A DNA stretch of 64,000 nucleotides from Lachnospiraceae bacterium (GTDB lineage Bacteria > Bacillota > Clostridia > Lachnospirales > Lachnospiraceae). Location: the NCBI GenBank assembly GCA_029225065.1, contig JAQXVT010000073.1, positions 1-64,000 on the forward strand, in the 5' to 3' direction. Positions 1-64,000 of this stretch are shown piece after piece. Each line of letters starts with the position of its first letter. Position 1 is the first letter of the stretch. The notes under the pieces are model-generated. The model made no database searches and was not told where the DNA came from. It saw only the letters and a program-made list of their open reading frames with translations. The position numbers were made by a program, and so were the translations under genes.

Positions 1-1
1 A

Positions 2-91
2 GAATATGCGAAGGAACTGGAAGCAGCAGGTCTGGATACAGGCGATGTATCACCGCTTCTGCTGCCGCACTATGCAAGACATGAGCGGTAA
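2..91 (+). CDS. 3' end of an unidentified gene, cut by the left edge
   Basis: An open frame enters from the left edge and stops at TAA 89-91. It encodes about 29 residues ending in LLLPHYARHER. Codon use and the lack of an internal stop suggest a real C-terminus, but the fragment is too short for a family call. It lies upstream of the fumarase genes on the same strand, separated by a dispersed repeat and a strong hairpin, so it need not be co-transcribed with them. Confidence 0.5.
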   Translation, partial: EYAKELEAAGLDTGDVSPLLLPHYARHER

Positions 92-173
92 ATAAGGACA
101 GTATTTTTTTACTGCAGTGATGGATTGCAAGGAAGCAAAGAACCTGTTACAATTGAGGAAAATATTCAGCAGG

Positions 174-210
174 TCAAGGCGGATATTCGCAGTCTGATTC
201 GCTGTCTGCG
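174..210 (-). repeat. Dispersed palindromic repeat, copy 1 (reverse orientation)
   Basis: This stretch is an imperfect reverse complement of the repeat that recurs between genes across the window (core AAGCGGATTGCGAATGTCCG). It reads as GCGGATATTCGCAGTCTGAT followed by TCGCTGTCTGCG. It lies between the upstream gene end and the fumarase alpha gene. Confidence 0.65.
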
Positions 211-219
211 TATAACCAT

Positions 220-248
220 CATGCAGGTAAGGCTGCCTTACCTGCATG
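220..248 (+). other. Perfect 13-bp hairpin upstream of fumarase alpha
   Basis: Positions 220-232 (CATGCAGGTAAGG) are exactly complementary to 236-248, leaving a 3-nt loop. No run of T follows, so it is not a textbook intrinsic terminator. It ends about 35 nt before the ribosome binding site at about 284-290. It could stabilise the fum mRNA 5' end or end transcription from the upstream gene; neither can be decided from sequence. Confidence 0.6.
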
Positions 249-298
249 ACCCGGTTAAAAACGCGCATGGTCTGCTGAACATGACAGGAGGAAAAGAA

Positions 299-1141
299 AT
301 GCGTGAAATCGAAGTGAGCATGCTCACGGATGCGATCGAGAAGCTCTGCATCGAGGCAAATGAGCATCTGCCGTCCGATGTCAGGGAGGCGATTAAATCG
401 TGCCGCGCCAGTGAGGACGGCGAGATCGCAAAGGGTGTGCTGGACAATATCATCGAAAATTTTGAGATTGCGGACAGGGAAAACGTGCCGATCTGTCAGG
501 ATACGGGAATGGCGTGTGTCTTTCTGGAAATCGGACAGGATGTACATTTCGTCGGCGGAGACCTGACGGATGCGATCAATGAGGGCGTGCGCAGAGGATA
601 TGACAAAGGGTATCTGCGCAAGTCTGTTGTAAAGGATCCGGTACGCCGCGGCAACACCGGAGACAACACACCGGCGATGATCTACACAGAGATCGTGCCG
701 GGTGAGCAGGTAAAGGTGACGGTCGGCCCGAAGGGCTTTGGAAGCGAAAACATGAGCGCGATCCGCATGTTCAAGCCGTCGGCCGGACTGCAGGGCATCA
801 AGGATTTTATCATTGAGACGGTAGAAAATGCAGGACCGAACCCGTGCCCGCCGATGGTAGTCGGTGTCGGCATCGGTGGAACGTTTGACAAGGCAGCGCT
901 GCTCGCAAAGAAGGCGCTGATGCGTCCGCTCGATTCCTCCAATCCGGATCCGTACTACGCAGATCTGGAGAAAGAGATGCTGGAGAAAATCAACCAGCTT
1001 GGCATCGGACCGCAGGGCTTTGGCGGAAGGACGACGGCGATCGGCCTCAACATCGAGACGATGCCGACACACATCGCAGGAATGCCGTGCGCGATCAATA
1101 TCAACTGCCATGTGACGCGTCATAAAACGGAGGTGATCTGA
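299..1141 (+). CDS. Class I (Fe-S) fumarate hydratase, alpha subunit
   Basis: The protein is 280 aa and belongs to the two-subunit, oxygen-sensitive class I fumarase / L-tartrate dehydratase alpha family, which interconverts fumarate and malate in the cytoplasm. Candidate 4Fe-4S ligands are Cys66 (ICQDTG), Cys183 (NPCPP) and Cys264 or Cys270 (GMPCAININC). Typical family motifs include GNTGDNTPA and GPQGFGGRTTA. I chose ATG 299 because AGGAGG at about 285-290 precedes it at good spacing; an earlier in-frame ATG at 125 would read through the repeat and hairpin. The beta subunit follows after one base, so the two form an operon. Tartrate dehydratase is the main alternative substrate assignment. 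Confidence 0.93.
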   Translation: MREIEVSMLTDAIEKLCIEANEHLPSDVREAIKSCRASEDGEIAKGVLDNIIENFEIADRENVPICQDTGMACVFLEIGQDVHFVGGDLTDAINEGVRRGYDKGYLRKSVVKDPVRRGNTGDNTPAMIYTEIVPGEQVKVTVGPKGFGSENMSAIRMFKPSAGLQGIKDFIIETVENAGPNPCPPMVVGVGIGGTFDKAALLAKKALMRPLDSSNPDPYYADLEKEMLEKINQLGIGPQGFGGRTTAIGLNIETMPTHIAGMPCAININCHVTRHKTEVI

Positions 1142-1142
1142 G

Positions 1143-1718
1143 ATGGAAGAGAAGAGAATCACACTTCCGCTGACCGCGGAGCTGGCAAAGACACTGCATG
1201 CAGGTGACCGGGTGCTTCTGACCGGCACAATCTACACCTCCCGTGATGCGGGCCACAAGAGAATGTGCGAGGCGCTGGCAAAGGGCGAGAAGATCCCGTT
1301 TGACCCGACGGATGCGACGATCTACTACGTGGGACCGACACCGGCAAAGCCGGGCCAGGTCATCGGATCGGCAGGACCGACAACGAGCGGACGTATGGAT
1401 GCTTACGCACCGACGATGATGTCGGTCGGCGCACGCGGCATGATCGGAAAGGGCGCACGTCTTCCGGAGGTTGTGGAAGCGATGAAGAAGTATTCCGGTG
1501 TCTATTTCGGAGCAATCGGCGGAGCAGGCGCACTGCTTGCAAAGTGCATCAAGAAATGTGAACTGATCGCATATGAGGATCTCGGCGCAGAGGCACTGCG
1601 TAAGCTCTATGTGGAGGATATGCCGCTGGTTGTCATCATCGACAGCGAGGGCAACAACCTGTACGAAGAGGGACGTGCGGCGTACCTGAAAGAGACGTCG
1701 GAAAAAGCTGAAAAGTAA
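1143..1718 (+). CDS. Class I fumarate hydratase, beta subunit
   Basis: The protein is 191 aa, the usual size for the separate C-terminal subunit of class I fumarase or tartrate dehydratase. It contains the conserved segments GDRVLLTGTIYTSRDAGHKR near the N-terminus, then GPTPAKPGQVIGSAGPTTSG and GAIGGAGALLAKC. It starts one base after the alpha stop codon, which implies translational coupling and a heteromeric enzyme. A hairpin with a short T-rich tail at 1858-1894 probably ends the operon. Whether the physiological substrate is fumarate or tartrate cannot be settled here; fumarate is the default in anaerobic Firmicutes. Confidence 0.93.
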   Translation: MEEKRITLPLTAELAKTLHAGDRVLLTGTIYTSRDAGHKRMCEALAKGEKIPFDPTDATIYYVGPTPAKPGQVIGSAGPTTSGRMDAYAPTMMSVGARGMIGKGARLPEVVEAMKKYSGVYFGAIGGAGALLAKCIKKCELIAYEDLGAEALRKLYVEDMPLVVIIDSEGNNLYEEGRAAYLKETSEKAEK

Positions 1719-1857
1719 GCAGAAGAACCTTTGTGCATCAGATGGCAGACGGATGGACGAATGGTCTCATGATTACAGACAGAATGAAGTGCCGGAGAAA
1801 ATTCGCCTGAGCAGTGCGGATAGAAGTCCGGGCATTAGAAAATAAATGAAATAAGAA

Positions 1858-1894
1858 AGAGCCAGTGAAACAGGACATTTGTTTCATTGGCTCT
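1858..1894 (+). terminator. Intrinsic terminator after the fumarase operon
   Basis: AGAGCCAGTGAAACA (1858-1872) pairs with TGTTTCATTGGCTCT (1880-1894), a 15-bp stem with one G-T pair and a 7-nt loop, followed by TGTTAT. It sits in the 332-bp gap between convergent genes. The rest of that gap holds a dispersed repeat and nothing else I recognise. Confidence 0.8.
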
Positions 1895-2007
1895 TGTTAT
1901 ATTCGGGGTAATTGCATAAATCATCTGAAGTGATGCATAAACAAGAAACAGCAAACTGCTGCTGTTTGTTTGGAAAATCTCATACGTAGAGATTATTCAT
2001 GATTCTG

Positions 2008-2045
2008 CAGGTAGCGAAGCAGATTGCGAATGTCCGCCTTCGCTG
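2008..2045 (+). repeat. Dispersed palindromic repeat, copy 2
   Basis: CAGGTAGCGAAGCAGATTGC followed by GAATGTCCGCCTTCGCTG matches the family consensus. It ends within a few bases of the stop codon of the convergent GGDEF gene at 2051. Confidence 0.7.
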
Positions 2046-2050
2046 AGAAA

Positions 2051-3961
2051 TTACTTTGGGTCTACACTACGCCCGCGCTCTGCCTTCCTTGCCTTCTTGA
2101 CGAGATACATCTCCTCATCCGCGCGGTTGATGTAATCACTTAAGGTAAGCGAAGGATCGTCGGTCATGACGTATCCGATGCTCGCCTCGATGTTGAACGA
2201 CTGCGTGCTCAGGGAAGAGAGCTGCTCAAGCAGTCCGACGATGTTGTTTTTAAGTTGTACCATCTGAGCATCGCTGCAGTCCGGAATCAGACAGACGAAT
2301 TCGTCTCCGCCGTAGCGCATGGTGATGGCTCCGGTCGGACAGCACTGCTTCAGTGCGGATGCGACGGTACTGATTGCGAGATTTCCCATGTCGTGGCCGA
2401 AGGTATCGTTGATGTATTTCAGATGATCGACGTCGGCGAAAAGCACACCGCAGAGGCGGCCGGTGCGGATCGAATTCGTAAACAACGGGATCGCCAGCTT
2501 ATCGTATGCCATGCGGTTGTAAAGACCGGTCAGGGAGTCACGGATGTAAAGCTGCGAGAGCGCCGTGTTCATTTTGCGTAAGGTAAGCCTGCTGTACAGG
2601 GATTCCAGTGCGTTTTGAAATGTCGAGAGCGTCTCAAAGAGAAACTGGTTTTCAAGCAGGTAATCGCAGTTTTTGAAGGCGAGATAGCCGATCTCGCGGT
2701 CGCGGAAATGCAGCGGCGAGAAGACATAAAGGCTGTTTCCGGAGGAATGCTCCGAGGGCGGCAGAACCTGTCCCTTTCCCGGAAAAATTCGGATACAGCC
2801 GTTTTTCGGCGGAACGACCGCCATCTCATCGGGATAGCCGTCCGTGAGATACTCGTCCTCGGGGAGCTTGGCGCTGCGCTCGATCGTCTCCGCTTTGTAG
2901 AGATCCGGATTCAAAAATAAGGTGACATCCTCACAGCCGTGCTCACAGATGCAGCTGCGAAGAAAGGCGGCCATCTCTGTGTAGCTGTTACAGTCAAAGA
3001 GACTGCGCTCGAGCTGTGCCATCCAGTTGCGCATGCGGATTTTGTGGACCTCGCCTGCGATGTGGTTGTTGATGTACTGACCGCGGTCCGGCGGGCATTC
3101 ACTGCGGCAGCAGCAGCTGTCCTGAAAGACCCACTGCATCTGCGCAAAGCGGATATCTGTGTCAGAATTGCCCTTCCAGGCTTCGTGCAGCAGCTCCATG
3201 GCGTTGTACATGACCTCTTCCTTTGCAAATCCGACGGTGGTGATACGCGGATCATAATAGGAAGCCTTGTCAAGATTGTCAAAGCCGGTCACGAGAAAAT
3301 CATCCGGAATCTGAAAGCCGGTTTCTTTTGCGCGGATTGCGAGGCCGACGGCAATGTTGTCGTTGGCGCACACAAAGGCATCCGGGATCAGGTCGCCTCT
3401 GCGGAAATAGTCGAAGGCGAGAATGCCGGATTCCATTTCATAATTAAAATGTTTGACCCGTTTTTCCTCAAACGGAATTCCATGGCGCGTCAGGCAGTCA
3501 CGATATGCCTGAAAGCGCAGCAGATTTTCACCGTTTTCAGCGGGACCGCCGCAGTAATTAATCGTGCGGCAGCCGTGGACAGTGATGAGATGCTCCACGA
3601 GCTGTTCCATCGCCCTGTAATTGTCGATGCCGGAGAAAGCAAGTCCGGAAAGCGGAATCTGGAGTGAGACGGCCGGAACGCCGCTTGCCTTGACGCGGCT
3701 CACAAGATCCCTCGCGACCGATGGTCTTGGGACGCTTGCCACATCGATGATTACGCCGTCAAATGCAGAAAAATCCGGCAGCTTTGTGATGTTGTACTCG
3801 CCGGTATTGTATTTTTCATCCTTATTAAAATTTCCGAAGCTGTGGAAAAGATACAGATCCACGTCTAAATGGTGAGAATGCAGATATTGCCGGGCGCCCC
3901 TGATCCAGGCATATGTGACCTTGCTTGCCCAGCCGTCTGTGACAACTGCTACTTTTTTCAT
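2051..3961 (-). CDS. Diguanylate cyclase with N-terminal LacI-type ligand-binding domain
   Basis: The protein is 636 aa from the MKKVAVVTDGW start. Residues 1 to about 300 resemble the periplasmic-binding-like ligand domain of LacI regulators, but there is no helix-turn-helix and no signal peptide, so it should act in the cytoplasm. A middle region (about 300-465) looks like a GAF-type or linker segment. The C-terminal GGDEF domain starts near DSLTGLYNRMAYDK and has an intact RYGGDEF active site (GGDEF at 551-555). The family makes cyclic di-GMP from two GTP. No RxxD inhibitory site is visible just before the active site. An upstream in-frame ATG at 4030 would add 23 residues; I prefer 3961 because the domain begins there. 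The gene is monocistronic and convergent with fum. Confidence 0.85.
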   Translation of the reverse strand: MKKVAVVTDGWASKVTYAWIRGARQYLHSHHLDVDLYLFHSFGNFNKDEKYNTGEYNITKLPDFSAFDGVIIDVASVPRPSVARDLVSRVKASGVPAVSLQIPLSGLAFSGIDNYRAMEQLVEHLITVHGCRTINYCGGPAENGENLLRFQAYRDCLTRHGIPFEEKRVKHFNYEMESGILAFDYFRRGDLIPDAFVCANDNIAVGLAIRAKETGFQIPDDFLVTGFDNLDKASYYDPRITTVGFAKEEVMYNAMELLHEAWKGNSDTDIRFAQMQWVFQDSCCCRSECPPDRGQYINNHIAGEVHKIRMRNWMAQLERSLFDCNSYTEMAAFLRSCICEHGCEDVTLFLNPDLYKAETIERSAKLPEDEYLTDGYPDEMAVVPPKNGCIRIFPGKGQVLPPSEHSSGNSLYVFSPLHFRDREIGYLAFKNCDYLLENQFLFETLSTFQNALESLYSRLTLRKMNTALSQLYIRDSLTGLYNRMAYDKLAIPLFTNSIRTGRLCGVLFADVDHLKYINDTFGHDMGNLAISTVASALKQCCPTGAITMRYGGDEFVCLIPDCSDAQMVQLKNNIVGLLEQLSSLSTQSFNIEASIGYVMTDDPSLTLSDYINRADEEMYLVKKARKAERGRSVDPK

Positions 3962-4072
3962 TTCAAGAGGCCTCGTTTCCTGTTCATTATAACTAAAAAA
4001 TATTATAACAAGCGCAGGTGGAATGTGCAACCTGTTTCTATGGAATATGTTTTTATGTAAGAAGAAGTTTTA

Positions 4073-4104
4073 AGTCGCAAAGCAGATTACGAATGTCTTT
4101 TTAA
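4073..4104 (+). repeat. Dispersed palindromic repeat, copy 3 (diverged)
   Basis: GCAAAGCAGATTACGAATGT followed by CTTTTTAAA matches the central part of the repeat family with several substitutions. It lies upstream of the GGDEF gene start and of the riboswitch promoter. The stretch 4105-4290 shows no other clear feature. Confidence 0.5.
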
Positions 4105-4291
4105 ATGTCCGTTTTACCTGGAACAGGAAGACACCTGGAATTGCTCACAGAAATGCGCTGACGCCCTCCTGCCGCGTGCTGCCGGATGGCACGGTGCGAG
4201 AGGTTTAATCATTCCCGCAATCTTCCAAACATGCTCCGGGAGAAAAAGAATCCCGGTAAGGCAGCAGGCATATCTTTTTAGAAGAAAGTGC

Positions 4292-4320
4292 TTGATTTAC
4301 GCGAAGAATGGGCGTATAAT
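4292..4320 (+). promoter_or_regulatory. Sigma-A-type promoter of the lysine-riboswitch operon
   Basis: TTGATT (4292-4297) and TATAAT (4315-4320) are separated by 17 bp. Transcription would start near 4327, just before the riboswitch aptamer. Confidence 0.85.
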
Positions 4321-4326
4321 AACGCC

Positions 4327-4580
4327 AATAAGAATCTGAGGTGCGTTTGACCAAGAGTAATTCGTCTCAGAAGCTGTTACAGACCAGCAGATGAAGGAAA
4401 GGGGTCGACGCCGAAGCGAAGGGGCTTCTGTAAGGCTTTGGTCGCTGGTCTGGCAGAGAAGATCTGTCCGACTGTCGCACGATCGGTGCGGAGCGCAGTT
4501 CTTCTGAAAAAAGAGAAATTTTTTTTGAGATATGACGCGCAGCCGTTCCGGAAACGAATGGCTGCGTTTCTTTGTGCTTA
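4327..4580 (+). promoter_or_regulatory. Lysine riboswitch (L-box) with downstream terminator
   Basis: The leader has the conserved L-box blocks in order: TGAGGTGCG (4337-4345), CAAGAGTAA, GAAAGGGGTCGACGCCGAAGC (about 4395-4415), TGTAAGGCT, GGTCTGGCA and a 3' segment ending GTTCTTCT. The P1 helix can form between AAGAAT near 4330 and GTTCTT near 4498. After the aptamer, CGCAGCCGTTC (4538-4548) pairs with GAATGGCTGCG (4556-4566) and is followed by TTTCTTT, an intrinsic terminator. In this family lysine binding favours termination, so the transporter downstream should be made when lysine is scarce. The identification comes from motif recall, not a covariance search. Confidence 0.88.
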
Positions 4581-4618
4581 TGGTTCTTATAGGAAGAAAA
4601 TATGAGGAGGAGCGGTAA

Positions 4619-6223
4619 ATGAAAAAGAGAATGGTAAATGTGCTTCTGGCATGTGCACTTGCAGCGGGAAGTGTCAGCCCGGCGATGTCGGCAATGGCAG
4701 AGGAAGCAGACGGCAAGGTACTCAATATTGCGCTGAGTGCAGATATTTCCACAATGGACGTTATGGGAACGAGTAAAGACTACATGGTTCCGATGAACGT
4801 ATTTGACCGTCTGTTCGATATTAAGGTAAACGATGACGGAAGCTCTGAAATCGTAAATGGTCTCTGCACGGATTATACAGTAAGCGACGACGGTCTGACC
4901 TACACCTTCACCTTAAGAGAAGGCGTAAAGTTCAGCAACGGACAGGATTTTACCGCGGAAGATGTAGAATATACCTTTATGCATCTGCTTTCCCCGGAAT
5001 CCATCAACGCAGATATCCCGCTTGAGATTGAGGGCGCACAGGATTACATGGACGGAAAGGCAGACACCGTTTCCGGCATTACGGTAGACGGTGATTATCA
5101 GATCAGTGTGACGCTGGCAAAGCCGAATGCAGGCTTTGTTTCCGAGCTTACTTCAGCAGTAGTTGGTATCATTGACAAAACGACGGTAGAGGGTGCTTCC
5201 AACTTCGGTATTGATGTAGATGAGACCGTTGGTACCGGTCCGTACATCGTAAAAGAGTGGATAAACAACGACCACATCACACTTGTCAAGAATGATAATT
5301 ACTGGGGCGAGGAGCCGTCCGTAGATACGTGTGTGATCCACGTTATTCCGGATGCTTCCACACAGAACCTGATGTATCAGAACGGTGAGCTTGATATCAT
5401 CGATCTGGATTTCCAGGATGCTTCGATTGTGACTTCGACCTATGAGACACAGTACGCAGACAAGATTGTTTCCGGAAAGCGTCTTGCACTGACTTACATG
5501 AACATGAATGCGAAGAGTGATTACCTCTCTGATCCGGTAGTCCGTGAGGCAATTCAGATGTCCATCGACCGTCAGGCGATCCTGGATTCCGTATACAGCG
5601 GAAAAGGACATCTTGAGAACAGCATCATTCCGCAGGGCGTTCTGGGACACAACGACAACGCAACCGAGATCGTTTACGATCCGGACGGCGCAAAGAAGCT
5701 GCTTGAGGATGCAGGCTACAAAGACGGAGAGATCACCTTTGAGATGGGCTATGATTCTTCCGCAAGCGCAAACAACCAGATGGTTTGCCAGATCATCCAG
5801 CAGCAGCTTGCAGCAGTTGGCATCAACATGGAAATCAAGACCTACGATCAGTCCAGCTGGCTGGCAACGAGAAAAGCAGGTGAGATGGATTCCTTTGTTG
5901 GTACCTGGACAATGGACTACAACGATCCGGCCAACATTCTGGGCACCTTCTTCGGAAGCGTAGAGAATACGGTACTTCGTTCTGACAACTATCAGGATAC
6001 TGCCATCATTGACCGCGTAGCAGCAGCTCCGTCTATCATTGATGATGATGAGCGTTACGCAGAGTACCAGGCACTGGAAGAGAAGATCATCCATGAGGAT
6101 TATTCCTGGGTTCCGCTCTTCGCACTGGATCATGAGTTTGCAATCAGTGATGCAGTAGAGAGCTACCAGCCGCACTGGGCAGGCTACGGCGACTTCTTCA
6201 TCAAAGATGTCGTTATGAAATAA
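4619..6223 (+). CDS. Peptide/amino-acid ABC transporter substrate-binding protein (SBP family 5)
   Basis: The protein is 534 aa with an N-terminal signal peptide (MKKRMVNVLLACALAAGS, likely cut after AMSAMA near residue 28) and an SBP_bac_5/OppA-DppA fold throughout. Typical motifs include NGLCTDYTVSDDGLTYTFTL and the GTGPYIVKEW segment. It would capture the ligand outside the membrane and deliver it to the permease pair encoded next. The only early Cys (residue 12) comes too soon for a normal lipobox, so the membrane anchor is unclear. It lies directly behind a lysine riboswitch, which suggests lysine, a lysine analogue or lysine-containing peptides as ligand; that is inference. A GC-rich hairpin at 6248-6283 separates it from the permeases and may favour higher SBP expression. 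Confidence 0.92.
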   Translation: MKKRMVNVLLACALAAGSVSPAMSAMAEEADGKVLNIALSADISTMDVMGTSKDYMVPMNVFDRLFDIKVNDDGSSEIVNGLCTDYTVSDDGLTYTFTLREGVKFSNGQDFTAEDVEYTFMHLLSPESINADIPLEIEGAQDYMDGKADTVSGITVDGDYQISVTLAKPNAGFVSELTSAVVGIIDKTTVEGASNFGIDVDETVGTGPYIVKEWINNDHITLVKNDNYWGEEPSVDTCVIHVIPDASTQNLMYQNGELDIIDLDFQDASIVTSTYETQYADKIVSGKRLALTYMNMNAKSDYLSDPVVREAIQMSIDRQAILDSVYSGKGHLENSIIPQGVLGHNDNATEIVYDPDGAKKLLEDAGYKDGEITFEMGYDSSASANNQMVCQIIQQQLAAVGINMEIKTYDQSSWLATRKAGEMDSFVGTWTMDYNDPANILGTFFGSVENTVLRSDNYQDTAIIDRVAAAPSIIDDDERYAEYQALEEKIIHEDYSWVPLFALDHEFAISDAVESYQPHWAGYGDFFIKDVVMK

Positions 6224-6247
6224 ATCGATAACGAGACAGACAACGGA

Positions 6248-6283
6248 TTCCGGAACCGGGGCCCAAAAGCGCCGGCTCCGGAT
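6248..6283 (+). other. GC-rich hairpin between SBP and permease genes
   Basis: TTCCGGAACCGGGGC can pair with GCGCCGGCTCCGGA across a short loop. No T run follows. Hairpins in this position often protect the SBP part of a polycistronic mRNA or reduce read-through. The rest of the 172-bp gap carries only the ribosome binding region of the next gene. Confidence 0.55.
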
Positions 6284-6395
6284 GAATTGCGTTCTGGCGC
6301 GTGTGTTTTTGGGAAAGACGGACTGCAAAAATGGGGCTGTTTTTCCCAAGAATACACGGAAATGCCGAACGCCTTTACATTAGAAAGGATTCCAA

Positions 6396-7319
6396 ATGCT
6401 AAAGAGTATCGGAAAAAGAGTCGTTCAGACAATCATTGTACTGTTCTGCGTCTCTCTTATGATTTTTGTGCTGCTTCGAATCGTTCCGGGTGATGCAATC
6501 ACGACCATGATGGGTGAGCATGCAAATGCGGATACGATCGCACGTCTGACGAAGGAAATGAAGCTGGATCAGCCGATTTATATGCAGTTCCTTACGTATA
6601 TTAAAGATATCTGTACCGGAAATTTCGGTACGAGCTATACGCTGAACAAGCCGGTAACCGAGCTTCTTGCAGCCGCGTTCCCAAACACCGTGAAGCTGGC
6701 TGTTTTTGCAGCTGTGATCGCCTGGGTCATCGGTATGGTCTGTGGAATCGTCGCTGCGGTAAAAAAGGACGGTATTCTGGATCGACTGTTCATGGGATTT
6801 TCCCTGCTCGGCGTTTCTGTGCCGGTCTTCATGGTAGCGATGGTACTGCAGTATTTTATTGCCTACAAGCTGCACTGGGTTGACATTTCCGGTGTCAAAT
6901 CCTGGACCGGATTTATCCTTCCGGCGGTTGCGCTTGGCTGGAACAGTGCGGGCAGCATTGCACGTCTGACACGTTCGACGCTGGTTGAGGTGCTTCAGGA
7001 GGACTACATTGACACGGCAAAGGCAAAGGGACTTGGCCGCGGAGCTGTCATCATTCTGCATGGACTGCGCAATGCGATGCTTCCGGTTATCACGATGATG
7101 GCGCTGCAGATTTCGAGTCTTCTGTCCGGAGCCGTTATTTCCGAGACGATTTTCTCCATCAACGGAGTCGGAAGACTTGCGGTTGACGCAATCAGCCGCC
7201 GCGATATTCCACTGCTTCAGGGCACGGTACTGTTTACAACCGTAATCGTTATCATCGGCAACCTGATCGCAGACTGCCTGTATACGGTACTGGATCCGAG
7301 AATCAGAAAGGGGGCGTGA
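6396..7319 (+). CDS. Peptide ABC transporter permease (DppB/OppB type)
   Basis: The protein is 307 aa and has the DppB layout: an N-terminal membrane helix (KRVVQTIIVLFCVSLMIFVL), a large extracytoplasmic loop, then about five more helices. The BPD_transp_1 coupling motif is the segment around EDYIDTAKAKGLGRGAVI, which contacts the ATPases. The C-terminus (LDPRIRKGA) is typical of the family. It is the first of two permeases that form the channel. Its stop codon overlaps the sequence just before the next start, so the two are tightly coupled. GAAAGGAT serves as ribosome binding site. Confidence 0.93.
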   Translation: MLKSIGKRVVQTIIVLFCVSLMIFVLLRIVPGDAITTMMGEHANADTIARLTKEMKLDQPIYMQFLTYIKDICTGNFGTSYTLNKPVTELLAAAFPNTVKLAVFAAVIAWVIGMVCGIVAAVKKDGILDRLFMGFSLLGVSVPVFMVAMVLQYFIAYKLHWVDISGVKSWTGFILPAVALGWNSAGSIARLTRSTLVEVLQEDYIDTAKAKGLGRGAVIILHGLRNAMLPVITMMALQISSLLSGAVISETIFSINGVGRLAVDAISRRDIPLLQGTVLFTTVIVIIGNLIADCLYTVLDPRIRKGA

Positions 7320-7321
7320 GC

Positions 7322-8233
7322 ATGAAAAAGAGAGAACATCTGGAAAATACAGCCGAGCAGGAGGCGCTGGCCGCACAGCTCGGAGAGAGTGATACCTTTA
7401 TTGACAAGATGAAACGGATGGCTGCTGACAACAAGCTCGCGGTCTTTTCAGCTTTCGTGATTCTGATTTTTCTGCTTCTTGCCATTTTTGCGCCGCTTCT
7501 GACACCGTACAGCTTTGACGAGCAGGATCTTTTATCCCGTCTTGCTGCGCCGTCCTCGAAGCATCTGTTCGGTACGGACGAGCTTGGAAGAGACGTGCTG
7601 ACGCGTCTTCTCTACGGCGCACGCGTTTCCCTGGCAGTCGGCATCATTCCGACGATCGCGTCCATGGTCATCGGCGTGCTGCTCGGCATGATCAGCGGAT
7701 ATGTGGGCGGAATCGTGGATTCCGTCATCATGCGTCTTGCTGACGTCGTGCTGTCATTCCCTTCTCTGCTGCTTGCAATGGTTATCATGTATACACTGGG
7801 CGACGGTATCACGAGTATCTTTATCGCGCTGGCAATCACGAGCTGGGCGGGCGTGGCGCGTGTCATCCGCTCGGAGACGCTGACCCTGCGCGAGGCAGAG
7901 TACGTTGAGGCGGCCCGCAGCATGGGCGTGAAGGATTTTACGATCATTCTGCGCCACGTATTTCCGAACTGTATTCCGTCTCTGATCGTACTGTTTACAT
8001 TGGATGTGCCGTCGGCGATTCTTTCAGAAAGTGCACTGAGCTTCCTTGGTATCGGTGTGCAGCTGCCGAATTCCTCCTGGGGCCTGATGGTAAATATGGG
8101 ACGTACCTACCTGTACAATGCGCCGTGGCTGAGCCTCGTGCCGAGTGCGGCTATCATGCTGGTGGTACTGGCTTTCAACTTCCTGGGCGATGGACTGCGT
8201 GATGTCCTCGATCCACATCTGAAGAATTCATAA
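7322..8233 (+). CDS. Peptide ABC transporter permease (DppC/OppC type)
   Basis: The protein is 303 aa. It has a cytoplasmic N-terminal tail, one helix at about residues 35-57 (NKLAVFSAFVILIFLLLAIF), the DppC signature FGTDELGRDVLTRLLYGARV, and the coupling motif around REAEYVEAARSMGVKDFTI. I start it at ATG 7322, seven bases after AGGGGG; a GTG at 7316 that overlaps the previous stop is too close to that ribosome binding site. It partners the preceding permease. Gene order SBP-permease-permease-ATPase-ATPase is the standard Dpp/Opp order. Confidence 0.93.
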   Translation: MKKREHLENTAEQEALAAQLGESDTFIDKMKRMAADNKLAVFSAFVILIFLLLAIFAPLLTPYSFDEQDLLSRLAAPSSKHLFGTDELGRDVLTRLLYGARVSLAVGIIPTIASMVIGVLLGMISGYVGGIVDSVIMRLADVVLSFPSLLLAMVIMYTLGDGITSIFIALAITSWAGVARVIRSETLTLREAEYVEAARSMGVKDFTIILRHVFPNCIPSLIVLFTLDVPSAILSESALSFLGIGVQLPNSSWGLMVNMGRTYLYNAPWLSLVPSAAIMLVVLAFNFLGDGLRDVLDPHLKNS

Positions 8234-8246
8234 GGGAGGATGCGTC

Positions 8247-9233
8247 ATGGATGAAATGCTGCTTGAAATTAAACATTTAAAGTCCTACTTTTATACAAGA
8301 AAGGGCGTAGCTCCGGCAGTTGACGACGTGTCACTGCAGGTTCCGAAGGGAAAGATCGTGGGAATCGTCGGCGAGTCTGGCTGTGGAAAGAGTATGACGG
8401 CGAAATCTGTCATGGATCTTCTGAAATATCCGGGCCGCGTGGCGGACGGAGAGATTCTGCTTGAGGGCAGGGATCTGACGAAGCTCTCTGCGAAAGAGAA
8501 GCGCAAGGTGCGCGGGGAAGACATCAGCATGATTTTCCAGGAGCCGATGACGAGTTTGAATCCGGTCATCAAGGTCGGAAAACAGGTGCGGGAGGCAATC
8601 CTGATCCATCAGAAGATGGACAAGGCAGAGGCGAAAAAACGTGTCATCGAAGTCTTCCGTCAGGTAGGCATCAGCGAGCCGGAGAAGCGATACGAGTGCT
8701 ATCCACACGAGCTTTCCGGCGGTTTGCGCCAGCGTGTCATGATTGCGATGGCAATGGTCTGCCGTCCGAAGCTGATGATTGCGGACGAGCCGACGACCGC
8801 ACTCGACGTAACAATCGAGGCACAGATCCTGAAGCTGATGAAAAATCTGTGCGATACGACCGGCATGAGCTGTCTTCTGATCTCTCACAACCTGGGCGTC
8901 ATTGCGCAGATGTGTGATTACGTGTATGTCATGTACGCGGGCAAGATCGTGGAGCAGGGAGATGTATTCACACTGTTCGACCATCCGCAGCATCCGTACA
9001 CGAAGGGACTGCTCGCATCGATTATCCATCTGGATGAACTGCCGGATCGTCTTTCCACGATTCCGGGCGTTGTGCCGAACCTGATGCATCTGCCGGAGGG
9101 CTGTGCATTCTGCGGCCGCTGCAGTGAGGCGATGGAGTGCTGTAAGACAAAGAAACCGGAATTACACGATTTAGGTGACGGGCATGCGATCCGCTGCTTT
9201 TTGCCCGCAGAAAGAGAGGCCGCTCATGAGTGA
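8247..9233 (+). CDS. Peptide ABC transporter ATPase (DppD/OppD type)
   Basis: The protein is 328 aa and is a cytoplasmic ATPase of the peptide importer class. Walker A is GESGCGKS near residue 44, the ABC signature is LSGGLRQR, Walker B is LMIADEPTTALD, and the switch His follows in LLISHNLG. The C-terminal oligo_HPY region contains CAFCGRCSEAMECC, a Cys cluster like the Fe-S-binding segment seen in many DppD/DppF proteins. GGGAGG precedes the start at good spacing. Its last eight bases overlap the next ATPase gene. Confidence 0.93.
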   Translation: MDEMLLEIKHLKSYFYTRKGVAPAVDDVSLQVPKGKIVGIVGESGCGKSMTAKSVMDLLKYPGRVADGEILLEGRDLTKLSAKEKRKVRGEDISMIFQEPMTSLNPVIKVGKQVREAILIHQKMDKAEAKKRVIEVFRQVGISEPEKRYECYPHELSGGLRQRVMIAMAMVCRPKLMIADEPTTALDVTIEAQILKLMKNLCDTTGMSCLLISHNLGVIAQMCDYVYVMYAGKIVEQGDVFTLFDHPQHPYTKGLLASIIHLDELPDRLSTIPGVVPNLMHLPEGCAFCGRCSEAMECCKTKKPELHDLGDGHAIRCFLPAEREAAHE

Positions 9234-10185
9234 AGAAAAGAAAGTGCTGCTTCGGTGCGAGCACCTGGTAAAGGAATTTCCGGTAGACCGGAAGAGAAGC
9301 GTTCATGCCGTATCGGACATTGACCTTGAAATCTACGAGGGCGAATGCCTGGCACTGGTAGGAGAGAGCGGCTGCGGAAAATCGACACTTGGCCGGACAC
9401 TGATCCAGCTGCACAAGCCGACCTCCGGAGATGTGTGGTTTAAGGATGCAAAGATTTCCGGAATGAAAGCATCGGAGTTTGCACCGTACCGCAGACAGAT
9501 GCAGATGATTTTTCAGGATCCGTACGCATCGCTCGACCCGCGTATGAATGTGCATGATATCATCGCAGAGCCGCTTGTGACTTACAAGGTCTGTGCAAAT
9601 AAAGAAGAGCTGACGAAAAAGGTACTGGAGCTGATGGACGCGGTCGGCGTGCCGCGCGATTTCCTCTACCGTTATCCGCACCAGTTTTCCGGCGGACAGC
9701 GCCAGAGAATCGGAATCGCAAGAGCCATCGCGCTGCGTCCGTCACTTGTCATCTGTGACGAGCCGGTGTCCGCGCTGGACGTATCGGTACAGAGCCAGGT
9801 GCTCAACCTGCTCAAAGACATTCAGGCACAGTACGGTCTGACCTATCTGTTTATCAGCCATGACCTCTCTGTTGTCCGTTTTATTTCGAACCGTGTATGC
9901 GTCATGTTCCTCGGCAGGGTCTGCGAGATCGGTGATTCCGCGCTGATCTACGAGAAGCCGCTGCATCCGTACACGAAATTCCTGATGAATGCGATTCCGA
10001 TCGCGGACCCGCATTTAAGAGGAGAAGAAAAGACACTGCTCGAGGGCGAGCTTCCAAGCCCGATCAACCCGCCGAAGGGCTGCCGTTTCCACACCAGATG
10101 TCCGTACGCAACTGAGAAGTGCAGGACGGAGGAGCCGGCGCTTCGCGAAGTGGACGGACGAAAGGTAGCGTGCCACATGGCATAA
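9226..10185 (+). CDS. Peptide ABC transporter ATPase (DppF/OppF type)
   Basis: The protein is 319 aa. Walker A is GESGCGKSTLGR, the signature is FSGGQRQRIGIARA, and Walker B is LVICDEPVSALD. The oligo_HPY tail ends with RFHTRCPYATEKCRTEEP, again Cys-containing. I start it at ATG 9226 (MSEEKKVLL), which overlaps the end of the DppD-type gene; an in-frame ATG at 9175 lies deep in the previous gene. It completes the importer. Its stop codon lies inside the first of two tandem hairpin repeats that follow. Confidence 0.92.
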   Translation: MSEEKKVLLRCEHLVKEFPVDRKRSVHAVSDIDLEIYEGECLALVGESGCGKSTLGRTLIQLHKPTSGDVWFKDAKISGMKASEFAPYRRQMQMIFQDPYASLDPRMNVHDIIAEPLVTYKVCANKEELTKKVLELMDAVGVPRDFLYRYPHQFSGGQRQRIGIARAIALRPSLVICDEPVSALDVSVQSQVLNLLKDIQAQYGLTYLFISHDLSVVRFISNRVCVMFLGRVCEIGDSALIYEKPLHPYTKFLMNAIPIADPHLRGEEKTLLEGELPSPINPPKGCRFHTRCPYATEKCRTEEPALREVDGRKVACHMA

Positions 10186-10293
10186 GGAGGGACCCGCTTG
10201 CGGGGGGATCCCTTATGCCCGGTAGAGGCAGGCAGGGTATTTCATAAGGAGGGACCCGCTTGCGGGGGGATCCCTTATGCCCGGTAGAGGCAG
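10181..10293 (+). repeat. Tandem duplication of a 51-bp hairpin unit
   Basis: Positions 10181-10231 and 10243-10293 are identical over 51 bp. Each unit folds as CATAAGGAGGGACCCGC against GCGGGGGGATCCCTTATG, then carries CCGGTAGAGGCAG. The first unit includes the stop codon of the preceding ATPase gene. The spacer between units is 11 bp. Confidence 0.85.
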
Positions 10294-10313
10294 AAACAAC
10301 TTAACGATTACAT

Positions 10314-10348
10314 ACAGCCCACGACAAAATTTGCCGTGGGCTGTCTTG
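10314..10348 (+). terminator. Intrinsic terminator-like hairpin after the peptide transporter operon
   Basis: ACAGCCCACG (10314-10323) pairs with CGTGGGCTGT (10335-10344), loop ACAAAATTTGC, followed by CTTGACATTT. It is a strong 10-bp stem but has a short T tract. Confidence 0.7.
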
Positions 10349-10375
10349 ACATTTAGCATAGTTTGTTTTTATCAT
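10346..10375 (+). promoter_or_regulatory. Promoter of the esterase gene
   Basis: TTGACA (10346-10351) and TATCAT (10370-10375) are 18 bp apart. The -35 box directly follows the terminator stem. The 5' leader of about 80 nt contains a small TTCAGAG...CTCTGAACAG inverted repeat. Confidence 0.7.
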
Positions 10376-10386
10376 ATGAGTAATGA

Positions 10387-10422
10387 TTCAGAGCAAACAA
10401 AATTTTACCTGCCTCTGAACAG
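10387..10422 (+). repeat. Small inverted repeat with MITE-like ends
   Basis: TTCAGAGC at the left and GCCTCTGAACAG at the right flank a core rich in AAAATTTT. The ends match those of the element at 22456-22597. It lies in the 5' leader of the esterase gene, between promoter and ribosome binding site. Confidence 0.5.
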
Positions 10423-10459
10423 GTCAAAACACGAATTACAAGAGAGGAGCATATACATT

Positions 10460-11254
10460 ATGGCACGTATCAGCTGTAATTTTTATTCATACTCGGTCGG
10501 CTACCCGATCGACATCCAGATCATCCTGCCGAGCCTGAGCCCGTGCGACGGAGACGTGATGCCGGAGCTGACACATAAAATCACAGAAAAATATCCGGTG
10601 ATCTATTTCCTGCACGGACATGGGAATGATTACCTTTGCTGGAGCCGTTTTACCTCCATTGAGCGTTATGTGGAGGAACGGCGGATTGCGGCAGTCTTCT
10701 GTTCCGTCGGAAACAAGGCGTACATGAACGCCGAGTACGGTGAGAACTGGTTTGATCTCGTAGAGAAAGAATTGCCGGAATTTGTTGAGACGAATTTCCC
10801 GATTTCTGATAAGAAAGAGGATCGTTACGTTGCCGGTCTGTCGATGGGCGGCTACGGCGCACTTGTGCACGGCCTGAAGCATCCGGAACGGTTCGCGGCA
10901 GTCGGAGCATTTTCACCTGGAGTCATCATGCCTCAGATGGCAGAGGAAAACGGCGGAATCGCGCTGGGACATTCCTTCCCGCCGATGATCAGGGCAGAGG
11001 AGCTTGTCGATGACCTTCTTGCGAAAAAATCTGATTTCCCAAAGATTTTCCTGTGTATCGGACACAACGATTTCCTCTATGAATCCGTGGAAGCTTTCCA
11101 TCAGAAGCTGGTAAAAGACGGCGTGGAGCACCGCTGCGACAGCGTGCCGGGCTACGAGCACGAGTGGGCGCTTTGGGATCTGGAGCTTCCTCTGTTCCTT
11201 GACTGGATTCCGCGCACGGATGCGTACGCAAAGATGGAAAGACGGAAAATGTGA
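10460..11254 (+). CDS. Esterase-D-like alpha/beta hydrolase (putative esterase family)
   Basis: The protein is 264 aa, the usual size for the esterase family that includes S-formylglutathione hydrolase and EstA tributyrin esterase. The nucleophile elbow is GLSMGGYGA (Ser128). A family HGHGNDYLCW segment precedes it (residues 52-61). Candidate acid and base residues lie in IGHNDFL and GYEHEWALW. There is no signal peptide, so it is cytoplasmic. I chose ATG 10460 because GAGAGGAGC lies 10 bases upstream; longer in-frame starts would read through the promoter and hairpins. It has its own promoter. The substrate is unknown; short-chain acyl or acetyl esters are plausible. Confidence 0.87.
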   Translation: MARISCNFYSYSVGYPIDIQIILPSLSPCDGDVMPELTHKITEKYPVIYFLHGHGNDYLCWSRFTSIERYVEERRIAAVFCSVGNKAYMNAEYGENWFDLVEKELPEFVETNFPISDKKEDRYVAGLSMGGYGALVHGLKHPERFAAVGAFSPGVIMPQMAEENGGIALGHSFPPMIRAEELVDDLLAKKSDFPKIFLCIGHNDFLYESVEAFHQKLVKDGVEHRCDSVPGYEHEWALWDLELPLFLDWIPRTDAYAKMERRKM

Positions 11255-11283
11255 GGATAAAGACGGCAGAAAGGGGCGAAGCA

Positions 11284-11509
11284 ATGTACAACCCTCAGCT
11301 TGCGACATTTATTCGGGCGTTCGATGTACCAGGATGCAAAATACATTATCCAGTATTGTCGGGATTCGGTGACACGCGCGAAAAATGCCATGCAGGAGGA
11401 TTCGAACGTGATTCGGACCGGTTCCTCCCCAATGACTCCGGCGCAGCTTTTGCTGGATCTCTGGGCCAAAATTCAGACGATGGATCCGTCCATCATTGTC
11501 TGGCGGTAA
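11284..11509 (+). pseudogene. Decayed LysR-family regulator
   Basis: The ATG at 11284 starts MYNPQLATFIR, the typical beginning of a LysR helix-turn-helix domain. The frame then jumps from that of 11284 to that of 11300, which reads SMYQDAKYIIQYCRDSV and then MTPAQLLLDLWAKIQ, matching the linker helix and the start of the effector domain. About 45-50 residues of the DNA-binding domain are missing between the two parts, and the gene stops at 11509, far short of the usual 290-300 residues. This is an internal deletion with frameshift plus loss of the 3' two thirds. No function is expected. The family call rests on remembered LysR sequence patterns. Confidence 0.7.
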
Positions 11510-11518
11510 AGGATCGGC

Positions 11519-11547
11519 TTGCATCCACGGCGCTGATTGTATATACT
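11519..11547 (+). promoter_or_regulatory. Promoter of the TPR-GGDEF gene
   Basis: TTGCAT (11519-11524) and TATACT (11542-11547) are 17 bp apart, about 70 bp upstream of the start codon at 11618. Confidence 0.65.
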
Positions 11548-11617
11548 AGATGCTATAGGTACGTTTTGACAGGGTGACGAGACTGATGAAAGGAATACCA
11601 TTTTTGCGGGATTTGTT

Positions 11618-13210
11618 ATGGAAACGGAAGGGTTAAAGAAAAAGATTTTAGAGGCCAGGTCTGTAAAGACAGAAAAAATGCTTGCCTGCTGTGACGAGGT
11701 GTATGAGATTGCGGAAAAGACAGATAACCGTGAGCTGCTTGGATTTCTGTATTTTTATAAGGGAGAAGCTTATTATGTGCGCAATGAGATAAAGCTCATG
11801 TTTGAATGTATGACGAAAGCAATCCCGTATCTGAGCGAGACGGAGCAGTGGGAGCTTTTGTCGCGTGCATACAATATCATGGCGATCACATTGATCAACA
11901 GAGGCAATGCACCGGTTGCGGTGGACTATTATCTGAGTGCGCTTGACTGTGCGGTGGAACATGATCTGCACCTGGATGAATGCAGGATACATATCAATCT
12001 TGGCTGGCTGTATATGCAGAATGAGATCTATCAGGAAGCCGACGAGCAGTTTACAGCAGCCCAGGATATTTATAGAAAAAGTCCTGACCGGGAGAAGCAG
12101 CAGGGACGTCTGATTATGATTTATACAAATCTTGCAAGCTGCTGTATTCTGCAGGGAAAAATGGAACGTGCCGGTGAATATGTGCGTCGCCTGAATGAGC
12201 AGTGCAGGCCCTATTTTAAAAACATGGATCATGTGTACGTGGGCTGTATGGAGGCCAGATATTACCATTATTGCGGGGAAACAGAAGTAAGGGATAAAAT
12301 CATCCGTGAGATCATGAACCGAATTGAAAATCCGGATCAGTTTGACGGACCGCTTCCGATCCTGGATCTGTTTGATGACCTGTATTCTCTTTGCGAGCTC
12401 ACATTTGAGATTGGAAAATATGATATCTGTGCACAGATAACAGCGAAATTAGAACCGGTGATTGAAAATACAGATATCATTAATCTGGAAAGAAAGCTGC
12501 TGGCACTCAAAATCCGATATTATAAACTGCACAACGACGTGGAAAAATACAAAAATGCATCGGTGCGGTTCTATGAGCTCATTATGATGATGGAAGAAGA
12601 AAGCAGGCATATGATTGCCAACATGATCAGGATTCGAACCTCATTGGAGCAGGTGAAGAAACAGAATGCACTTCTCGTGAAAAAATCGGAGACTGATGCG
12701 CTCACGGGACTGGCGAACCGGTACCGACTCACGGATTATTCCCAGGAGCTTATGGATGTGGCCTTTCGTGAACAGGTTCCGTATGCGATTGAGATTCTGG
12801 ATATCGATTATTTCAAGGAATACAATGATCATTATGGCCATCAGGCAGGGGATCTGTGCATAAAACAGGTAGCGAATCAGCTGAGTAAGATGCAGAGCAG
12901 GCATATTTTCTGCGCAAGATATGGCGGGGATGAGTTTATTCTTATTTATAAAGGTCTTTCGAAGGATGAGGTTCTTTTAAGTGCGAGGAAGCTCAAAAAA
13001 GAGATTGCAGGACTGGGGCTTCGGCATGAATACTCCAAAAGTGCAGATGTTGTGACGATCTCCCAGGGAATCTGTATTACAGTTCCGACCGAGTTAAACA
13101 GAGGCTGGGATTTCCTGCATCAGGCGGACAATTACCTGTATGAGGTAAAGCGGAAAGGCCGCAATGCCATAGGAATTGGTGATTTCAAAGAGATGAAAAT
13201 GGAGCTGTAA
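11618..13210 (+). CDS. Diguanylate cyclase with N-terminal TPR-like repeats
   Basis: The protein is 530 aa and has no signal peptide or membrane segment. Residues 1 to about 340 are helical with TPR-like patterns such as LLSRAYNIMAITLINRGNA and RIHINLGWLYMQNEIYQEA. A coiled segment near 325-355 leads into a GGDEF domain beginning at SETDALTGLANRYRL, with the active site GGDEF at 436-440. The family synthesises cyclic di-GMP. The helical half probably senses a protein or peptide partner. It is monocistronic, with its own promoter and a strong terminator. No EAL or HD-GYP phosphodiesterase is seen nearby. Confidence 0.88.
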   Translation: METEGLKKKILEARSVKTEKMLACCDEVYEIAEKTDNRELLGFLYFYKGEAYYVRNEIKLMFECMTKAIPYLSETEQWELLSRAYNIMAITLINRGNAPVAVDYYLSALDCAVEHDLHLDECRIHINLGWLYMQNEIYQEADEQFTAAQDIYRKSPDREKQQGRLIMIYTNLASCCILQGKMERAGEYVRRLNEQCRPYFKNMDHVYVGCMEARYYHYCGETEVRDKIIREIMNRIENPDQFDGPLPILDLFDDLYSLCELTFEIGKYDICAQITAKLEPVIENTDIINLERKLLALKIRYYKLHNDVEKYKNASVRFYELIMMMEEESRHMIANMIRIRTSLEQVKKQNALLVKKSETDALTGLANRYRLTDYSQELMDVAFREQVPYAIEILDIDYFKEYNDHYGHQAGDLCIKQVANQLSKMQSRHIFCARYGGDEFILIYKGLSKDEVLLSARKLKKEIAGLGLRHEYSKSADVVTISQGICITVPTELNRGWDFLHQADNYLYEVKRKGRNAIGIGDFKEMKMEL

Positions 13211-13226
13211 TATAATCTGAAAAAAA

Positions 13227-13258
13227 TACGCCCTGCCGTTTTGGCAGGGCGTATAAAA
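13227..13258. terminator. Bidirectional terminator between convergent genes
   Basis: ATACGCCCTGCC (13227-13238) pairs perfectly with GGCAGGGCGTAT (13243-13254). It is preceded by AAAAAA and followed by AAAATTT, so it can serve both the GGDEF gene and the oleate hydratase gene on the other strand. Confidence 0.85.
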
Positions 13259-13268
13259 TTTCATGGCA

Positions 13269-15230
13269 TTACATCATTCCGTCCTTGATGATCTGATGAT
13301 CGCGCAGCACTTTCTCGATCACGGTTCCCTGGATGACGTGCAGCAGCGGCTTTTTCAGTGCATTGAGCGGTCCCGGCAGCTCAATCTCAAGCGGTGATTT
13401 GCCGTCCATCAGCTTGACACTGGAATCGAGCAGCTCGCGGATGTCGTAGACGCTTCCCCACACCTCCGGTACGCCGCGGTCAACGCCGAGCAGTCCATAG
13501 ACAGCCTCCATAGCGGTTCGAACGGAATACTCTGTCGTGAAGACGGTATCACGCGGGGTCTCTGCGAACTGTCCGAGGAATGCAAAGTTCACACAGCCAT
13601 CCGGAATGACATCCGGGCGGTCACCCTTTGCGCGCGGCATGAAGAATGCGGTGATATACGGCATCATGGTCGGTACGCAGACTGCGCTGTGCTCCGCCAT
13701 CTCCTCGATCTGGTCGGTCGGTACGCCAAGGTGGTACAGCCACTCCTCAGTAATCTCCTTACCGGTGCAGTCCTTCATCGGCTTCTTGATATAGTCGCCC
13801 GGCTTATCGGTGAACAGACCGTAAACCCATACGCAGACCTTATCTTTGTCCTGATCCTTGAACTGTCCCTGACGGTTGATCGTCCAGCTTAACAGCCAGG
13901 AGGAATCCTGACAGCTTACGATACCTCCCGTTACGACCTTGCCGCTCTTCGGATCACGTTTGCAGATGTTGGTGATATACGGGATGATCCGGTCATCGAG
14001 AGTGGTAATTGTAGCGGACTCCCAGTTCGTCTTAGCGATATCGGAGCAGAATTTCTCCGGATGTCCAAAGGACGGATCCTGCTTTGCGATGTTTTTCCAG
14101 AGGTTCCAGCAGCCGCTTGTGCGTACTTCCGCATCTCCATTCGGCGCATGATTCTGGTCGCCGTAGATCGTACCCTCGGTACAGCTTCCGTTTGTGACGA
14201 AGACGAGATCATTTTCGGTGAGCAGAATGCCTTTTTCTACGCCATCGACCTTGCACTCGATTGCGGAAGCGATCTTCTTGCCGTTACGGAACTCGAAGAC
14301 AACGTTTGTAACCTCTGTATTGTACTGGAAATGAACGCCTGCGTCCTCAAGGTAGCGCTGCATCGGGAGAATCAGGGATTCATACTGATTGTATTTGGTA
14401 AATTTCAGGGCGCTGAAATCCGGCAGTCCGGAAATATGATGGATGAAACGCTGGAAGTACAGCTTCATCTCCAGTGCACTGTGCCAGTTCTCAAATGCAA
14501 ACATCGTTCTCCAGTACAGCCAGAATGTGGAATTGAAGACTTCATCATCGAATACATCCTCGATCGTCTTGTCGTAGAGATCCTCATCCTTTGTCATGAA
14601 CAGCTTCATGATTTCCATGCAGCCCTTCTGGCTTAAGTTGAAGCGTCCGTCGGTGTGAGCGTCTTCGCCGCGGTTCTTTGTGGCACGGCACAGAGAGTAG
14701 TTCGGATCATGTTTGTTCAGCCAGTAATACTCGTCAAGTACGGATACGCCCGGTGTTTCGATCGAAGGAATGCTGCGGAACAGATCCCAGAGGCACTCGA
14801 AGTGGTTTTCCATCTCACGGCCGCCGCGCATTACATAGCCGCGGCTCGGATCGAAGATACCGTCGCAGGCGCCGCCGGCAATGTCCATTGCCTCAAGAAT
14901 ATGAATGTGGTCGCCCGGCATCTGGCCGTCACGCACGAGGAAGCAGGCTGCTGCGAGAGAAGCGAGGCCGCTGCCTACGATGTAGGCGTTCTTTTCATCA
15001 ACGCCTTCCGGCTTCTCCGGTCTTGCAAATGCCTCGTAGTTTCCGTTTGAATAATAAATGCCTTTGCTGTTTTTTTCGTAACGTCCGCGCTCGGTATTGC
15101 GGTAGCCGCTATTAGCTGCCTGCTGTTTCTTTTTTGCGGTTTCCTGATTCTTTTTCTTTGTGAAGTATGCAGCTCCCAGTCCGGCTGCAAGTACAGATGC
15201 TGCTGCAAGTTTTTTGTTTGTCTTTGACAT
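13269..15230 (-). CDS. ohyA: Oleate hydratase (MCRA family flavoprotein)
   Basis: The protein is 653 aa. The family uses FAD to add water to the cis-9 double bond of oleate and related unsaturated fatty acids, giving 10-hydroxy products; in gut bacteria it is linked to fatty-acid detoxification. The FAD-binding region is AYIVGSGLASLAAACFLVRD, followed by ILEAMDIAGGACDG and RGGREMENHFECLWDLF, all typical. It differs from many homologues by an N-terminal extension of about 80 residues that includes a hydrophobic helix (residues about 7-24) and a Lys-rich stretch, suggesting a membrane anchor. ATG 15230 follows AAAGGTGGAG at good spacing; a GTG four codons earlier is less likely. A TetR gene lies upstream on the same strand. 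Confidence 0.93.
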   Translation of the reverse strand: MSKTNKKLAAASVLAAGLGAAYFTKKKNQETAKKKQQAANSGYRNTERGRYEKNSKGIYYSNGNYEAFARPEKPEGVDEKNAYIVGSGLASLAAACFLVRDGQMPGDHIHILEAMDIAGGACDGIFDPSRGYVMRGGREMENHFECLWDLFRSIPSIETPGVSVLDEYYWLNKHDPNYSLCRATKNRGEDAHTDGRFNLSQKGCMEIMKLFMTKDEDLYDKTIEDVFDDEVFNSTFWLYWRTMFAFENWHSALEMKLYFQRFIHHISGLPDFSALKFTKYNQYESLILPMQRYLEDAGVHFQYNTEVTNVVFEFRNGKKIASAIECKVDGVEKGILLTENDLVFVTNGSCTEGTIYGDQNHAPNGDAEVRTSGCWNLWKNIAKQDPSFGHPEKFCSDIAKTNWESATITTLDDRIIPYITNICKRDPKSGKVVTGGIVSCQDSSWLLSWTINRQGQFKDQDKDKVCVWVYGLFTDKPGDYIKKPMKDCTGKEITEEWLYHLGVPTDQIEEMAEHSAVCVPTMMPYITAFFMPRAKGDRPDVIPDGCVNFAFLGQFAETPRDTVFTTEYSVRTAMEAVYGLLGVDRGVPEVWGSVYDIRELLDSSVKLMDGKSPLEIELPGPLNALKKPLLHVIQGTVIEKVLRDHQIIKDGMM

Positions 15231-15303
15231 ATAAAACTCCACCTTTCTATGTTTGTGTGTTCCGCGAAATCGGGATCACCGTGTTTATCTGTTTGATGAG
15301 GCT

Positions 15304-15385
15304 ACTATAATGCAGGCAAAAAAGTTTTACCATTTACAAAACGGGCAGAATGTTAAGTTTTTAATCATTCTGTCCGTTTTGTAAA
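15304..15385 (-). promoter_or_regulatory. Large palindrome and probable promoter/operator of oleate hydratase
   Basis: TTTACAAAACGGGCAGAAT (15333-15351) and its inverted copy at 15367-15385 match at 18 of 19 positions, with 15 bp between. On the minus strand a TATAGT -10-like box (15309-15304) lies about 24 bp downstream of the palindrome, so the palindrome would cover or adjoin the -35 region. It could be the operator of the adjacent TetR protein. It could also act as a terminator of the TetR gene, because ACTTTTTT follows on that strand. Confidence 0.6.
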
Positions 15386-15399
15386 GAAAGTATGCGATT

Positions 15400-15963
15400 T
15401 TACTTTGTGCTGTTCTCAAAATTCTGAAGAGAATTCGTGATATTGCCGCTCATGGCGGTGCAGATATGGTGCACGAGCTCCTGGTAATCGTCTTTCATGC
15501 CATTTTTGATCCAGTCGAGCATCAGCCCGACGAAGCTGTACTTATAAAAGTCGGCCACGAACTGCTTCTGTTCTTTTGTGACATGCATTCCGGCGGCTTT
15601 TTCCTCGACGACACCTTCGATCAGGTCGTACGTCAGATGGAAGAGATAGTTTTCAATCTGATCGCGGCTGAGCGCATGATAGACATTCAAAATAAAAGGC
15701 TTGTTTTCCATAACAGCCTCGAAGATCTGCATCAGGCCCTCCTGCCAGGTGGCGTACGTTTTTTTGCCCTGCAGCGCATTCGAGGCATCCTCAAAGCAGG
15801 CCCACTCGACGAGGTCGTAGATATCCTTAAAATGATAATAAAAAGACATGCGGCTGATCCCGCAGTCATTGGTCAGATCGCTGATTGTGATTTTGTCGAC
15901 CGGTTTTTTTAACAGAAATTTTTTTAGAGACGCTTCGAGGGCGTATTTGGTTGCGTTTTGCAT
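15400..15963 (-). CDS. TetR-family transcriptional regulator
   Basis: The protein is 187 aa. The N-terminal helix-turn-helix is clear (KITISDLTNDCGISRMSFYYHFKD, about residues 20-43), followed by a variable helical ligand-binding region. ATG 15963 is supported by GGAGG seven bases upstream; an earlier in-frame ATG at 15996 lacks one. The gene sits just upstream of oleate hydratase on the same strand, separated by a 19-bp-arm palindrome, so it probably controls that gene in response to a fatty acid or a membrane stress signal. That link is inference from position. DhaS-like activators are a related TetR group. Confidence 0.88.
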   Translation of the reverse strand: MQNATKYALEASLKKFLLKKPVDKITISDLTNDCGISRMSFYYHFKDIYDLVEWACFEDASNALQGKKTYATWQEGLMQIFEAVMENKPFILNVYHALSRDQIENYLFHLTYDLIEGVVEEKAAGMHVTKEQKQFVADFYKYSFVGLMLDWIKNGMKDDYQELVHHICTAMSGNITNSLQNFENSTK

Positions 15964-16082
15964 AGGGGACCTCCGTTTCTTTGCTGAAAAATACATTGAA
16001 TATCCACCTGATAAATATAGTAGGAGTATAACATATCACTGCCGCAAAAATAAAAAATAGATATAAAAAGTATCTTAATTTT

Positions 16083-16111
16083 TTGAAAACCGGAACGCGA
16101 AATCTTATAAA
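16083..16111 (+). promoter_or_regulatory. Promoter upstream of the FTR-like gene
   Basis: TTGAAA (16083-16088) and TATAAA (16106-16111) are 17 bp apart, about 85 bp before the start codon at 16195. Confidence 0.55.
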
Positions 16112-16194
16112 GAGGAGCCGTCTACAGATGACAGAACATCGAAACTGTGCTAAGATGAGGAAAAGAATCAAGAAGGAGAACAGGAGGAAGACAG

Positions 16195-16395
16195 ATGGCA
16201 AAGGTGAGATTAAATGAAAATGAGGAAATCGTAAAGCGGGTGAAGGAAGGCCTGAAGCAGAAGGGCGGTTACTGTCCGTGCCGCATCGGAAAACTGGAGG
16301 AGAATAAGTGCATGTGCAAGGAATTCCGTGATCAGATCGCAGATCCGGAGTTTGAGGGATACTGCCACTGCATGCTGTATTATAAGGAAAAGTAA
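16195..16395 (+). CDS. Ferredoxin-thioredoxin reductase catalytic-chain-like small protein
   Basis: The protein is 66 aa and carries the Cys pattern of the ferredoxin-thioredoxin reductase catalytic beta chain: YCPCRIGK, then CMC, then YCHC (Cys27, Cys29, Cys40, Cys42, Cys57, Cys59 approximately). In the family these residues hold a 4Fe-4S cluster next to a redox disulfide that reduces thioredoxin. This version is shorter than plant chains, as in many anaerobes, where its partner is unknown. An AGGAGG-type ribosome binding site precedes ATG 16195. No thioredoxin or ferredoxin gene is adjacent, so its electron donor and target are open. Confidence 0.85.
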   Translation: MAKVRLNENEEIVKRVKEGLKQKGGYCPCRIGKLEENKCMCKEFRDQIADPEFEGYCHCMLYYKEK

Positions 16396-16481
16396 GATTA
16401 TATTGATGGAATAAAAAGAAAAAAACGAGGCAGACTATAGTATTCACAGGTTGGTGATGAAAAGAAAAAGGAGTGAATACT

Positions 16482-16916
16482 ATGATAGAGGATGATACGA
16501 TCAAACTGCTTCGGGTCTGCGATTCCGGTGTAAAGATGGGGATCGCTTCGATTTGCGACGTACTGGATGATACGGGAAGCGGAGAACTGAAGGAGATTCT
16601 GGAAAAAAGTAAAAGAAAGCATGAAAAACTGGATCAGGAGATCAATGAAATTTTAAGAGAGTACCACGATGATGGAAAAGAACCGAATGCAGTGGCAAAG
16701 GGAATGTCCTGGATGAAGACGAATATGAAGCTGGTGATGGATCATTCCGATGCGACGGTGGCGGATCTGATGACAGATGGCTGCAATATGGGAATCAAAT
16801 CCCTGCGCAAGTATCTGAATCAGTATCCCGCCGCGGAAAACCGGGTCAAAAAAATCGCAGAGCACCTGATCGACATTGAGGAAGAGATGACGGAGGAAAT
16901 GCAGGGGTATCTGTAG
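16482..16916 (+). CDS. Small helical protein, possibly a DUF2383-like four-helix bundle
   Basis: The protein is 144 aa, acidic and strongly helical. It has repeated amphipathic segments such as ELKEILEKSKRKHEKLDQEI and AENRVKKIAEHLIDIEEEM. There is no signal peptide and no membrane segment. The pattern resembles ferritin-like or DUF2383 four-helix bundles, but no metal-binding EXXH pair is obvious. ATG 16482 follows AAAAGGAG at good spacing. It lies 86 bp after the FTR-like gene on the same strand and may share its transcript. I cannot assign a function. Confidence 0.7.
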   Translation: MIEDDTIKLLRVCDSGVKMGIASICDVLDDTGSGELKEILEKSKRKHEKLDQEINEILREYHDDGKEPNAVAKGMSWMKTNMKLVMDHSDATVADLMTDGCNMGIKSLRKYLNQYPAAENRVKKIAEHLIDIEEEMTEEMQGYL

Positions 16917-16931
16917 GAAGTTGTTTTTGAC

Positions 16932-16977
16932 CGAGTCAAGCAAGCAGCGAAGCGGATTGCGAATATCCGCTTTGACA
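16932..16977 (+). repeat. Dispersed palindromic repeat, copy 4
   Basis: This is one of the best copies: GAGTCAAGCAAGCAGCGAAG leads into CGGATTGCGAATATCCGCTT. The arms AAGCGGAT and ATCCGCTT form the central stem. It begins just after the stop codon at 16916. Confidence 0.8.
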
Positions 16978-16999
16978 GAATACTATATTTGTAGGTATG

Positions 17000-17039
17000 A
17001 GCAAGCAGTGAAAGTAAATTTCGAATGTTTGCTTTACAG
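17000..17039 (+). repeat. Dispersed palindromic repeat, copy 5 (diverged)
   Basis: GCAAGCAGTGAAAGTAAATT followed by TCGAATGTTTGCTTTACAG aligns with the family along its whole length but with several changes, which weakens the stem. Confidence 0.6.
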
Positions 17040-17071
17040 ATTGACGCAGAGCAATTCAGAAAAAATGATGA

Positions 17072-17107
17072 ACAGTGGTCGGAAGTGTTTCGGCCACTGT
17101 TTTTTTA
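17072..17107 (+). terminator. Intrinsic terminator
   Basis: ACAGTGGTCG (17072-17081) pairs with CGGCCACTGT (17091-17100), followed by TTTTTT. It lies between two dispersed repeats and probably ends the transcript from the helical-protein gene. Confidence 0.85.
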
Positions 17108-17120
17108 CACTGCGTTCATG

Positions 17121-17157
17121 AGCAAGTAGCGAAGTGGATTGCGAATGTCTGCTTTAT
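17121..17157 (+). repeat. Dispersed palindromic repeat, copy 6
   Basis: AGCAAGTAGCGAAGTGGATT followed by GCGAATGTCTGCTTTAT matches the family; it is followed by CCGAGCCAGGCAAC, a flank shared with other copies. The gap 16917-17382 thus holds three copies plus a terminator and no gene. Confidence 0.75.
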
Positions 17158-17382
17158 CCGAGCCAGGCAACGTCTCTGTTTCAATTGTTGGAAGCAATGT
17201 GCGGTAGATGACCTGCTTGCAGTGCCCCAGCAGTTACATAATTTTCAGAAAAAATGCATAGGATAAATAAGAAAAGCAGGCAGAAAAATCAGCCGCCAGT
17301 CGTTTGATTTTGGACTAAGCGGATATAAGCCTGATTTTATAAGCGAAAAAGTGGGAAGCGCTTCGGCAGAAAAGGAGAGCAA

Positions 17383-18324
17383 ATGGATTTCAAAAAGATA
17401 ACGGAAGTTCTGGTAACAGCGAAAGCGGTACAGTACGTGATGATTGCAGCATTGCTGATCGGCGCTTTTTTTCTGCCGCGGCTTGCGATGAAGCAGGAGA
17501 CGGGTGCAGCGAGGCAGGAAGAGACGGCGGAGGTACAGCAGTCGGTGGAAAATAATCAGATAAATGGAAGTGTTATGCAGTCGGCAGAAGAAAATAATCA
17601 GGCAAATGCAGGCATTATGGGGAGTCAGGAAAATAGTTCCAGTCATGCGAATACTGCAGAAGATTCAGGTGAAAGTCGGGACAACACAGACACTGCGAAT
17701 CCGGAAGAAAATATCACGGCGGCAAAGGGCACAATCGTCCTCGATCCCGGACATGGCGGGGACGATCCGGGCATGATCGGGGAGAGCGGAATCAATGAAA
17801 AAAAGCTGAATCTCGTCTACGCGAAAAAGCTGCAGGCGCTTCTGGAGGCGGAGGGCTACCGCGTCGTGCTGACGCGTGAGACGGAGGAGGGGCTGTATGA
17901 GGCCGATGCCGCGCATAAAAAAGCCCAGGATATGCAGCGGCGTGTTGCAATTATCGCTCAGGAGGACCCACTGATTACCGTGAGCATCCACCAGAACAGC
18001 TATCAGGATCCGGCGGTGAGCGGTCCGCAGGTATTTTATTATGAGCACTCGGCGGAGGGCGAAAAACTGGCGAAAAGCATTCAGGACAGCATGAACAGCG
18101 AGCTGACAGAGGCGCGCTCAAGAGTGGAAAAGAGCAACGCCAGCTATTATATTCTGAAACGTTCGCAGGGGACGACGGTGATCGTGGAGTGTGGATTTTT
18201 GTCAAATCCGGAGGAGGAGACGAGACTGCAGGACGCGGCGTATCAGGATCGGGTGTGTGCGGCGGTATGTGAGGGCATTTTGCAGTACCTTAATGATCGT
18301 TCAGAGGCAGGCACCATTTTATAG
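17383..18324 (+). CDS. N-acetylmuramoyl-L-alanine amidase (Amidase_3, CwlD-like)
   Basis: The protein is 313 aa. It has an N-terminal membrane helix (AVQYVMIAALLIGAFFLP, residues about 13-31), a Gln/Asn/Glu-rich linker to about residue 115, then a zinc amidase domain. Zinc and catalytic residues fall in LDPGHGGDDPG, GINEKKLNLV, TVSIHQNSY and VIVECGFLSN, the standard Amidase_3 set. It cleaves between muramic acid and the stem peptide on the outer face of the membrane. CwlD in spore cortex formation is the closest functional guess, but its linker is longer than usual. The last eight codons overlap repeat-like sequence. AAAGGAGAGC precedes ATG 17383. Confidence 0.9.
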   Translation: MDFKKITEVLVTAKAVQYVMIAALLIGAFFLPRLAMKQETGAARQEETAEVQQSVENNQINGSVMQSAEENNQANAGIMGSQENSSSHANTAEDSGESRDNTDTANPEENITAAKGTIVLDPGHGGDDPGMIGESGINEKKLNLVYAKKLQALLEAEGYRVVLTRETEEGLYEADAAHKKAQDMQRRVAIIAQEDPLITVSIHQNSYQDPAVSGPQVFYYEHSAEGEKLAKSIQDSMNSELTEARSRVEKSNASYYILKRSQGTTVIVECGFLSNPEEETRLQDAAYQDRVCAAVCEGILQYLNDRSEAGTIL

Positions 18325-18339
18325 TTATTGTTCAGTGCC
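18299..18339 (+). repeat. MITE-end-like sequences at the 3' end of the amidase gene
   Basis: GTTCAGAGGCAGGC (18299-18312) and GTTATTGTTCAGTGCC (18324-18339) both resemble the terminal repeat GTTACTGTTCAGAGCC of the element at 22456-22597. The first lies inside the amidase reading frame and its continuation supplies the stop codon. Confidence 0.4.
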
Positions 18340-18588
18340 AATAGGAAAGAGGATATTCGCCTGGCTGCCTGTGTTCAGCTTAAAACACCGCTGGAAAATT
18401 CTGGATTCTTCCTTTGTTTTGTGATATTATAATTATGTATGTCCTGCGTTGTTCCGTGAAGACGACTGAACTTACAGAAAGCAATGACAGCGAACGCAGA
18501 GAACATGGCTGATTTTATCTGGAGCAGATTTCCTGAAATACATAAAAGCGGCGACAGTTATTTGTGTACACAGGGGGTGCCTGATTCA

Positions 18589-18629
18589 GAGCGAAGCGGA
18601 TATTCGTAATCCGCTTCGCTGCTCGGTCA
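18589..18629 (-). repeat. Dispersed palindromic repeat, copy 7 (reverse orientation)
   Basis: GAGCGAAGCGGATATTCGTA followed by ATCCGCTTCGCTGCTCGGTCA is a near-perfect inverted repeat; the stem extends to GAGCGAAGCGGAT against ATCCGCTTCGCT. It is preceded by ATTCAGA, reminiscent of the MITE ends. The rest of the 369-bp gap before the NYN gene shows only a possible TATAAT box at 18428-18433. Confidence 0.8.
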
Positions 18630-18693
18630 AAGAATAGCGGAAAAAGAATCGTGGAAAAATCAGTGGCAGGGACAAAAGAAATGGAGGAATCTT

Positions 18694-19623
18694 ATGGAAG
18701 AACAGTATTTTGCGCTGCTGATCGATGCAGATAATGTGTCCGCAAAGTATATTACGCCGATCCTGACCGAACTTTCAAAATACGGCGTGATTACATATAA
18801 GCGGATCTACGGAGACTGGACGAGCACGCTGAATTCTTCCTGGAAGCATGAACTGCTGACAAATTCGATCACACCGATCCAGCAGTTCAGCTACACAACA
18901 GGAAAGAATGCAACGGATTCTGCAATGATCATCGACGCAATGGATATTCTGTATACGAACGACGTAAACGGTTTCTGTATCGTGTCAAGTGACAGCGACT
19001 TCACAAGACTGGTCAGCCGTCTGCGCGAGAGCGGGAAAATGGTGATCGGAATGGGCGAAAACAAGACACCGGAGCCGTTCCGCAAGGCGTGTGATAAGTT
19101 TACAATTCTGGAAAACCTGTTGATTGAGAATGATCCGGGCACGGCACAGGAAAAAGAGCCGGAGGATGGACTGAGCCGGGAAGCGATTGAGGACGAGATC
19201 ATCCGTATCGTGCTCGAAAATCAGGACAGCAATAAGGCAACAGGACTTGGAGAGGTGGGAAGCCGTCTCGTAAGCCTGTATCCGGATTTCGATGTGAGAA
19301 GCTACGGCTACAACATGCTCTCGAAATTTCTGGAGCAGTTCTCAAGGCTTCAGCTGGTCAAGCACGGAAATATTGTGAACGTGGCGCTGCGGGAAGATGC
19401 GGGTATGAAGGAGACGATTGACGCATATGTGCAGAGCCTTGTGCGCAGGGCCGGAAAAGAAGGAATCGAGCTGAGCATTGTGGGCAATAAGGTCTACGAA
19501 AAATATAAGGATTTTAAGATACGGGATTACGGTTATGCACAGTTCAACAAATACATTAAGAGCATCGATCATATCGTGGTAGAGCAAAAGGGCACAAAGC
19601 TGCTTGCCTGCTACGTAAAATAA
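18694..19623 (+). CDS. NYN-domain ribonuclease-like protein with two C-terminal LOTUS/OST-HTH domains
   Basis: The protein is 309 aa. Residues 1-150 form a NYN (PIN-like) domain with the acidic residues expected for metal-dependent RNA cleavage: LIDADNVS near the start, TDSAMIIDAMDIL in the middle and VSSDSDFTRLV after it. Residues about 160-235 and 243-309 each look like an OST-HTH/LOTUS winged-helix unit (SYGYNMLSKFLEQF and DYGYAQFNKYIKSI are matching helices), which bind RNA in this family. It is cytoplasmic. Proteins of this LabA-like architecture are common but poorly characterised in bacteria. A MATE exporter gene follows after 33 bp and may share the transcript. Confidence 0.88.
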   Translation: MEEQYFALLIDADNVSAKYITPILTELSKYGVITYKRIYGDWTSTLNSSWKHELLTNSITPIQQFSYTTGKNATDSAMIIDAMDILYTNDVNGFCIVSSDSDFTRLVSRLRESGKMVIGMGENKTPEPFRKACDKFTILENLLIENDPGTAQEKEPEDGLSREAIEDEIIRIVLENQDSNKATGLGEVGSRLVSLYPDFDVRSYGYNMLSKFLEQFSRLQLVKHGNIVNVALREDAGMKETIDAYVQSLVRRAGKEGIELSIVGNKVYEKYKDFKIRDYGYAQFNKYIKSIDHIVVEQKGTKLLACYVK

Positions 19624-19656
19624 CAAAGTGGTTACGGTCATAGAAAGAGAGAAAAA

Positions 19657-20979
19657 ATGGAAAATGAACTTTTTGAGCGTGCCCCTGTGCCGAAGGCGTA
19701 CTTTACCATGGCGCTTCCGGTGGTAATGGGCATGGTGGTGAACCTCGTCTACAACATTGTGGACACCTTTTTTATTGCCAGAACGCAGAATGCGCAGCTG
19801 GTGGCAGGCGTATCGTTATGTGCGCCGATTTTTACACTGATGATTGCGCTCGGCGATATTTTCGGACTGGGCGGCAGCTCCCTGATCTCACGTCTGTTTG
19901 GTGAAAAGAAAGACGAGGAGGGAAAGCGGGTCAGCGGTTTCTGCTTTTATGCGGCAATTCTCTGTGGTATCCTTGTGACGGTGCTTTTGCTTCTTCTCAA
20001 GGCTCCGGTGCTTCATCTGCTCGGAGCGACGGAGGAAACGATGGAGTACGCGGGACAATATTACCAGTATCTTGCGCTTGGTGCTCCGTTTATCATCGTT
20101 GCACTTACGCCGGGCAATCTGATCAGGACAGAAGGGCTTGCGATGCAGTCGATGGCGGCGACGATTCTCGGTGCGGTCGTCAATATCATTCTCGATCCGG
20201 TCTTTATCTTCGGACTGAACATGGGAGCAGGCGGAGCCGCGATCGCGACAGTAATCGGAAACGCAGCATCGGTGGTACTGCTCGTATACTTTGTCCGCAC
20301 AAAGAGCCGGAAGCTGACCGTATCGCCGAAAAATATCAAAATCAGCGGGGCTGCGGTGGCTTCCATCCTGGCAATCGGAATCCCGGCTTCCGTCACAAAT
20401 ATCATGCAGAGCTTCGGAATTGCGCTGACCAACCGTTTTCTCGCCGGTTACGGTACGGAGAAAGTGGCAGCAATGGGAATCGCAATGAAGGTAAACATGA
20501 TCGTTGTGCTTGTGATGGTCGGCTTTGCATTCGGTGCGCAGCCGCTGCTCGGTTACAATTACGGCGCGGGCAACAAAAAACGTCTGAAGGAATTTATTCA
20601 TTTCGATCTGATGATAGAAATCGGATTTGCCGTAGTCTGTGCGCTGGTGCTTGCACTGTTTGCGCCGCAGTTTGTAAGGATGTTTATGAAGGATGAAGCG
20701 ATTGTTCAGGCGGGAAGCCTGATGCTGCGCTGCCTGCTGATCTCTTCTCCGATGATCGCTGTTGTGCTGGTATTTACGACTTTGTTTCAGGCGGAAGGAA
20801 AAGCGCTTTCTGCCCTGATTCTTTCCATCAGCCGCCAGGGCGTGATTTTTGCCTGCTGTATCGTCGTATTAAAGATGCTGCTCGGCTACATGGGTGTCAT
20901 CTGCGCGCAGGCAGTTTCGGATGTGATTACAGGGGTGATTGCGCTGGCGCTGTATTGGAAATCGACGCAGAAAGGCTGA
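19657..20979 (+). CDS. MATE-family multidrug/metabolite exporter
   Basis: The protein is 440 aa with about twelve membrane helices in two related halves. The N-half starts FTMALPVVMGMVVNLVYNIV and the C-half has ASILAIGIPASVTNIMQSF, as expected for the family. Segments such as DPVFIFGLNMGAGGAAIATVI and QPLLGYNYGAGN are diagnostic of the DinF/MATE branch common in Clostridia. It would export cationic drugs or metabolites using Na+ or H+ gradients; the substrate is unknown. AGAGAG precedes the start. It is one of three MATE genes in the window. Confidence 0.92.
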   Translation: MENELFERAPVPKAYFTMALPVVMGMVVNLVYNIVDTFFIARTQNAQLVAGVSLCAPIFTLMIALGDIFGLGGSSLISRLFGEKKDEEGKRVSGFCFYAAILCGILVTVLLLLLKAPVLHLLGATEETMEYAGQYYQYLALGAPFIIVALTPGNLIRTEGLAMQSMAATILGAVVNIILDPVFIFGLNMGAGGAAIATVIGNAASVVLLVYFVRTKSRKLTVSPKNIKISGAAVASILAIGIPASVTNIMQSFGIALTNRFLAGYGTEKVAAMGIAMKVNMIVVLVMVGFAFGAQPLLGYNYGAGNKKRLKEFIHFDLMIEIGFAVVCALVLALFAPQFVRMFMKDEAIVQAGSLMLRCLLISSPMIAVVLVFTTLFQAEGKALSALILSISRQGVIFACCIVVLKMLLGYMGVICAQAVSDVITGVIALALYWKSTQKG

Positions 20980-21059
20980 GAATGCGGACAGTGGCGCATG
21001 GGGCCTTATGACGTTGGTGGATAGTCGGAACACGATCTGAAGTGCAGAAAAATGAGTCA

Positions 21060-21095
21060 GAACGGATAGTCGCAATCCGCTTCGCTGCTCGGTTA
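21060..21095 (-). repeat. Dispersed palindromic repeat, copy 8 (reverse orientation)
   Basis: GAACGGATAGTCGCAATCCG followed by CTTCGCTGCTCGGTTA matches the reverse complement of the family consensus. It lies between the convergent MATE and MalY-type genes. Confidence 0.7.
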
Positions 21096-21140
21096 AAATA
21101 AGCATGGCGAAAGGGTATACGTAAAAAATAGCAGAAAAGA

Positions 21141-21182
21141 ATACAGCCGAAGCGAGATTGGAAAAATCTGCTTCGGCTGTAT
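21141..21182. terminator. Bidirectional terminator
   Basis: ATACAGCCGAAGC (21141-21153) pairs with GCTTCGGCTGTAT (about 21170-21182), with a further AGATT/AATCT pairing inside. It is flanked by A-rich sequence on the left and TTTGT on the right, and separates convergent genes. Confidence 0.85.
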
Positions 21183-21194
21183 TTGTAAAGGAAA

Positions 21195-22397
21195 TCAGAA
21201 TACATACCGCTCGAGCCGTGCAAACGCCTCCTGCACACGGGAGAGCGGAAGTGCAAGGTTCATGCGGATTCCGTATTTTCCGTGAAATGGCCGGCCATCC
21301 TGCCATGCGACACCGACGTCCCAGCCGGCCTTCAGCAATTCATCCATTGTCTTGCCATGTGCCGTACACCACTTTTCACAGTCGAGGAAGAGCATGTAGG
21401 TACCCTGAGGGCGGCTGACGTGAATTTCCTGAGCATGCTCAGCAAGAAAGCTGCATGCGTAGTCGACATTTCCGGTGAGCACGTGGCACAGCTCATCCAC
21501 CCACTCCATTCCTGTATCCTTGTAAGCACCGATGAGAGCGTGCATGGAGAGGACGTTTGCCTCATTGTAGTGGGATTTGGAGGAAGCAGCGAGAAAACGG
21601 TCACGCAGGTACGGATTGTAAATGATATGGTAGCTGCCGACCAGTCCGGCGAGATTGAAGGTTTTGCTCGGTGCATAGAACGCAAAGGTGCGCATCCTGG
21701 CATCCTCACTGACCGACTGAGTCGGAATGTGCGAAAATCCATCAAGCGTCAGGTCGGACCAGATCTCATCTGAGATGACGAGGCAGTCATTGGCATGGTA
21801 GACATCCATGGCCTTCTCAATTTCCCATCGTTCCCAGACACGGCCGCAGGGGTTATGCGGGCTGCAGAAAATGGCGACGTGGATGTGATGCTCTTTGATC
21901 TTTGCATCCATGTCCTCATAATCCATGCGCCAGACGTTGTTTTCATCGAGATAGAGCGGACTGTGAATGATCTGGTAGCCATTGTTTGTCAGGCTTCCGG
22001 TAAAACCGATATAGGTCGGGCTGTGCAGCAGCACTGCGTCACCAGGCTGTGCGCAGACCTTCAGGGCAGAAAGCACGCCGCCGAGCACGCCGTTCTCATA
22101 GCCGATGCATTCTTTGGTCAGAAAGTCGATGCCGTTGCGTTCCTTCTGCCAGCGGATGATGGAGTCAAAATATTCGTCCGTGAGGGAAAAATAGCCAAAT
22201 GCCGGGTGCTGCAGCCGTGCGGCTATCTCCTCCGGGATCGATGAAGCAGTCGGAAAATTCATGTCTGCCACCCACATCGGGATCACGTCAAAGCCTTCCT
22301 TCGGTGCACCCGGTGCAAATCCGCCGGTTCCGATCGCGTCAACTGCGATCGCATCTTTTTCGTGACGGTCCATGACCGTCGTAAAATCGTATTTCAT
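21195..22397 (-). CDS. MalY/PatB-type PLP-dependent lyase/aminotransferase
   Basis: The protein is 400 aa, a fold-type I PLP enzyme of the MalY/PatB group, which carries cystathionine or cysteine-S-conjugate beta-lyase activity. The PLP lysine is Lys245 in APSKTFNLAGL. Other family motifs are MWVADMNFPT, CSPHNPCGRVW and LVISDEIWSDL, and the C-terminal WQDGRPFHGKYGIRMNLALP region contains the carboxylate-binding Arg. It probably produces homocysteine or releases thiols and pyruvate in the cytoplasm. It is monocistronic. Its upstream region on the same strand carries the MITE-like element, about 60 bp from the start codon. Confidence 0.9.
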   Translation of the reverse strand: MKYDFTTVMDRHEKDAIAVDAIGTGGFAPGAPKEGFDVIPMWVADMNFPTASSIPEEIAARLQHPAFGYFSLTDEYFDSIIRWQKERNGIDFLTKECIGYENGVLGGVLSALKVCAQPGDAVLLHSPTYIGFTGSLTNNGYQIIHSPLYLDENNVWRMDYEDMDAKIKEHHIHVAIFCSPHNPCGRVWERWEIEKAMDVYHANDCLVISDEIWSDLTLDGFSHIPTQSVSEDARMRTFAFYAPSKTFNLAGLVGSYHIIYNPYLRDRFLAASSKSHYNEANVLSMHALIGAYKDTGMEWVDELCHVLTGNVDYACSFLAEHAQEIHVSRPQGTYMLFLDCEKWCTAHGKTMDELLKAGWDVGVAWQDGRPFHGKYGIRMNLALPLSRVQEAFARLERYVF

Positions 22398-22455
22398 AAA
22401 AATCCTCCTGATATAAATTTGTGATTCGTTTCACTGGCTGATTGGAAATATTATA

Positions 22456-22597
22456 GTTACTGTTCAGAACCCACCTCCAAAATGCTTCGCATTTCGTCGG
22501 TGTGGCGTATCCGCCAGGCAAAATTTTAAAAGTGTAATTAAAAATGCAAGCATTTTACGCATGTTTAATGAAATTTTGCCTGGCTCTGAACAGTAAC
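22456..22597. mobile_element. MITE-like element with 13-bp terminal inverted repeats and 8-bp target duplication
   Basis: GTTACTGTTCAGA (22456-22468) is exactly inverted at 22585-22597. The element is flanked on both sides by ATATTATA (22448-22455 and 22598-22605), a candidate target-site duplication. Inside, GCCAGGCAAAATTT (22513-22526) pairs perfectly with 22571-22584. At 142 bp it encodes nothing and would need a transposase in trans. It lies 5' of the MalY-type gene and of the trp promoter. Confidence 0.8.
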
Positions 22598-22732
22598 ATA
22601 TTATACCGCAGAAACAGAAAAATGTAACCGTCTGGCAGGATATTTCAGGCAGGTGTTTTGGAAAACAGAAGAAATTGGAAGGCGAAGAGAAAGGGTTAAT
22701 GAAAGAAAGTAAAAAAAATTGAAAAAAGATGG

Positions 22733-22761
22733 TTGACAATAGCAAAATATTGTGGTAATTT
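22733..22761 (+). promoter_or_regulatory. Promoter of the trp operon
   Basis: TTGACA (22733-22738) and TAATTT (22756-22761) are 17 bp apart, just upstream of the T-box leader. Confidence 0.75.
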
Positions 22762-22767
22762 TATAAA

Positions 22768-23060
22768 AAATTTAATCCATTAAACCGATGAAGCGGAGAT
22801 AAAGACAGGGATGCGCGCACAGAGAGTCCGGGAGGCTGAGAGCCGGATCGAAAAGCAATCTGCCAAATGGACCGCAGAGGGCGCAGTCAAAGGCAAAAGC
22901 TGAGTATTCTGCGACGTAGGGCATACGTCAGTTGTCTGGAATATACAGGTATTCCGTAAAGAGCACGGGTCGTTCCGTGAAGCAAGGTGGCACCGCGGGT
23001 GAAAAGAAAATTTGAGCTCGTCCTTGACAGAACCAAAATTCTGTCGAGGACGGGCTTTTT
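22768..23060 (+). promoter_or_regulatory. Tryptophan T-box leader
   Basis: The T-box bulge sequence AAGGTGGCACCGCGG lies at 22984-22998. The Stem I region contains UGG at 22868-22870 in CCAAATGGACC, which fits a tryptophan specifier. The terminator pairs GCTCGTCCTTGACAGA (from 23016) with TCTGTCGAGGACGGGC (to about 23055), followed by TTTTT. In this family uncharged tRNA-Trp binds the leader and prevents termination, so the trp genes are expressed when tryptophan is low. Identification is from motifs and position. Confidence 0.92.
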
Positions 23061-23194
23061 GCATTTGTATTACCAGTTTCGAACAGCAGAAAACTGTGAA
23101 GACAGAACGGGGCAAATTTATTTGTTCCGGGCTGTATTAACAGTTTTGGATGGGCGGAACGCCCATCTAAAGAAAACCCAGGGGAGGAAATCAC

Positions 23195-24685
23195 ATGTAT
23201 CCATCATTTGAAGAACTTACACAGCTTGCAGCGTGCGGCGTCTACCGGCGCATACCGGTCTGCAAGGAGCTGTACGCGGACCGGTACACACCGGTCGAGG
23301 TCATGAGAAAATTACGACAGGCCAGCAGACATTGCTATATGCTGGAAAGTGCGAGCCAGACCGAGGTCTGGGGGCGCTACACATTCCTTGGATACGATCC
23401 GACAATGGAGATTACGTGCACGGACGGTCTGGTAAAAATCAGTAAAAACGGTCCGGACGGGCTGGAAGAGGTGGAGCACCGCCAGGTGGCACATCCGGCC
23501 GGCACGCTCCGGGAAATCCTGAAAGCATACAAGAGTCCGATGCTGGAGAAAATGCCTCCGTTTACGGGCGGTCTGGTTGGATATTTTTCCTACGATTATA
23601 TCAAATACAGCGAGCCGAAACTGAAGCTGGAGGACCATGAGCAGCAGGATTTCCGCGACATGGACCTGATGCTGTTTGACTCGGTCATCGCATTTGATCA
23701 TTACAGACAGAAGGTGCTGCTGATCACCGGCGTGATGACAGACGGAGATCTGAAAAAAGCATACGAAGAGGCAGAAATCCGTCTTGATCAGATGGCAAAG
23801 CTGATCCGTGAGGGCGAGCCGAAGCAGTTTAAAAAACTGAAATTAGAGTCGGAAATTAAGCCGCAGTTTCCAAAGGAGCGCTACAGCGCGATGGTGGAAA
23901 AGGCAAAGCATTATATTCACGAGGGCGATATTTTCCAGGTTGTGCTTTCCAATCCGATGCGTGCAAAAGCGCAGGGCAGTCTGTTTGATACGTACCGGGC
24001 GCTGCGGGCGACGAATCCTTCTCCGTACATGTTTTATTTCTCGAGTGACGACATCGAACTTGCGGGAGCTTCACCGGAGACACTGGCCAAGCTGGACAAC
24101 GGAAAGCTGAGCACGTTTCCGCTTGCCGGTACGAGACCAAGAGGAAAAGATTCCGGTGAGGATGAGGCACTGGAGGAGGAGCTTCTGGCCGATGAAAAAG
24201 AGCGCGCAGAGCACAACATGCTGGTCGATCTGGGACGAAACGACATCGGAAAGATCAGCCGGATCGGCAGTGTACACGTAGAAAAATATATGGAGATCGA
24301 GCGTTTTTCCCATGTAATGCACATCGGATCGACCGTGACAGGACTGATCCGGGAGGATAAAGACGCTGTCGATGCGGTGGATGCGATTCTTCCGGCGGGA
24401 ACGCTCTCCGGAGCGCCGAAATTCCGGGCGTGCCAGATCATCGAGGAGCTGGAGCAGAGCAAGCGCGGTATTTACGGCGGAGCGATCGGATATCTGGATT
24501 TTGCAGGCAACCTGGATACGTGCATTGCAATCCGGCTGGTCTATAAGAAAAACGGAGAGATCTGCATCCGCTCTGGAGCAGGAATTGTGGCGGACAGTGT
24601 GCCGGAAAAAGAATTTGAGGAGTGCTGCAACAAGGCAAAAGCCGTGCGGGTGGCAATTGAACAGGCAGAGGAGGGACTGGAATGA
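23195..24685 (+). CDS. trpE: Anthranilate synthase component I
   Basis: The protein is 496 aa, the normal length for TrpE. It converts chorismate and ammonia to anthranilate, the first step of tryptophan synthesis, with the TrpG glutaminase. The chorismate-binding C-half carries the family segments RATNPSPYMFYFSSDDIELA, PLAGTRPRGKDSGEDEALE, VDLGRNDIGKI and IRSGAGIVADSVPEKEFEE. The N-half has the LESAS motif (residues 50-54), part of the tryptophan feedback site in this family. AGGGGAGG precedes ATG 23195. Its stop overlaps the trpG start by four bases. Confidence 0.96.
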   Translation: MYPSFEELTQLAACGVYRRIPVCKELYADRYTPVEVMRKLRQASRHCYMLESASQTEVWGRYTFLGYDPTMEITCTDGLVKISKNGPDGLEEVEHRQVAHPAGTLREILKAYKSPMLEKMPPFTGGLVGYFSYDYIKYSEPKLKLEDHEQQDFRDMDLMLFDSVIAFDHYRQKVLLITGVMTDGDLKKAYEEAEIRLDQMAKLIREGEPKQFKKLKLESEIKPQFPKERYSAMVEKAKHYIHEGDIFQVVLSNPMRAKAQGSLFDTYRALRATNPSPYMFYFSSDDIELAGASPETLAKLDNGKLSTFPLAGTRPRGKDSGEDEALEEELLADEKERAEHNMLVDLGRNDIGKISRIGSVHVEKYMEIERFSHVMHIGSTVTGLIREDKDAVDAVDAILPAGTLSGAPKFRACQIIEELEQSKRGIYGGAIGYLDFAGNLDTCIAIRLVYKKNGEICIRSGAGIVADSVPEKEFEECCNKAKAVRVAIEQAEEGLE

Positions 24686-25263
24686 TTTTACTGATCGATA
24701 ACTATGACAGTTTTTCTTACAATCTGTATCAGCTGATTGGCTCTGTGGAGCCGGAGATCAAAGTAATCCGAAACGATGACTGTATGCTGGAGGAGATCGA
24801 GGCGATGCAGCCGGAAGCGCTGATTCTCTCTCCGGGACCTGGAAAGCCGGAGGATGCGGGAATCTGTATCCCGGCTATCCGGCATTTTGCGGGAAAGCTT
24901 CCGATCCTTGGTGTCTGCCTTGGACATCAGGCAATCTGTGAAGCATTTGGCGGTACCGTTTCATACGCAAAGAACCTGATGCACGGCAAGCAGAAGGAGA
25001 TCCGCCAGTGTGCAGAAAATCGATTGTTTAAGGGATTACCGGAGACATTTCCGGCGGCAAGGTATCATTCACTTGCAGCTGTGCGCGATACACTTCCAAA
25101 AGAGCTGCTTGTCACCGCCGAGTCAGAGGACGGCGAGGTCATGGCGGTGGAACATCAGGAATTTCCGGTGTTTGGTGTGCAGTTCCATCCCGAATCAGTC
25201 ATGACGCCGGATGGACGGAAAATGGTTGAGAATTTTATGCAGGTGGTGCGAGGAGAAGCATGA
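24682..25263 (+). CDS. trpG: Anthranilate synthase component II (glutamine amidotransferase)
   Basis: The protein is 193 aa, a stand-alone class I glutamine amidotransferase. The catalytic Cys79 is in LGVCLGHQA, and the His and Glu of the triad are in FGVQFHPESV. The oxyanion region is ALILSPGPGKPEDAG. It supplies ammonia to TrpE. The ATGA overlap with trpE implies coupled translation. In some bacteria this subunit is shared with folate synthesis (PabA); its place here points to tryptophan synthesis. A 116-bp gap precedes trpD. Confidence 0.95.
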   Translation: MILLIDNYDSFSYNLYQLIGSVEPEIKVIRNDDCMLEEIEAMQPEALILSPGPGKPEDAGICIPAIRHFAGKLPILGVCLGHQAICEAFGGTVSYAKNLMHGKQKEIRQCAENRLFKGLPETFPAARYHSLAAVRDTLPKELLVTAESEDGEVMAVEHQEFPVFGVQFHPESVMTPDGRKMVENFMQVVRGEA

Positions 25264-25379
25264 AAATTCACAGAAGGAAATCGTATAGGATTTCACCTTT
25301 CCGGTTGTAAATATAGATTGATAAATTAAAGGCAGAGATAGTAAGGACAGAATGGATAAAAGAGAAGGAGGACCCGGAC

Positions 25380-26396
25380 ATGATTAAAGAAGCGATTATC
25401 AAACTTGCAAAAAAGCAGGATCTTACGTACACAGAAGCAGAAGCAGTGATGAATGAGATTATGAGCGGCGAGGCAACACCGGTACAGATGGCCTCTTACC
25501 TGACGGCACTGGCGATGAAGGGAGAGACGATTGATGAGATCACAGCATCGGCAGCAGGAATGCGCGCGCACGGCGTACGACTGCTGCATGAGATGGATGT
25601 TCTGGAAATCGTCGGAACAGGAGGAGATGGATCGAATTCCTTCAATATATCGACAACCTCCTCGCTCGTGATTGCCGCGGGCGGCGTGCCGGTGGCAAAA
25701 CATGGCAACCGGGCAGCTTCCTCCAAATGCGGAGCAGCGGATGTGCTTGAGGCACTCGGCGTAAAGATCAAGATCTCACCGGAGAAGAGCAAAGAGCTTC
25801 TGGAAAAGATCGGTATCTGCTTCCTGTTTGCACAGAAGTATCACGCGGCGATGCGGTTTGTGGCTCCGGTGCGCAAGGAACTCGGTATCCGCACCGTATT
25901 TAATATCCTTGGGCCGCTCAGCAATCCGGCCGGTGCAAATATGGAGCTGATGGGCGTTTATGACGCATCACTCGTAGAGCCGCTGGCACAGGTAATGACA
26001 AATCTCGGCGTGGTGCGCGGTATGGTTGTTTACGGACAGGACAGTCTCGATGAAATTTCGATGAGTGCGCCGACGACCGTATGTGAGATCAAAGATGGAA
26101 GCTTTACGACCTATGAGATCACACCGGAACAGTTTGGCTATACAAGATGCAAAAAAGAAGAACTGCAGGGTGGCCTTCCGGCAGAAAACGCACAGATTAC
26201 GCTTGATATTATAAATGGAAAAGAGCGGGGAGCAAGGCGGCAGGCTGTTTGCTTAAATGCAGGTGCGGCGCTTTACATCGCAGGAAAGGCCGAGACGCTC
26301 GAGGCAGGCGTACGAAAGGCCGAGCAGCTGCTGGATGAGGGAGCAGCGAAGCAGAAGCTGGAGGAATTTATCCGCGAGTCAAATACAGAGGAGTAA
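25380..26396 (+). CDS. trpD: Anthranilate phosphoribosyltransferase
   Basis: The protein is 338 aa, normal for TrpD. It joins anthranilate to PRPP. The PRPP-binding motif [14 protein letters not shown] (from about residue 79), [21 protein letters not shown] and [12 protein letters not shown] are characteristic. AGAAGGAGG lies before ATG 25380. It is cytoplasmic and third in the operon. The upstream 116-bp gap shows no clear terminator or promoter. Confidence 0.96.
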
Positions 26397-26549
26397 GAAT
26401 ACAAAAAGCTTTATAAATCAGATGCCGGGGAGTAAGATAAAAAAGTTCCGGTAAGGCATCAAATGAAAAGAACTTATGAATCAGGTGAGCGAATAAAACG
26501 AAAAAATTCAATCAATGCACAGACAAAGACGGAACAAGAGGAGCAGGAA

Positions 26550-27368
26550 ATGAATATTCTGGAAGAAATCGCAGCAAAAACGGGGGAGCGGATCGCACAG
26601 GAGAAGCAGCAGGTTCCACCGGAAGAACTGCAGGAAAAAATAAAGGAGCGGGAGGCGCTTGAGCAAAGCAAAGAAAGGAAGCGCCCGGCGCGGACATTTC
26701 TGGAGGCACTGCAAAAACCGGGCATGTCTTACATCTGTGAGGTGAAAAAGGCATCTCCGTCAAAAGGCCTCATCGCACCGGATTTTCCGTACACTGCAAT
26801 CGCAAAAGAGTACGAAGAAGCCGGAGCTTCCGCAATTTCCTGTCTGACCGAGCCATACTGGTTTCTTGGATCAGACCGGTATTTGGAAGCGATCACTGAT
26901 GAGGTGGCGATTCCTGTGCTGCGCAAGGATTTTACGGTAGATCCGTATATGATCGCACAGGCGCGCTGCCTTGGAGCATCCGCAGTTCTTCTGATCTGTG
27001 CGATTCTCGATGATGCGCAGCTGAAGGATTACCGGCAGTACGCGGAGTCACTCGGAATGGACGCGCTGGTGGAGGCGCACGACGAGGCGGAGGTGCAGCG
27101 TGCACTGAGGAGCGGGGCAAAGATCATCGGTGTCAACAACCGCGATCTGCGGACGTTTGAGGTGGATGTGAAAAACAGCATCCGTCTGCGGGAGCTGGCC
27201 CCGGCGGACACGATTTTTGTATCTGAGAGCGGCATCAAAACATCGCAGGATATCAAACGGTTATATGAAAATCACGTTGATGCGGTGCTGATCGGTGAGA
27301 CATTGATGCGAAGCCCGGATAAAAGAAGGATGCTGGAGGAGCTGAACGGGGGAGCACTTGCAAAGTAA
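26550..27368 (+). CDS. trpC: Indole-3-glycerol phosphate synthase
   Basis: The protein is 272 aa from MNILEEIAAKTGER. It closes the indole ring from CdRP. Family motifs are ICEVKKASPSKG, FTVDPYMIAQARCLGASAVLL, VEAHDEAEVQRAL, IGVNNRDLRTFEVD and VSESGIKT. I chose ATG 26550 because GAGGAGCAGG precedes it; an in-frame ATG at 26463 would add 29 residues of Lys/Arg-rich sequence not seen in the family. It is fourth in the trp operon and is not fused to trpF, unlike in enterobacteria. Confidence 0.95.
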   Translation: MNILEEIAAKTGERIAQEKQQVPPEELQEKIKEREALEQSKERKRPARTFLEALQKPGMSYICEVKKASPSKGLIAPDFPYTAIAKEYEEAGASAISCLTEPYWFLGSDRYLEAITDEVAIPVLRKDFTVDPYMIAQARCLGASAVLLICAILDDAQLKDYRQYAESLGMDALVEAHDEAEVQRALRSGAKIIGVNNRDLRTFEVDVKNSIRLRELAPADTIFVSESGIKTSQDIKRLYENHVDAVLIGETLMRSPDKRRMLEELNGGALAK

Positions 27369-27478
27369 ATAAGCAGAAACACAATGGATGTAAGACGAAT
27401 CCAGAGAGAAAAAGGATGCTGTGCGCAAAAACAGAGATTCGCAAACATGAAAAGGTTACGGGATGGCAAAGGATAAAA

Positions 27479-28105
27479 ATGGTAAAAATAAAATTATGCG
27501 GGATGTCGAGAATGGAAGACATCGCGGCCGTGAATGAAATCCATCCGGATTTCTGCGGCTTTGTGATTGAAGTGCCCAAAAGCCGCAGAAATGTAAGTGC
27601 TGCGAAGGCAGAGCAGTTAAGTGCTGCGCTTGCTCCGGGAATTGTTCCGGTTGGTGTATTCGTAAACGCTCCGGTTGATCTGGCGGCGGATCTGCTAAAC
27701 CGCGGCGTGATTGGCGCAGCGCAGCTGCACGGGCAGGAGGACGAGGCGTACATCAGCAGTCTGCGGAAAAGGATAAAGGCAAAAGCACAGCTGATTCAGG
27801 CATTTTCAATCCGAACAAAGGAGGATGTGCTTCGCGCAGCAAAAAGCAGCGCAGACCTGATTTTGCTTGACCAGGGCAGCGGCGGCAGCGGCCGGACGTT
27901 TGACTGGTCACTCGCCGGTACTGTAGAGCGTCCATTTTTCCTTGCCGGAGGGCTTGGAAGTGGGAACCTCGCAGAAGCGATCAGAAGGGTAAAGCCGTGG
28001 GCGGTGGATTTAAGCAGCGCACTTGAGACGGATGGATATAAAGATCCGCAGAAAATGCGGGAGGCGGTGCAGATCGTGCGAACGACAGCAGGTGAACCGG
28101 GGTAG
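27479..28105 (+). CDS. trpF: Phosphoribosylanthranilate isomerase
   Basis: The protein is 208 aa from MVKIKLCGMSRMEDI. The general base Cys is in KLCGMSR, and the general acid Asp is in LLDQGSGGSGRTFDW. It carries out the Amadori rearrangement between TrpD and TrpC steps. An upstream in-frame ATG at 27416 would add 21 residues before the conserved first strand; I prefer 27479, with AAAGGAT as a modest ribosome binding site. It is somewhat more diverged than the other trp proteins but retains key residues. Confidence 0.92.
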   Translation: MVKIKLCGMSRMEDIAAVNEIHPDFCGFVIEVPKSRRNVSAAKAEQLSAALAPGIVPVGVFVNAPVDLAADLLNRGVIGAAQLHGQEDEAYISSLRKRIKAKAQLIQAFSIRTKEDVLRAAKSSADLILLDQGSGGSGRTFDWSLAGTVERPFFLAGGLGSGNLAEAIRRVKPWAVDLSSALETDGYKDPQKMREAVQIVRTTAGEPG

Positions 28106-28208
28106 GCAGATCCGCGGCGTGGTCGCACTGGAAAGTAAAACGGTAAAAAACGATTAGCATACAAAAAAGAATCTACATTATTTCAGAAACCAGGAGAGGA
28201 GTCACGAC

Positions 28209-29393
28209 ATGTCAAAAGGAAGATTTGGTATTCATGGAGGCCAGTACATTCCGGAAACACTGATGAACGCAGTGATCGAGCTGGAAGAAGCCTACAATCA
28301 CTATAAAGATGATCCGGAGTTCAACCGGGAGCTGACAGAGCTGCTGAACGAGTACGCAGGACGACCGTCACGGCTGTATTATGCGGCGCATATGACTGAG
28401 GATCTCGGCGGCGCAAAGGTTTATTTAAAGAGAGAGGATCTCAACCACACTGGGGCACATAAGATCAACAATGTGCTCGGACAGGTATTGCTTGCAAAGA
28501 AAATGGGCAAGACGCGTGTCATCGCGGAGACCGGTGCAGGTCAGCACGGTGTGGCGACGGCGACAGCGGCAGCGCTGATGGGAATGGAGTGCGAGGTATT
28601 CATGGGTGAGGAGGATACAAAGCGCCAGGCACTGAATGTTTACCGTATGCGGCTGCTCGGCGCAAAGGTTCATGCGGTCACTTCCGGTACGGCTACCTTA
28701 AAGGATGCCGTTTCCGAGACGATGCGCGAGTGGACGAACCGAATCGCAGATACGCATTACGTGCTAGGCTCGGTGATGGGGCCGCACCCGTTTCCGACGA
28801 TCGTCCGCGATTTCCAGGCAGTAATCTCAAAGGAAATCAAAGAGCAGATGCTGGAAAAAGAGGGAAAACTTCCGGATGCAGTGCTGGCCTGTGTCGGCGG
28901 CGGTTCCAATGCAATCGGTACGTTTTACCATTTTATTGAGGATGCGGACGTGCGGCTGATTGGCTGCGAGGCGGCAGGACGCGGAATCAACACCGCAGAG
29001 ACGGCGGCGACGATTGCGACCGGAAAGCTTGGCATTTTCCATGGCATGAAATCTTACTTCTGCCAGGATGAGTACGGACAGATCGCACCGGTTTATTCGA
29101 TCTCAGCCGGTCTCGATTATCCGGGCATCGGACCGGAGCACGCACATCTGTATGATATCGGCCGCGCAGAATACGTGCCGGTGACGGATGAGGAAGCGGT
29201 GGAAGCATTTGAGTATCTGTCCCGGATCGAGGGCATCATTCCGGCGATCGAGAGTGCACACGCTGTTGCGTACGCGAGAAAGATCGTTCCGCAGATGCGA
29301 AAGGATCAGTGCGTGGTAATCACGATTTCCGGACGCGGTGACAAGGACTGCGCGGCAATCGCACGGTACAGAGGGGAGGATCTTCATGAATAA
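28209..29393 (+). CDS. trpB: Tryptophan synthase beta chain
   Basis: The protein is 394 aa. It makes tryptophan from indole and serine with PLP. The PLP lysine is Lys85 in [12 protein letters not shown]. Other motifs are [16 protein letters not shown] (with the catalytic Glu), the PLP-phosphate loop [10 protein letters not shown] and ISGRGDKD at the C-terminus. It is the TrpB1 form that works with TrpA. CAGGAGAGGAG precedes ATG 28209. The 3' end overlaps the trpA start by eight bases. Confidence 0.97.
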
Positions 29394-30159
29394 GAGAATT
29401 ACAGAGGCATTTGCACACGGCAAAGCATTTATTCCGTTTATTACCTGCGGCGATCCGTCGCTTGAGGTGACTGAGCAGCTGGTATATGCGCTGGAAGAGG
29501 CTGGCGCAGACTTGATCGAGCTCGGCATTCCGTTTTCCGATCCGACGGCGGAGGGACCGGTGATCCAGGCGGCAAATGTCCGCGCGCTTTCCGGCGGTGT
29601 GACAACGGACAAGATTTTTGATATGGTGAAAAAAATCCGCAAAAAGACGGCGATTCCGATGGTATTTATGACGTATGCAAACGTTGTATTTTCCTACGGA
29701 ACAGAGCGTTTTGTGAAAAAGGCAGCGGAGCTTGGCATGGACGGATTGATTCTGCCGGATGTGCCGTTTGAGGAAAAAGAAGAATTTGATTCAGTATGCC
29801 GCGCATATGGACTCGATCTGATTTCATTGATCGCGCCGACCTCACATGAGCGGATTGCGCGCATTGCAAAAGAGGCAGAGGGCTTTGTTTACTGTGTGTC
29901 CTCGCTTGGGGTGACCGGAATGCGCTCCGCCATCACAACGGACATCGGAGCGATGGTAAAGCTGGTGAAGGCAGAAAAAGACATTCCGTGTGCGGTCGGA
30001 TTTGGTATTTCGACACCGGAACAGGCGAAAAAAATGGCAGATCAGTCCGACGGGGCGATTGTCGGTTCCGCAATCGTGAAGCTCTGCGGGCAGTACGGAA
30101 AAGACTGCGTGCCGTATGTAGCGGCGTATGTGAAGGAAATGAAGGACGCACTGCGGTAA
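29386..30159 (+). CDS. trpA: Tryptophan synthase alpha chain
   Basis: The protein is 257 aa from [15 protein letters not shown]. It cleaves indole-3-glycerol phosphate and passes indole to TrpB. The catalytic Glu lies in [16 protein letters not shown] and the Asp follows in the same segment; the phosphate loop is [23 protein letters not shown] precedes ATG 29386, inside the end of trpB, so the two are coupled. It is last in the operon and is followed by a strong terminator. Confidence 0.96.
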
Positions 30160-30200
30160 GCGGAAAATGCGGCCTGTGAATTGAAAATAGTACAAAAGGA

Positions 30201-30245
30201 AAGAAGTCTGTTTTGCAGTGTGCAGAAAACAGACTTCTTTTTTAA
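30201..30245 (+). terminator. Terminator of the trp operon
   Basis: AAGAAGTCTGTTTT (30201-30214) pairs with AAAACAGACTTCTT (30226-30239), followed by TTTTT. The stem is preceded by A-rich sequence, so it may also serve the convergent S1-protein gene. Confidence 0.9.
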
Positions 30246-30304
30246 CCAATTCAAGCAAGGCTCCCTGCATCCATTGCCGGAAGCATAAGAAGGGATATGT
30301 TGTA

Positions 30305-31258
30305 TCAGGACAGCTTGATATTTTTAAACAGCGATCCGAGAGAGGTCGTAGCTTCCTCTGTCTCCGGCATCTCATACGTCTCTTCCTCGATCTCGACGGC
30401 AGCGACATCCTCGAGCGCTTTCATGCTCAGGCTGATCTTTCCGTCCTTGACTGCGATGATCTTTACCTTTACCTGCTGGCCTTCCTTGAGGACAGCACCC
30501 GGATGCTTGATGCGCTTGTCACAGATCTGTGAGATGTGAACGAGTCCGCTCAGGCCATTTCCAAGATCAACAAATGCGCCGTACGGCATCAGAGATTCTA
30601 CGGTTCCCTCAGTGACAAGGCCGACCTCGACATTGGAAACGCGCTGTTTGCGTTCTTCTGCTTCCTTCTCACGCAGGATTTCTTTTGCGGAGAGCACAAG
30701 CTTCTGATCGTCCGGATCTGCGGTGATGACGCGTACCTCGATTTCTTTTCCAACCCATTCTTCCGGATTTTCAACGTATCCAAGAGAAAGCTTGGAAGCC
30801 GGAATAAATCCACGAATACCCTCGACATAGGCAACGACACCGCTCTTTACCGCTTCACTGATCTTTACTTTGATGTTGGACTGATCCTTGAGAAGCTGTG
30901 TCAGACGCTCCCAGCCAAGGACTGCGGCCGCCTCTTTCATTGAGAGGAGAATGTGGCCTCTGCCGTCATCTCTGCGGATGACGGTTGCAGAGATCGTCTG
31001 TCCCATTTCCACATCACGGAACGTGAAGTTCGGGTCATCACTTGCATCCTCAAGACGGATGATTCCGTCGGTGAAGGAGCCAAAGTCCAGAGTGACTTCT
31101 GTCTCGGAAATACCGATAACAGTACCGGTCATGATGTCACCCTCGTGGATCGGCTTCATAGAAGCGGCGATCTCTGCCTCATAATCCGCCATGGTTTCTT
31201 CCTTTTCCGGAGCAGCAGCTTCGGCTTCTTTTAATTCCTCTTTGATTTCTTCACTCAT
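30305..31258 (-). CDS. S1-domain RNA-binding protein (ribosomal protein S1-like)
   Basis: The protein is 317 aa with an acidic N-terminal tail (residues 1-35) and three S1 OB-fold domains at about 38-105, 118-190 and 208-280. Typical S1 segments are EGDIMTGTVIGISETEVTLD, YVEGIRGFIPASKL and GTVESLMPYGAFVDLGNGLS. It resembles the short S1 homologues of Firmicutes that lack some domains of the E. coli protein, and probably binds mRNA or the ribosome in the cytoplasm. The acidic tail contains MADYEAEIAAS, often seen in Lachnospiraceae versions. It is monocistronic. Confidence 0.9.
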   Translation of the reverse strand: MSEEIKEELKEAEAAAPEKEETMADYEAEIAASMKPIHEGDIMTGTVIGISETEVTLDFGSFTDGIIRLEDASDDPNFTFRDVEMGQTISATVIRRDDGRGHILLSMKEAAAVLGWERLTQLLKDQSNIKVKISEAVKSGVVAYVEGIRGFIPASKLSLGYVENPEEWVGKEIEVRVITADPDDQKLVLSAKEILREKEAEERKQRVSNVEVGLVTEGTVESLMPYGAFVDLGNGLSGLVHISQICDKRIKHPGAVLKEGQQVKVKIIAVKDGKISLSMKALEDVAAVEIEEETYEMPETEEATTSLGSLFKNIKLS

Positions 31259-31349
31259 ATTCTGATACCTCTTTTCGAATTATTTCTATACATTGTAGCA
31301 CACGAAGCCGCCGGAAACCAACATTATTTGGTAAAAATGCAGAAAACAG

Positions 31350-31378
31350 TTTCAAAAAACGCTCTGAGGTGGTATACT
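31350..31378 (+). promoter_or_regulatory. Probable promoter of the ywlC-rpiB group
   Basis: TATACT (31373-31378) is a good -10 box; TTTCAA (31350-31355), 17 bp upstream, is a weak -35. The start codon follows 30 bp later. Confidence 0.5.
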
Positions 31379-31407
31379 AGGTTCAATTGGAAAGGCAGGA
31401 ACTTATT

Positions 31408-32454
31408 ATGCAGACAATAATGGCAGTCATGCACGACGGAATCGATGAGGTACAGATCCGGCGGGCTGGCGATATATTGAAAGAAGGCGGGCTGGTAGCC
31501 TTTCCGACTGAGACAGTATACGGACTCGGCGGAAATGCGCTTGATGCGCAGGCTTCAGCCAAAATCTACGCGGCCAAGGGAAGACCGTCGGATAATCCAC
31601 TGATCGTGCACATTGCGGACTGGGATGCAATTTATAAGATTGTTTCTGAGGTTCCGCCCGAAGCGAAAAAGCTGGCGGATGCATTCTGGCCGGGACCGCT
31701 GACGATGATTCTGAAAAAATCAGATGCGGTGCCGCTGGCGACGACCGGAGGACTGAATACCGTGGCGATCCGGATGCCGAGCAATGAGGTGGCGCGCGCA
31801 CTGATTCGTGCGGGAGGCGGCTATGTGGCGGCACCAAGCGCCAATACATCCGGACGGCCAAGTCCGACCTGTGCGGCACATGTGGCGCAGGATTTAAGCG
31901 GAAAGATCGAGATGATTATCGACGGCGGCAGCGTTGATATCGGACTGGAGTCGACGATTGTGGATCTGACCGAGGGCAAGCCGACGATTCTGCGGCCGGG
32001 CTACATCAATCAGGAAATGCTGGGGCAGGTGCTCGATGAGGTGGAAATGGACCGCGGGCTGATTTCACCGGATTCCAATGTGCATCCGAAAGCACCGGGC
32101 ATGAAATACCGCCATTATGCGCCGAAGGCAGACCTGATTATTGTGGAGGGCGAAGCGGCACGGGTTCGTGAAAAGATCAATGAGCTCGTCAGAGAAAATC
32201 TTGCGGCAGGAAAAAAGGCGGGCGTGATCGGAACGGATGAGTCTCTTCTATATTATAAGGAGGGCGACGTTCGCTCGATCGGTTCCCGAAAAGAAGAAAT
32301 TACGATCGCGCGGCATCTGTACAGCATTCTGCGCGACTTTGATGAATCGGATATCTCCGTGATCTACTCAGAATCCTTTGAGACACCGAAGATCGGACAG
32401 GCGATTATGAACCGCCTGATTAAAGCGGCAGGACACCAGATCATTAAAGTATGA
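31408..32454 (+). CDS. Threonylcarbamoyl-AMP synthase (Sua5/YwlC)
   Basis: The protein is 348 aa and has the two-domain Sua5 form: a YrdC domain (residues about 15-200) and a C-terminal Sua5 domain (about 220-345). It makes threonylcarbamoyl-AMP for the t6A37 modification of ANN-decoding tRNAs. Motifs are VAFPTETVYGLGGNA, KGRPSDNPLIVHI and APSANTSGRPSPT. I chose ATG 31408 over an upstream TTG because GGCAGGA lies eight bases before it. Order ywlC, ywlE-like, rpiB, later upp, parallels the Bacillus ywl cluster. Confidence 0.93.
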   Translation: MQTIMAVMHDGIDEVQIRRAGDILKEGGLVAFPTETVYGLGGNALDAQASAKIYAAKGRPSDNPLIVHIADWDAIYKIVSEVPPEAKKLADAFWPGPLTMILKKSDAVPLATTGGLNTVAIRMPSNEVARALIRAGGGYVAAPSANTSGRPSPTCAAHVAQDLSGKIEMIIDGGSVDIGLESTIVDLTEGKPTILRPGYINQEMLGQVLDEVEMDRGLISPDSNVHPKAPGMKYRHYAPKADLIIVEGEAARVREKINELVRENLAAGKKAGVIGTDESLLYYKEGDVRSIGSRKEEITIARHLYSILRDFDESDISVIYSESFETPKIGQAIMNRLIKAAGHQIIKV

Positions 32455-32475
32455 GGAAAGCAGGGAGCAGAGGCA

Positions 32476-32943
32476 GTGAAACGATACGACAGGCTGATTT
32501 TTGTAAGCAGCAGCGATACCTCTGTCGGACCGATGGCAGAGGCAATCATGCAGAGCAAGTATCTGCTGGAGGAGCTTGAGATCACGTCAAAGGGCGTGGT
32601 GGTTCTTTTTCCGGAGCCGATCAATCCAAAAGCAGAGGCGATTCTGGTCAGCAATGGACTGACGATGAAAGATCATATGAGTGATCCGCTGGTAAAAGAG
32701 GACGCGGGGGAACGCACCCTGCTTCTGGCGGTGAGCGAGGAGGTAAAGCAGAAGGTACGCACAGAATTCGGCGACGAATTTGCAGATGCGATGCAGGTAC
32801 TGAATACATTTGTGGGAGTATCGCAGGAAATTTTCAATCCGTACGGCGGTTCGCTGGCAGATTACGGGCAGTGTTTTACCGAACTGGAGACCTTGATTTC
32901 AAAGCTGGTAGTGCAGCTCAATGAGGAGGAATTACTATGTTAG
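32476..32943 (+). CDS. Low-molecular-weight phosphatase-like protein lacking catalytic residues (YwlE-like)
   Basis: The protein is 155 aa with the size and fold pattern of the LMW tyrosine/arginine phosphatase family, and it occupies the ywlE position between ywlC and rpiB. The P-loop, normally C-x4-C-R-S-P-M-A-E, reads SSSDTSVGPMAE, so the nucleophile is Ser11 and the Arg is Val17. The general acid of the usual DPFGG motif is Asn121 in NPYGGS. It is therefore probably not an active phosphatase; a phosphoprotein-binding or regulatory role is possible. Translation likely starts at GTG 32476, eight bases after AGGGAG. It overlaps the rpiB start by seven bases. Confidence 0.8.
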   Translation: MKRYDRLIFVSSSDTSVGPMAEAIMQSKYLLEELEITSKGVVVLFPEPINPKAEAILVSNGLTMKDHMSDPLVKEDAGERTLLLAVSEEVKQKVRTEFGDEFADAMQVLNTFVGVSQEIFNPYGGSLADYGQCFTELETLISKLVVQLNEEELLC

Positions 32944-33368
32944 CACTGGGATGTGACCAGGCCGGTTACGGTCTGATGCAGGAAGTAAAAAAACATCTGG
33001 ATGAGAGAGGACTTGAGTATGTCGATTGTGGTACGTACTCTGAGGATGCAGTGGATTATCCTGTTTATTCAAAAAAGGTTGTAAAAGAAATCCTGGAGGG
33101 AAGATGCGACCGCGGCATTCTGATTTGCGGCACAGGCATCGGCATTTCGATCACCGCAAACCGTTACAAGGGCATCCGGGCAGCACTCTGCGGAGATTGC
33201 TTCAGCGCGGAGGCGACGAGGCAGCACAACGACGCGAACATTCTTGCGATGGGTGCACGCGTGGTAGGACCGGGACTTGCGCTTAAGATTGTGGATACGT
33301 TTCTGGATACACCGTTTTCCGGTGCAGAGCGTCATGCACGCCGAATCCGCATGATCGATGAAGACTGA
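32937..33368 (+). CDS. rpiB: Ribose-5-phosphate isomerase B
   Basis: The protein is 143 aa, the usual length of RpiB. It interconverts ribose-5-phosphate and ribulose-5-phosphate in the pentose phosphate pathway. Family motifs are GCDQAGYGL, the catalytic ICGTGIGISITANRYKGIRA with its Cys, and RQHNDANILAMGARVVG. It could also act on other phosphorylated sugars of the LacA/RpiB group. The ATG overlaps the preceding gene by seven bases, implying coupled translation. Confidence 0.94.
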   Translation: MLALGCDQAGYGLMQEVKKHLDERGLEYVDCGTYSEDAVDYPVYSKKVVKEILEGRCDRGILICGTGIGISITANRYKGIRAALCGDCFSAEATRQHNDANILAMGARVVGPGLALKIVDTFLDTPFSGAERHARRIRMIDED

Positions 33369-33517
33369 CTCTGAAGGATAAACGAGTCATGTACTTCCAC
33401 AGCTTTCCCTGTCAATAATATAAGCAGGGGATGATTTTATGGCTGGCAGGAGAGATAATCCTTTAAAAAGAAGTAAAATACTTATAAAATTTCATTGTAC
33501 AAAGAGAGGACAAGAAA

Positions 33518-34147
33518 ATGCAGAAAGTAATGATTATGGACCACCCGCTGATTCAGCACAAGATCGGACTGATCCGAAGAAAAGAAACCGGCTCCAGAGA
33601 TTTCCGTGCCCTGATCGGTGAGATCGCAATGTACATGTGCTACGAGGCGACGAGAGATCTGAAGCTTCAGGACGTAGAGATTGAGACTCCGATCTGCAAG
33701 ACGACAGTTAAAGAGCTCAGCGGAAAGAAGCTGGCCGTAGTTCCGATTCTGCGTGCAGGTCTTGGTATGGTAGACGGTATGCTGGCAATGATCCCGGCAG
33801 CAAAGGTAGGCCACATCGGTCTGTACCGTGACCCGGAGACCTTAAAGCCGGTTGAGTACTACTGCAAGCTTCCGGCAGATTCCAACGAGAGAGAAGTATT
33901 CGTCGTAGACCCGATGTTGGCAACCGGCGGTTCCTCCATCGCAGCCATCCAGATGCTCAAGGATAAGGGCGTAAAGAACATCCGCTTCATGTGCATCATC
34001 GCAGCTCCGGAAGGACTTGAAGCAATGAAAAAAGCACATCCGGATGTAGACATCTATGTAGGTGCGCTCGATGATCACCTCAACGATCACGGCTACATCG
34101 TTCCGGGACTCGGAGACGCAGGCGACCGTATCTTTGGTACAAAATAA
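33518..34147 (+). CDS. upp: Uracil phosphoribosyltransferase
   Basis: The protein is 209 aa and matches Upp throughout. It converts uracil and PRPP to UMP for pyrimidine salvage. The PRPP-binding segment is [17 protein letters not shown], and the C-terminus [20 protein letters not shown] is diagnostic for uracil binding. AGAGAGGACAAG precedes ATG 33518. The 149-bp gap from rpiB contains a short CCCTG/CAGGG hairpin near 33407-33428, so upp may have separate control. A terminator follows. Confidence 0.96.
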
Positions 34148-34161
34148 GAGAAAAAAATGAG

Positions 34162-34189
34162 AGGCAGGTGTCGGGGCGCCTGCCTTTTT
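34162..34189 (+). terminator. Terminator after upp
   Basis: AGGCAGG (34162-34168) pairs with CCTGCCT (34179-34185), followed by TTTTC. AAAAAA lies upstream. Confidence 0.85.
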
Positions 34190-34223
34190 CACGTCCTTAA
34201 AAAGTTTTTAAGAATGTTGAGGG

Positions 34224-34252
34224 TTTACGCGGGGCGCAGATTGTATTATACT
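34224..34252 (+). promoter_or_regulatory. Promoter of the surface-protein gene
   Basis: TTTACG (34224-34229) and TATACT (34247-34252) are 17 bp apart. A leader of about 155 nt follows. A second TATAAT at 34357-34362 lacks a clear -35 box. Confidence 0.55.
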
Positions 34253-34297
34253 GTGAGGCAGAGTGGGAGCAATCACATAGCTGCTCCTGCAGGCGAA

Positions 34298-34338
34298 CGT
34301 TCCGAGTCAGACTCCGAAATTTCATGTGACTCGAAACG
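34298..34338 (+). other. Inverted repeat in the leader of the surface-protein gene
   Basis: CGTTCCGAGTCA (34298-34309) and TGACTCGAAACG (34327-34338) form a 12-bp stem with one mismatch and a 17-nt loop. It lies between promoter and start codon with no T tract, so an operator or mRNA structure is more likely than a terminator. Confidence 0.5.
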
Positions 34339-34414
34339 AAACTATATATAAGACTTTATAATAGGAAGAAACACATTCCAAAATTGTTCGGAACATCAGA
34401 AAGGGGAGGATTTG

Positions 34415-37400
34415 ATGAACAAGGGATTTAAAAGAATAGCGGCCTCTTTTCTGTCCGCAGCGATGCTGTTTCAGCAGTGTGCGGTGACAGGTATCGCAGA
34501 GGAGCAGGAAGGATCAGAGGTGCAAACGCAGGCGGCAGAGACACAGGCGCCGGAAGCACAGGCACAGGCTGAAACGCAGGCATCGGAGACGCAGGCGCCG
34601 GAAGCACAGGCACAGGCGGAGACGCAGGTGTCAGAAACGCAGGCACCGGAGACGCAAGCACCAGAAACCCAGGCGGCAGAGACGCAAGCGCCAGAAACAC
34701 AGGCCCCAGAGACTCAGGCCCCAACAGAGTCAGAAACGCAGGCGCCGGAGACTCAGGCCTCAACAGAGCCGGAAACGCAGGTGCCGGAGACTCAGGCCCC
34801 GACAGAGCCAGAAACGCAGGCCTCGACGGAAAATGAGACGCAGGCACCAACGGAAACAGAGACGCAGGCCCCGACGGAAACCGAGACGCAGGCGCAGACA
34901 GAAACTGAAACGCAGCAGGAAACGGAAACAGAGACTGAGAAGATCACAGAGACGGAGCGGCAGACAGAGCGTTCCGAGCGTGTCAACGATGGTGATAAGA
35001 TCGAGCTTTCAACCTTGAGACAGGGACTGCAGGGTGCGTTTCCGTATCTTTTTGCAGCGCAGGAGGTAAAGGGAGCCTCTTCCCTTGCAAAAGAAGAGCA
35101 GATTGCAGACGGTGATAAGGGCCGTGCAGCACTTTTCGGACTGGAAAATCTCTCAGAAAAGCTGGCAGACGGAAAATCTACTTCAAAAGTACGTGTAATC
35201 AACGTATATGCGGATAAGGACGGAAAGCTTGACACAAAACAGCTTAAGGACGCTTTCCAAAGCGAGACAATTGATGTGACAAACCAGTATGTGGTTGTCA
35301 ATGTAATTGCAGATCAGAAAGATCAGAAGATTGATTTTTCAGGTTATACGATGGTAAATGCAGACCAGACGGTCCGCTATACCGAGGAAACACAGCCGGG
35401 TGATATCCTTTACAACTTTGCATGGCTGGACGGCGAGAATTTTGCTCCGTTTGAAGGCACGGTGACACTGACCGGCACGGAACTTCTGCAGGGTACGTTT
35501 TTAGCACCGGAGGGCGACGTTGAGGTGAAGTCAAATCTGGCCGGTGCTGTTTATGCGGATCAGATTACGGTGGCAGATGGCGTTTCCGATCTGAAGCGGA
35601 TTGTTCTGATAGAAGGTGCAAAAAAATCAGAGACAGAAAGCACAGACGAAACCAGCAGCGAGCCGGAGACCACATTTGAGACGACGGTCGAGAGCGAAAC
35701 AGAAACCGCATCTGAATCGGCAGCCGAGAACGAGTCAGAAACCGTATCGGAGACGACAGCCGAGAGCGAGCCGGAAACCGTAGCTGAAACAACAGCCGGA
35801 AGCGAGACAGAAATTGCATCCGAGTCTGCAGCTGAGAGTGAGTCGGAAACCGTATCCGAGACGACAGCTGATAGCGAAACAGAAACCGCAGCTGAGACTG
35901 AAGAAAACGATATGATCGCAATTGATGCGAATCTTGTTTCAACGTATTCTTTCTTCAGTACGAGAATCATCTCATCGTGGAATTCAGAAGAGGGTACGGA
36001 GCTGAAAATTAAGCTGACGGATGCCGAAGACGAAGCAGAGCAGGCACTTGCAGGAGGCGAGGCAGTCGTCCGCGCGGCGGATTCGATTTATGATAAAGAA
36101 GGTGCGCTTGTTTTCCGGAAAAACGCTGAGGTGGCAACGCTTAACTGGAAGAAAGCAACGGAAGTATCTGCAAAATTCCATTACAGCGGTTCTTACTATC
36201 TCGAAGTAACAAAGACGCCTGCTGTTTCAAATGGAGAAGAAGCATATATGCTTCCGTCCCGCATTTATTTCTACATTGATGCAGATGGAGTGCCTGTTTT
36301 TGCAGAAAACGAAAGCTGGTATACCTGGAAGGACAGCGTTCTTTCGATCGATCTGGCAAAAACAGAAAAGGTACAGGTGAAGCTGCGGCTGACGGGACAG
36401 AAAGCAGATGGAAAAAGTGACGGAGAGCTGCTTTCCGGTGCAGCGTTTGTTCTGAAAAATGAGGATGGCCAGATTATTCGGGACGAGGAAGGATATCCGA
36501 AATACTATATCAGTTTTAACGGCGAGGAAGTCAGCTTAAGCGGTCTGGAAGCAGGCACGTATCTGCTTTCGGAGATCACCGCACCGGATGGATACCAGCC
36601 GGCAGCTGATAAGAAATTTACGATCGCATCCGATACAGCGACCCCGGTCGAACTGGTTGTAACGAATGCAAAGACATCATCCAATACAGAGACACTGGAA
36701 TTTACAGCAATCAGTATGTTTGATGAGACAGTGCTGACCTCTGAGTTTGAAAATTATTACTATGCGGCACTGTTCCAGGACAAAGCACTGAAGAAAAAAG
36801 TCAGCGATGTCATTATGCTGACCTATTCAGAAGGTGAAAAGAAAACAGAAAGTACAGAACTTTCCGGCATAGCGGTTGGTACGTATTATCTTGCACCGAC
36901 GGATGAGTTTGGTGAGCCGGTGAGCGATGCTTCTTTCCAGATGGTACAAAGCGGCGAGACACCGAAAGAAAATCAGAACTATACTGTTCTGAAGGTGAAA
37001 AAGACCGAGACATCGCAGACAGAAGAAACACAGACCGAGAAAACGGATTCATCAAAAACAGAAGTAGCACTGGAGTATCAGTATACCGAATACCCGTCCG
37101 ATGATTTCAGTTATGAGGCAGCCATTACGCTCACAAAGCAGGTAAAAAATTACGACGGAAAAGCGAAAAAAGTAACGGAAGACTTTTACGCCATGCTTTA
37201 TGCGGACGCAGAGCATGAAGAAGCGCTTCTGGAAGAGCCGGTAAAATTTGAGTTAAAGGATGCATCCTCTGTAAAGACTACCGTAAAAGTAAGCATGACA
37301 GAAAGCGGCGTACCAATCTGGATCGCAGAGACCGACAAGGATGGAAACGTTATTACTTCGGATAATGAAGACTTTGTGTATGCAATCACCTATCCAAAGC

Positions 37401-39067
37401 ATGCAGATGGTAAGTTTACTGTGATTTGCGGCAAGGAGACCGTGGGCACGATACAGAACCAGCTGAACAACTCGATTGTGAAGATCAGAGTGGAAGATGG
37501 AAGTAAAAAACTTCTTCCAGGCGCAAAGCTTGTCCTGAAAAATCAGAAGACGGGAGAGGTCGTGCCGATCGATCAGAAAGCAGTCTTTGAGTCAACCGGT
37601 GAAGAGCTGGTACTGGAAAATCAGCTGGAAAACGGTACAAACTATGTCCTGACCGAGCTGACTGCACCGGACGGATATCAAAATACAGCTGATGAGACGT
37701 TCACTGCGCAGGAAGGAAAAACGGTAGAGGTTGTTCTGACGAACCAGAAGACAAAAGGCAGCCATACACTGACTGTTATGAAGACCGTGTACAGCGGCGA
37801 TCATCAGGTATATGCGCAGGATCTGTCTTCCGGAACGTATGCACAGGAAGGCTGTTATACATTCTATGCTGCGCTCTATGCAGATGCAAAGCGGACCGAA
37901 AAGGTGAGCGATGTCAAAGAGATTAAAGTCAGCGGTCTGACCGGAACGACCTCATTTGGCAAGTTGGAAAGCGGTACCTACTATCTGGCAGAGACGGATC
38001 AGTACGGAACTGTGGTCAAAAGTGATAGGAAATGCACTATAAAGTATACGGATGCAGGAAAGATTCAGGTGACAGGAACGAATACAGCGGAGATCCAGAA
38101 TGTATATTCTGAGCTTCCGAGAGGATATCGTTATACGGCGACGCTGACAATCACTAAGAAGCTGCAGAATTCCGCCGGTGAGGCAGAAGCGGCATCGAAG
38201 ACCTTTTATGCAGGAATTTACCGCACACAGGATTACAGTGATACGCCGACCATTATTCCGATTACGCTGAACAATGCTTCGGAGGCATCGGAGCGCAGAA
38301 GAATCCTGCTTCCGGGCACGGATGATCTGACCTACTACATTGCAGAGGTCAATGAACAGGGACAGCGGATGACAGAAAATTCTGAGTTCGGCTATATACC
38401 AACCATTGATCAGCCGGAGCTGGCAGTGAAAAAGGGGGAGGATGCAAGCGTGACAATCACCAATAAGACAAAAGTCTCAAAGGTAACCCTGTACCTGACC
38501 AAGAAGGTATATAAAGGAAACTCACAGTACGCAGTCAACGAGACATTCTACGCAGGACTGTTTAAGGATTCGGAGTTCACGCAGCTGTATGCAAATCCGA
38601 TTCCGATGCAGATGAATGGCAAGAGTGAGCTGACCCTGAAGCTGACCTTAAATCTCGGTTCATCATCAGACGCAAAGATTTATATTGCTGAGGTCGACAA
38701 AAACGGAAAAATCGCCAAGAGCAGTAAAGAGTTTGGTTACGATATCCGTGTAGTAAACGCAACGGCGTCCTTCAGCCAGGATCGTACAGAAGTACAGACG
38801 ATATTGCTGAATGCGGTTTACGGTACGACAAGCGATGAGGACTGGAACAACATTGAGAATAAGGATGACAACAACATCGACGGTGACGACGGAGGAAGCG
38901 GCATTTCCTCAAATGGAAGCGGCGGCTACGGCGGAAGCGGTACCGGAAGTGATGTTGCAACAGGTGATGAGACACCGGTACTTCCGTATGTGGCAGTGCT
39001 TGCGGTATCTGCGCTTGTAATTCTTGGACTGGTGTTCACATCAAAGAAAAAGAAACGCAGAAAATAG
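34415..39067 (+). CDS. Large surface adhesin-like protein with SpaA-type domains and cell-wall sorting-like C-terminus
   Basis: The protein is 1550 aa. A signal peptide (KRIAASFLSAAMLFQQCAV) leads to a low-complexity ETQAPETQA-type stretch (about 30-190), an uncharacterised region (190-400), a second Glu/Ser/Thr-rich stretch (about 402-495), and a long tail of beta modules. Two are SpaA/Cna-B-like: about 652-745 with ITAPDGYQPAAD and about 1018-1108 with LTAPDGYQNTAD. Five related modules, each with an FYA-L/I-Y/F strand and an IAE- or LAETD-type motif, lie at about 758-860, 895-1008, 1115-1228, 1235-1348 and 1355-1461. A Gly/Asp-rich linker precedes VATGDETPVLP, a membrane helix and KKKKRRK. 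The last part looks like a non-LPXTG sorting signal. It probably binds host or bacterial surfaces. ATG 34415 follows GGGGAGGA. Confidence 0.85.
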   Translation: MNKGFKRIAASFLSAAMLFQQCAVTGIAEEQEGSEVQTQAAETQAPEAQAQAETQASETQAPEAQAQAETQVSETQAPETQAPETQAAETQAPETQAPETQAPTESETQAPETQASTEPETQVPETQAPTEPETQASTENETQAPTETETQAPTETETQAQTETETQQETETETEKITETERQTERSERVNDGDKIELSTLRQGLQGAFPYLFAAQEVKGASSLAKEEQIADGDKGRAALFGLENLSEKLADGKSTSKVRVINVYADKDGKLDTKQLKDAFQSETIDVTNQYVVVNVIADQKDQKIDFSGYTMVNADQTVRYTEETQPGDILYNFAWLDGENFAPFEGTVTLTGTELLQGTFLAPEGDVEVKSNLAGAVYADQITVADGVSDLKRIVLIEGAKKSETESTDETSSEPETTFETTVESETETASESAAENESETVSETTAESEPETVAETTAGSETEIASESAAESESETVSETTADSETETAAETEENDMIAIDANLVSTYSFFSTRIISSWNSEEGTELKIKLTDAEDEAEQALAGGEAVVRAADSIYDKEGALVFRKNAEVATLNWKKATEVSAKFHYSGSYYLEVTKTPAVSNGEEAYMLPSRIYFYIDADGVPVFAENESWYTWKDSVLSIDLAKTEKVQVKLRLTGQKADGKSDGELLSGAAFVLKNEDGQIIRDEEGYPKYYISFNGEEVSLSGLEAGTYLLSEITAPDGYQPAADKKFTIASDTATPVELVVTNAKTSSNTETLEFTAISMFDETVLTSEFENYYYAALFQDKALKKKVSDVIMLTYSEGEKKTESTELSGIAVGTYYLAPTDEFGEPVSDASFQMVQSGETPKENQNYTVLKVKKTETSQTEETQTEKTDSSKTEVALEYQYTEYPSDDFSYEAAITLTKQVKNYDGKAKKVTEDFYAMLYADAEHEEALLEEPVKFELKDASSVKTTVKVSMTESGVPIWIAETDKDGNVITSDNEDFVYAITYPKHADGKFTVICGKETVGTIQNQLNNSIVKIRVEDGSKKLLPGAKLVLKNQKTGEVVPIDQKAVFESTGEELVLENQLENGTNYVLTELTAPDGYQNTADETFTAQEGKTVEVVLTNQKTKGSHTLTVMKTVYSGDHQVYAQDLSSGTYAQEGCYTFYAALYADAKRTEKVSDVKEIKVSGLTGTTSFGKLESGTYYLAETDQYGTVVKSDRKCTIKYTDAGKIQVTGTNTAEIQNVYSELPRGYRYTATLTITKKLQNSAGEAEAASKTFYAGIYRTQDYSDTPTIIPITLNNASEASERRRILLPGTDDLTYYIAEVNEQGQRMTENSEFGYIPTIDQPELAVKKGEDASVTITNKTKVSKVTLYLTKKVYKGNSQYAVNETFYAGLFKDSEFTQLYANPIPMQMNGKSELTLKLTLNLGSSSDAKIYIAEVDKNGKIAKSSKEFGYDIRVVNATASFSQDRTEVQTILLNAVYGTTSDEDWNNIENKDDNNIDGDDGGSGISSNGSGGYGGSGTGSDVATGDETPVLPYVAVLAVSALVILGLVFTSKKKKRRK

Positions 39068-39103
39068 AAAAGATAGATTATAAACACTTATTATAATGGG
39101 AAG

Positions 39104-39152
39104 AAACACCTTCGCAAAAACGCATCAAAGCGGGAAGCGGAGGTGTTTTTTT
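39104..39152 (+). terminator. Terminator after the surface-protein gene
   Basis: AAACACCTTCGC (39104-39115) pairs with GCGGAGGTGTTT (39137-39148), one mismatch, followed by TTTT. A MITE-like element starts immediately after at 39153. Confidence 0.8.
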
Positions 39153-39258
39153 GTTACTGTTCAGAGCCAGGCAAAATTTCATAAAATAAGCGTAAAATGC
39201 GTAGCATTTTGAACGCAGGTTGCGAATGTCCTCGTTACAGTGCTGCTCTGAACAGGGA
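39153..39258. mobile_element. Second MITE-like element, carrying a dispersed palindromic repeat (copy 9)
   Basis: It opens with GTTACTGTTCAGAGCCAGGC and matches the reverse complement of the 22456-22597 element for roughly the first 60 bp. Its right end CTCTGAACAG (39246-39255) is partly degraded after that point, and no target duplication is clear. Its centre (39211-39239) reads GAACGCAGGTTGCGAATGTC, the core of the dispersed palindromic family. Confidence 0.65.
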
Positions 39259-39327
39259 AAAATTTGACATTGGAAGAGACATGTATGCATAAGATAAAAA
39301 GAAAAGACAGAGAGATCGCGAAACAGG

Positions 39328-39858
39328 ATGCAGTTATTTCTGAATTTATCAAAATTAATCCTTCCGCTGCTCATTGTCTCTATCATCGCCTTTGGCATGT
39401 GGAAAAAAGTTCCTGTCTACGACAGTTTTGTGACCGGTGCGGAAGCAGGGATGAAAACCGTATTACACCTCATTCCGACGATGATCGGACTGATGATGGC
39501 GACCGGTGTGCTGCGGGCATCCGGATTTCTGGATCTGATCGCACATCTGCTGGAACAGGCAGCGGGAGACAGCCCCTTTCCGGCCTGTCTGTTTCCGATG
39601 GCGATTTTGAGATTATTTTCGTCGAGCGCTGCGACCGGATTGCTGCTGGACGTCTACCAAAAATATGGGCCGGACTCGCGCATCGGAGTGATTGCTTCGC
39701 TGATGATGTCGAGCACGGAGACAATTTTTTACACAATGAGTGTTTATTTTCTGAGTGTAAATGTTCGGAAGACACGGCATACGCTTCCGGGTGCACTATT
39801 TGCGACCGTATGCGGGATTGGGGCGAGCGTCGTGCTGGGCGGATGGATGTGCGGGTAA
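39328..39858 (+). CDS. spmB: Spore maturation protein B
   Basis: The protein is 176 aa, near the usual SpmB length of about 178, with four to five membrane helices. It contains the nucleoside-recognition-like segments found in SpmB: IPTMIGLMMATGVLRASG, KYGPDSRIGVIASLMMSSTE and VNVRKTRHTLPGA. In Bacillus, SpmA and SpmB act in the mother cell in spore core dehydration. Here no spmA is adjacent; upstream is a MITE-like element and a surface-protein gene. The ribosome binding site is weak (GAAACAGG), so the exact start is uncertain. Confidence 0.85.
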   Translation: MQLFLNLSKLILPLLIVSIIAFGMWKKVPVYDSFVTGAEAGMKTVLHLIPTMIGLMMATGVLRASGFLDLIAHLLEQAAGDSPFPACLFPMAILRLFSSSAATGLLLDVYQKYGPDSRIGVIASLMMSSTETIFYTMSVYFLSVNVRKTRHTLPGALFATVCGIGASVVLGGWMCG

Positions 39859-40027
39859 TCAGGAAAAAGGATGGTTACAATGCAGAAATTTTCAGAAAAA
39901 TATGTTAAACTTTAATCAGATTTTCCTTCTATTTTATAGTTGAACGTTTTCCAGATGAAAGATGAAAAGGATTCAAAGCCCAAAACTCGCAGATACATAA
40001 AATCAGAAAGTACGGAGGCTCACCAAA

Positions 40028-41893
40028 ATGCCAGATTACCACTCGAAAAAGTCAGAAAACAGGCAAATGCAAAGCAGCGAAAGGAACCAAAATAAAAAGG
40101 GTACGGCTTCACCGCATAAAGGCCGGGCGGAAGATGCAGCCGTACAATCCCGCCCGGCTCCCCGCCTTTCCCTTCGCTGGCGGATTATCGGTCTTCTCCT
40201 GATCTGCTGGCTGATCCCGGTCGCGCTGATGATCGGGATTCTCGGTGTCTATGTGGCAGGGCATCACGGAGACATGGCGGCAGAAAATTTTCAGGAGCAG
40301 CTCGAATTCAGCAATCAGATCTGCATCGAGCGCTTGAACGGGGTGATCAGTGCGTCGCGCCAGGCTTCCTACGATGGAGAGCTGCTGTCCGTCTGGAATG
40401 ACTATCAGATGGGCGTGACGGACAAGCTGAAAGCCGGAAGACAATATAAGGATTATCTTGCGGCAAAGTATTTGAAAAATAATGCGATTGCAGGTGCCAT
40501 ACTCTGGTTTGGGACGGCAGAAACACCGGATTCCTTTTACAGTGTATACAATGAGCACGCAAACGGCAGTTATCAGCAGATCCGCACGTATCAGGAAGAA
40601 GATCATGCAGAGGCAGAAAAGTGTGCGGAGACACTTGGTACAGGCATTCGGTTTTTAAAATGCGGCAATCGTCTGTACCTGATCAGAAACCTGATTGACA
40701 GCCGGTATCAGACGCAGGGGACGCTCGTTTTCTGTCTGAATCCTGCGTACTGTTTTCAAAGCCTGAAGGAATACCAGATGGTTGCGGGAGTGCGCGTGCT
40801 GCTCGGAGAGGAAGAACTGGACCTGAAGGCAGACGATCAGCTGACAAAATGGAGTGAAGCGCAGGATGAGGCGAATGTCTGCGAATGGCAGGACGGAAGG
40901 CTGTATTTGAAAAATGAGATGCGCGGCGATAACTATACACTTAAGACCTCGCTGTTATTTGAAAAGGAAGTCACGCAGTATCCGTTTTATGGCTATCCGC
41001 ATGTGCTTCTGGCAATGCTGGGTGGACTGATTCCGATTCTCTTCCTGATGTTTGCTGTGTTCCGGCGTCAGGTGACACATCCGATCTTTGTTTTGTGCGA
41101 AGCATCAGCCAGAATCGAAGGAGGAGAACTCGGTTATCAGATCACAGAGGCGATGGAAAATGCAGAATTTTCCTATCTGGCAGAAGCATTTAATCATATG
41201 TCAGAAAATCTGAAGCAGCAGTTTGACCGGATTTACGAGGAGGAGATAGCACTGCGCGAGGCTCGGATCATGGCGCTGCAGTCGCACATCAATCCGCATT
41301 TCATGAACAATACGCTGGAGATCATCAACTGGGAGGCGAGACTGGGCGACAACGAAAAGGTGTCAAAGATGATCGGAGCACTCTCGACGATGCTCGATGC
41401 CGCACTCGACCGAAAAAAGCATCCGCAGGTGTATTTAAGCGAGGAGATGACGTACGTCGATTCCTATCTCTACATTATGAAGGAGCGGCTCGGCAAACGG
41501 CTGACAGTAGAAAAAGAAATTCCGGAGGAGCTGCTGGACTACTATGTGCCGCGTCTCTGTCTCCAGCCGGTGATTGAAAATGCGATCGAACACGGCGTTG
41601 TGCCGAATGGGTCGGGAACCGTGCGCATTATCGCATCGAAGGATGAAACGTACCTTTATCTGATGACGACAAACAGAGGCGGCATGAGCGAGGAGGACCG
41701 TGCACGCATCACAAGACTGCTCGACCCGAATTACAATACAGGCAAAGAGCCGTCCGGAAATCTCGGAATCGCAAACGTCAACCAGCGCCTGCGCATTCTG
41801 TGCGGTGAACCGTGCGGATTGACGATTACAGAGGAACCGGACGGAACAGTAATAGCAAAACTGACGATGGCACTGAATAAAACTGGCATATAA
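40028..41893 (+). CDS. YesM-family sensor histidine kinase
   Basis: The protein is 621 aa. A long charged cytoplasmic N-tail (1-48) precedes helix 1 (about 50-75), an extracytoplasmic sensor of about 245 residues, helix 2 (about 325-345), a HAMP region and a His_kinase/HATPase module. The phosphoacceptor is His424 in SHINPHFMNNTLE, and the ATP-binding segments include QPVIENAIEHGVV and GNLGIANVNQRL. It probably senses a carbohydrate, perhaps via the neighbouring binding protein. The matching YesN-type regulator lies at 45510, after three ABC transporter genes. GGAGG precedes ATG 40028. Confidence 0.9.
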   Translation: MPDYHSKKSENRQMQSSERNQNKKGTASPHKGRAEDAAVQSRPAPRLSLRWRIIGLLLICWLIPVALMIGILGVYVAGHHGDMAAENFQEQLEFSNQICIERLNGVISASRQASYDGELLSVWNDYQMGVTDKLKAGRQYKDYLAAKYLKNNAIAGAILWFGTAETPDSFYSVYNEHANGSYQQIRTYQEEDHAEAEKCAETLGTGIRFLKCGNRLYLIRNLIDSRYQTQGTLVFCLNPAYCFQSLKEYQMVAGVRVLLGEEELDLKADDQLTKWSEAQDEANVCEWQDGRLYLKNEMRGDNYTLKTSLLFEKEVTQYPFYGYPHVLLAMLGGLIPILFLMFAVFRRQVTHPIFVLCEASARIEGGELGYQITEAMENAEFSYLAEAFNHMSENLKQQFDRIYEEEIALREARIMALQSHINPHFMNNTLEIINWEARLGDNEKVSKMIGALSTMLDAALDRKKHPQVYLSEEMTYVDSYLYIMKERLGKRLTVEKEIPEELLDYYVPRLCLQPVIENAIEHGVVPNGSGTVRIIASKDETYLYLMTTNRGGMSEEDRARITRLLDPNYNTGKEPSGNLGIANVNQRLRILCGEPCGLTITEEPDGTVIAKLTMALNKTGI

Positions 41894-42036
41894 GAAGTGA
41901 ATCCAAACAAAATAAAGCAAGAAATACCAGTTCTGGTTATTCAGAAAATACAAAAAGGAGCGCATAATAGAGACATAAAAAAGAGAGCGAATTCGGCGAG
42001 AGGCGCCGGGAATAAAACCAAGGGAGGTAACAAAAT

Positions 42037-43347
42037 ATGAAAAAACAGCTGGCAATCGTAATGGCAGGAGCAATGGTGTGTTCAATGGCAGGTGCCGTTC
42101 CGGCATTCGCAGACGGAGTTGATCTGAACGTGACAACCACCTTCGCAGGTGAGGACGGAAACGCAATGAATTTCAAGAATGCGGTGGCAGCGTGGGAAGA
42201 ATCCACCGGAAACACCGTAAACGATGCCTCCGCAACATCCGATGAGACTTTCAAGGCACGTGTTGAGATGGATTTCCAGACCGGAGCAGATCCGGATGTG
42301 CTGTTCTTCTTCAACGGAGCAGATGCAAACTCCTTCATCGAGGCGGGCAAGGTTGTTTCAATCGATACGATCCGTGAGAAATATCCGGAGTATGCATCCA
42401 ACATGAATGACGACCTGATTACACCGTCGATCGCAGACGGCGTGAAATACGCAGTTCCGGTAAACGGCTACTGGGAAGCAATGTTCTGCAATACCGAAGT
42501 GCTCGATGCAGCGGGCGTGGCAGTTCCGGGCGCAGATTATACATGGGATCAGTTCCTGGAGGACTGCCAGAAGATCAGCGACGCAGGCTATACACCGATC
42601 GCCGCAGCACTCGGAAACATCCCGCATTACTGGTGGGAGTACGCGATCTTCAACAACGGCAGTCCGGAGAATCATCTGACCATTCCGGAGACTGCAGACG
42701 ATGAGATCGGAAAAGGCTGGGCAGCAGGTATGGAGGACATCAAGGACCTGTACGAAAAAGGTTATTTCCCGGAGAACACCTTATCCGCAACGGACGATGA
42801 GACGTTTGCAATGTTCACCGAGAGCAAGGCAGCATTTTTGATTGACGGTTCCTGGAAGGTAGGCGGAATCGCAGGCGCATGCCAGTCCGATCCGGAAGAC
42901 GCTTCCACACTGGATACCGAAAAACTCGACAAATTTACGGTTACGTACGTACCGGGTAAGGGCGGCCGCAAGGCGACTGACCTGATCGGCGGACTATCCA
43001 TGGGATACTACATCAGCACAGCAGCATGGGAAGACGACGCAAAGCGCGACGCGGCAGTTGACTTCGTAGAGTATATGACCAGCGACGAGATGGTAGCAAA
43101 ATTTGCACAGCACACCGCATCTGCATTAAAGAGTGCGCCGGAGACAAATGAGGCAGATTTCAATTCCCTGCAGACAAAGGCAATGTCCATGATGGCAGGC
43201 GTTACCTCCTTAACCGGAGCTGTACAGGATATCTTCAACGGCGAGTGCAGAGTTTCCACATTTGACGGCATGCCGCAGATCGTGACCGGAGAAGTCGCAG
43301 CAGCAGACGCAGTGGCAGAGGGACTTGAGGCTTACCACGCACAGTAA
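42037..43347 (+). CDS. Sugar ABC transporter substrate-binding protein (SBP family 1)
   Basis: The protein is 436 aa. The signal peptide (MKKQLAIVMAGAMVCSMAGA, likely cut after VPAFA near residue 26) has no good lipobox. The mature part follows the SBP_bac_1 pattern, with DPDVLFFFNGADANSFIEAG and a hinge region near VPVNGYWEAMFCNTEVLDAAG. It would bind a mono- or oligosaccharide outside the membrane for the two permeases downstream. No ATPase gene is in the cluster, so a shared MsmX-type ATPase elsewhere is likely. AGGGAGG precedes ATG 42037. A strong hairpin follows its stop. Confidence 0.93.
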   Translation: MKKQLAIVMAGAMVCSMAGAVPAFADGVDLNVTTTFAGEDGNAMNFKNAVAAWEESTGNTVNDASATSDETFKARVEMDFQTGADPDVLFFFNGADANSFIEAGKVVSIDTIREKYPEYASNMNDDLITPSIADGVKYAVPVNGYWEAMFCNTEVLDAAGVAVPGADYTWDQFLEDCQKISDAGYTPIAAALGNIPHYWWEYAIFNNGSPENHLTIPETADDEIGKGWAAGMEDIKDLYEKGYFPENTLSATDDETFAMFTESKAAFLIDGSWKVGGIAGACQSDPEDASTLDTEKLDKFTVTYVPGKGGRKATDLIGGLSMGYYISTAAWEDDAKRDAAVDFVEYMTSDEMVAKFAQHTASALKSAPETNEADFNSLQTKAMSMMAGVTSLTGAVQDIFNGECRVSTFDGMPQIVTGEVAAADAVAEGLEAYHAQ

Positions 43348-43443
43348 GGAAGAGATGCGGCAGCGATCACTCAGAGATACGCAGCCAGAAAAGAATCCAT
43401 AATTAAAAGGATTGCACAGAGGGCAGACCTGCACTGTGAAATC

Positions 43444-43482
43444 AGAGGATGCGGACAAAATGCCTGCCCGCATCCTCTTTGC
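43444..43482 (+). terminator. Attenuator-like hairpin after the sugar SBP gene
   Basis: AGAGGATGCGG (43444-43454) pairs with CCGCATCCTCT (43468-43478), followed by TTGCG. It lies in the 231-bp gap before the permease genes and may make SBP mRNA more abundant than permease mRNA. The rest of the gap shows nothing else. Confidence 0.65.
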
Positions 43483-43578
43483 GTCCAAAAGAGTGTCATT
43501 GCACGTATTATTCTGAAATATCGTTTCTGCTCATTCGTTTGGCGTAAGCACACCGGGGTGTGTAAAGGAGGGAATTTC

Positions 43579-44460
43579 ATGATCTACAAAAATAAAAAAC
43601 CGCTGCTGCTGTTTCTCGTGCCGGCATTTGCATTTATGGCAGTGTTCCTGCACTATCCGTTTGTGATGAACATCCTGAACAGCTTTCAGAACATCGCGGG
43701 ACTGGCCGCCCCAGGAAAAGGCTGGCTGAATCCATGGTATTCGAATTACGTGGAGATGCTGCACGACAAAAACGTCTGGGTAGCACTGAAAAATACGCTG
43801 ATTCTCATGGGAAGCACGCTCATATTTGAGGTGGGCATGGCACTCGTGCTGGCAATTCTCGTGGATCAGATCCGCGTCGGCGCAAAATTTTTCCGCGTAG
43901 TTTACTTTTTTCCGATTGTCATTTCCGCGACCGCACTCGGACTTCTGTTCAATCTGATCTTCCTGCGGGACAAGGGCATGGTCAATCAGCTGATGTCTCT
44001 GTTTGGTTACAGCGGAGGACTGATCGACTGGAAAAATGAAAAGCATGCACTCGTGACGATGCTGATTCCGGTCATCTGGCAGTATGTCGGATTCTATTTC
44101 GTCATCATCGTGACCGGACTGAATAACATTTCCGCAGATCTCTACGAAGTGGCATCGATCGACGGAGCAGGACGGTTTCAGCGCATCCGCTACATCACGC
44201 TTCCGCTTCTCCACAACGTACTGTGCACCTGCGTGACCCTGGCTGTGACCGGTGCACTGAAAGTATTCGATCTGCCGTGGATCATGTTCCCGAAGGGAAT
44301 GCCGCAGAACCGGACATGGCTGACGAGCACCTACATGTATTACCACTCGATCGAGACGAGAAATACCGACTATGGCTGTGCGCTGGCAGTGCTGATCGTC
44401 GTACTTGGCATCATTTCGGCACAGATCGTAAACGGTATCTTCAAAGAAAAGGATTATTGA
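43579..44460 (+). CDS. Sugar ABC transporter permease (MalF/UgpA type)
   Basis: The protein is 293 aa with six membrane helices. The first is LLLFLVPAFAFMAVFLHYPF, and the coupling EAA-type motif is around ADLYEVASIDGAGRFQRIRY. I chose ATG 43579 (MIYKNKKPLL) because AAAGGAGGG precedes it; a longer in-frame start would include the ribosome binding site. It pairs with the next permease to form the channel for the ligand delivered by the upstream SBP. Confidence 0.92.
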   Translation: MIYKNKKPLLLFLVPAFAFMAVFLHYPFVMNILNSFQNIAGLAAPGKGWLNPWYSNYVEMLHDKNVWVALKNTLILMGSTLIFEVGMALVLAILVDQIRVGAKFFRVVYFFPIVISATALGLLFNLIFLRDKGMVNQLMSLFGYSGGLIDWKNEKHALVTMLIPVIWQYVGFYFVIIVTGLNNISADLYEVASIDGAGRFQRIRYITLPLLHNVLCTCVTLAVTGALKVFDLPWIMFPKGMPQNRTWLTSTYMYYHSIETRNTDYGCALAVLIVVLGIISAQIVNGIFKEKDY

Positions 44461-44475
44461 CGGAGGTGAGAGTCG

Positions 44476-45336
44476 ATGGGAAAAAAGAAAGCATCAAACG
44501 CGTGGATGGTCCCGGTTTACCTGATCCTGATCTTCTGGGCAATGACGACGATCTATCCGCTGATCTGGGTTATGATCAATTCATTCAAAGTAAAAAATGA
44601 GATTATAGCAAACTCATTTGCGCTGCCATTCGGCGAACTTTTCACACTGGCAAACTATAAGAGAGCGTTTGACCGCGTGCCGATTCTTGGTGCATACGTC
44701 AACAGTATGGTCTTGTCCGGCAGCGTAACGATCTTCGTCATGGTGTTTGCAGGACTTGCGTCTTTTGCACTGGTGCGCTATCAGTTCCGGCTGAAAAAAG
44801 TGCTGATGTCGATCGTTGTGGCAAGTATGATGTTCCCGGCTTTCTCCACGATCGTCCCGGTGTTCCGTATGGAAGCATCCTGGGGAATCGTAAACAGCAG
44901 CAGCCGCTGGCTGTCACTGCTTTCCTGCGCACTGCCGCAGATCGCGGGCAACCTCTCGTTTGCAATCCTGGTGCTGACCGGTTACATCCGCAGCCTGCCG
45001 CTCGAACTGGAGGAGGCAGCTTTCATGGAGGGCTGCAGCGCACTTCAGATCTTCACAAAGATTGTCGTCCCGCTTGCAAAACCGTCGTTCGCGACCGTAG
45101 CGATCTTCTCATTCCTGTGGAGCTATAACGACCTTTTCACCCAGACCTTCTTCCTGCGCATCCAGACCCAGTGGGCAATCACCAGACTGCTCAAGGAGCT
45201 GACTGCGATGGAGGGCACAAACTACGGACTGATGGCAGCAGCCGTGACGATCGTCATTATTCCGGTTATCGTGGTGTATGCATGTCTGCAGAAGTATATC
45301 ATTAAGGGACTGACAGCGGGCGCGGTGAAAGGATAA
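44476..45336 (+). CDS. Sugar ABC transporter permease (MalG/UgpE type)
   Basis: The protein is 286 aa with six membrane helices. The first is VYLILIFWAMTTIYPLIWVM. The coupling motif is LEEAAFMEGCSALQIFTKIV, close to the family EAA consensus. The C-terminus IIKGLTAGAVKG is typical of this group. CGGAGGTG precedes ATG 44476, 15 bases after the previous stop. A 173-bp gap without a clear terminator leads to the response regulator, so read-through is likely. Confidence 0.93.
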   Translation: MGKKKASNAWMVPVYLILIFWAMTTIYPLIWVMINSFKVKNEIIANSFALPFGELFTLANYKRAFDRVPILGAYVNSMVLSGSVTIFVMVFAGLASFALVRYQFRLKKVLMSIVVASMMFPAFSTIVPVFRMEASWGIVNSSSRWLSLLSCALPQIAGNLSFAILVLTGYIRSLPLELEEAAFMEGCSALQIFTKIVVPLAKPSFATVAIFSFLWSYNDLFTQTFFLRIQTQWAITRLLKELTAMEGTNYGLMAAAVTIVIIPVIVVYACLQKYIIKGLTAGAVKG

Positions 45337-45509
45337 AGTCAACTGCGTTCATAAGCAGATTACCAGGTGAGGCTGCAAAAGGATTTTGAATCTCCATTTT
45401 ATATGGCGACTGTGAACTTGATGTTTAGTGCAGGAAAAGATGACAGCAACGAAGCAGTGTGATAAGATAGAGCAGAAGAAGCAGAAGCTGAGCAGAAAGG
45501 AGGTGCGTC

Positions 45510-46400
45510 ATGTACCGTGTCATTATCATCGACGATGAGCCGATTATCGTGAAGGGACTTTCAAAAATGCTCCCATGGGAAAAATACGGCTGCGAGGTCG
45601 TCGGAACAGCCGAGGATGGACTCGAGGGACTGGAGCTGATTCGCCAGCTGCAGCCGCACATCATCATATCCGACATTTATATGCCAAAAATGGATGGCCT
45701 TGCGATGGCAGCCGCGATGAAATCCGAGTTTGAGGATACGGAACTGACGATCCTCACCGGCTACCGTGATTTTGCACTGGCACAGGAAGCGATCCGGCTC
45801 GGTGTGCGCCGCTTTCTGCTCAAGCCCTCAAACATGGAAGAACTCGAGGAAGCGGTGAGTGCGATGACTGCGCATTTAAAGAGGCAGGGGATTACGGGTG
45901 AAGATCAGGAAGAAAAAGAACGCAGAGAAAGAAAAGCGGATATCAAAAAAGAAACAGCAGGTTTCAAGGATAGAACGAATCTCCAGAACGTACAGAGTAG
46001 CGCTGACATAGAAGATGCCGGAAATAAGCATGCAGCAGCTGTTGATGATTCGCAGATCAGAAAACCGGAAGAAGACACCGCCGGCAGCTTCGTCGTCAAA
46101 AAGGCGCTCGGTTACATGCAGGAAAACTACACGAAAAAGCTGACGCTCACCGAAGTGGCCGACCACACCTACGTCAGTCAATGGCACCTGAGCAAGCTCC
46201 TGAACCGCCACACCGGACAGAGCTTTTCCGAGCATCTGAACACGATTCGTATCACAGAAGCCAAAAAACTTCTGACTGATCCATCCCTTCGCATCGGTGA
46301 CATTGCCGAGCAGGTCGGGTTCGTCGATGTGGGGCATTTTTCGAGAGTGTTTAAAAAGATAACGGGCATGTCTGCGAACGGGTACCGCAACCGGATGTGA
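45510..46400 (+). CDS. YesN-family response regulator with AraC DNA-binding domain
   Basis: The protein is 296 aa. A receiver domain (1-120) has the phospho-acceptor Asp55 in IIISDIYMPKMDG and the conserved Lys in RRFLLKPSN. A charged linker (about 130-195) leads to an AraC-type double helix-turn-helix (about 200-296) ending in VGFVDVGHFSRVFKKITGMS. It most likely works with the YesM kinase at 40028 to regulate the intervening sugar transporter. AAAGGAGG precedes ATG 45510. A strong terminator at 46482 ends the unit. Confidence 0.92.
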   Translation: MYRVIIIDDEPIIVKGLSKMLPWEKYGCEVVGTAEDGLEGLELIRQLQPHIIISDIYMPKMDGLAMAAAMKSEFEDTELTILTGYRDFALAQEAIRLGVRRFLLKPSNMEELEEAVSAMTAHLKRQGITGEDQEEKERRERKADIKKETAGFKDRTNLQNVQSSADIEDAGNKHAAAVDDSQIRKPEEDTAGSFVVKKALGYMQENYTKKLTLTEVADHTYVSQWHLSKLLNRHTGQSFSEHLNTIRITEAKKLLTDPSLRIGDIAEQVGFVDVGHFSRVFKKITGMSANGYRNRM

Positions 46401-46481
46401 AAGTGAGAACGAAAAACACTGACAAAAAGCAAAGCGGGTATTTACAGAAAGATGAAAAAACCGAGTGATATAAAGAGAAGA

Positions 46482-46526
46482 AACTTCCGCGGACCGGAAA
46501 CGAGAGAGGTCCGCGGAAGTTTTTTG
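46482..46526 (+). terminator. Terminator after the sugar-transporter regulatory unit
   Basis: AACTTCCGCGGACC (46482-46495) pairs perfectly with GGTCCGCGGAAGTT (46508-46521), followed by TTTTTG. Confidence 0.92.
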
Positions 46527-46703
46527 TATATAAGCAATTCGAATTTGCTGTAAAATGGATTTATCAGGATACGAACGTATGTTTTGAATTAAAAAAAACG
46601 TACAGAAACTCATTTTTTTCAGACACATTCTCCACTTTAATGAAAAATATGGTATAGTGTAGGAAATGCATGACGGTGAATCGAAAATAAAAAGACGGTT
46701 TTT

Positions 46704-46731
46704 TGAAAGCGGATTGCGAATGTCTTTTTTA
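46704..46731 (+). repeat. Dispersed palindromic repeat, copy 10
   Basis: TGAAAGCGGATTGCGAATGT followed by CTTTTTTA is a good core copy with altered 3' arm; AAAAAGAC at 46690-46697 can pair with GTCTTTTT. It marks the left side of the decayed lanthipeptide patch. The rest of 46527-46905 holds a possible TATAGT box (46653-46658) and the GGGAGG site of the next gene remnant. Confidence 0.65.
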
Positions 46732-46905
46732 CTGTATGCCGCAAAGCGACATGAGACAATCAGGCAGAATAACAGAAATGGTTTGCTGATAACAGAGCAC
46801 ATTTTGCGCAGCTGGTATGCACATTCTGGCTGACCGTTTTGCCGGAAAAACGCAGAAGAAAGACGGCAAATACAATCGCCGCCTTTCGGGGGGGAGGAGT
46901 TACAG

Positions 46906-47261
46906 ATGATAAATATAGCAATCGTGGATGACAACAGAGTGGATTTAGCAGAGGAAGTGCAGATCACAGAAGAATATTTTCGAAAAAGGGACTTCTTTGC
47001 AGGGTGGAGTCATTTGAAGATCCGGACTGGATGATCCGGGGAATCAAAGAGGAGCAGTATGACATTTACATCATGGATATCCGGATGGAAAAAGAAATTC
47101 TGGTGTTGAATACCATCGGATTCTTTCTGGAGACAGCACTTGGTATCTGGATCTTTTCGCAGGCATTTCCAAGGCACAAGGAGGTGGTGTGGGAATGGAG
47201 AGTGATTTTAGATGAGGCATTGCTGCATGGGTTGTTGTTGTTTATTAAGGAGTATATTTTA
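46906..47261 (+). pseudogene. Fused remnant of a LytTR-type response regulator and a membrane kinase N-terminus
   Basis: ATG 46906, with GGGGAGGAG before it, starts MINIAIVDDNRVDLAEEVQI, the first strand and acidic pocket of a receiver domain. Near 46995 the frame shifts, and the other frame continues with RVESFEDPDWMIRGI and YDIYIMDIRM, which contains the phospho-acceptor Asp. Right after that, the frame reads LVLNTIGFFLETALGIWIFS, a hydrophobic pattern like the start of an AgrC-type kinase. The LytTR DNA-binding domain and nearly all the kinase are missing. The order regulator, kinase, precursor, LanM would be normal for a lantibiotic cluster, so this is read as a collapsed regulatory pair. 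Family assignments are from recall. Confidence 0.6.
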
Positions 47262-47405
47262 ATGAAGACAGGGAAAAATGAAATGAAGGATGAAATTATA
47301 CTGGAATTGGAAGAGGCAGAAAAATTAACTGAAAGAAGAGAGGATATTACAGTGAAAGCTTCTTCTATTTTTGGTGGTCCCTATATGACAGTTATATGTT
47401 GTTAG
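47262..47405 (+). CDS. Candidate class II lanthipeptide precursor
   Basis: This 47-residue frame starts at ATG 47262, nine bases after AAGGAG (47247-47252). The N-terminal part is acidic and helical (KDEIILELEEAEKLTERRED), like a class II leader, including an EL-containing segment. The C-terminal part reads TVKASSIFGGPYMTVICC, with Ser, Ser, Thr and a terminal Cys-Cys. Lacticin-481-type peptides also end in CC, and GG is a common leader cleavage site, though cleavage there would leave only eight residues. It ends 16 bases before the LanM gene. The frame is continuous with the upstream kinase remnant, so chance or remnant status cannot be excluded. Confidence 0.5.
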   Translation: MKTGKNEMKDEIILELEEAEKLTERREDITVKASSIFGGPYMTVICC

Positions 47406-47421
47406 ATAAATTAAAAAGAAT

Positions 47422-50022
47422 ATGAGTTGTAAAAAAGAAAATAGAACAGGTTTAGAGAAAAATATTATCGCCATCCGCCCCATAATCTCCGAGCTCCAGA
47501 TTCTGAAAAAGCTTGGACTTCTTTGCGGAAGCACGCCGGAGGAAGAATACAACTACTTCGTTCACCATTACCTGGAAAGCCCTGAGTATCAGCAGGAATT
47601 TTTCAGAAAATACCCGGAGGCCTGCCGACTGTGCCAGGCAGTGGAGGAAGAAGAGCACGCTTTTTATCAGGAGATGACGACGCGATTGGCGAAAGATCAT
47701 GATGCAATCGTTCAAAGCATTTGCCATGGAAAAGAATTTAAAACATTCAAAAAAATCGATTTGAATATCGGAGACCGGCACAACCATGGGCGCAGTGTCT
47801 CAAAGATATTACTGGACAACGGAATCAGTGTCTACTATAAGCCACACAGTTTGAAAAAAGCAATCTGCTATCAAAAGCTCTATGATCTGCTTTGCAAAAG
47901 AGCCGGGCTTGAAAACGGAACACAAGGAGACCGTGGCCATGAGACGGATCGCGAAGATTCGATTTACACCGGAAAAGTGTCGTATATTGACTGCGGTGAT
48001 TACGGCTGGGAGGGTGAAGCTAAAAAGCAGGAATGTGAAAATGAAGAGCAGGTGAAGCACTATTTCCTACGAATGGGGATCCATCTTTTTCTGGCGTATG
48101 CGTTATCAGCGTCAGATCTGCACGGAGAGAACTTTATCGCGTGCGGGGAATATCCGGTTTTGCTGGATTTTGAGACGTTTCCGGGTTATACCGGGATGGC
48201 AGAAGATAAGACGGCTGATCAACAAATATCGAATTATATCAATTTATCTGTGCTGAAAACGGGAATTCTTCCGGAACTGATCTGGGGCGGGGACGGTGGG
48301 ATTGTGAGTGCACTTGGCACAGGAGGGAGCGTGCGGACACCGTTTCGGATGCCGGTCATCAAAAAACAGGGCACTTCGGAAATGTATATCGAGCATGAGC
48401 CGATGGAACTCACCTTTTCCGGCTGTGTCGTAACCTGCAGGGGGAACGTGATGCAGCCACTGGATTATCAGGAAGAGATTTGCGCTGGCTTTACGTCATC
48501 GTACCGTACTTATCTTGCAGATGCATCGATTCGAAAAGAAATGGAGAACTTTTTCGAGAAACGTACAAGAATACATACATACGAGGCAGAAGCGCTGTTT
48601 CGGTTTGATATCCCATACTTTGAGGCAGATGGAAAAGGCACGTCTCTTTATGACGGCGATGGAAAGGAATATCCGAATTACTTTCCGCGCTCTCTTTACG
48701 ATGCCTGGAAGCAGAAAATACAGGAGTTTGGAGAACAGGATCTGCGCATTCAGCAGAATCTGATCCGGCTGTCGCTTGGACTTCTGCAAGGGGAGCAAAG
48801 GATCCCATTTTATTCCGGTGATCAGATGTTGTCAAAAGAGGAACAGCGTACATTGATGCGAAAAAGGCTGAACGAAATTTTTGCGTGGTTCTGTGAAACT
48901 GCTTTTTGTACGGGAGAGGAGGTCGGTTGGATCGGACTTCAGTTTACGAAGGCAGAAAAATGGAACACGGTTTCTGTCGGGATGCAGTTGTACGATGGGC
49001 TTTCCGGCATTGTGGTCTTTCTTGCGGCCTATCAGAAGCAGTTTGCGGACGCTGCATCAGCTGCGCTTCTGGAAAAGGGAAAGAGAAGGCTGTTCGCATA
49101 TACAGACACGGAGAAAAGTCCGGAGAACAGGAACAGAAAAAACGGAATGCTGGAGGGGGACAGTTCGATTGCTGCGGCTTATCTCATGCTTTATGAGATT
49201 ACCGGAGAAATGGACTATCTTCGATATGCAGAAAAGCAGTTTCAGAAAGTGGAAAATCTGTGTGTTCCTTCGGATGATTATATGAGTGGAAGAGCAGGCC
49301 TGCTTCTGCTTGCATTAAAATTATATGAATACATCAACAATAAACGATATATCGAACTGGCCAAACGATATGAAAAGGAGATATGGGCGCAATCCCAGCG
49401 CATGGTCAAAGGTGTTGGCTGGAAGACCTGTGATGCGCCTCCGCTTGCCGGTATGGCACATGGAAGCAGCGGAATACTGATGGCATATGCAGAGCTGCTG
49501 CGTATTACGGGAGAGAAAACATACGAAGAAAAGATCCGGCAGATACTGTCATATGAAAATTTCCTGTATTCGAAGAAATACGGGAACTGGCTTGACCTGC
49601 GCGAGCCCGGAGAAATCAGAGTGATGAACACATGGTGCCACGGAGCACCTGGAATCCTTCTTGCGAGAATGAAGCTGGAGGAGGCAGGGGTGCGGACGGA
49701 GAAAGACATCAGGCTTGCGGCAGCCGCCTTATTTACACAAAATCCAGCCGGCCATATCTGTCTTTGTCATGGCGCAGCAGGCAATCTGCTCATTATGAAT
49801 CGATACTTTTTGAAGAATGGGAAGCGCAATCAGACTTACGTAAGAGCTTATGAAACACTTCTGTCTGACTTTCTGCTTCACATGCCGGAATACGGAAAGG
49901 AACTGATATACGAATCCCGGAATCCGGGCTTCATGAATGGGCTGGCCGGAGTGGGATATGCATTGCTGGAATTATACAAATCTTCTGACGGACACTTATC
50001 CATTTCGATGAGGACAACTTAA
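47422..50022 (+). CDS. Class II lanthipeptide synthetase LanM, probably 5'-truncated
   Basis: The protein is 866 aa. LanM enzymes dehydrate Ser/Thr and form lanthionine rings in a precursor peptide. The dehydratase (DUF4135) part shows ISELQILKKLGLLCGSTPEE near residue 20, GDRHNHGRSVSKILLDNG and YYKPHSL, then DLHGENFI and LLDFE. The LanC-like cyclase half has GMAHGSSG and the zinc ligands Cys739 (WCHGAPG), Cys782 and His783 (CHGAAGN). The N-terminus lacks roughly 80-100 residues expected before these motifs, there is no good ribosome binding site, and a stop codon lies five codons upstream in frame. It is likely a remnant or a weakly expressed gene. No LanT or immunity genes are adjacent. Confidence 0.82.
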   Translation: MSCKKENRTGLEKNIIAIRPIISELQILKKLGLLCGSTPEEEYNYFVHHYLESPEYQQEFFRKYPEACRLCQAVEEEEHAFYQEMTTRLAKDHDAIVQSICHGKEFKTFKKIDLNIGDRHNHGRSVSKILLDNGISVYYKPHSLKKAICYQKLYDLLCKRAGLENGTQGDRGHETDREDSIYTGKVSYIDCGDYGWEGEAKKQECENEEQVKHYFLRMGIHLFLAYALSASDLHGENFIACGEYPVLLDFETFPGYTGMAEDKTADQQISNYINLSVLKTGILPELIWGGDGGIVSALGTGGSVRTPFRMPVIKKQGTSEMYIEHEPMELTFSGCVVTCRGNVMQPLDYQEEICAGFTSSYRTYLADASIRKEMENFFEKRTRIHTYEAEALFRFDIPYFEADGKGTSLYDGDGKEYPNYFPRSLYDAWKQKIQEFGEQDLRIQQNLIRLSLGLLQGEQRIPFYSGDQMLSKEEQRTLMRKRLNEIFAWFCETAFCTGEEVGWIGLQFTKAEKWNTVSVGMQLYDGLSGIVVFLAAYQKQFADAASAALLEKGKRRLFAYTDTEKSPENRNRKNGMLEGDSSIAAAYLMLYEITGEMDYLRYAEKQFQKVENLCVPSDDYMSGRAGLLLLALKLYEYINNKRYIELAKRYEKEIWAQSQRMVKGVGWKTCDAPPLAGMAHGSSGILMAYAELLRITGEKTYEEKIRQILSYENFLYSKKYGNWLDLREPGEIRVMNTWCHGAPGILLARMKLEEAGVRTEKDIRLAAAALFTQNPAGHICLCHGAAGNLLIMNRYFLKNGKRNQTYVRAYETLLSDFLLHMPEYGKELIYESRNPGFMNGLAGVGYALLELYKSSDGHLSISMRTT

Positions 50023-50202
50023 TTGACTGTGTTCAGAGATTTTTTCCAAAACATCATGTCGGAAAACTTCTTGCCGGATGCAGCTGACCGAAAGATTCAG
50101 TGTGCTGGATGAAGTCAGAACCGGAATCAGTGAGATACGGAATTACATTTTTACGAAGGAAGATCCGTAAAAATGAGTGATGCGGAAATCCGGTCAGAGC
50201 AG

Positions 50203-50240
50203 AAGGAAGACACTTGGGCAGCCAGGTGTCTTCCTTTGAC
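50203..50240 (+). terminator. Strong intrinsic terminator downstream of lanM
   Basis: AAGGAAGACACTTGG (50203-50217) pairs with CCAGGTGTCTTCCTT (50222-50236). The stem is A-rich at the left foot and T-rich at the right foot. Confidence 0.85.
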
Positions 50241-50360
50241 AACAAGTTTTTTCGGTCAGCAGGATGAGAAGCTGCAGGAATAACGGATTTTTTAGGGACA
50301 TTGTGAAAGAAAGAGAGTGAAAAATACGAAGACTAAGGTATACCTATAAGACATGAGATC

Positions 50361-50404
50361 AGCGTCAGAATCAGGTAAACAATGAGTCTGGCGCTGAACA
50401 GTAA
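50361..50404. repeat. MITE-like fragment
   Basis: The right end GCGCTGAACAGTAAC (50390-50404) matches the element terminus at 22585-22597. Inside, AGCGTCAGA (50361-50369) and TCTGGCGCT (about 50387-50395) are inverted with one mismatch. It precedes the decayed gene at 50447. Confidence 0.5.
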
Positions 50405-50446
50405 CCAGAGTTTATCGGACATAAAGAAGCAAAAAGAGGGGATACC

Positions 50447-50615
50447 ATGCAGCAGACAATCGCAGTAGGCGTTCAGGATTTTGAAACGCTTCTGCAAGGA
50501 GCCGGTTACCGGAGTTGCAGGTAATTACGAAAAGCTTCTGGCCGAAATCAAAAAGCTTCTGGCCGAAATCAAAAAGAAGGGCGGCCGTGATTCAAAGGGC
50601 TTTCTTGCACTATAG
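50447..50615 (+). pseudogene. Decayed short gene remnant
   Basis: AAGAGGGGATACC provides a ribosome binding site for ATG 50447, which encodes MQQTIAVGVQDFETLLQGAG and five residues before a stop at 50522-50524. The first 13 residues resemble the start of the AAA-ATPase-like/PD-(D/E)XK family (pfam09820), which usually opens with an IxIGxQDFExLR motif and is far longer. A shifted frame from about 50486 reads through to TAG 50613-50615 and includes a KLLAEIK unit twice. I regard it as a frameshifted or deleted remnant; the family link is tentative. Confidence 0.4.
50530..50571 (+). repeat. Two-copy 21-bp tandem repeat
   Basis: AAAAGCTTCTGGCCGAAATC occurs at 50530-50549 and again at 50551-50570, a 21-bp period. 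In one frame it encodes KLLAEIK twice, a heptad-like unit. Confidence 0.85.
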
Positions 50616-50678
50616 AACGCATTGTGCTGCGCGGGATATTTTTACGTGCGTTTTAAATGCCGGCAGGAACAGAACCTG

Positions 50679-52013
50679 TCAGCTGAGTTTGCGAATATGT
50701 CTCATATACAAAAGCCCGGTTGCATCTGCGAGTACCCATCCGATCGGAATCGCGAGCCAGATGCCGGTCTCTCCGATAAAAGCAGAGAGCAGATAGGCGA
50801 GTACAACCCGGGTGCCGAGCGAAATGACGGTGAGCACGACCGACATAAATGCCTTTTTGACTGCCCGGTAATAACCGTAGAGCAGAAACAGAAAACCGAT
50901 TCCAATGTAAAACGCACCCTCAATGCGAAGATAGTGCACACCGGATGCGATGACGGCAGTCTCTTTTGCACTGACAAAAATCTGCATCAGAGGAGCCGCG
51001 AAGCAGACGACCGCAGCGGAAATGATAAGACAGAAAACGCCGGAGAGCAGAAACGCCTGACGCGTGCCCTTGTGGATCCGTTCCGGATTTTCCGCTCCAT
51101 AATTTTGTGCGACGAAGGTGGAATAGGCGTTGCCAAAGTCCTGCACAGGCAGATACGCGAGGGTGTCGATCTTGACGGCAGCCGCGAATGCCGCCATCAC
51201 GGTGGCTCCGAAGCTGTTGACCAGTCCCTGTACCATGAGAATGCCGAAGTTCATGACGGACTGCTGCAGACAGGTCAGGGAGGAGAGATTTACGATCTCG
51301 CGGAAGATCGAGCGGTCAAAAAAGTGGCCGGACAGGACTTCTTTTCTGGACGGAAGCAGCTGCGGGCAGCGGCGCAGCACATAAATCGTGATGCCGATGC
51401 CGGAGACGTACTGAGAGAAGACGGTCGCGAACGCGGCTCCGCGGATGCCCCATGGAAGTACAGCCACAAACAGCAGATCGAGTGCGATATTCAGAACTGC
51501 GGAGATGGCCAGAAAGACAAGCGGAGTGGATGAATTTCCAAGCGCGCGCAGCAGGCAGGAAAAGAAGTTGTAGAGGGAGGAGGCAATGAGTCCTGCGAAG
51601 ATGATGAGCAGGTAAGCGCGCATACCATCCCAGACGTTTTCCGGTACACGCAGGAAATACAGGATCGGATCAAGAAACAGATAGACCGTAAGATTTAAAA
51701 GAATGGTCACGCCGCCGATCAGGAAAAAGGCGTGCACGATCGATGACTGCAGAGATTTTGTATCCTGTTTTCCCTGATAGATTGAAAAAAGTGCGCTGCT
51801 TCCCATCGAGAGCCCGAGAAAAATCGAGGTCAGAAATGTCATTAACGTGTAAGCGGAGCCGACGGCAGCCAGTGCGTTGCTGCCGAGCACGCGCCCGACG
51901 ATGAGCGTGTCGGCGATATTGTAGCACTGTTGGAGCAAATTTCCCGCCATCATCGGCAGTGCAAATAAAATAAGGGAGCGGGAGATGTTCCCGCGGGTGA
52001 GATCGTGGTACAT
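50679..52013 (-). CDS. MATE-family exporter
   Basis: The protein is 444 aa with about twelve membrane helices. The start MYHDLTRGNISRSLILFALP and the motif GNLLQQCYNIADTLIVGRVLG are typical of the clostridial NorM/MATE branch. The second half begins near REIVNLSSLTCLQQSVMNFG. It would export drugs or metabolites; substrate unknown. CCAGGGAGG lies before the start on the minus strand. The 3' end reaches into the region beside the decayed 50447 remnant without a clear terminator. Confidence 0.92.
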   Translation of the reverse strand: MYHDLTRGNISRSLILFALPMMAGNLLQQCYNIADTLIVGRVLGSNALAAVGSAYTLMTFLTSIFLGLSMGSSALFSIYQGKQDTKSLQSSIVHAFFLIGGVTILLNLTVYLFLDPILYFLRVPENVWDGMRAYLLIIFAGLIASSLYNFFSCLLRALGNSSTPLVFLAISAVLNIALDLLFVAVLPWGIRGAAFATVFSQYVSGIGITIYVLRRCPQLLPSRKEVLSGHFFDRSIFREIVNLSSLTCLQQSVMNFGILMVQGLVNSFGATVMAAFAAAVKIDTLAYLPVQDFGNAYSTFVAQNYGAENPERIHKGTRQAFLLSGVFCLIISAAVVCFAAPLMQIFVSAKETAVIASGVHYLRIEGAFYIGIGFLFLLYGYYRAVKKAFMSVVLTVISLGTRVVLAYLLSAFIGETGIWLAIPIGWVLADATGLLYMRHIRKLS

Positions 52014-52107
52014 GGGGCCTCCCTGGTTTTAGACCGTTATAGACGGCGTTGCCCGGATCAAAGCAAATATTCGCAATGGAAGGAACTTGCCAGACCCGGT
52101 CAAAACA

Positions 52108-52153
52108 GCCTCCTGCGTCAGAGCATTTATAAATACGCTCTGAGCAAGGAGGC
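52108..52153. terminator. Long hairpin, probable terminator of the DUF1622 gene
   Basis: GCCTCCTGCGTCAGAGC (from 52108) pairs imperfectly with GCTCTGAGCAAGGAGGC (to 52153) around an AT-rich loop. On the minus strand it is followed by TGTTTTGACC. It lies between the DUF1622 gene and the MATE gene, both on the minus strand. Confidence 0.65.
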
Positions 52154-52170
52154 CGAAGTTTTACAAATAA

Positions 52171-52196
52171 CGGAGTGGATTGAGAATGTTTACGTT
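52171..52196 (+). repeat. Dispersed palindromic repeat, copy 11 (degenerate)
   Basis: CGGAGTGGATTGAGAATGTT followed by TACGTT shares the central GGATTG-GAATGT pattern only. It could be a decayed copy. Confidence 0.35.
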
Positions 52197-52321
52197 CCTG
52201 TAAGTGGTTATCTGGTGGAAAGCTGTGGATTACTTCTGAATTCCGGATGCAAATTGTGGATAATTTCAGGATGCATCAGCTTATTCCGGATGAAGTTTCC
52301 CACAATATAGCCGCTGAAAGA

Positions 52322-52945
52322 TTACTGAGGATCTTTGGCAACCGTATCTGTAGAGGATTTTGGATCATTGTCTGTGCCTGTAGTGCCAGAATTTTTTGAT
52401 GTTTCGTCATCTGAAGAGTCTGAGATATCATTTGCAGTATCGGAAGATTTAACCGAAGTATTTGTTTCTGCATTGTCTGAACTGTTGGAAGCTTTAGCCT
52501 CATCGGTCGAAGCGTCTGTATCAGTGTTTTCCACAGGAACAACATTCTCAGAATCGTTTTTGGGTGTCGACGGTATCGCAGCTGCATCCGTATCCTCCGC
52601 CGCTGCCGCCTGCGCCGCTCCCGGCATCTGCTTTTCGTTTACTTCATTTTTGATCTCCCAGTGAATCAGGATGGTGAGGACGGCGCGCAGTGCAATGATG
52701 CTGCCGACAATCGCGATCTCGCTTAAGCTGCGGACGACAACGGTACGGAGAATCTCGCTTCCAAGCTTGAATTCCAGTCCCATTGCAAGGCCCTGGGCAA
52801 GGACGAGGCGCGTATCCGGTGCTTTTCGCACGTAGTTGACAAGGCCCTGAATACCGGCGTAGGTGATGACGCCGACACCGATGTATTCAAATAGAAGCAT
52901 GGCCAGATTTACGAAAGAATGAAGCAGTGTTTCAAGAAGTTCCAT
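52322..52945 (-). CDS. DUF1622 membrane protein with disordered acidic tail
   Basis: The protein is 207 aa. Residues 1-105 have three predicted membrane helices and match the DUF1622 pattern: FEYIGVGVITYAGIQGLVNY, LAQGLAMGLEFKLGSEILRT and ALRAVLTILIHWEI. The remaining 100 residues are a Ser/Thr/Asp/Glu-rich low-complexity tail that is probably disordered and cytoplasmic or outside. The function of DUF1622 is unknown. ATG 52945 follows GAAAGGAAT; an in-frame ATG 14 codons earlier is less well placed. It is monocistronic, ended by the hairpin at 52108-52153. Confidence 0.85.
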   Translation of the reverse strand: MELLETLLHSFVNLAMLLFEYIGVGVITYAGIQGLVNYVRKAPDTRLVLAQGLAMGLEFKLGSEILRTVVVRSLSEIAIVGSIIALRAVLTILIHWEIKNEVNEKQMPGAAQAAAAEDTDAAAIPSTPKNDSENVVPVENTDTDASTDEAKASNSSDNAETNTSVKSSDTANDISDSSDDETSKNSGTTGTDNDPKSSTDTVAKDPQ

Positions 52946-53161
52946 AAACGGGGATTCCTTTCTCTTTTCTTTTGCATACGGCCGCAAATCGCGAAGTCTG
53001 TTTTGTCAGGTAGAGTATATAAAAAATATTCTTGCAACTGGCAGGATCTGCTTTGCGGCATAATGCCGAATATCATTTAGTATAGCCTTAAAAGAGGGGA
53101 ATTGCAACCATCAAAGCGGATATCATTTTCAAATGAACTCCAGATGACCCAAAATCGGAGA

Positions 53162-53190
53162 TTGCGGTCTGCCGTGATCTGTGATATAGT
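53162..53190 (+). promoter_or_regulatory. Promoter of the DegV-family gene
   Basis: TTGCGG (53162-53167) and TATAGT (53185-53190) are 17 bp apart, about 45 bp before ATG 53236. Confidence 0.6.
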
Positions 53191-53235
53191 TAAACATATT
53201 AACTGAACAAAAAAACTGAACAAACCGGAGGAATC

Positions 53236-54114
53236 ATGGGAAGAGTAGCGATTGTAACAGACAGCAACAGCGGTATTACACAGGCGCAGGCCGGAGAGCT
53301 TGGAATTCACGTTATTCCGATGCCGTTTTATATTAATGGAAAACTGTATTATGAGGATCTGACTCTGTCACAGGAGGAATTCTATCAGCATTTAAGCGAG
53401 AAAGCGGAGATTTCAACCTCGATGCCGGCGATGCCGGATGTGACCGGGCTTTGGGATAAGCTTCTGAAAACATATGACGCGGTGGTACATATCCCAATGT
53501 CAAGCGGACTGAGCAGCTCCTGCCAGACCGCACAGATGCTGGCGCAGGATTACGACGGACGCGTGCAGGTGGTTGATAATAAGCGGATTTCCGTGACACA
53601 GCGTCAGGCGGCGCTGGATGCAGAGGCTTTGGCACAGGCTGGATGGAGTGCAGAAAAGATCAAGGCGTATTTGGAGGAGACAGCGATGACCTCCAGTATT
53701 TATATCACACTGTCTACCTTATATTATCTGAAGAAAGGCGGACGCATCACACCGGCTGCGGCTGCACTTGGTACTTTGCTTCGTTTAAAGCCGGTGCTTC
53801 AGATTCAGGGTGAGCGGCTGGATGCGTATGCGAAGAGCCGGACACTGAAGGCTGCGAAGAGTGCGATGATCGAAGCCATCCGAAAAGATTGTGTGGAGCG
53901 CTTTGGAAGTGACGAGCAGGCGACAGGCATGGATATCATGATTGCGTATTCCGGTACGGATATGACGGAGGTCAATCAGTGGGAGCAGGAGGTGCGCGAA
54001 GCATTTCCGGGACATGATGAGATTATTGTAAATCCGCTGTCCTTAAGCGTATCCTGCCACATCGGACCGGGCGCGATTGCAGTGACGTGCTCGAAGAAGC
54101 TGGAGGAGATTTAA
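53236..54114 (+). CDS. DegV-family fatty-acid-binding protein
   Basis: The protein is 292 aa with the DegV/FakB fold. In Gram-positive bacteria FakB proteins hold a fatty acid while FakA phosphorylates it for entry to phospholipid synthesis. Motifs are IVTDSNSGIT at the start, STSMPAMPDV, HIPMSSGLSSSCQTAQML and YLKKGGRITPAAAALGTLL; the fatty-acid carboxylate usually contacts Ser/Thr in the TSMP segment and a His, here probably in CHIGPGAI. No fakA gene is next to it. CCGGAGG precedes ATG 53236, and the gene has its own promoter. Confidence 0.92.
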   Translation: MGRVAIVTDSNSGITQAQAGELGIHVIPMPFYINGKLYYEDLTLSQEEFYQHLSEKAEISTSMPAMPDVTGLWDKLLKTYDAVVHIPMSSGLSSSCQTAQMLAQDYDGRVQVVDNKRISVTQRQAALDAEALAQAGWSAEKIKAYLEETAMTSSIYITLSTLYYLKKGGRITPAAAALGTLLRLKPVLQIQGERLDAYAKSRTLKAAKSAMIEAIRKDCVERFGSDEQATGMDIMIAYSGTDMTEVNQWEQEVREAFPGHDEIIVNPLSLSVSCHIGPGAIAVTCSKKLEEI

Positions 54115-54118
54115 CCAA

Positions 54119-54170
54119 GCCAGGCAGCGAAGCAAATTGCGAATATCCGCTTTGATTCGAGTCAGGCAAG
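54119..54170 (+). repeat. Dispersed palindromic repeat, copy 12
   Basis: The unit begins four bases after the DegV stop: GCCAGGCAGCGAAGCAAATT then GCGAATATCCGCTTTGATTC, followed by the shared flank GAGTCAGGCAAG. It is one of the longer copies. Confidence 0.8.
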
Positions 54171-54253
54171 ACCCATGCGAGACCGCGCATAAAAAAAGCT
54201 TGACAAATACAGGAAACAGTGGTAGTTTATGTGCATAAATAAAGCAAATGACG

Positions 54254-54290
54254 AAGGCGTCTATACCGAAAGGTGTAGACGTCTTTTTTT
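54254..54290 (+). terminator. Intrinsic terminator downstream of the DegV gene
   Basis: AAGGCGTCTATACC (54254-54267) pairs with GGTGTAGACGTCTT (54272-54285), tetraloop-like GAAA, followed by TTTTT. A second hairpin without a T tract lies at 54365-54390 (GGGCAGCGT/ACGCTGCCC). Nothing else is evident in 54115-54490. Confidence 0.9.
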
Positions 54291-54490
54291 GTTTATATAT
54301 CATTCACTTCGGTTTCCAATTGCAGCATCGCTGTGATTAGAAATAAATATCACACACACTTTTTGGGCAGCGTTCATAGGGACGCTGCCCGCCCCCTCTA
54401 AGGACATTTTCATATCTCAAAGCAGAAAGAATCTCTCTTTTATTTTTCCAGTACAGATAGTTTTTCAGTCAGCGGAAACGTTTTGTCTGT

Positions 54491-56494
54491 TTATGCATCC
54501 AGTTCCTCCATCACATATTTTTCCAGAATGTTAAACGGCGCGGGCCCGACTTTCAGTACCGCCTCATGAAACGCTTTCAGCGTAAACGCATCTCCCATCT
54601 CCATTTTCGCCTTTTCGCGCAGAGACTGGAAATTCAGCCAGCCGACATAATACTGCAGATAATTGCCAGGCGACTGCAGGATGTTCTGGTAAAGGGCGCG
54701 CGCGGAATCCTCACGGAATCCAAGCTGTGTCAGAAAGGCGGAGACATCCTCGAGGGAGTAGCCCCTGTAATGGATTCCGATGTCAAGCAGGGACGCAAGG
54801 CCAAGCGTGAAAGCGCGGTTTTTCTGGGCAATGGCGGCTGTTTTGGTATCCTGACTCCAGAGGCCGTAGGAATACATTTCCACGTAGGTGGCCCATCCTT
54901 CCGTGTAGCCGCCGGTGCCGAGAATATTGCGCAGCGGGTCCGGGGAGAGCGACTGAAAATAAACGCTCTGATAGAGATGGCCGGGATATCCCTCGTGCGC
55001 CAGTGTTGTATACAGCTCAAGTCCCTGATAATGCTCGGCAGGATTGATGTAGATCACGTTGTCGAGGTAGCTGTCGATCGCGGGCGTCAGGTAAAAGGCC
55101 GGACTTAAATATTCCTGCAAAGAGGCATGCACCTGACGGACCGCGCAGGAAACCGCAGGAGAATCCGGGAAATCCTGTGTGATTTTCTGGCGGAGATCCT
55201 TGAGCATGCTCACCGGGTCGTCATCTAAAGAGGAAGATACAGGTAATTCAAGAGTTGACGAAATACGCGGAGAGAAAGAAACAGGTGCAAGCCTTGAGAC
55301 GCTGGATGAAGGAAGAAACAGCGAGGCAATCCATTCATTGTTGATATCTGGCTGTGCAGAAAGTCTGCTTTCTTTTGCTGCGTCGCTTTCGTTTGCTGTT
55401 TTTTGCGTTTCACCGGCTTCTGAAGCAGTTTCATTCGAAGATGTCTCCATTTCATCAGTGACCGGTTCAGACTCACCTGCCCACGTCTCAGCCTCGTCGA
55501 TAGTTGAATCCACCACCCCAATCAGTTCCTGCGCCGCCGTGAAATCCGCCGTCATCTGCTGCTTGATTGCTTCCTCAATCTTCTCGATCGGCCGTTTATC
55601 GCCGGTTGTTTTATGTACAAGATACTCATAATATTCTTTTCCTTTGGGGAGATACGAAAGACCAAGTTCATTTTTTCCGGTGCCGATCAGCGAACGGAGC
55701 GCGTCGATCAGATTCTGGTAGGCGGGGATGACGTAGGTGAGCACGGATTTTTTGCAGCGGTCGCAGTAGGCGATTTTTTCATCTGCAGTCAGGTTTGTAA
55801 AGCGGTCAATTTTATCTTCAAAAACGGAGATCAGATAATTGTTTTCCGGGTCTTTGATAAAGTCGCTGCACTGTCTGATGACCGCCGTGGCACTTGCACG
55901 GCTCATAAAAAGACCGGCGGTGGATTTGTGCTGCTCAAAATCGATGACCGAAGAAAAATAGTTGGGAAGCTGAGTGAGCAGTGCAAGATAGTCCTCGATA
56001 TCGCCCTTTGTGCGCAGGGGATATTCGGCGAGCAGGATTGGCAGCTGCGCCTGAATACCAAGGGAGGCGCCAAGGGGCTCATCGTACAGCACAAGGTCAG
56101 AAGCAGTAAGCTCCGTATCGAGATAATCAAGAAAAATGTCGTAGGTCAGCTGCTGCGAAGCAGACAATTCATTTCGGTCAAACGCTCGCAGCGCTGTCTG
56201 ATAATTTTCGCAGGCGGAAAGAGCGAGCATCCGGCTTTGCAGATCGGAGCTGCCAAGCGAGACCTCCTCCTGCTGAATGCCATAATTTTCCGGATTTGCG
56301 ACGGTGTAATGCAGGTTTAAGGTGTTTCCGCCAAGCTCGGAGCAGAAGACTTCTTTGGTGAAATCAGAAAAACGTTTCTTCTGTGTGAGCGGGAATCCGA
56401 GAAAATGCAGCACACTGCATCCGACCACAAGCAGGGCGATCAGAAAGAGCAGGAATCGTTTTCGAAAGTTAAAATAAGGAAAGGAACGGGACAT
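54491..56494 (-). CDS. Membrane-anchored DUF885-family (putative metallopeptidase) protein
   Basis: The protein is 667 aa. An N-terminal hydrophobic segment (FLLFLIALLVVGCSVLHFLG, residues 14-33) contains VVGC, a possible lipobox, so it is either a lipoprotein or helix-anchored and faces outside. The rest matches DUF885, whose members carry a HExxxxH-like zinc motif, here HEGYPGH at 500-506, plus NPAEHYQGLELYTTLA just before it and YTEGWATYVEMYS after it. A Glu/Ser/Thr-rich insert at about 345-390 looks disordered. It is probably a secreted peptidase; substrate unknown. No clear partner gene is adjacent. Confidence 0.88.
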   Translation of the reverse strand: MSRSFPYFNFRKRFLLFLIALLVVGCSVLHFLGFPLTQKKRFSDFTKEVFCSELGGNTLNLHYTVANPENYGIQQEEVSLGSSDLQSRMLALSACENYQTALRAFDRNELSASQQLTYDIFLDYLDTELTASDLVLYDEPLGASLGIQAQLPILLAEYPLRTKGDIEDYLALLTQLPNYFSSVIDFEQHKSTAGLFMSRASATAVIRQCSDFIKDPENNYLISVFEDKIDRFTNLTADEKIAYCDRCKKSVLTYVIPAYQNLIDALRSLIGTGKNELGLSYLPKGKEYYEYLVHKTTGDKRPIEKIEEAIKQQMTADFTAAQELIGVVDSTIDEAETWAGESEPVTDEMETSSNETASEAGETQKTANESDAAKESRLSAQPDINNEWIASLFLPSSSVSRLAPVSFSPRISSTLELPVSSSLDDDPVSMLKDLRQKITQDFPDSPAVSCAVRQVHASLQEYLSPAFYLTPAIDSYLDNVIYINPAEHYQGLELYTTLAHEGYPGHLYQSVYFQSLSPDPLRNILGTGGYTEGWATYVEMYSYGLWSQDTKTAAIAQKNRAFTLGLASLLDIGIHYRGYSLEDVSAFLTQLGFREDSARALYQNILQSPGNYLQYYVGWLNFQSLREKAKMEMGDAFTLKAFHEAVLKVGPAPFNILEKYVMEELDA

Positions 56495-56671
56495 GGCAGA
56501 CTCCGAAGGGCATCTTGCTCTAGTTTATGTGGGCGCATGAGGTGATAGAACTACTGGTGCGTAAATGAACGGAGTGCGGCAGGCCCACTGTAAAGCAGCG
56601 CGGAGCAATAAGCAGTGTTTTGTAAGATAGCTTTGCATGGGCAATAGTTTGAGAAGAAAGCGCGAAACGGG

Positions 56672-56700
56672 TTGACAGAAAATGGTGCTTGTGCTACCTT
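56672..56700 (+). promoter_or_regulatory. Promoter of the metG T-box leader
   Basis: TTGACA (56672-56677) is 17 bp from TACCTT (56695-56700), which has a TGC extended -10 just before it. Confidence 0.7.
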
Positions 56701-56706
56701 AGAAGA

Positions 56707-57040
56707 TAGTGAATAACTGGCTATTGGCATCTTTGATAACAGCCGGAAGCCGGAAAAAACGCAAACTCAGTGAAAAAGAGAGTACCCATCTGGAAATGCT
56801 ACAGAGAATTCCTGTTTGGTGAGAGGGAAGACACAGAAGGATAGGGAAGATGGCTTTTGAGGGGCGTATCTGAGCCGGAGGGTTAGGGTACGACAGGACC
56901 GCCTGTTACAGCGGAAGGGTAAGAGGGAGAGCTCCCAAAGCACCCGCAGAGGTCTGCATCGCAAGAGGCAGATGAAAAGAAGTGGTACCACGGTCCGTCC
57001 GTCTTCTATATTATAAAAAGAAGACAGGCGGTTTTTTTAA
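56707..57040 (+). promoter_or_regulatory. T-box leader of metG (probable methionine specifier)
   Basis: The T-box bulge AGAAGTGGTACCACGG lies at about 56979-56994. The terminator pairs CCGTCCGTCTTCT (from about 56995) with AGAAGACAGGCGG (to about 57031), followed by TTTTTTT. An ATG in GGAAATGCTACAG near 56793-56805 is a candidate specifier for tRNA-Met, but I cannot prove it is in the specifier loop. The leader would raise metG expression when tRNA-Met is uncharged. The upstream part 56495-56671 shows nothing recognisable. Confidence 0.85.
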
Positions 57041-57042
57041 CC

Positions 57043-57095
57043 GAATCCAAGCAGCGAAGCGGGTTGCGAATGTCCGCTTTGTCTCGAATCAAGCA
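57043..57095 (+). repeat. Dispersed palindromic repeat, copy 13, inside the metG leader
   Basis: AATCCAAGCAGCGAAGCGGG then TTGCGAATGTCCGCTTTGTC, followed by TCGAATCAAGCAAGC, is a near-complete copy. It lies between the T-box terminator and the metG ribosome binding site (GGAGG at about 57114-57118), so it is part of every full-length metG transcript. Confidence 0.85.
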
Positions 57096-57125
57096 AGCAA
57101 CGACCATAGATTGGAGGAAAACAAA

Positions 57126-59114
57126 ATGTGCAATCAGTGTAAACCAAAGTATTATATGACAACCGCGATCGCCTATGCGTCCGGCAAGCCGCACATCGGC
57201 AACACGTATGAGATCGTGCTGGCAGACAGCATCGCCCGCTACAGAAGAATGCAGGGCTACGACGTATTTTTCCAGACCGGTACCGACGAGCACGGCCAGA
57301 AGATCGAGCTGAAGGCCGAGGCCGCAGGCATCACGCCGAAGCAGCACGTAGACAACGTGGCAGGCGAGATCAAGCGCATCTGGGATCTGATGAATACGTC
57401 CTATGACAAATTTATCCGTACGACGGACGAGGATCATGAGCGTCAGGTGCAGAAAATTTTCAAAAAAATGTATGAAAAGGGAGATATCTACAAAGGCTCT
57501 TATGAGGGGATGTACTGTACACCATGTGAGTCCTTTTGGACAGAGTCTCAGCTGGTGGACGGCAAGTGCCCGGACTGTGGACGCGAGGTAAAACCGGCAA
57601 AAGAGGAAGCGTACTTCTTCAGAATGAGCAAATATGCAGACCGTCTGATCGAGCATATCAATACGCACCCGGAATTCATTCAGCCGGTATCCCGCAAGAA
57701 TGAGATGATGAACAACTTCCTGCTTCCTGGTCTGCAGGATCTTTGCGTATCCCGTACCTCCTTTAAATGGGGTATCCCGGTTGACTTTGATGACCGTCAC
57801 GTTGTTTATGTATGGCTGGATGCGCTGACCAACTATATCACCGGAATCGGTTATGACTGCGACGGCGACAGCAGCGATCTGTTTAAGAAGAACTGGCCGG
57901 CAGACCTGCATCTGATCGGAAAGGATATCATCCGTTTCCATACGATTTACTGGCCGATATTCCTGATGTCTCTCGATCTGCCGCTGCCGAAGCAGGTATT
58001 CGGCCATCCGTGGCTGCTGCAGGGTGACGGCAAGATGAGTAAATCCAAAGGAAACGTGCTGTATGCAGACGACCTGGTAGAGGTATTCGGTGTGGATGCT
58101 GTCCGCTACTTTGTACTGCATGAGATGCCGTTTGAAAATGATGGTGTAATCTCCTGGGAGCTGATGGTCGAGCGTCTGAATTCTGATCTTGCAAACACGC
58201 TTGGTAATCTGGTAAACCGTACAATCTCCATGACAAACAAATATTTCGGCGGAGTAGTCACAAATGCAGGAGTGACAGAGCCGGTTGATGAAGAACTGAA
58301 GGCTGTTGCACTTTCTGTACCGGGCAAAGCGACCGCGAAGATGAATGAGCTGCGCGTGGCAGATGCGATCACAGAGATCTTTACGCTGTTCAAGCGCTGC
58401 AACAAATACATCGACGAGACGATGCCGTGGGCTCTGGCAAAGGACGAGGCAAAGAAAGACCGTCTGGCAACGGTGCTTTATAACCTGACCGAGAGCATCG
58501 CGATCGGAGCCTCTCTTCTGGAAGCATTTATGCCGGAGACCTCGGAGAAGATCCTTGCACAGTTAAATGCAAAGAAGCGTACGCTTGAGGAGATGAACCA
58601 GTTCGGTCTTTATGAGTCCGGCACAAAGGTAACGGAGCAGCCGGAAATCCTCTTTGCAAGAAAAGATCTCAAAGAGGTGCTTGAGTACGCTGAGAAGTTC
58701 CAGGCAGCACAGAAGGCTGCAGCAGGAGAACCGGCGGAAGAGGAGAAAAAAGAGGACGCAGAGCCGGTGATCGACATCGAGCCGAAGGAAGAGATCACAT
58801 TTGACGACTTCGGAAAAATGCAGTTCCAGGTCGGCGAGATCATTGCCTGCGAGGCAGTGAAGAAATCCAAGAAGCTGCTCTGCTCTCAGGTAAAGATCGG
58901 AAGTCAGGTAAAGCAGATCGTTTCCGGAATCAAAGCACACTACAGCCCGGAGGAGATGGTCGGCAAGAAGGTAATGGTACTGGTAAACCTCAAACCGGCG
59001 AAACTGGCAGGTGTCCTTTCTGAGGGAATGCTGCTTTGTGCAGAGGATGAGAACGGAGAGCTTGCTTTGATGGTTCCGGAGAAGAAGATGCCGTCCGGCG
59101 CAGAGATCTGCTGA
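57126..59114 (+). CDS. metG: Methionyl-tRNA synthetase
   Basis: The protein is 662 aa with three parts: class I catalytic core, anticodon-binding helices and a C-terminal Trbp111-like tRNA-binding domain (about 555-662). The HIGH motif is HIGN at 23-26 and KMSKS is at 303-307. A single zinc knuckle is formed by CTPCESF and CPDCGRE. I chose ATG 57126 because GGAGG precedes it; the longer in-frame start at 56982 lies inside the T-box leader. Upstream control is by that leader. A MATE gene follows after four bases. Confidence 0.96.
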   Translation: MCNQCKPKYYMTTAIAYASGKPHIGNTYEIVLADSIARYRRMQGYDVFFQTGTDEHGQKIELKAEAAGITPKQHVDNVAGEIKRIWDLMNTSYDKFIRTTDEDHERQVQKIFKKMYEKGDIYKGSYEGMYCTPCESFWTESQLVDGKCPDCGREVKPAKEEAYFFRMSKYADRLIEHINTHPEFIQPVSRKNEMMNNFLLPGLQDLCVSRTSFKWGIPVDFDDRHVVYVWLDALTNYITGIGYDCDGDSSDLFKKNWPADLHLIGKDIIRFHTIYWPIFLMSLDLPLPKQVFGHPWLLQGDGKMSKSKGNVLYADDLVEVFGVDAVRYFVLHEMPFENDGVISWELMVERLNSDLANTLGNLVNRTISMTNKYFGGVVTNAGVTEPVDEELKAVALSVPGKATAKMNELRVADAITEIFTLFKRCNKYIDETMPWALAKDEAKKDRLATVLYNLTESIAIGASLLEAFMPETSEKILAQLNAKKRTLEEMNQFGLYESGTKVTEQPEILFARKDLKEVLEYAEKFQAAQKAAAGEPAEEEKKEDAEPVIDIEPKEEITFDDFGKMQFQVGEIIACEAVKKSKKLLCSQVKIGSQVKQIVSGIKAHYSPEEMVGKKVMVLVNLKPAKLAGVLSEGMLLCAEDENGELALMVPEKKMPSGAEIC

Positions 59115-59118
59115 TTTT

Positions 59119-60486
59119 ATGGAAAAGATGGATAAAAACGAAGTACAATATAAAAAGATGACAGAGGATCCGGTCGGAAGACTGATCCTCTCACTTGCGG
59201 TGCCGACCATCATCAGTATGATTGTCACCGCAGTCTACAACACAGCGGATACGTATTTTGTATCGCGGCTTGGTACGAGTGCATCGGGTGCGGTCGGCAT
59301 TGTGATGTCTCTCATGGCGCTGATTCAGAGTATCGGTTTTATGACGGGGATGGGTGCAGGCAGCTGGATGTCACGCCTGCTCGGCCAGAAAAAGGATCAG
59401 ACGGCATCCCAGGTGGCGGCCAGTGCGTTTTATTTTGCGTTTGCGCTCGGTCTGCTTGTGGCGGTGTTTGGACGGATCTTTCTGGACCCGCTCGTCGGCC
59501 TTTTGGGCGCGACGGAGACGATCCGGCCGTATGCACGGGAATATGCGCAGTACATTCTGTACGCGGCGCCGTTTCTGATTGCGTCGTTTACGATGAATAA
59601 GATGCTTTGCTCGGAGGGAAAAGCCAGATTTGCAATGTTTGGCATTGCATTTGGCGGAATTTTAAACATCTTTCTGGACCCGCTTTTTATTTTCGGACTG
59701 AATCTTGGAATTGCCGGAGCGGCAATCGCGACCGGGATCAGTCAGCTTGTGAGCTTCGGCATTTTGCTGTACATGTTTGTCAGCGGCCGTACGATCGCGA
59801 AGCTTGGAATCAGAAATGCTGCGCGAAATGCAAGAATGTACGTAGAGATTGTGCAGTCCGGCCTTCCTTCATTTTTCCGGCAGGGACTTGCAAGCGTGGC
59901 ATCGATCGCATTAAATAAGATGGCGGCTGGTTACGGCGATGCGGCAGTGTCCGCAATGGCGATTGTGACGAAGGTTTTCATGCTGATCTTTTCTGTGCTG
60001 ATCGGGTTTGGACAGGGCTATCAGCCGGTGGCCGGCTACAATTACGGTGCAAAAAAATACGGCAGAGTAAAGGAAGCGTTTTCGTTTATGGTCTGCTCGG
60101 CGGCGGTGTTTATGACGGTATTTGCGGTGCTTGGCTATCTGGCAGCGCCGCAGCTGATTCGTTTCTTTATCAGCAGTGATCCGGATGTGGTGAAAATCGG
60201 CACGGCGAGCCTTCGGTTCCAGTGTCTGTCCATGCCGTTTCTGCCGCTGAACATCTGCTGCAATATGACCTTTCAGACGATCGGGCGCACCGGTCTTGCG
60301 ACCTTTCTGTCGATCGGACGTCAGGGGTATGCATTTCTGCCGCTGATCGTGATCTTGCCGCGTTTCATCGGCCTGACCGGAGTCGAGGTGGCGCAGCCTC
60401 TTGCGGATGTGATTTCGTTTGCGATCTGCGTGCCGTACACAATAAAATTTATAAGAGAACTAAATCAGAAGGCGGAAACCGCCTGA
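59119..60486 (+). CDS. MATE-family exporter
   Basis: The protein is 455 aa with about twelve membrane helices. The N-terminal LILSLAVPTIISMIVTAVYN and the segments FMTGMGAGSWMSRLLGQKK and GQGYQPVAGYNYGAKKYGRV are family-typical. Both halves of the family are present; the second begins at YVEIVQSGLPSFFRQGLASV. The gene starts four bases after metG with no obvious ribosome binding site, so it probably depends on translation of metG. Substrate unknown. The next gene follows after 13 bases. Confidence 0.91.
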   Translation: MEKMDKNEVQYKKMTEDPVGRLILSLAVPTIISMIVTAVYNTADTYFVSRLGTSASGAVGIVMSLMALIQSIGFMTGMGAGSWMSRLLGQKKDQTASQVAASAFYFAFALGLLVAVFGRIFLDPLVGLLGATETIRPYAREYAQYILYAAPFLIASFTMNKMLCSEGKARFAMFGIAFGGILNIFLDPLFIFGLNLGIAGAAIATGISQLVSFGILLYMFVSGRTIAKLGIRNAARNARMYVEIVQSGLPSFFRQGLASVASIALNKMAAGYGDAAVSAMAIVTKVFMLIFSVLIGFGQGYQPVAGYNYGAKKYGRVKEAFSFMVCSAAVFMTVFAVLGYLAAPQLIRFFISSDPDVVKIGTASLRFQCLSMPFLPLNICCNMTFQTIGRTGLATFLSIGRQGYAFLPLIVILPRFIGLTGVEVAQPLADVISFAICVPYTIKFIRELNQKAETA

Positions 60487-60499
60487 AGGAGGAACAGAT

Positions 60500-61894
60500 A
60501 TGAAAGAAAATGCATGGCTGTCCTACAGCGAGGAGCAGAAAGCAGAGCTGGAAGCCCTGGCAGGACGCTATAGAAAATTTCTGGACGCAGGAAAAACAGA
60601 GCGTGAGTGTGCGGCGGAAGCCATTCGCCTTGCACGTGCAGCTGGCTATGTGAGCCTGGAGGAAGTGCAGGAAGCAGGCAAAAAGCTTGAGCCGGGCGAT
60701 AAGGTTTACGCCTGCGGCATGAAGAAGATGCTGGTGCTGTTCCAGATCGGAAAGCAGCCGCTGGAAAATGGTATGCGCATTCTTGGCGCGCACATCGATT
60801 CCCCGCGCCTTGACCTGAAGCAGAATCCGATGTATGAGGACACGGAGCTGGCTTACCTGGATACGCATTATTACGGCGGCGTCAAGAAATATCAGTGGGT
60901 GACGATTCCGCTTGCCATCCACGGTGTTGTGGCAAAGAAAGACGGCAGCGTGGTTGAAATTTCGATCGGTGAGAAAGAGGATGATCCGGTTGTATTCATC
61001 TCTGACCTGCTGATTCATCTGGCTGCTGAGCAGATGGAGAAGAAGGCAAAGGTTGTGATCGAGGGAGAGAATCTCGATATCCTGGTAGGCAGCCGCCCGA
61101 TTTCAGAAAAAGATGAGACTGGAAAGACACAGAAGGATGCGGTAAAGGCAAACATTCTCGCAATCCTGAAAGAACAGTACGGCATGGAGGAGGAGGATTT
61201 CCTCTCCGCAGAGCTTGAGATCGTGCCGGCTGCAAAGGCACGCGACTGCGGACTGGATCGCAGCATGATCATGGCTTACGGCCAGGATGACCGCGTGTGC
61301 GCGTATACTTCCCTGGAGGCACAGCTGGATGTGCCGGTGCAGGAGCGCACAACCTGCTGCCTGCTGGTGGACAAGGAAGAGATCGGAAGCGTCGGAGCGA
61401 CCGGTATGCGCTCTCATTTCTTTGAGAATACCGTCGCAGAGCTGATGGAGTGCGCGGGAGATTACAGCGAGCTGAAGCTGAGAAGATGCTTAAGCCGCAG
61501 CCGCATGCTCTCTTCCGACGTAAGCGCCGCGTACGATCCGCTCTTTGCATCCTGCTTTGAGAAGCGCAACAGCGCATACTTTGGACACGGACTCGTATTC
61601 AATAAATACACCGGTTCCAGAGGAAAGGGCAGCAGCAACGACGCGAATGCAGAGTACATCGCGGCAATCCGTGAGATGATGGATAAGCACGGCGTTGCAT
61701 TCCAGACCGCAGAGCTTGGCAAGATCGATGTGGGCGGCGGCGGAACGATCGCATATATCACGGCACTTTATGGCATGGAGGTTATCGACAGCGGCGTGGC
61801 AGTGCTGAACATGCACGCACCGCAGGAGGTAACGAGCAAGACGGATGTCTACGAGGCGTACCGCGGATACTGTGCATTTTTGCAGGAGGCATAA
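60500..61894 (+). CDS. M18-family aminopeptidase
   Basis: The protein is 464 aa and belongs to the M18 zinc aminopeptidases (aspartyl aminopeptidase / aminopeptidase I group). Metal-ligand segments include GAHIDSPRLDLK, with the first His, and LLVDKEEIGSVGATG, with the bridging Glu, then SSDVSAAYDP and VDVGG-type KIDVGGGGTIAYI. It releases N-terminal, often acidic, residues from peptides in the cytoplasm. There is no signal peptide. AAGGAGGAAC precedes ATG 60500. It probably shares a transcript with metG and the MATE gene and ends at the terminator at 61995. Confidence 0.92.
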   Translation: MKENAWLSYSEEQKAELEALAGRYRKFLDAGKTERECAAEAIRLARAAGYVSLEEVQEAGKKLEPGDKVYACGMKKMLVLFQIGKQPLENGMRILGAHIDSPRLDLKQNPMYEDTELAYLDTHYYGGVKKYQWVTIPLAIHGVVAKKDGSVVEISIGEKEDDPVVFISDLLIHLAAEQMEKKAKVVIEGENLDILVGSRPISEKDETGKTQKDAVKANILAILKEQYGMEEEDFLSAELEIVPAAKARDCGLDRSMIMAYGQDDRVCAYTSLEAQLDVPVQERTTCCLLVDKEEIGSVGATGMRSHFFENTVAELMECAGDYSELKLRRCLSRSRMLSSDVSAAYDPLFASCFEKRNSAYFGHGLVFNKYTGSRGKGSSNDANAEYIAAIREMMDKHGVAFQTAELGKIDVGGGGTIAYITALYGMEVIDSGVAVLNMHAPQEVTSKTDVYEAYRGYCAFLQEA

Positions 61895-61994
61895 AATACG
61901 AAAATAAATGTGCCGATGTGGGGCAAATAGCCGGATCAATGCGGCGAAAGCGGAAACGCGAAGATTTAGCTGAAAAGGTGAACACAGAGGAAAG

Positions 61995-62028
61995 AGGCAG
62001 GATATCGAAGCGGGTATCCTGCCTTTTC
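61995..62028 (+). terminator. Terminator after the aminopeptidase gene
   Basis: AGGCAGGATA (61995-62004) pairs with TATCCTGCCT (62015-62024), followed by TTTCT. The rest of the 423-bp gap before plsY holds a degenerate repeat and a promoter; short frames near 62070-62220 are not convincing genes. Confidence 0.85.
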
Positions 62029-62051
62029 TGCGCTTGACGGGAAATAAAGAA

Positions 62052-62082
62052 AGGAAAGCGGTTTGCGAATGTCAGTTTTATT
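62052..62082 (+). repeat. Dispersed palindromic repeat, copy 14 (degenerate)
   Basis: AGGAAAGCGGTTTGCGAATG followed by TCAGTTTTAT keeps the core but has lost the right arm. Confidence 0.5.
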
Positions 62083-62252
62083 ATGGAAAAAGAAAGGGGA
62101 ACGAGGATTTGCTGAAATTTTACCGGACGAACCTGCTTGAAAAACTTGAGGAGGCGCTGGGGCAGACCTGGCGAAGACGTTTCTGTTTTCACTGCCGGTC
62201 AGCGGCGTGGCCGGGGTGAGCGAGTAAAACAGATGATTCTTCCTGTGCAAGA

Positions 62253-62281
62253 TTGACAGAAGGTTCTTTTTCGAATAAGAT
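62253..62281 (+). promoter_or_regulatory. Promoter of the plsY-glycosyltransferase unit
   Basis: TTGACA (62253-62258) and TAAGAT (62276-62281) are 17 bp apart, about 37 bp before ATG 62318. Confidence 0.75.
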
Positions 62282-62317
62282 GGGGTTAGTGAAAAAGAGC
62301 ATCAGGGGGAGAAAAAG

Positions 62318-62974
62318 ATGAGAGACGTGTGGTATATTCTGTTCGGATATCTTTCGGGAAGCATTCTGTACGCGCGGATCTTCGGAGAGCTGATCGCGCA
62401 CCGGGACATTACAAAACAGACAAAAGATAAAAATCCGGGAACCGCCAATGCATTTATGCAGGGCGGTTTCTGGTGCGGCGTACTTACACTGGCAGGAGAC
62501 CTGTTGAAGGGATTTGTGCCGGTGTATTTTTATTTACTGCATTTAACCGGGCGGCCGGGCATTGCTCTGGCCTTTGTAGTGGCCGCGCCGGTCGCGGGAC
62601 ATATTTTCCCACTGCTCTATGTATTGCAGCTTTTGCGGCACCGCGCGGCGGAAGCTTTTCAGGGCGGAAAAGGAATCGCGGTTTCGTTCGGGACGCTGCT
62701 CGGCCTTTTTGGCAGATTTGGATTGCGTCCGGCGCTTCTGCTCGCATTTTCCTTTCTCTTTTTCTCCGGAATTGTGCGGGTGACGCCGCATTATTACCGG
62801 ACGCTGTGGACGTATATCAATACTGGAATTTTGATGCATTTTCAGCATTTTCGGATCGATGACAGAAATATCCGCATCGGTTTTCTTCTGATCACGGCAA
62901 TGGTAGTCTGCCATCTGTGCCGCAGCACGGAAGAGAAAGAGGCGATGCAGGTGCGAATTCTGTGGCAGCAGTGA
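62318..62974 (+). CDS. plsY: Acyl-phosphate glycerol-3-phosphate acyltransferase PlsY
   Basis: The protein is 218 aa with about five membrane helices. It makes lysophosphatidic acid from acyl-phosphate and glycerol-3-phosphate, the first membrane step of phospholipid synthesis. The three family motifs are present: SGSILYA near the start, KNPGTANAFMQGG, and GHIFPLLY with FQGGKGIAVSFG. AGGGGGAG precedes ATG 62318. The segment between motifs is less conserved than in canonical PlsY, so a specialised homologue is possible. A glycolipid glycosyltransferase gene follows after 12 bases. Confidence 0.87.
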   Translation: MRDVWYILFGYLSGSILYARIFGELIAHRDITKQTKDKNPGTANAFMQGGFWCGVLTLAGDLLKGFVPVYFYLLHLTGRPGIALAFVVAAPVAGHIFPLLYVLQLLRHRAAEAFQGGKGIAVSFGTLLGLFGRFGLRPALLLAFSFLFFSGIVRVTPHYYRTLWTYINTGILMHFQHFRIDDRNIRIGFLLITAMVVCHLCRSTEEKEAMQVRILWQQ

Positions 62975-62986
62975 GAGGGGGAAAAT

Positions 62987-64000
62987 ATGAAAATTCTCGT
63001 CATGTCATGCAGTACCGGCGGCGGGCACAACACAGCCGCCAAAGCAATCCTGGAGGAGCTGGAGCGCCGTGGCCATCAGGCGGTGCTTTTGGATCCGTAT
63101 GAGCTGGCGCACCGCAATCTTGACCGGAAAGTGGGCGATACATACATTCATCTGGTGCAGCGCGCGCCTTCTTTGTTTGGCGTGGCCTACCGTCTGGGAG
63201 AGGCGTACCGGCGGCTGCCGTGGCGTTCTCCGGTTTACTGGGTCAATGGCCGGATGTGTACGCTCATGCAGGAATATCTTGAGCGGCATACGTACGACGC
63301 GATCATTACGACGCACCTGTTTCCGGGAGAGATTCTGACGTACATGAAAAATCAGGGAATCAAGGTGCCGGAGACCGTTTTTGTGGCGACGGATTACACG
63401 TGCATTCCGTTTACCGAGGAAATCGACTGCGATTATTATGTAATTCCGTCGCAGAGGCTGGAAGCGGATTTTGAGGCGCGTGGAATTAAAAAGGAACGGC
63501 TTGTACCGGCTGGAATTCCGGTGCGTCACGCATTTGGAGAACAAAAGAGCCGGGAAGAACTGCTGGAGGAACTGCAGCTTGCACCGGATCGGAGATACCT
63601 TCTTTTGTCCGGCGGAAGTATGGGAGCCGGAAGAATCTGCCGCATGGTGGAGTCACTGGAGGTCTATCTTGCCGCACACGCGGATACATCGCTGATCGTG
63701 ATCTGCGGAAGCAATCAGAAGCTGTATGCCAGAATGCAGGAGCGTTTTGGTGAGCATGCTCAGATCCTGCTGCTGCAGACAACAGATCGGATGGCAGAAT
63801 ACATGAAGGTCTGCGATGTGTTTTTATCGAAGCCGGGCGGCCTTTCCTCCACGGAGGCGGCAGCTGCGCAGGTGCCGCTGATTCATATTTCACCGATTCC
63901 GGGCTGTGAGACGAAAAACATGCGGTATTTTTCGAGCATCGGGATGAGCGAGGCGGTCGGAAATTCCAGCAGGGCGCTGCTTCCGGCACTGGAAGAGCTG
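62987..64000 (+). CDS. Glycolipid glycosyltransferase (MGDG-synthase/UgtP type), cut by the right edge
   Basis: The frame is open for 338 codons to the window end with no stop. The N-terminal domain starts MKILVMSCSTGGGHNTAAKA, the pattern of the monogalactosyldiacylglycerol synthase domain, and residues about 205-338 follow the GT28 C-terminal fold with LLLSGGSMGAGRI and DVFLSKPGGLSSTEAAAAQV. The family transfers glucose or galactose from a UDP-sugar to diacylglycerol at the inner membrane face. Being directly behind plsY supports a role in membrane lipid formation. AGAGGGGGA precedes ATG 62987. Only some tens of residues are expected to be missing. Confidence 0.9.
   Translation, partial: MKILVMSCSTGGGHNTAAKAILEELERRGHQAVLLDPYELAHRNLDRKVGDTYIHLVQRAPSLFGVAYRLGEAYRRLPWRSPVYWVNGRMCTLMQEYLERHTYDAIITTHLFPGEILTYMKNQGIKVPETVFVATDYTCIPFTEEIDCDYYVIPSQRLEADFEARGIKKERLVPAGIPVRHAFGEQKSREELLEELQLAPDRRYLLLSGGSMGAGRICRMVESLEVYLAAHADTSLIVICGSNQKLYARMQERFGEHAQILLLQTTDRMAEYMKVCDVFLSKPGGLSSTEAAAAQVPLIHISPIPGCETKNMRYFSSIGMSEAVGNSSRALLPALEEL

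Follow-up and report, generated by a model that had tools for sequence, protein, structure and literature searches.

A dispersed intergenic repeat family of Lachnospiraceae with features of gene-less miniature mobile elements

The window analyzed here, namely the whole 64,000-nucleotide stretch at the start of a Lachnospiraceae contig (JAQXVT010000073.1), contains copies of a repeat at fourteen places (^ marks the junction between target and element):

173..261, minus strand: first-subfamily (TTTAA) copy, internally shortened; left end TTTTTAA^CCGGGTC at 241-261, right end at 173-202
2007..2040, plus strand: right-end module, second-subfamily-like, left end not recognized
4075..4105, plus strand: right-end module, degenerate, score 23.9
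16923..16976, plus strand: short first-subfamily copy; left end after TTTTTGA joined to an intact right end
16996..17037, plus strand: decayed second-subfamily right-end module, below the matrix threshold (read by eye)
17108..17156, plus strand: second-subfamily right end with the P1 3' arm and guide (CTGCGTTCA)
18590..18633, minus strand: short first-subfamily copy after CTTTGA; the copy previously credited with a 12-bp stem
21056..21099, minus strand: short first-subfamily copy, left end TTTTAA^CCGAG
39207..39238, plus strand: probable extreme deletion derivative; left end TTTTGAA^CGCAG adjoins the last part of the right end/core; below the matrix threshold (read by eye)
46699..46732, plus strand: degenerate copy with TTTTTTGAA at left, score 22.4
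52168..52196, plus strand: weak degenerate right-end module, score 16.2
54109..54170, plus strand: short first-subfamily copy after ATTTAA, with an extra CGAGTCAGGCAAG flank
57036..57083, plus strand: short first-subfamily copy that follows TTTAA within the T-tract of an apparent terminator
62049..62081, plus strand: right-end module, degenerate, score 29.2

Something related to the repeat is present at all fourteen places given in the preliminary description, but the copies at 4073, 46704, 52171, and 62052 are degenerate, and the matrix scores of those at 17000 and 39211 do not reach the threshold. A scan of the window for a 20-base core with up to three mismatches recovered nine matches (mean 0.03 and never more than one in 100 shuffles), and the own genome of the window (G000, 3.18 Mb) holds 173 core matches as against none in the reversed control. 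A weight matrix built from 67 own-genome copies and applied with a score threshold of 14 recognized 12 window copies above that score, with no match as high in Markov-shuffled DNA; in 864 kb of the own genome, which overlap partly with the matrix training DNA, it found 118 copies as against none in five Markov versions. The shuffle, reversed-control, and Markov counts rule out chance repeats and establish the family as a real element with genome-wide copies far above chance. Only two of the 118 own-genome copies lie in predicted genes, where 99 would be expected at random, in good agreement with the earlier statement that the copies always lie between genes, and the density of the window (one copy per 4.5 kb) does exceed the sampled own-genome average of about one per 7.3 kb. 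The copy at 174 falls in an ORF by one scan and outside genes by another. Both orientations occur, as had been noted, but in unequal numbers. A repeat family that is dispersed, intergenic, high-copy, and hairpin-forming is supported.

The family reaches far beyond its source genome, with a very uneven number of elements among genomes: a scan of 60 genomes returned 75 and 32 core matches in two congeners and at most three in each other genome, and among 392 genomes of the order six have 24 to 155 core matches and the rest at most five. Among the open-access papers listed, as represented by titles, abstract openings, or passages, we found no description of this family, which does not prove that none exists.

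In other Lachnospiraceae the repeat has full-length relatives of about 158 nt (163 including the target), with a conserved core and fixed ends. That the unit is the 35-50 bp palindrome initially described is not supported: the complete element has a defined left end and a target, and the palindrome accounts for just a portion of its right end. The predicted single-strand fold is a four-way junction in which P1 closes P2, P3, and P4, with the conserved core then following at the right end (folding z-scores of -7.3 and -5.8 as RNA, and -7.1 and -7.0 as DNA). The P4 loops are of the cGNAg type, which is extraordinarily stable in DNA, in 19 of 33 copies. Two subfamilies are distinguished by their targets, viz., TTTAA with the internal complement GTTA and TTTGAA with GTTCA, and the target class matches the internal guide in all 33 selected full-length copies. 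The P1 helix has standard pairs in 146 of 165 cells, as against a mean of 92 and a maximum of 111 in 200 arm shuffles; the 33 copies behind this count are mutually related rather than independent, and the test admitted only a left end of the form (T/C)T(AA or GAA)C with a GTTA/GTTCA linker, so that other classes would have been missed and 204 right ends with neither linker lie outside it. Stem covariation thus resides in this long-range helix and not in the short hairpin emphasized previously: among 321 distinct right ends, each pair of the AAGCGGAT/ATCCGCTT arms is paired about as often as expected under independence, and the covariation test for the short-hairpin arms therefore fails. An alternative core fold (TAT.GA.GCAA with TTGC.GA.ATA) shows covariation at two positions among 150 linker-keeping copies. 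The window copies appear to be decayed or internally deleted versions of the full-length element; two of the first-subfamily copies (16923 and 18590) are preceded by TTTGA instead of TTTAA.

A tnpA gene (locus L211) is interrupted by a 94-nt copy, and four homologues are uninterrupted and read TTTGAA^TGTGG. The insertion lies straight after TTTGAA and is clean, with the target neither duplicated nor lost, this being the one clean empty site. A phage contig (L225) carries a full-length copy within a coding frame, for which no close uninterrupted relative was found, and a plasmid collection gave zero matches to one full-length element used as query. In six syntenic intervals of G000 and G019, read by eye, none of the seven copies is at a shared site; between the close genomes of Eubacterium ramulus and the MAG SUG297, whose intergenic DNA is too diverged for a strain-level empty site, two sites were compared, of which one is shared and the other is not. 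With GC skew as a proxy for replication direction, 90 of the 118 G000 copies run along the leading direction and 28 against it. The bias persists for copies between convergent, divergent, or head-on genes, with 63 leading versus 14 lagging (22 versus 7 in G000, and 41 versus 7 in other genomes). Y1 transposons are described as inserting into the lagging-strand template (PMC6006769).

We looked for a mobilizing enzyme both beside the repeats and among transposase loci. No linked RAYT-like transposase was found: the single Y1_Tnp gene of G000 is, by reading, of the IS200/IS605 type, and no core match at up to four mismatches lies in the surrounding 3.4-kb locus. No Y1_Tnp gene was found in G002, and no match to the TnpB C-terminal domain in G000. 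The 20 largest neighbor-gene clusters across the loci, assigned by reading rather than by family search, are broad families without a linked transposase or reverse transcriptase. Across 29 Y1 loci from other genomes the only matrix match is in L211, inside the gene that the copy interrupts; when two full-length elements were compared by blastn with the retrieved Y1 and TnpB loci, a left-end match in the Y1 locus L184 was added. The blastn matches in L211, L184/L242 (one place), L243, L246, and L264 read as copies in or near Y1/TnpB genes and not as the ends of those genes, and L239 has a single 15-nt match; accordingly, we rejected a tnpA/tnpB unit carrying the ends of the element, i.e., an autonomous copy, on the matches examined. 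The Y2 HUH transposase domain (Y2_Tnp, PF04986), sought in 13 genomes that do not include G002, is absent from the dense genomes tested and present in two, G375 and G417 (one and zero core matches, respectively); IS91/Helitron-like mobilization is not supported.

The preliminary description knew of no described family with this sequence, but a described relative sharing the core does exist, namely the Clostridiales-1 RNA (Rfam RF01699; Weinberg et al., 2010, PMC2864571). A repeat-family element (L297 of G219) was itself retrieved as a match to the RF01699 model at an E limit of 0.001, its own row not being among those listed. An Rfam scan of the window at gathering level reported a lysine riboswitch only and no RF01699, and in ten element loci no element reaches the RF01699 gathering score, with one weak overlap (23.7 bits, L015). 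Taking the best-paired match per locus, TGAG...CGAA is present in 26 of 30 Clostridiales-1 loci (L297 being the repeat-family element and L280 having been scored on the wrong stretch), and the set of four stem pairs is complete in 22 of these, which represent six sequence forms. A hammerhead-like reading of TGAG...CGAA was rejected, as the remainder of that catalytic core is absent. Clostridiales-1 also occurs dispersed, reaching as many as 63 matches in a genome, and its copies have no strand preference (15 versus 14). Since this core is common to a predicted RNA family without strand preference, the elements may have an RNA-level role or intermediate.

The clean insertion, the match between target and guide, and the leading-direction orientation together point to a trans-acting enzyme that transposes the element in the form of single-stranded DNA. 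We propose that the repeats are, on balance probably, relics of gene-less miniature mobile elements of Lachnospiraceae that moved in this manner by means of target/guide pairing. Cutting and joining would take place on the lagging-strand template, with the element in single-stranded form, and the enzyme, supplied in trans, would read the target via TAA^C/GTTA or TGAA^C/GTTCA pairing at the foot of P1; most own-genome copies would afterwards have lost their middle through internal deletion and decay, with no selection on the single copy. A Y1/HUH-type mobilizer fits this behavior best, although the searches yielded no gene of this kind with matching ends. A broader idea, possible but doubtful, is that a Lachnospiraceae superfamily of gene-less elements, including the Clostridiales-1 'sRNA', combines a single-strand junction fold with its own target guide pairing across the insertion point, rides the replication fork, and is moved by an enzyme of neither RAYT nor IS200 type.

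Movement through an RNA copy, i.e., retrotransposition in the manner of SINEs or group II introns with the Clostridiales-1 core as the binding site of a reverse transcriptase or partner protein, would account for a core belonging to a predicted RNA family with compensatory changes; duplication-free insertion and internal guide pairing with a 5' target also resemble intron homing, and such elements can likewise use lagging-strand DNA. We nevertheless regard it as rather unlikely given that no reverse transcriptase is linked in the neighbor clusters as read, and that over half of the P4 loops are of the DNA-stable type. Distinctly unlikely, too, are GTAG-tagged REP elements moved by a RAYT (TnpA-REP) transposase. 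The REP signature is GT[AG]G 0-2 nt ahead of a hairpin (PMC6006769), and in many copies GTAG-CG-AAGCGGAT...ATCCGCTT does place GT[AG]G within 0-2 nt 5' of a hairpin of at least 7 bp, the consensus having GTAG two bases before the right-end hairpin stem; the intergenic location, high copy number, and an orientation compatible with a single-strand mechanism agree with this. Hence, the REP/BIME-type behavior suggested at the outset holds in that the family is dispersed, intergenic, high-copy, and hairpin-forming, but membership in RAYT-REP systems is unsupported: the sole G000 Y1_Tnp match is of the IS200/IS605 type in a locus without a copy, GTAG belongs to a wider core (TGAGNAAGTAGC...GCGGATTNCGAA) present also in some Clostridiales-1 copies, and an intact element is not a single hairpin but spans about 158 nt and has a fixed target. 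Moreover, a 2013 survey of GTAG repeats (PMC3733652) lists Proteobacteria, Cyanobacteria, Chloroflexi, and the PVC phyla, and the word Firmicutes does not occur in it.

That these are cis- or trans-acting RNA elements (transcription ends, mRNA stability determinants, or sRNAs) selected in place rather than mobile DNA is suggested by their strong folding, their intergenic location, frequently just past stop codons in the sense of following them, the sRNA annotation of the Rfam relative, and the one site of two common to the E. ramulus pair. This is quite improbable in light of the lack of any shared site in the six G000/G019 intervals, the uncompensated short-hairpin arms, the interrupted tnpA gene, and an orientation that tracks the skew even beside neutral or opposed genes. 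Finally, attC boxes have an AA^C junction beside a GTT complement at the foot of the folded strand, and the AA^C junction of the element similarly adjoins a GTT complement there; however, the second subfamily (TGAAC/GTTCA) departs from the attC consensus, and at the empty site the sequence is AA^T rather than AA^C, so that attC-like sites mobilized as folded single strands by an integron or other tyrosine recombinase are a far-fetched prospect.

If the repeats are indeed single-strand mobile elements, common gut bacteria gain a REP-like mobile family whose ends, target, and polarity are defined well enough for bench tests, with the target/guide pairing predicting that a few-base change in the element would change its landing site. 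It is also suggested that a family catalogued as a small RNA belongs to a dispersed, element-like group, so that matches to it would have to be read differently, and the copies could mark strain history and replication direction.

Among known systems, GTAG REPs/REPINs with RAYT share with the element a high copy number, intergenic location, GTAG on the 5' side of a hairpin, and single-strand behavior, but the element differs in its length of about 158 nt, four-way junction, fixed target, placement of GTAG within a larger conserved core, and in that no RAYT was found. Several right ends in the own genome are preceded by other palindromic modules, a feature shared with BIME mosaics, whose defining trait is inverted units that alternate at regular spacing. 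Clostridiales-1 resembles the family in its core form (TGAGNNA...CGAA) with compensatory stem changes, some copies being near letter-identical, in its similar length (166 positions), and in its dispersal in the same bacterial family; however, the molecule as a whole is built differently, with the core in an inner hairpin, whereas the repeat-family core is at the right end, and Clostridiales-1 lacks the strand preference of the repeats. The IS200/IS605 elements (IS608, ISDra2) and their miniature derivatives likewise insert without target duplication 3' of a short fixed target, and have structured ends, a lagging-strand-template orientation, and an element-borne guide that reads the target; the present element differs from them in being devoid of internal tnpA/tnpB, with no autonomous copy bearing its ends found, and in having a target helix that runs on into its own left end.

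The repeat family is real, mobile-like, and old. Nine matches to its core, AAGCGGATTGCGAATGTCCG, occur in the window at up to 3 mismatches, as against an average of 0.03 over 100 shuffles, and the 3.18 Mb genome from which the window derives (G000) contains 87 forward and 86 reverse core matches, with none to the reversed pattern. A weight matrix trained on 67 own-genome copies recovered 59 copies in 464 kb of this genome and 118 in 864 kb, with none in five Markov copies of the same DNA; as the 864 kb amount to 27% of the genome, extrapolation gives approximately 430 copies in all. Only two of the 118 copies are inside genes predicted by a home-made finder, as against 99 expected, which bears out the between-gene placement claimed in the preliminary description, and related sequence, in some cases strongly decayed, was found at all 14 places it named. 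Searches of openly licensed papers recovered no account of this family.

The interpretation of the repeat as a bare REP palindrome does not hold, since conservation reaches left of the palindrome and the long element measures 157-158 nt. In the copy alignment, this leftward-extending conservation reads GAGCAAGTAGCG, followed by AAGCGGATTGCGAATRTCCGCTT and by GAC or ACA, with left ends of the form TTTAACCGA(A/G)TC in many copies and TTTGAACGCAG in others. The left-to-right-end lengths, counting the target, form two main groups, 40-79 nt (56 copies) and 160-169 nt (42 copies), with 25 further copies between or above these and 120 right ends showing no recognized left end in the length survey. 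Together with its target, the long form spans 163 nt in a phage contig (L225) and likewise in a locus of genome G156 (L231), leaving 157-158 nt for the element alone; the window copies are shortened or decayed derivatives of it. Its predicted fold comprises four helices around a junction, in which P1 closes P2, P3, and P4, and a right-end hairpin; for two long copies the z-scores are -7.3 and -5.8 when folded as RNA, and -7.1 and -7.0 when folded as DNA. The P4 loops are cGNAg in 19 of 33 cases and cGATAg in a further 3, and the core contains GCGAAGC in many G000 copies and GCGAAAGC in some other genomes. Mini-hairpins of the GCGAAGC type are extraordinarily stable in DNA form. This class of hairpin is described in PMC10527192. 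The loop and core sequences lean toward a DNA rather than an RNA form of the element. The arms of the short hairpin, whose covariation was a test set in the preliminary description, pair at near the independent-column expectation across 321 distinct right ends; hence, single copies are seemingly not kept for this hairpin. The structure seems to be maintained in the spreading lineage rather than in single copies, as expected for a mobile element.

The window also contains the following features:

4328-4506, + strand: RF00168 lysine riboswitch scoring 86.1 bits, which precedes the ORF at 4619-6223
10181-10293: a direct repeat of 51 nt in two identical copies, each starting with the palindrome CATAAGGAGGGACCCGCTTGCGGGGGGATCCCTTATG
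22550-22598 and 39152-39200: 49-nt inverted pair, 94% complementary, with TGTTCAGAGCCAGGCA
34412-39067: ORF of 1551 aa carrying tandem repeats close to its start and, deeper inside, a 36-nt repeat

Palindromes like CATAAGGAGGGACCCGCTTGCGGGGGGATCCCTTATG precede several right ends elsewhere in G000 and so may constitute a second palindromic repeat family. The inverted pair, whose second arm sits just left of the copy at 39207, may mark a third repeat family. The product of the 1551-aa ORF is perhaps a repetitive surface protein.

At one locus (L211) the element breaks a tnpA (Y1_Tnp) gene, reading TTTGAA/CGCAG...(94 nt)...TTTAC/TGTGG, and four uninterrupted tnpA homologs (L189, L210, L199, L191) read ...TTTGAA/TGTGG...; therefore, the element there begins with C, ends with TTTAC, and entered without duplicating or deleting any sequence. 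The copy in the phage contig fits the other target class (TTTAA/CCGAA), and no close uninterrupted relative was found in the collection searched. Two first-subfamily copies in the window are preceded by TTTGA, not TTTAA. In a guide test on 33 interrelated copies, selected by linker, left end (T/C)T(AA or GAA)C, and P2 motif with complementarity not required (thereby missing other left-end forms and 204 right ends without the canonical linker), 21 AA-class left ends were accompanied by GTTA and 12 GAA-class ones by GTTCA, with no crossed cases. Of the 165 cells that represent pairs 2 to 6 of helix P1, 146 hold standard pairs; shuffling the arms 200 times gave 92 on average and never more than 111. 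As P1 spans the insertion point, the element contains a sequence complementary to the final bases of its target. Variant right ends in locus L082 (at about 4516, 4803, and 6216) read ...ATATCC followed by TTGACA or similar, without the CGCTT arm; the first of these (~4516), whose left end TTTATAAAAGG is matched by CTTTTATA, is possibly a third target class.

By GC skew, leading copies outnumber lagging ones 90 to 28 in G000. Tiles from eight other genomes give 52 to 3, and named loci measuring 5 kb or more give 94 to 13 (excluding three of unclear skew), the bias being weaker in G000 than in other genomes. Since most G000 genes likewise point in the leading direction (596 of 679), it is the sites with neutral or opposed genes that are informative: at convergent, divergent, and head-on sites combined, the ratio is 22 to 7 in G000, and in the tiles and named loci of other genomes it is 41 to 7 for copies scoring >20. 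Y1 transposon insertion into the lagging-strand template is described in PMC6006769; taking GC skew as a proxy for replication direction, such insertion would give the observed orientation.

Across 60 genomes, counting G000 and with 36 belonging to the genus, there are 75 matches in G019, 32 in G002, and no more than 3 in any of the others. A core match at up to 2 mismatches occurs in 34 genomes out of 392 from the order, with at least 24 in six (G000, G156, G219, G315, G377, G385) and no more than 5 in the rest. Named species genomes furnish at least 112 matching stretches, most titled Lachnospiraceae or its genera and a few bearing wider labels; the titles include Eubacterium ramulus, Blautia, Hespellia, Roseburia hominis, and Anaerocolumna, which we take to be Lachnospiraceae. 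Inspection by eye of six intervals syntenic between G000 and G019 showed seven copies, none at a shared site; in one closer genome pair, one of two compared sites is shared. The phage copy (L225, 5165-5327, minus strand) is full-length and within a coding frame, indicating that the element probably reaches phages.

G000 has a single Y1_Tnp gene and G002 lacks one, and the other genomes tested gave 0 to 8 matches. Y1 genes can occur in genomes with zero or one core match and are absent from one with five, so Y1 presence alone does not explain the spread. Across 29 Y1 loci from other genomes, the sole weight-matrix copy is that inside the L211 tnpA, and blastn added one match, a left end in L184. 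The G000 Y1 protein, used as a tblastn query, detected no Y1 gene among the named loci searched, the TnpB C-terminal domain had no match in G000, nor Y2_Tnp in the dense genomes tested, and no recurrent transposase was seen within 3 kb of 154 copies (20 largest gene clusters, read by eye). As these searches recovered no linked mobilizer, we infer an enzyme acting in trans: the element would behave as a single-strand transposon, its enzyme encoded elsewhere. Because the linked enzyme characteristic of RAYT-REP and IS200/IS605 was sought without being found, the element is not classed with either.

The Clostridiales-1 RNA (RF01699) shares the core. Of 19 genomes searched, 16 contain matches to it at E ≤ 0.001, the highest count in a single genome being 63 among the candidates scored (in three of the genomes only 87 first-look candidates were scored), and a gathering-level match lies ~240 bases upstream of the element in L231. 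The 'sRNA' is a dispersed multi-copy family (G156, G002, G003; loci L268-L293 and others), and its high copy number suggests that it is an element and not one RNA gene. Taking the best-paired match per locus, 26 of 30 RF01699 loci (one of which, L297, is a repeat-family element, and for another of which, L280, the wrong stretch was used) have the core TGAG...CGAA; its four-base stem is fully paired in 22 of the 26, in six different forms (GGAA/TTCC, GCAT/ATGC, GGAT/ATCC, GAAA/TTTC, GCAA/TTGC, GTAT/ATAC). A Clostridiales-1 match located on the window's contig, 20.9 kb after the window ends (L281, G000:C73:84874-85016; 47.1 bits versus a gathering threshold of 48), has the core TGAGCAAGAAGCGAAGCGGATTGCGAA, one base different from that of the window family. 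Clostridiales-1 is evenly oriented (15 leading versus 14 lagging, n=29), whereas the repeat family is leading-biased; the cores of the two likely share a common ancestry.
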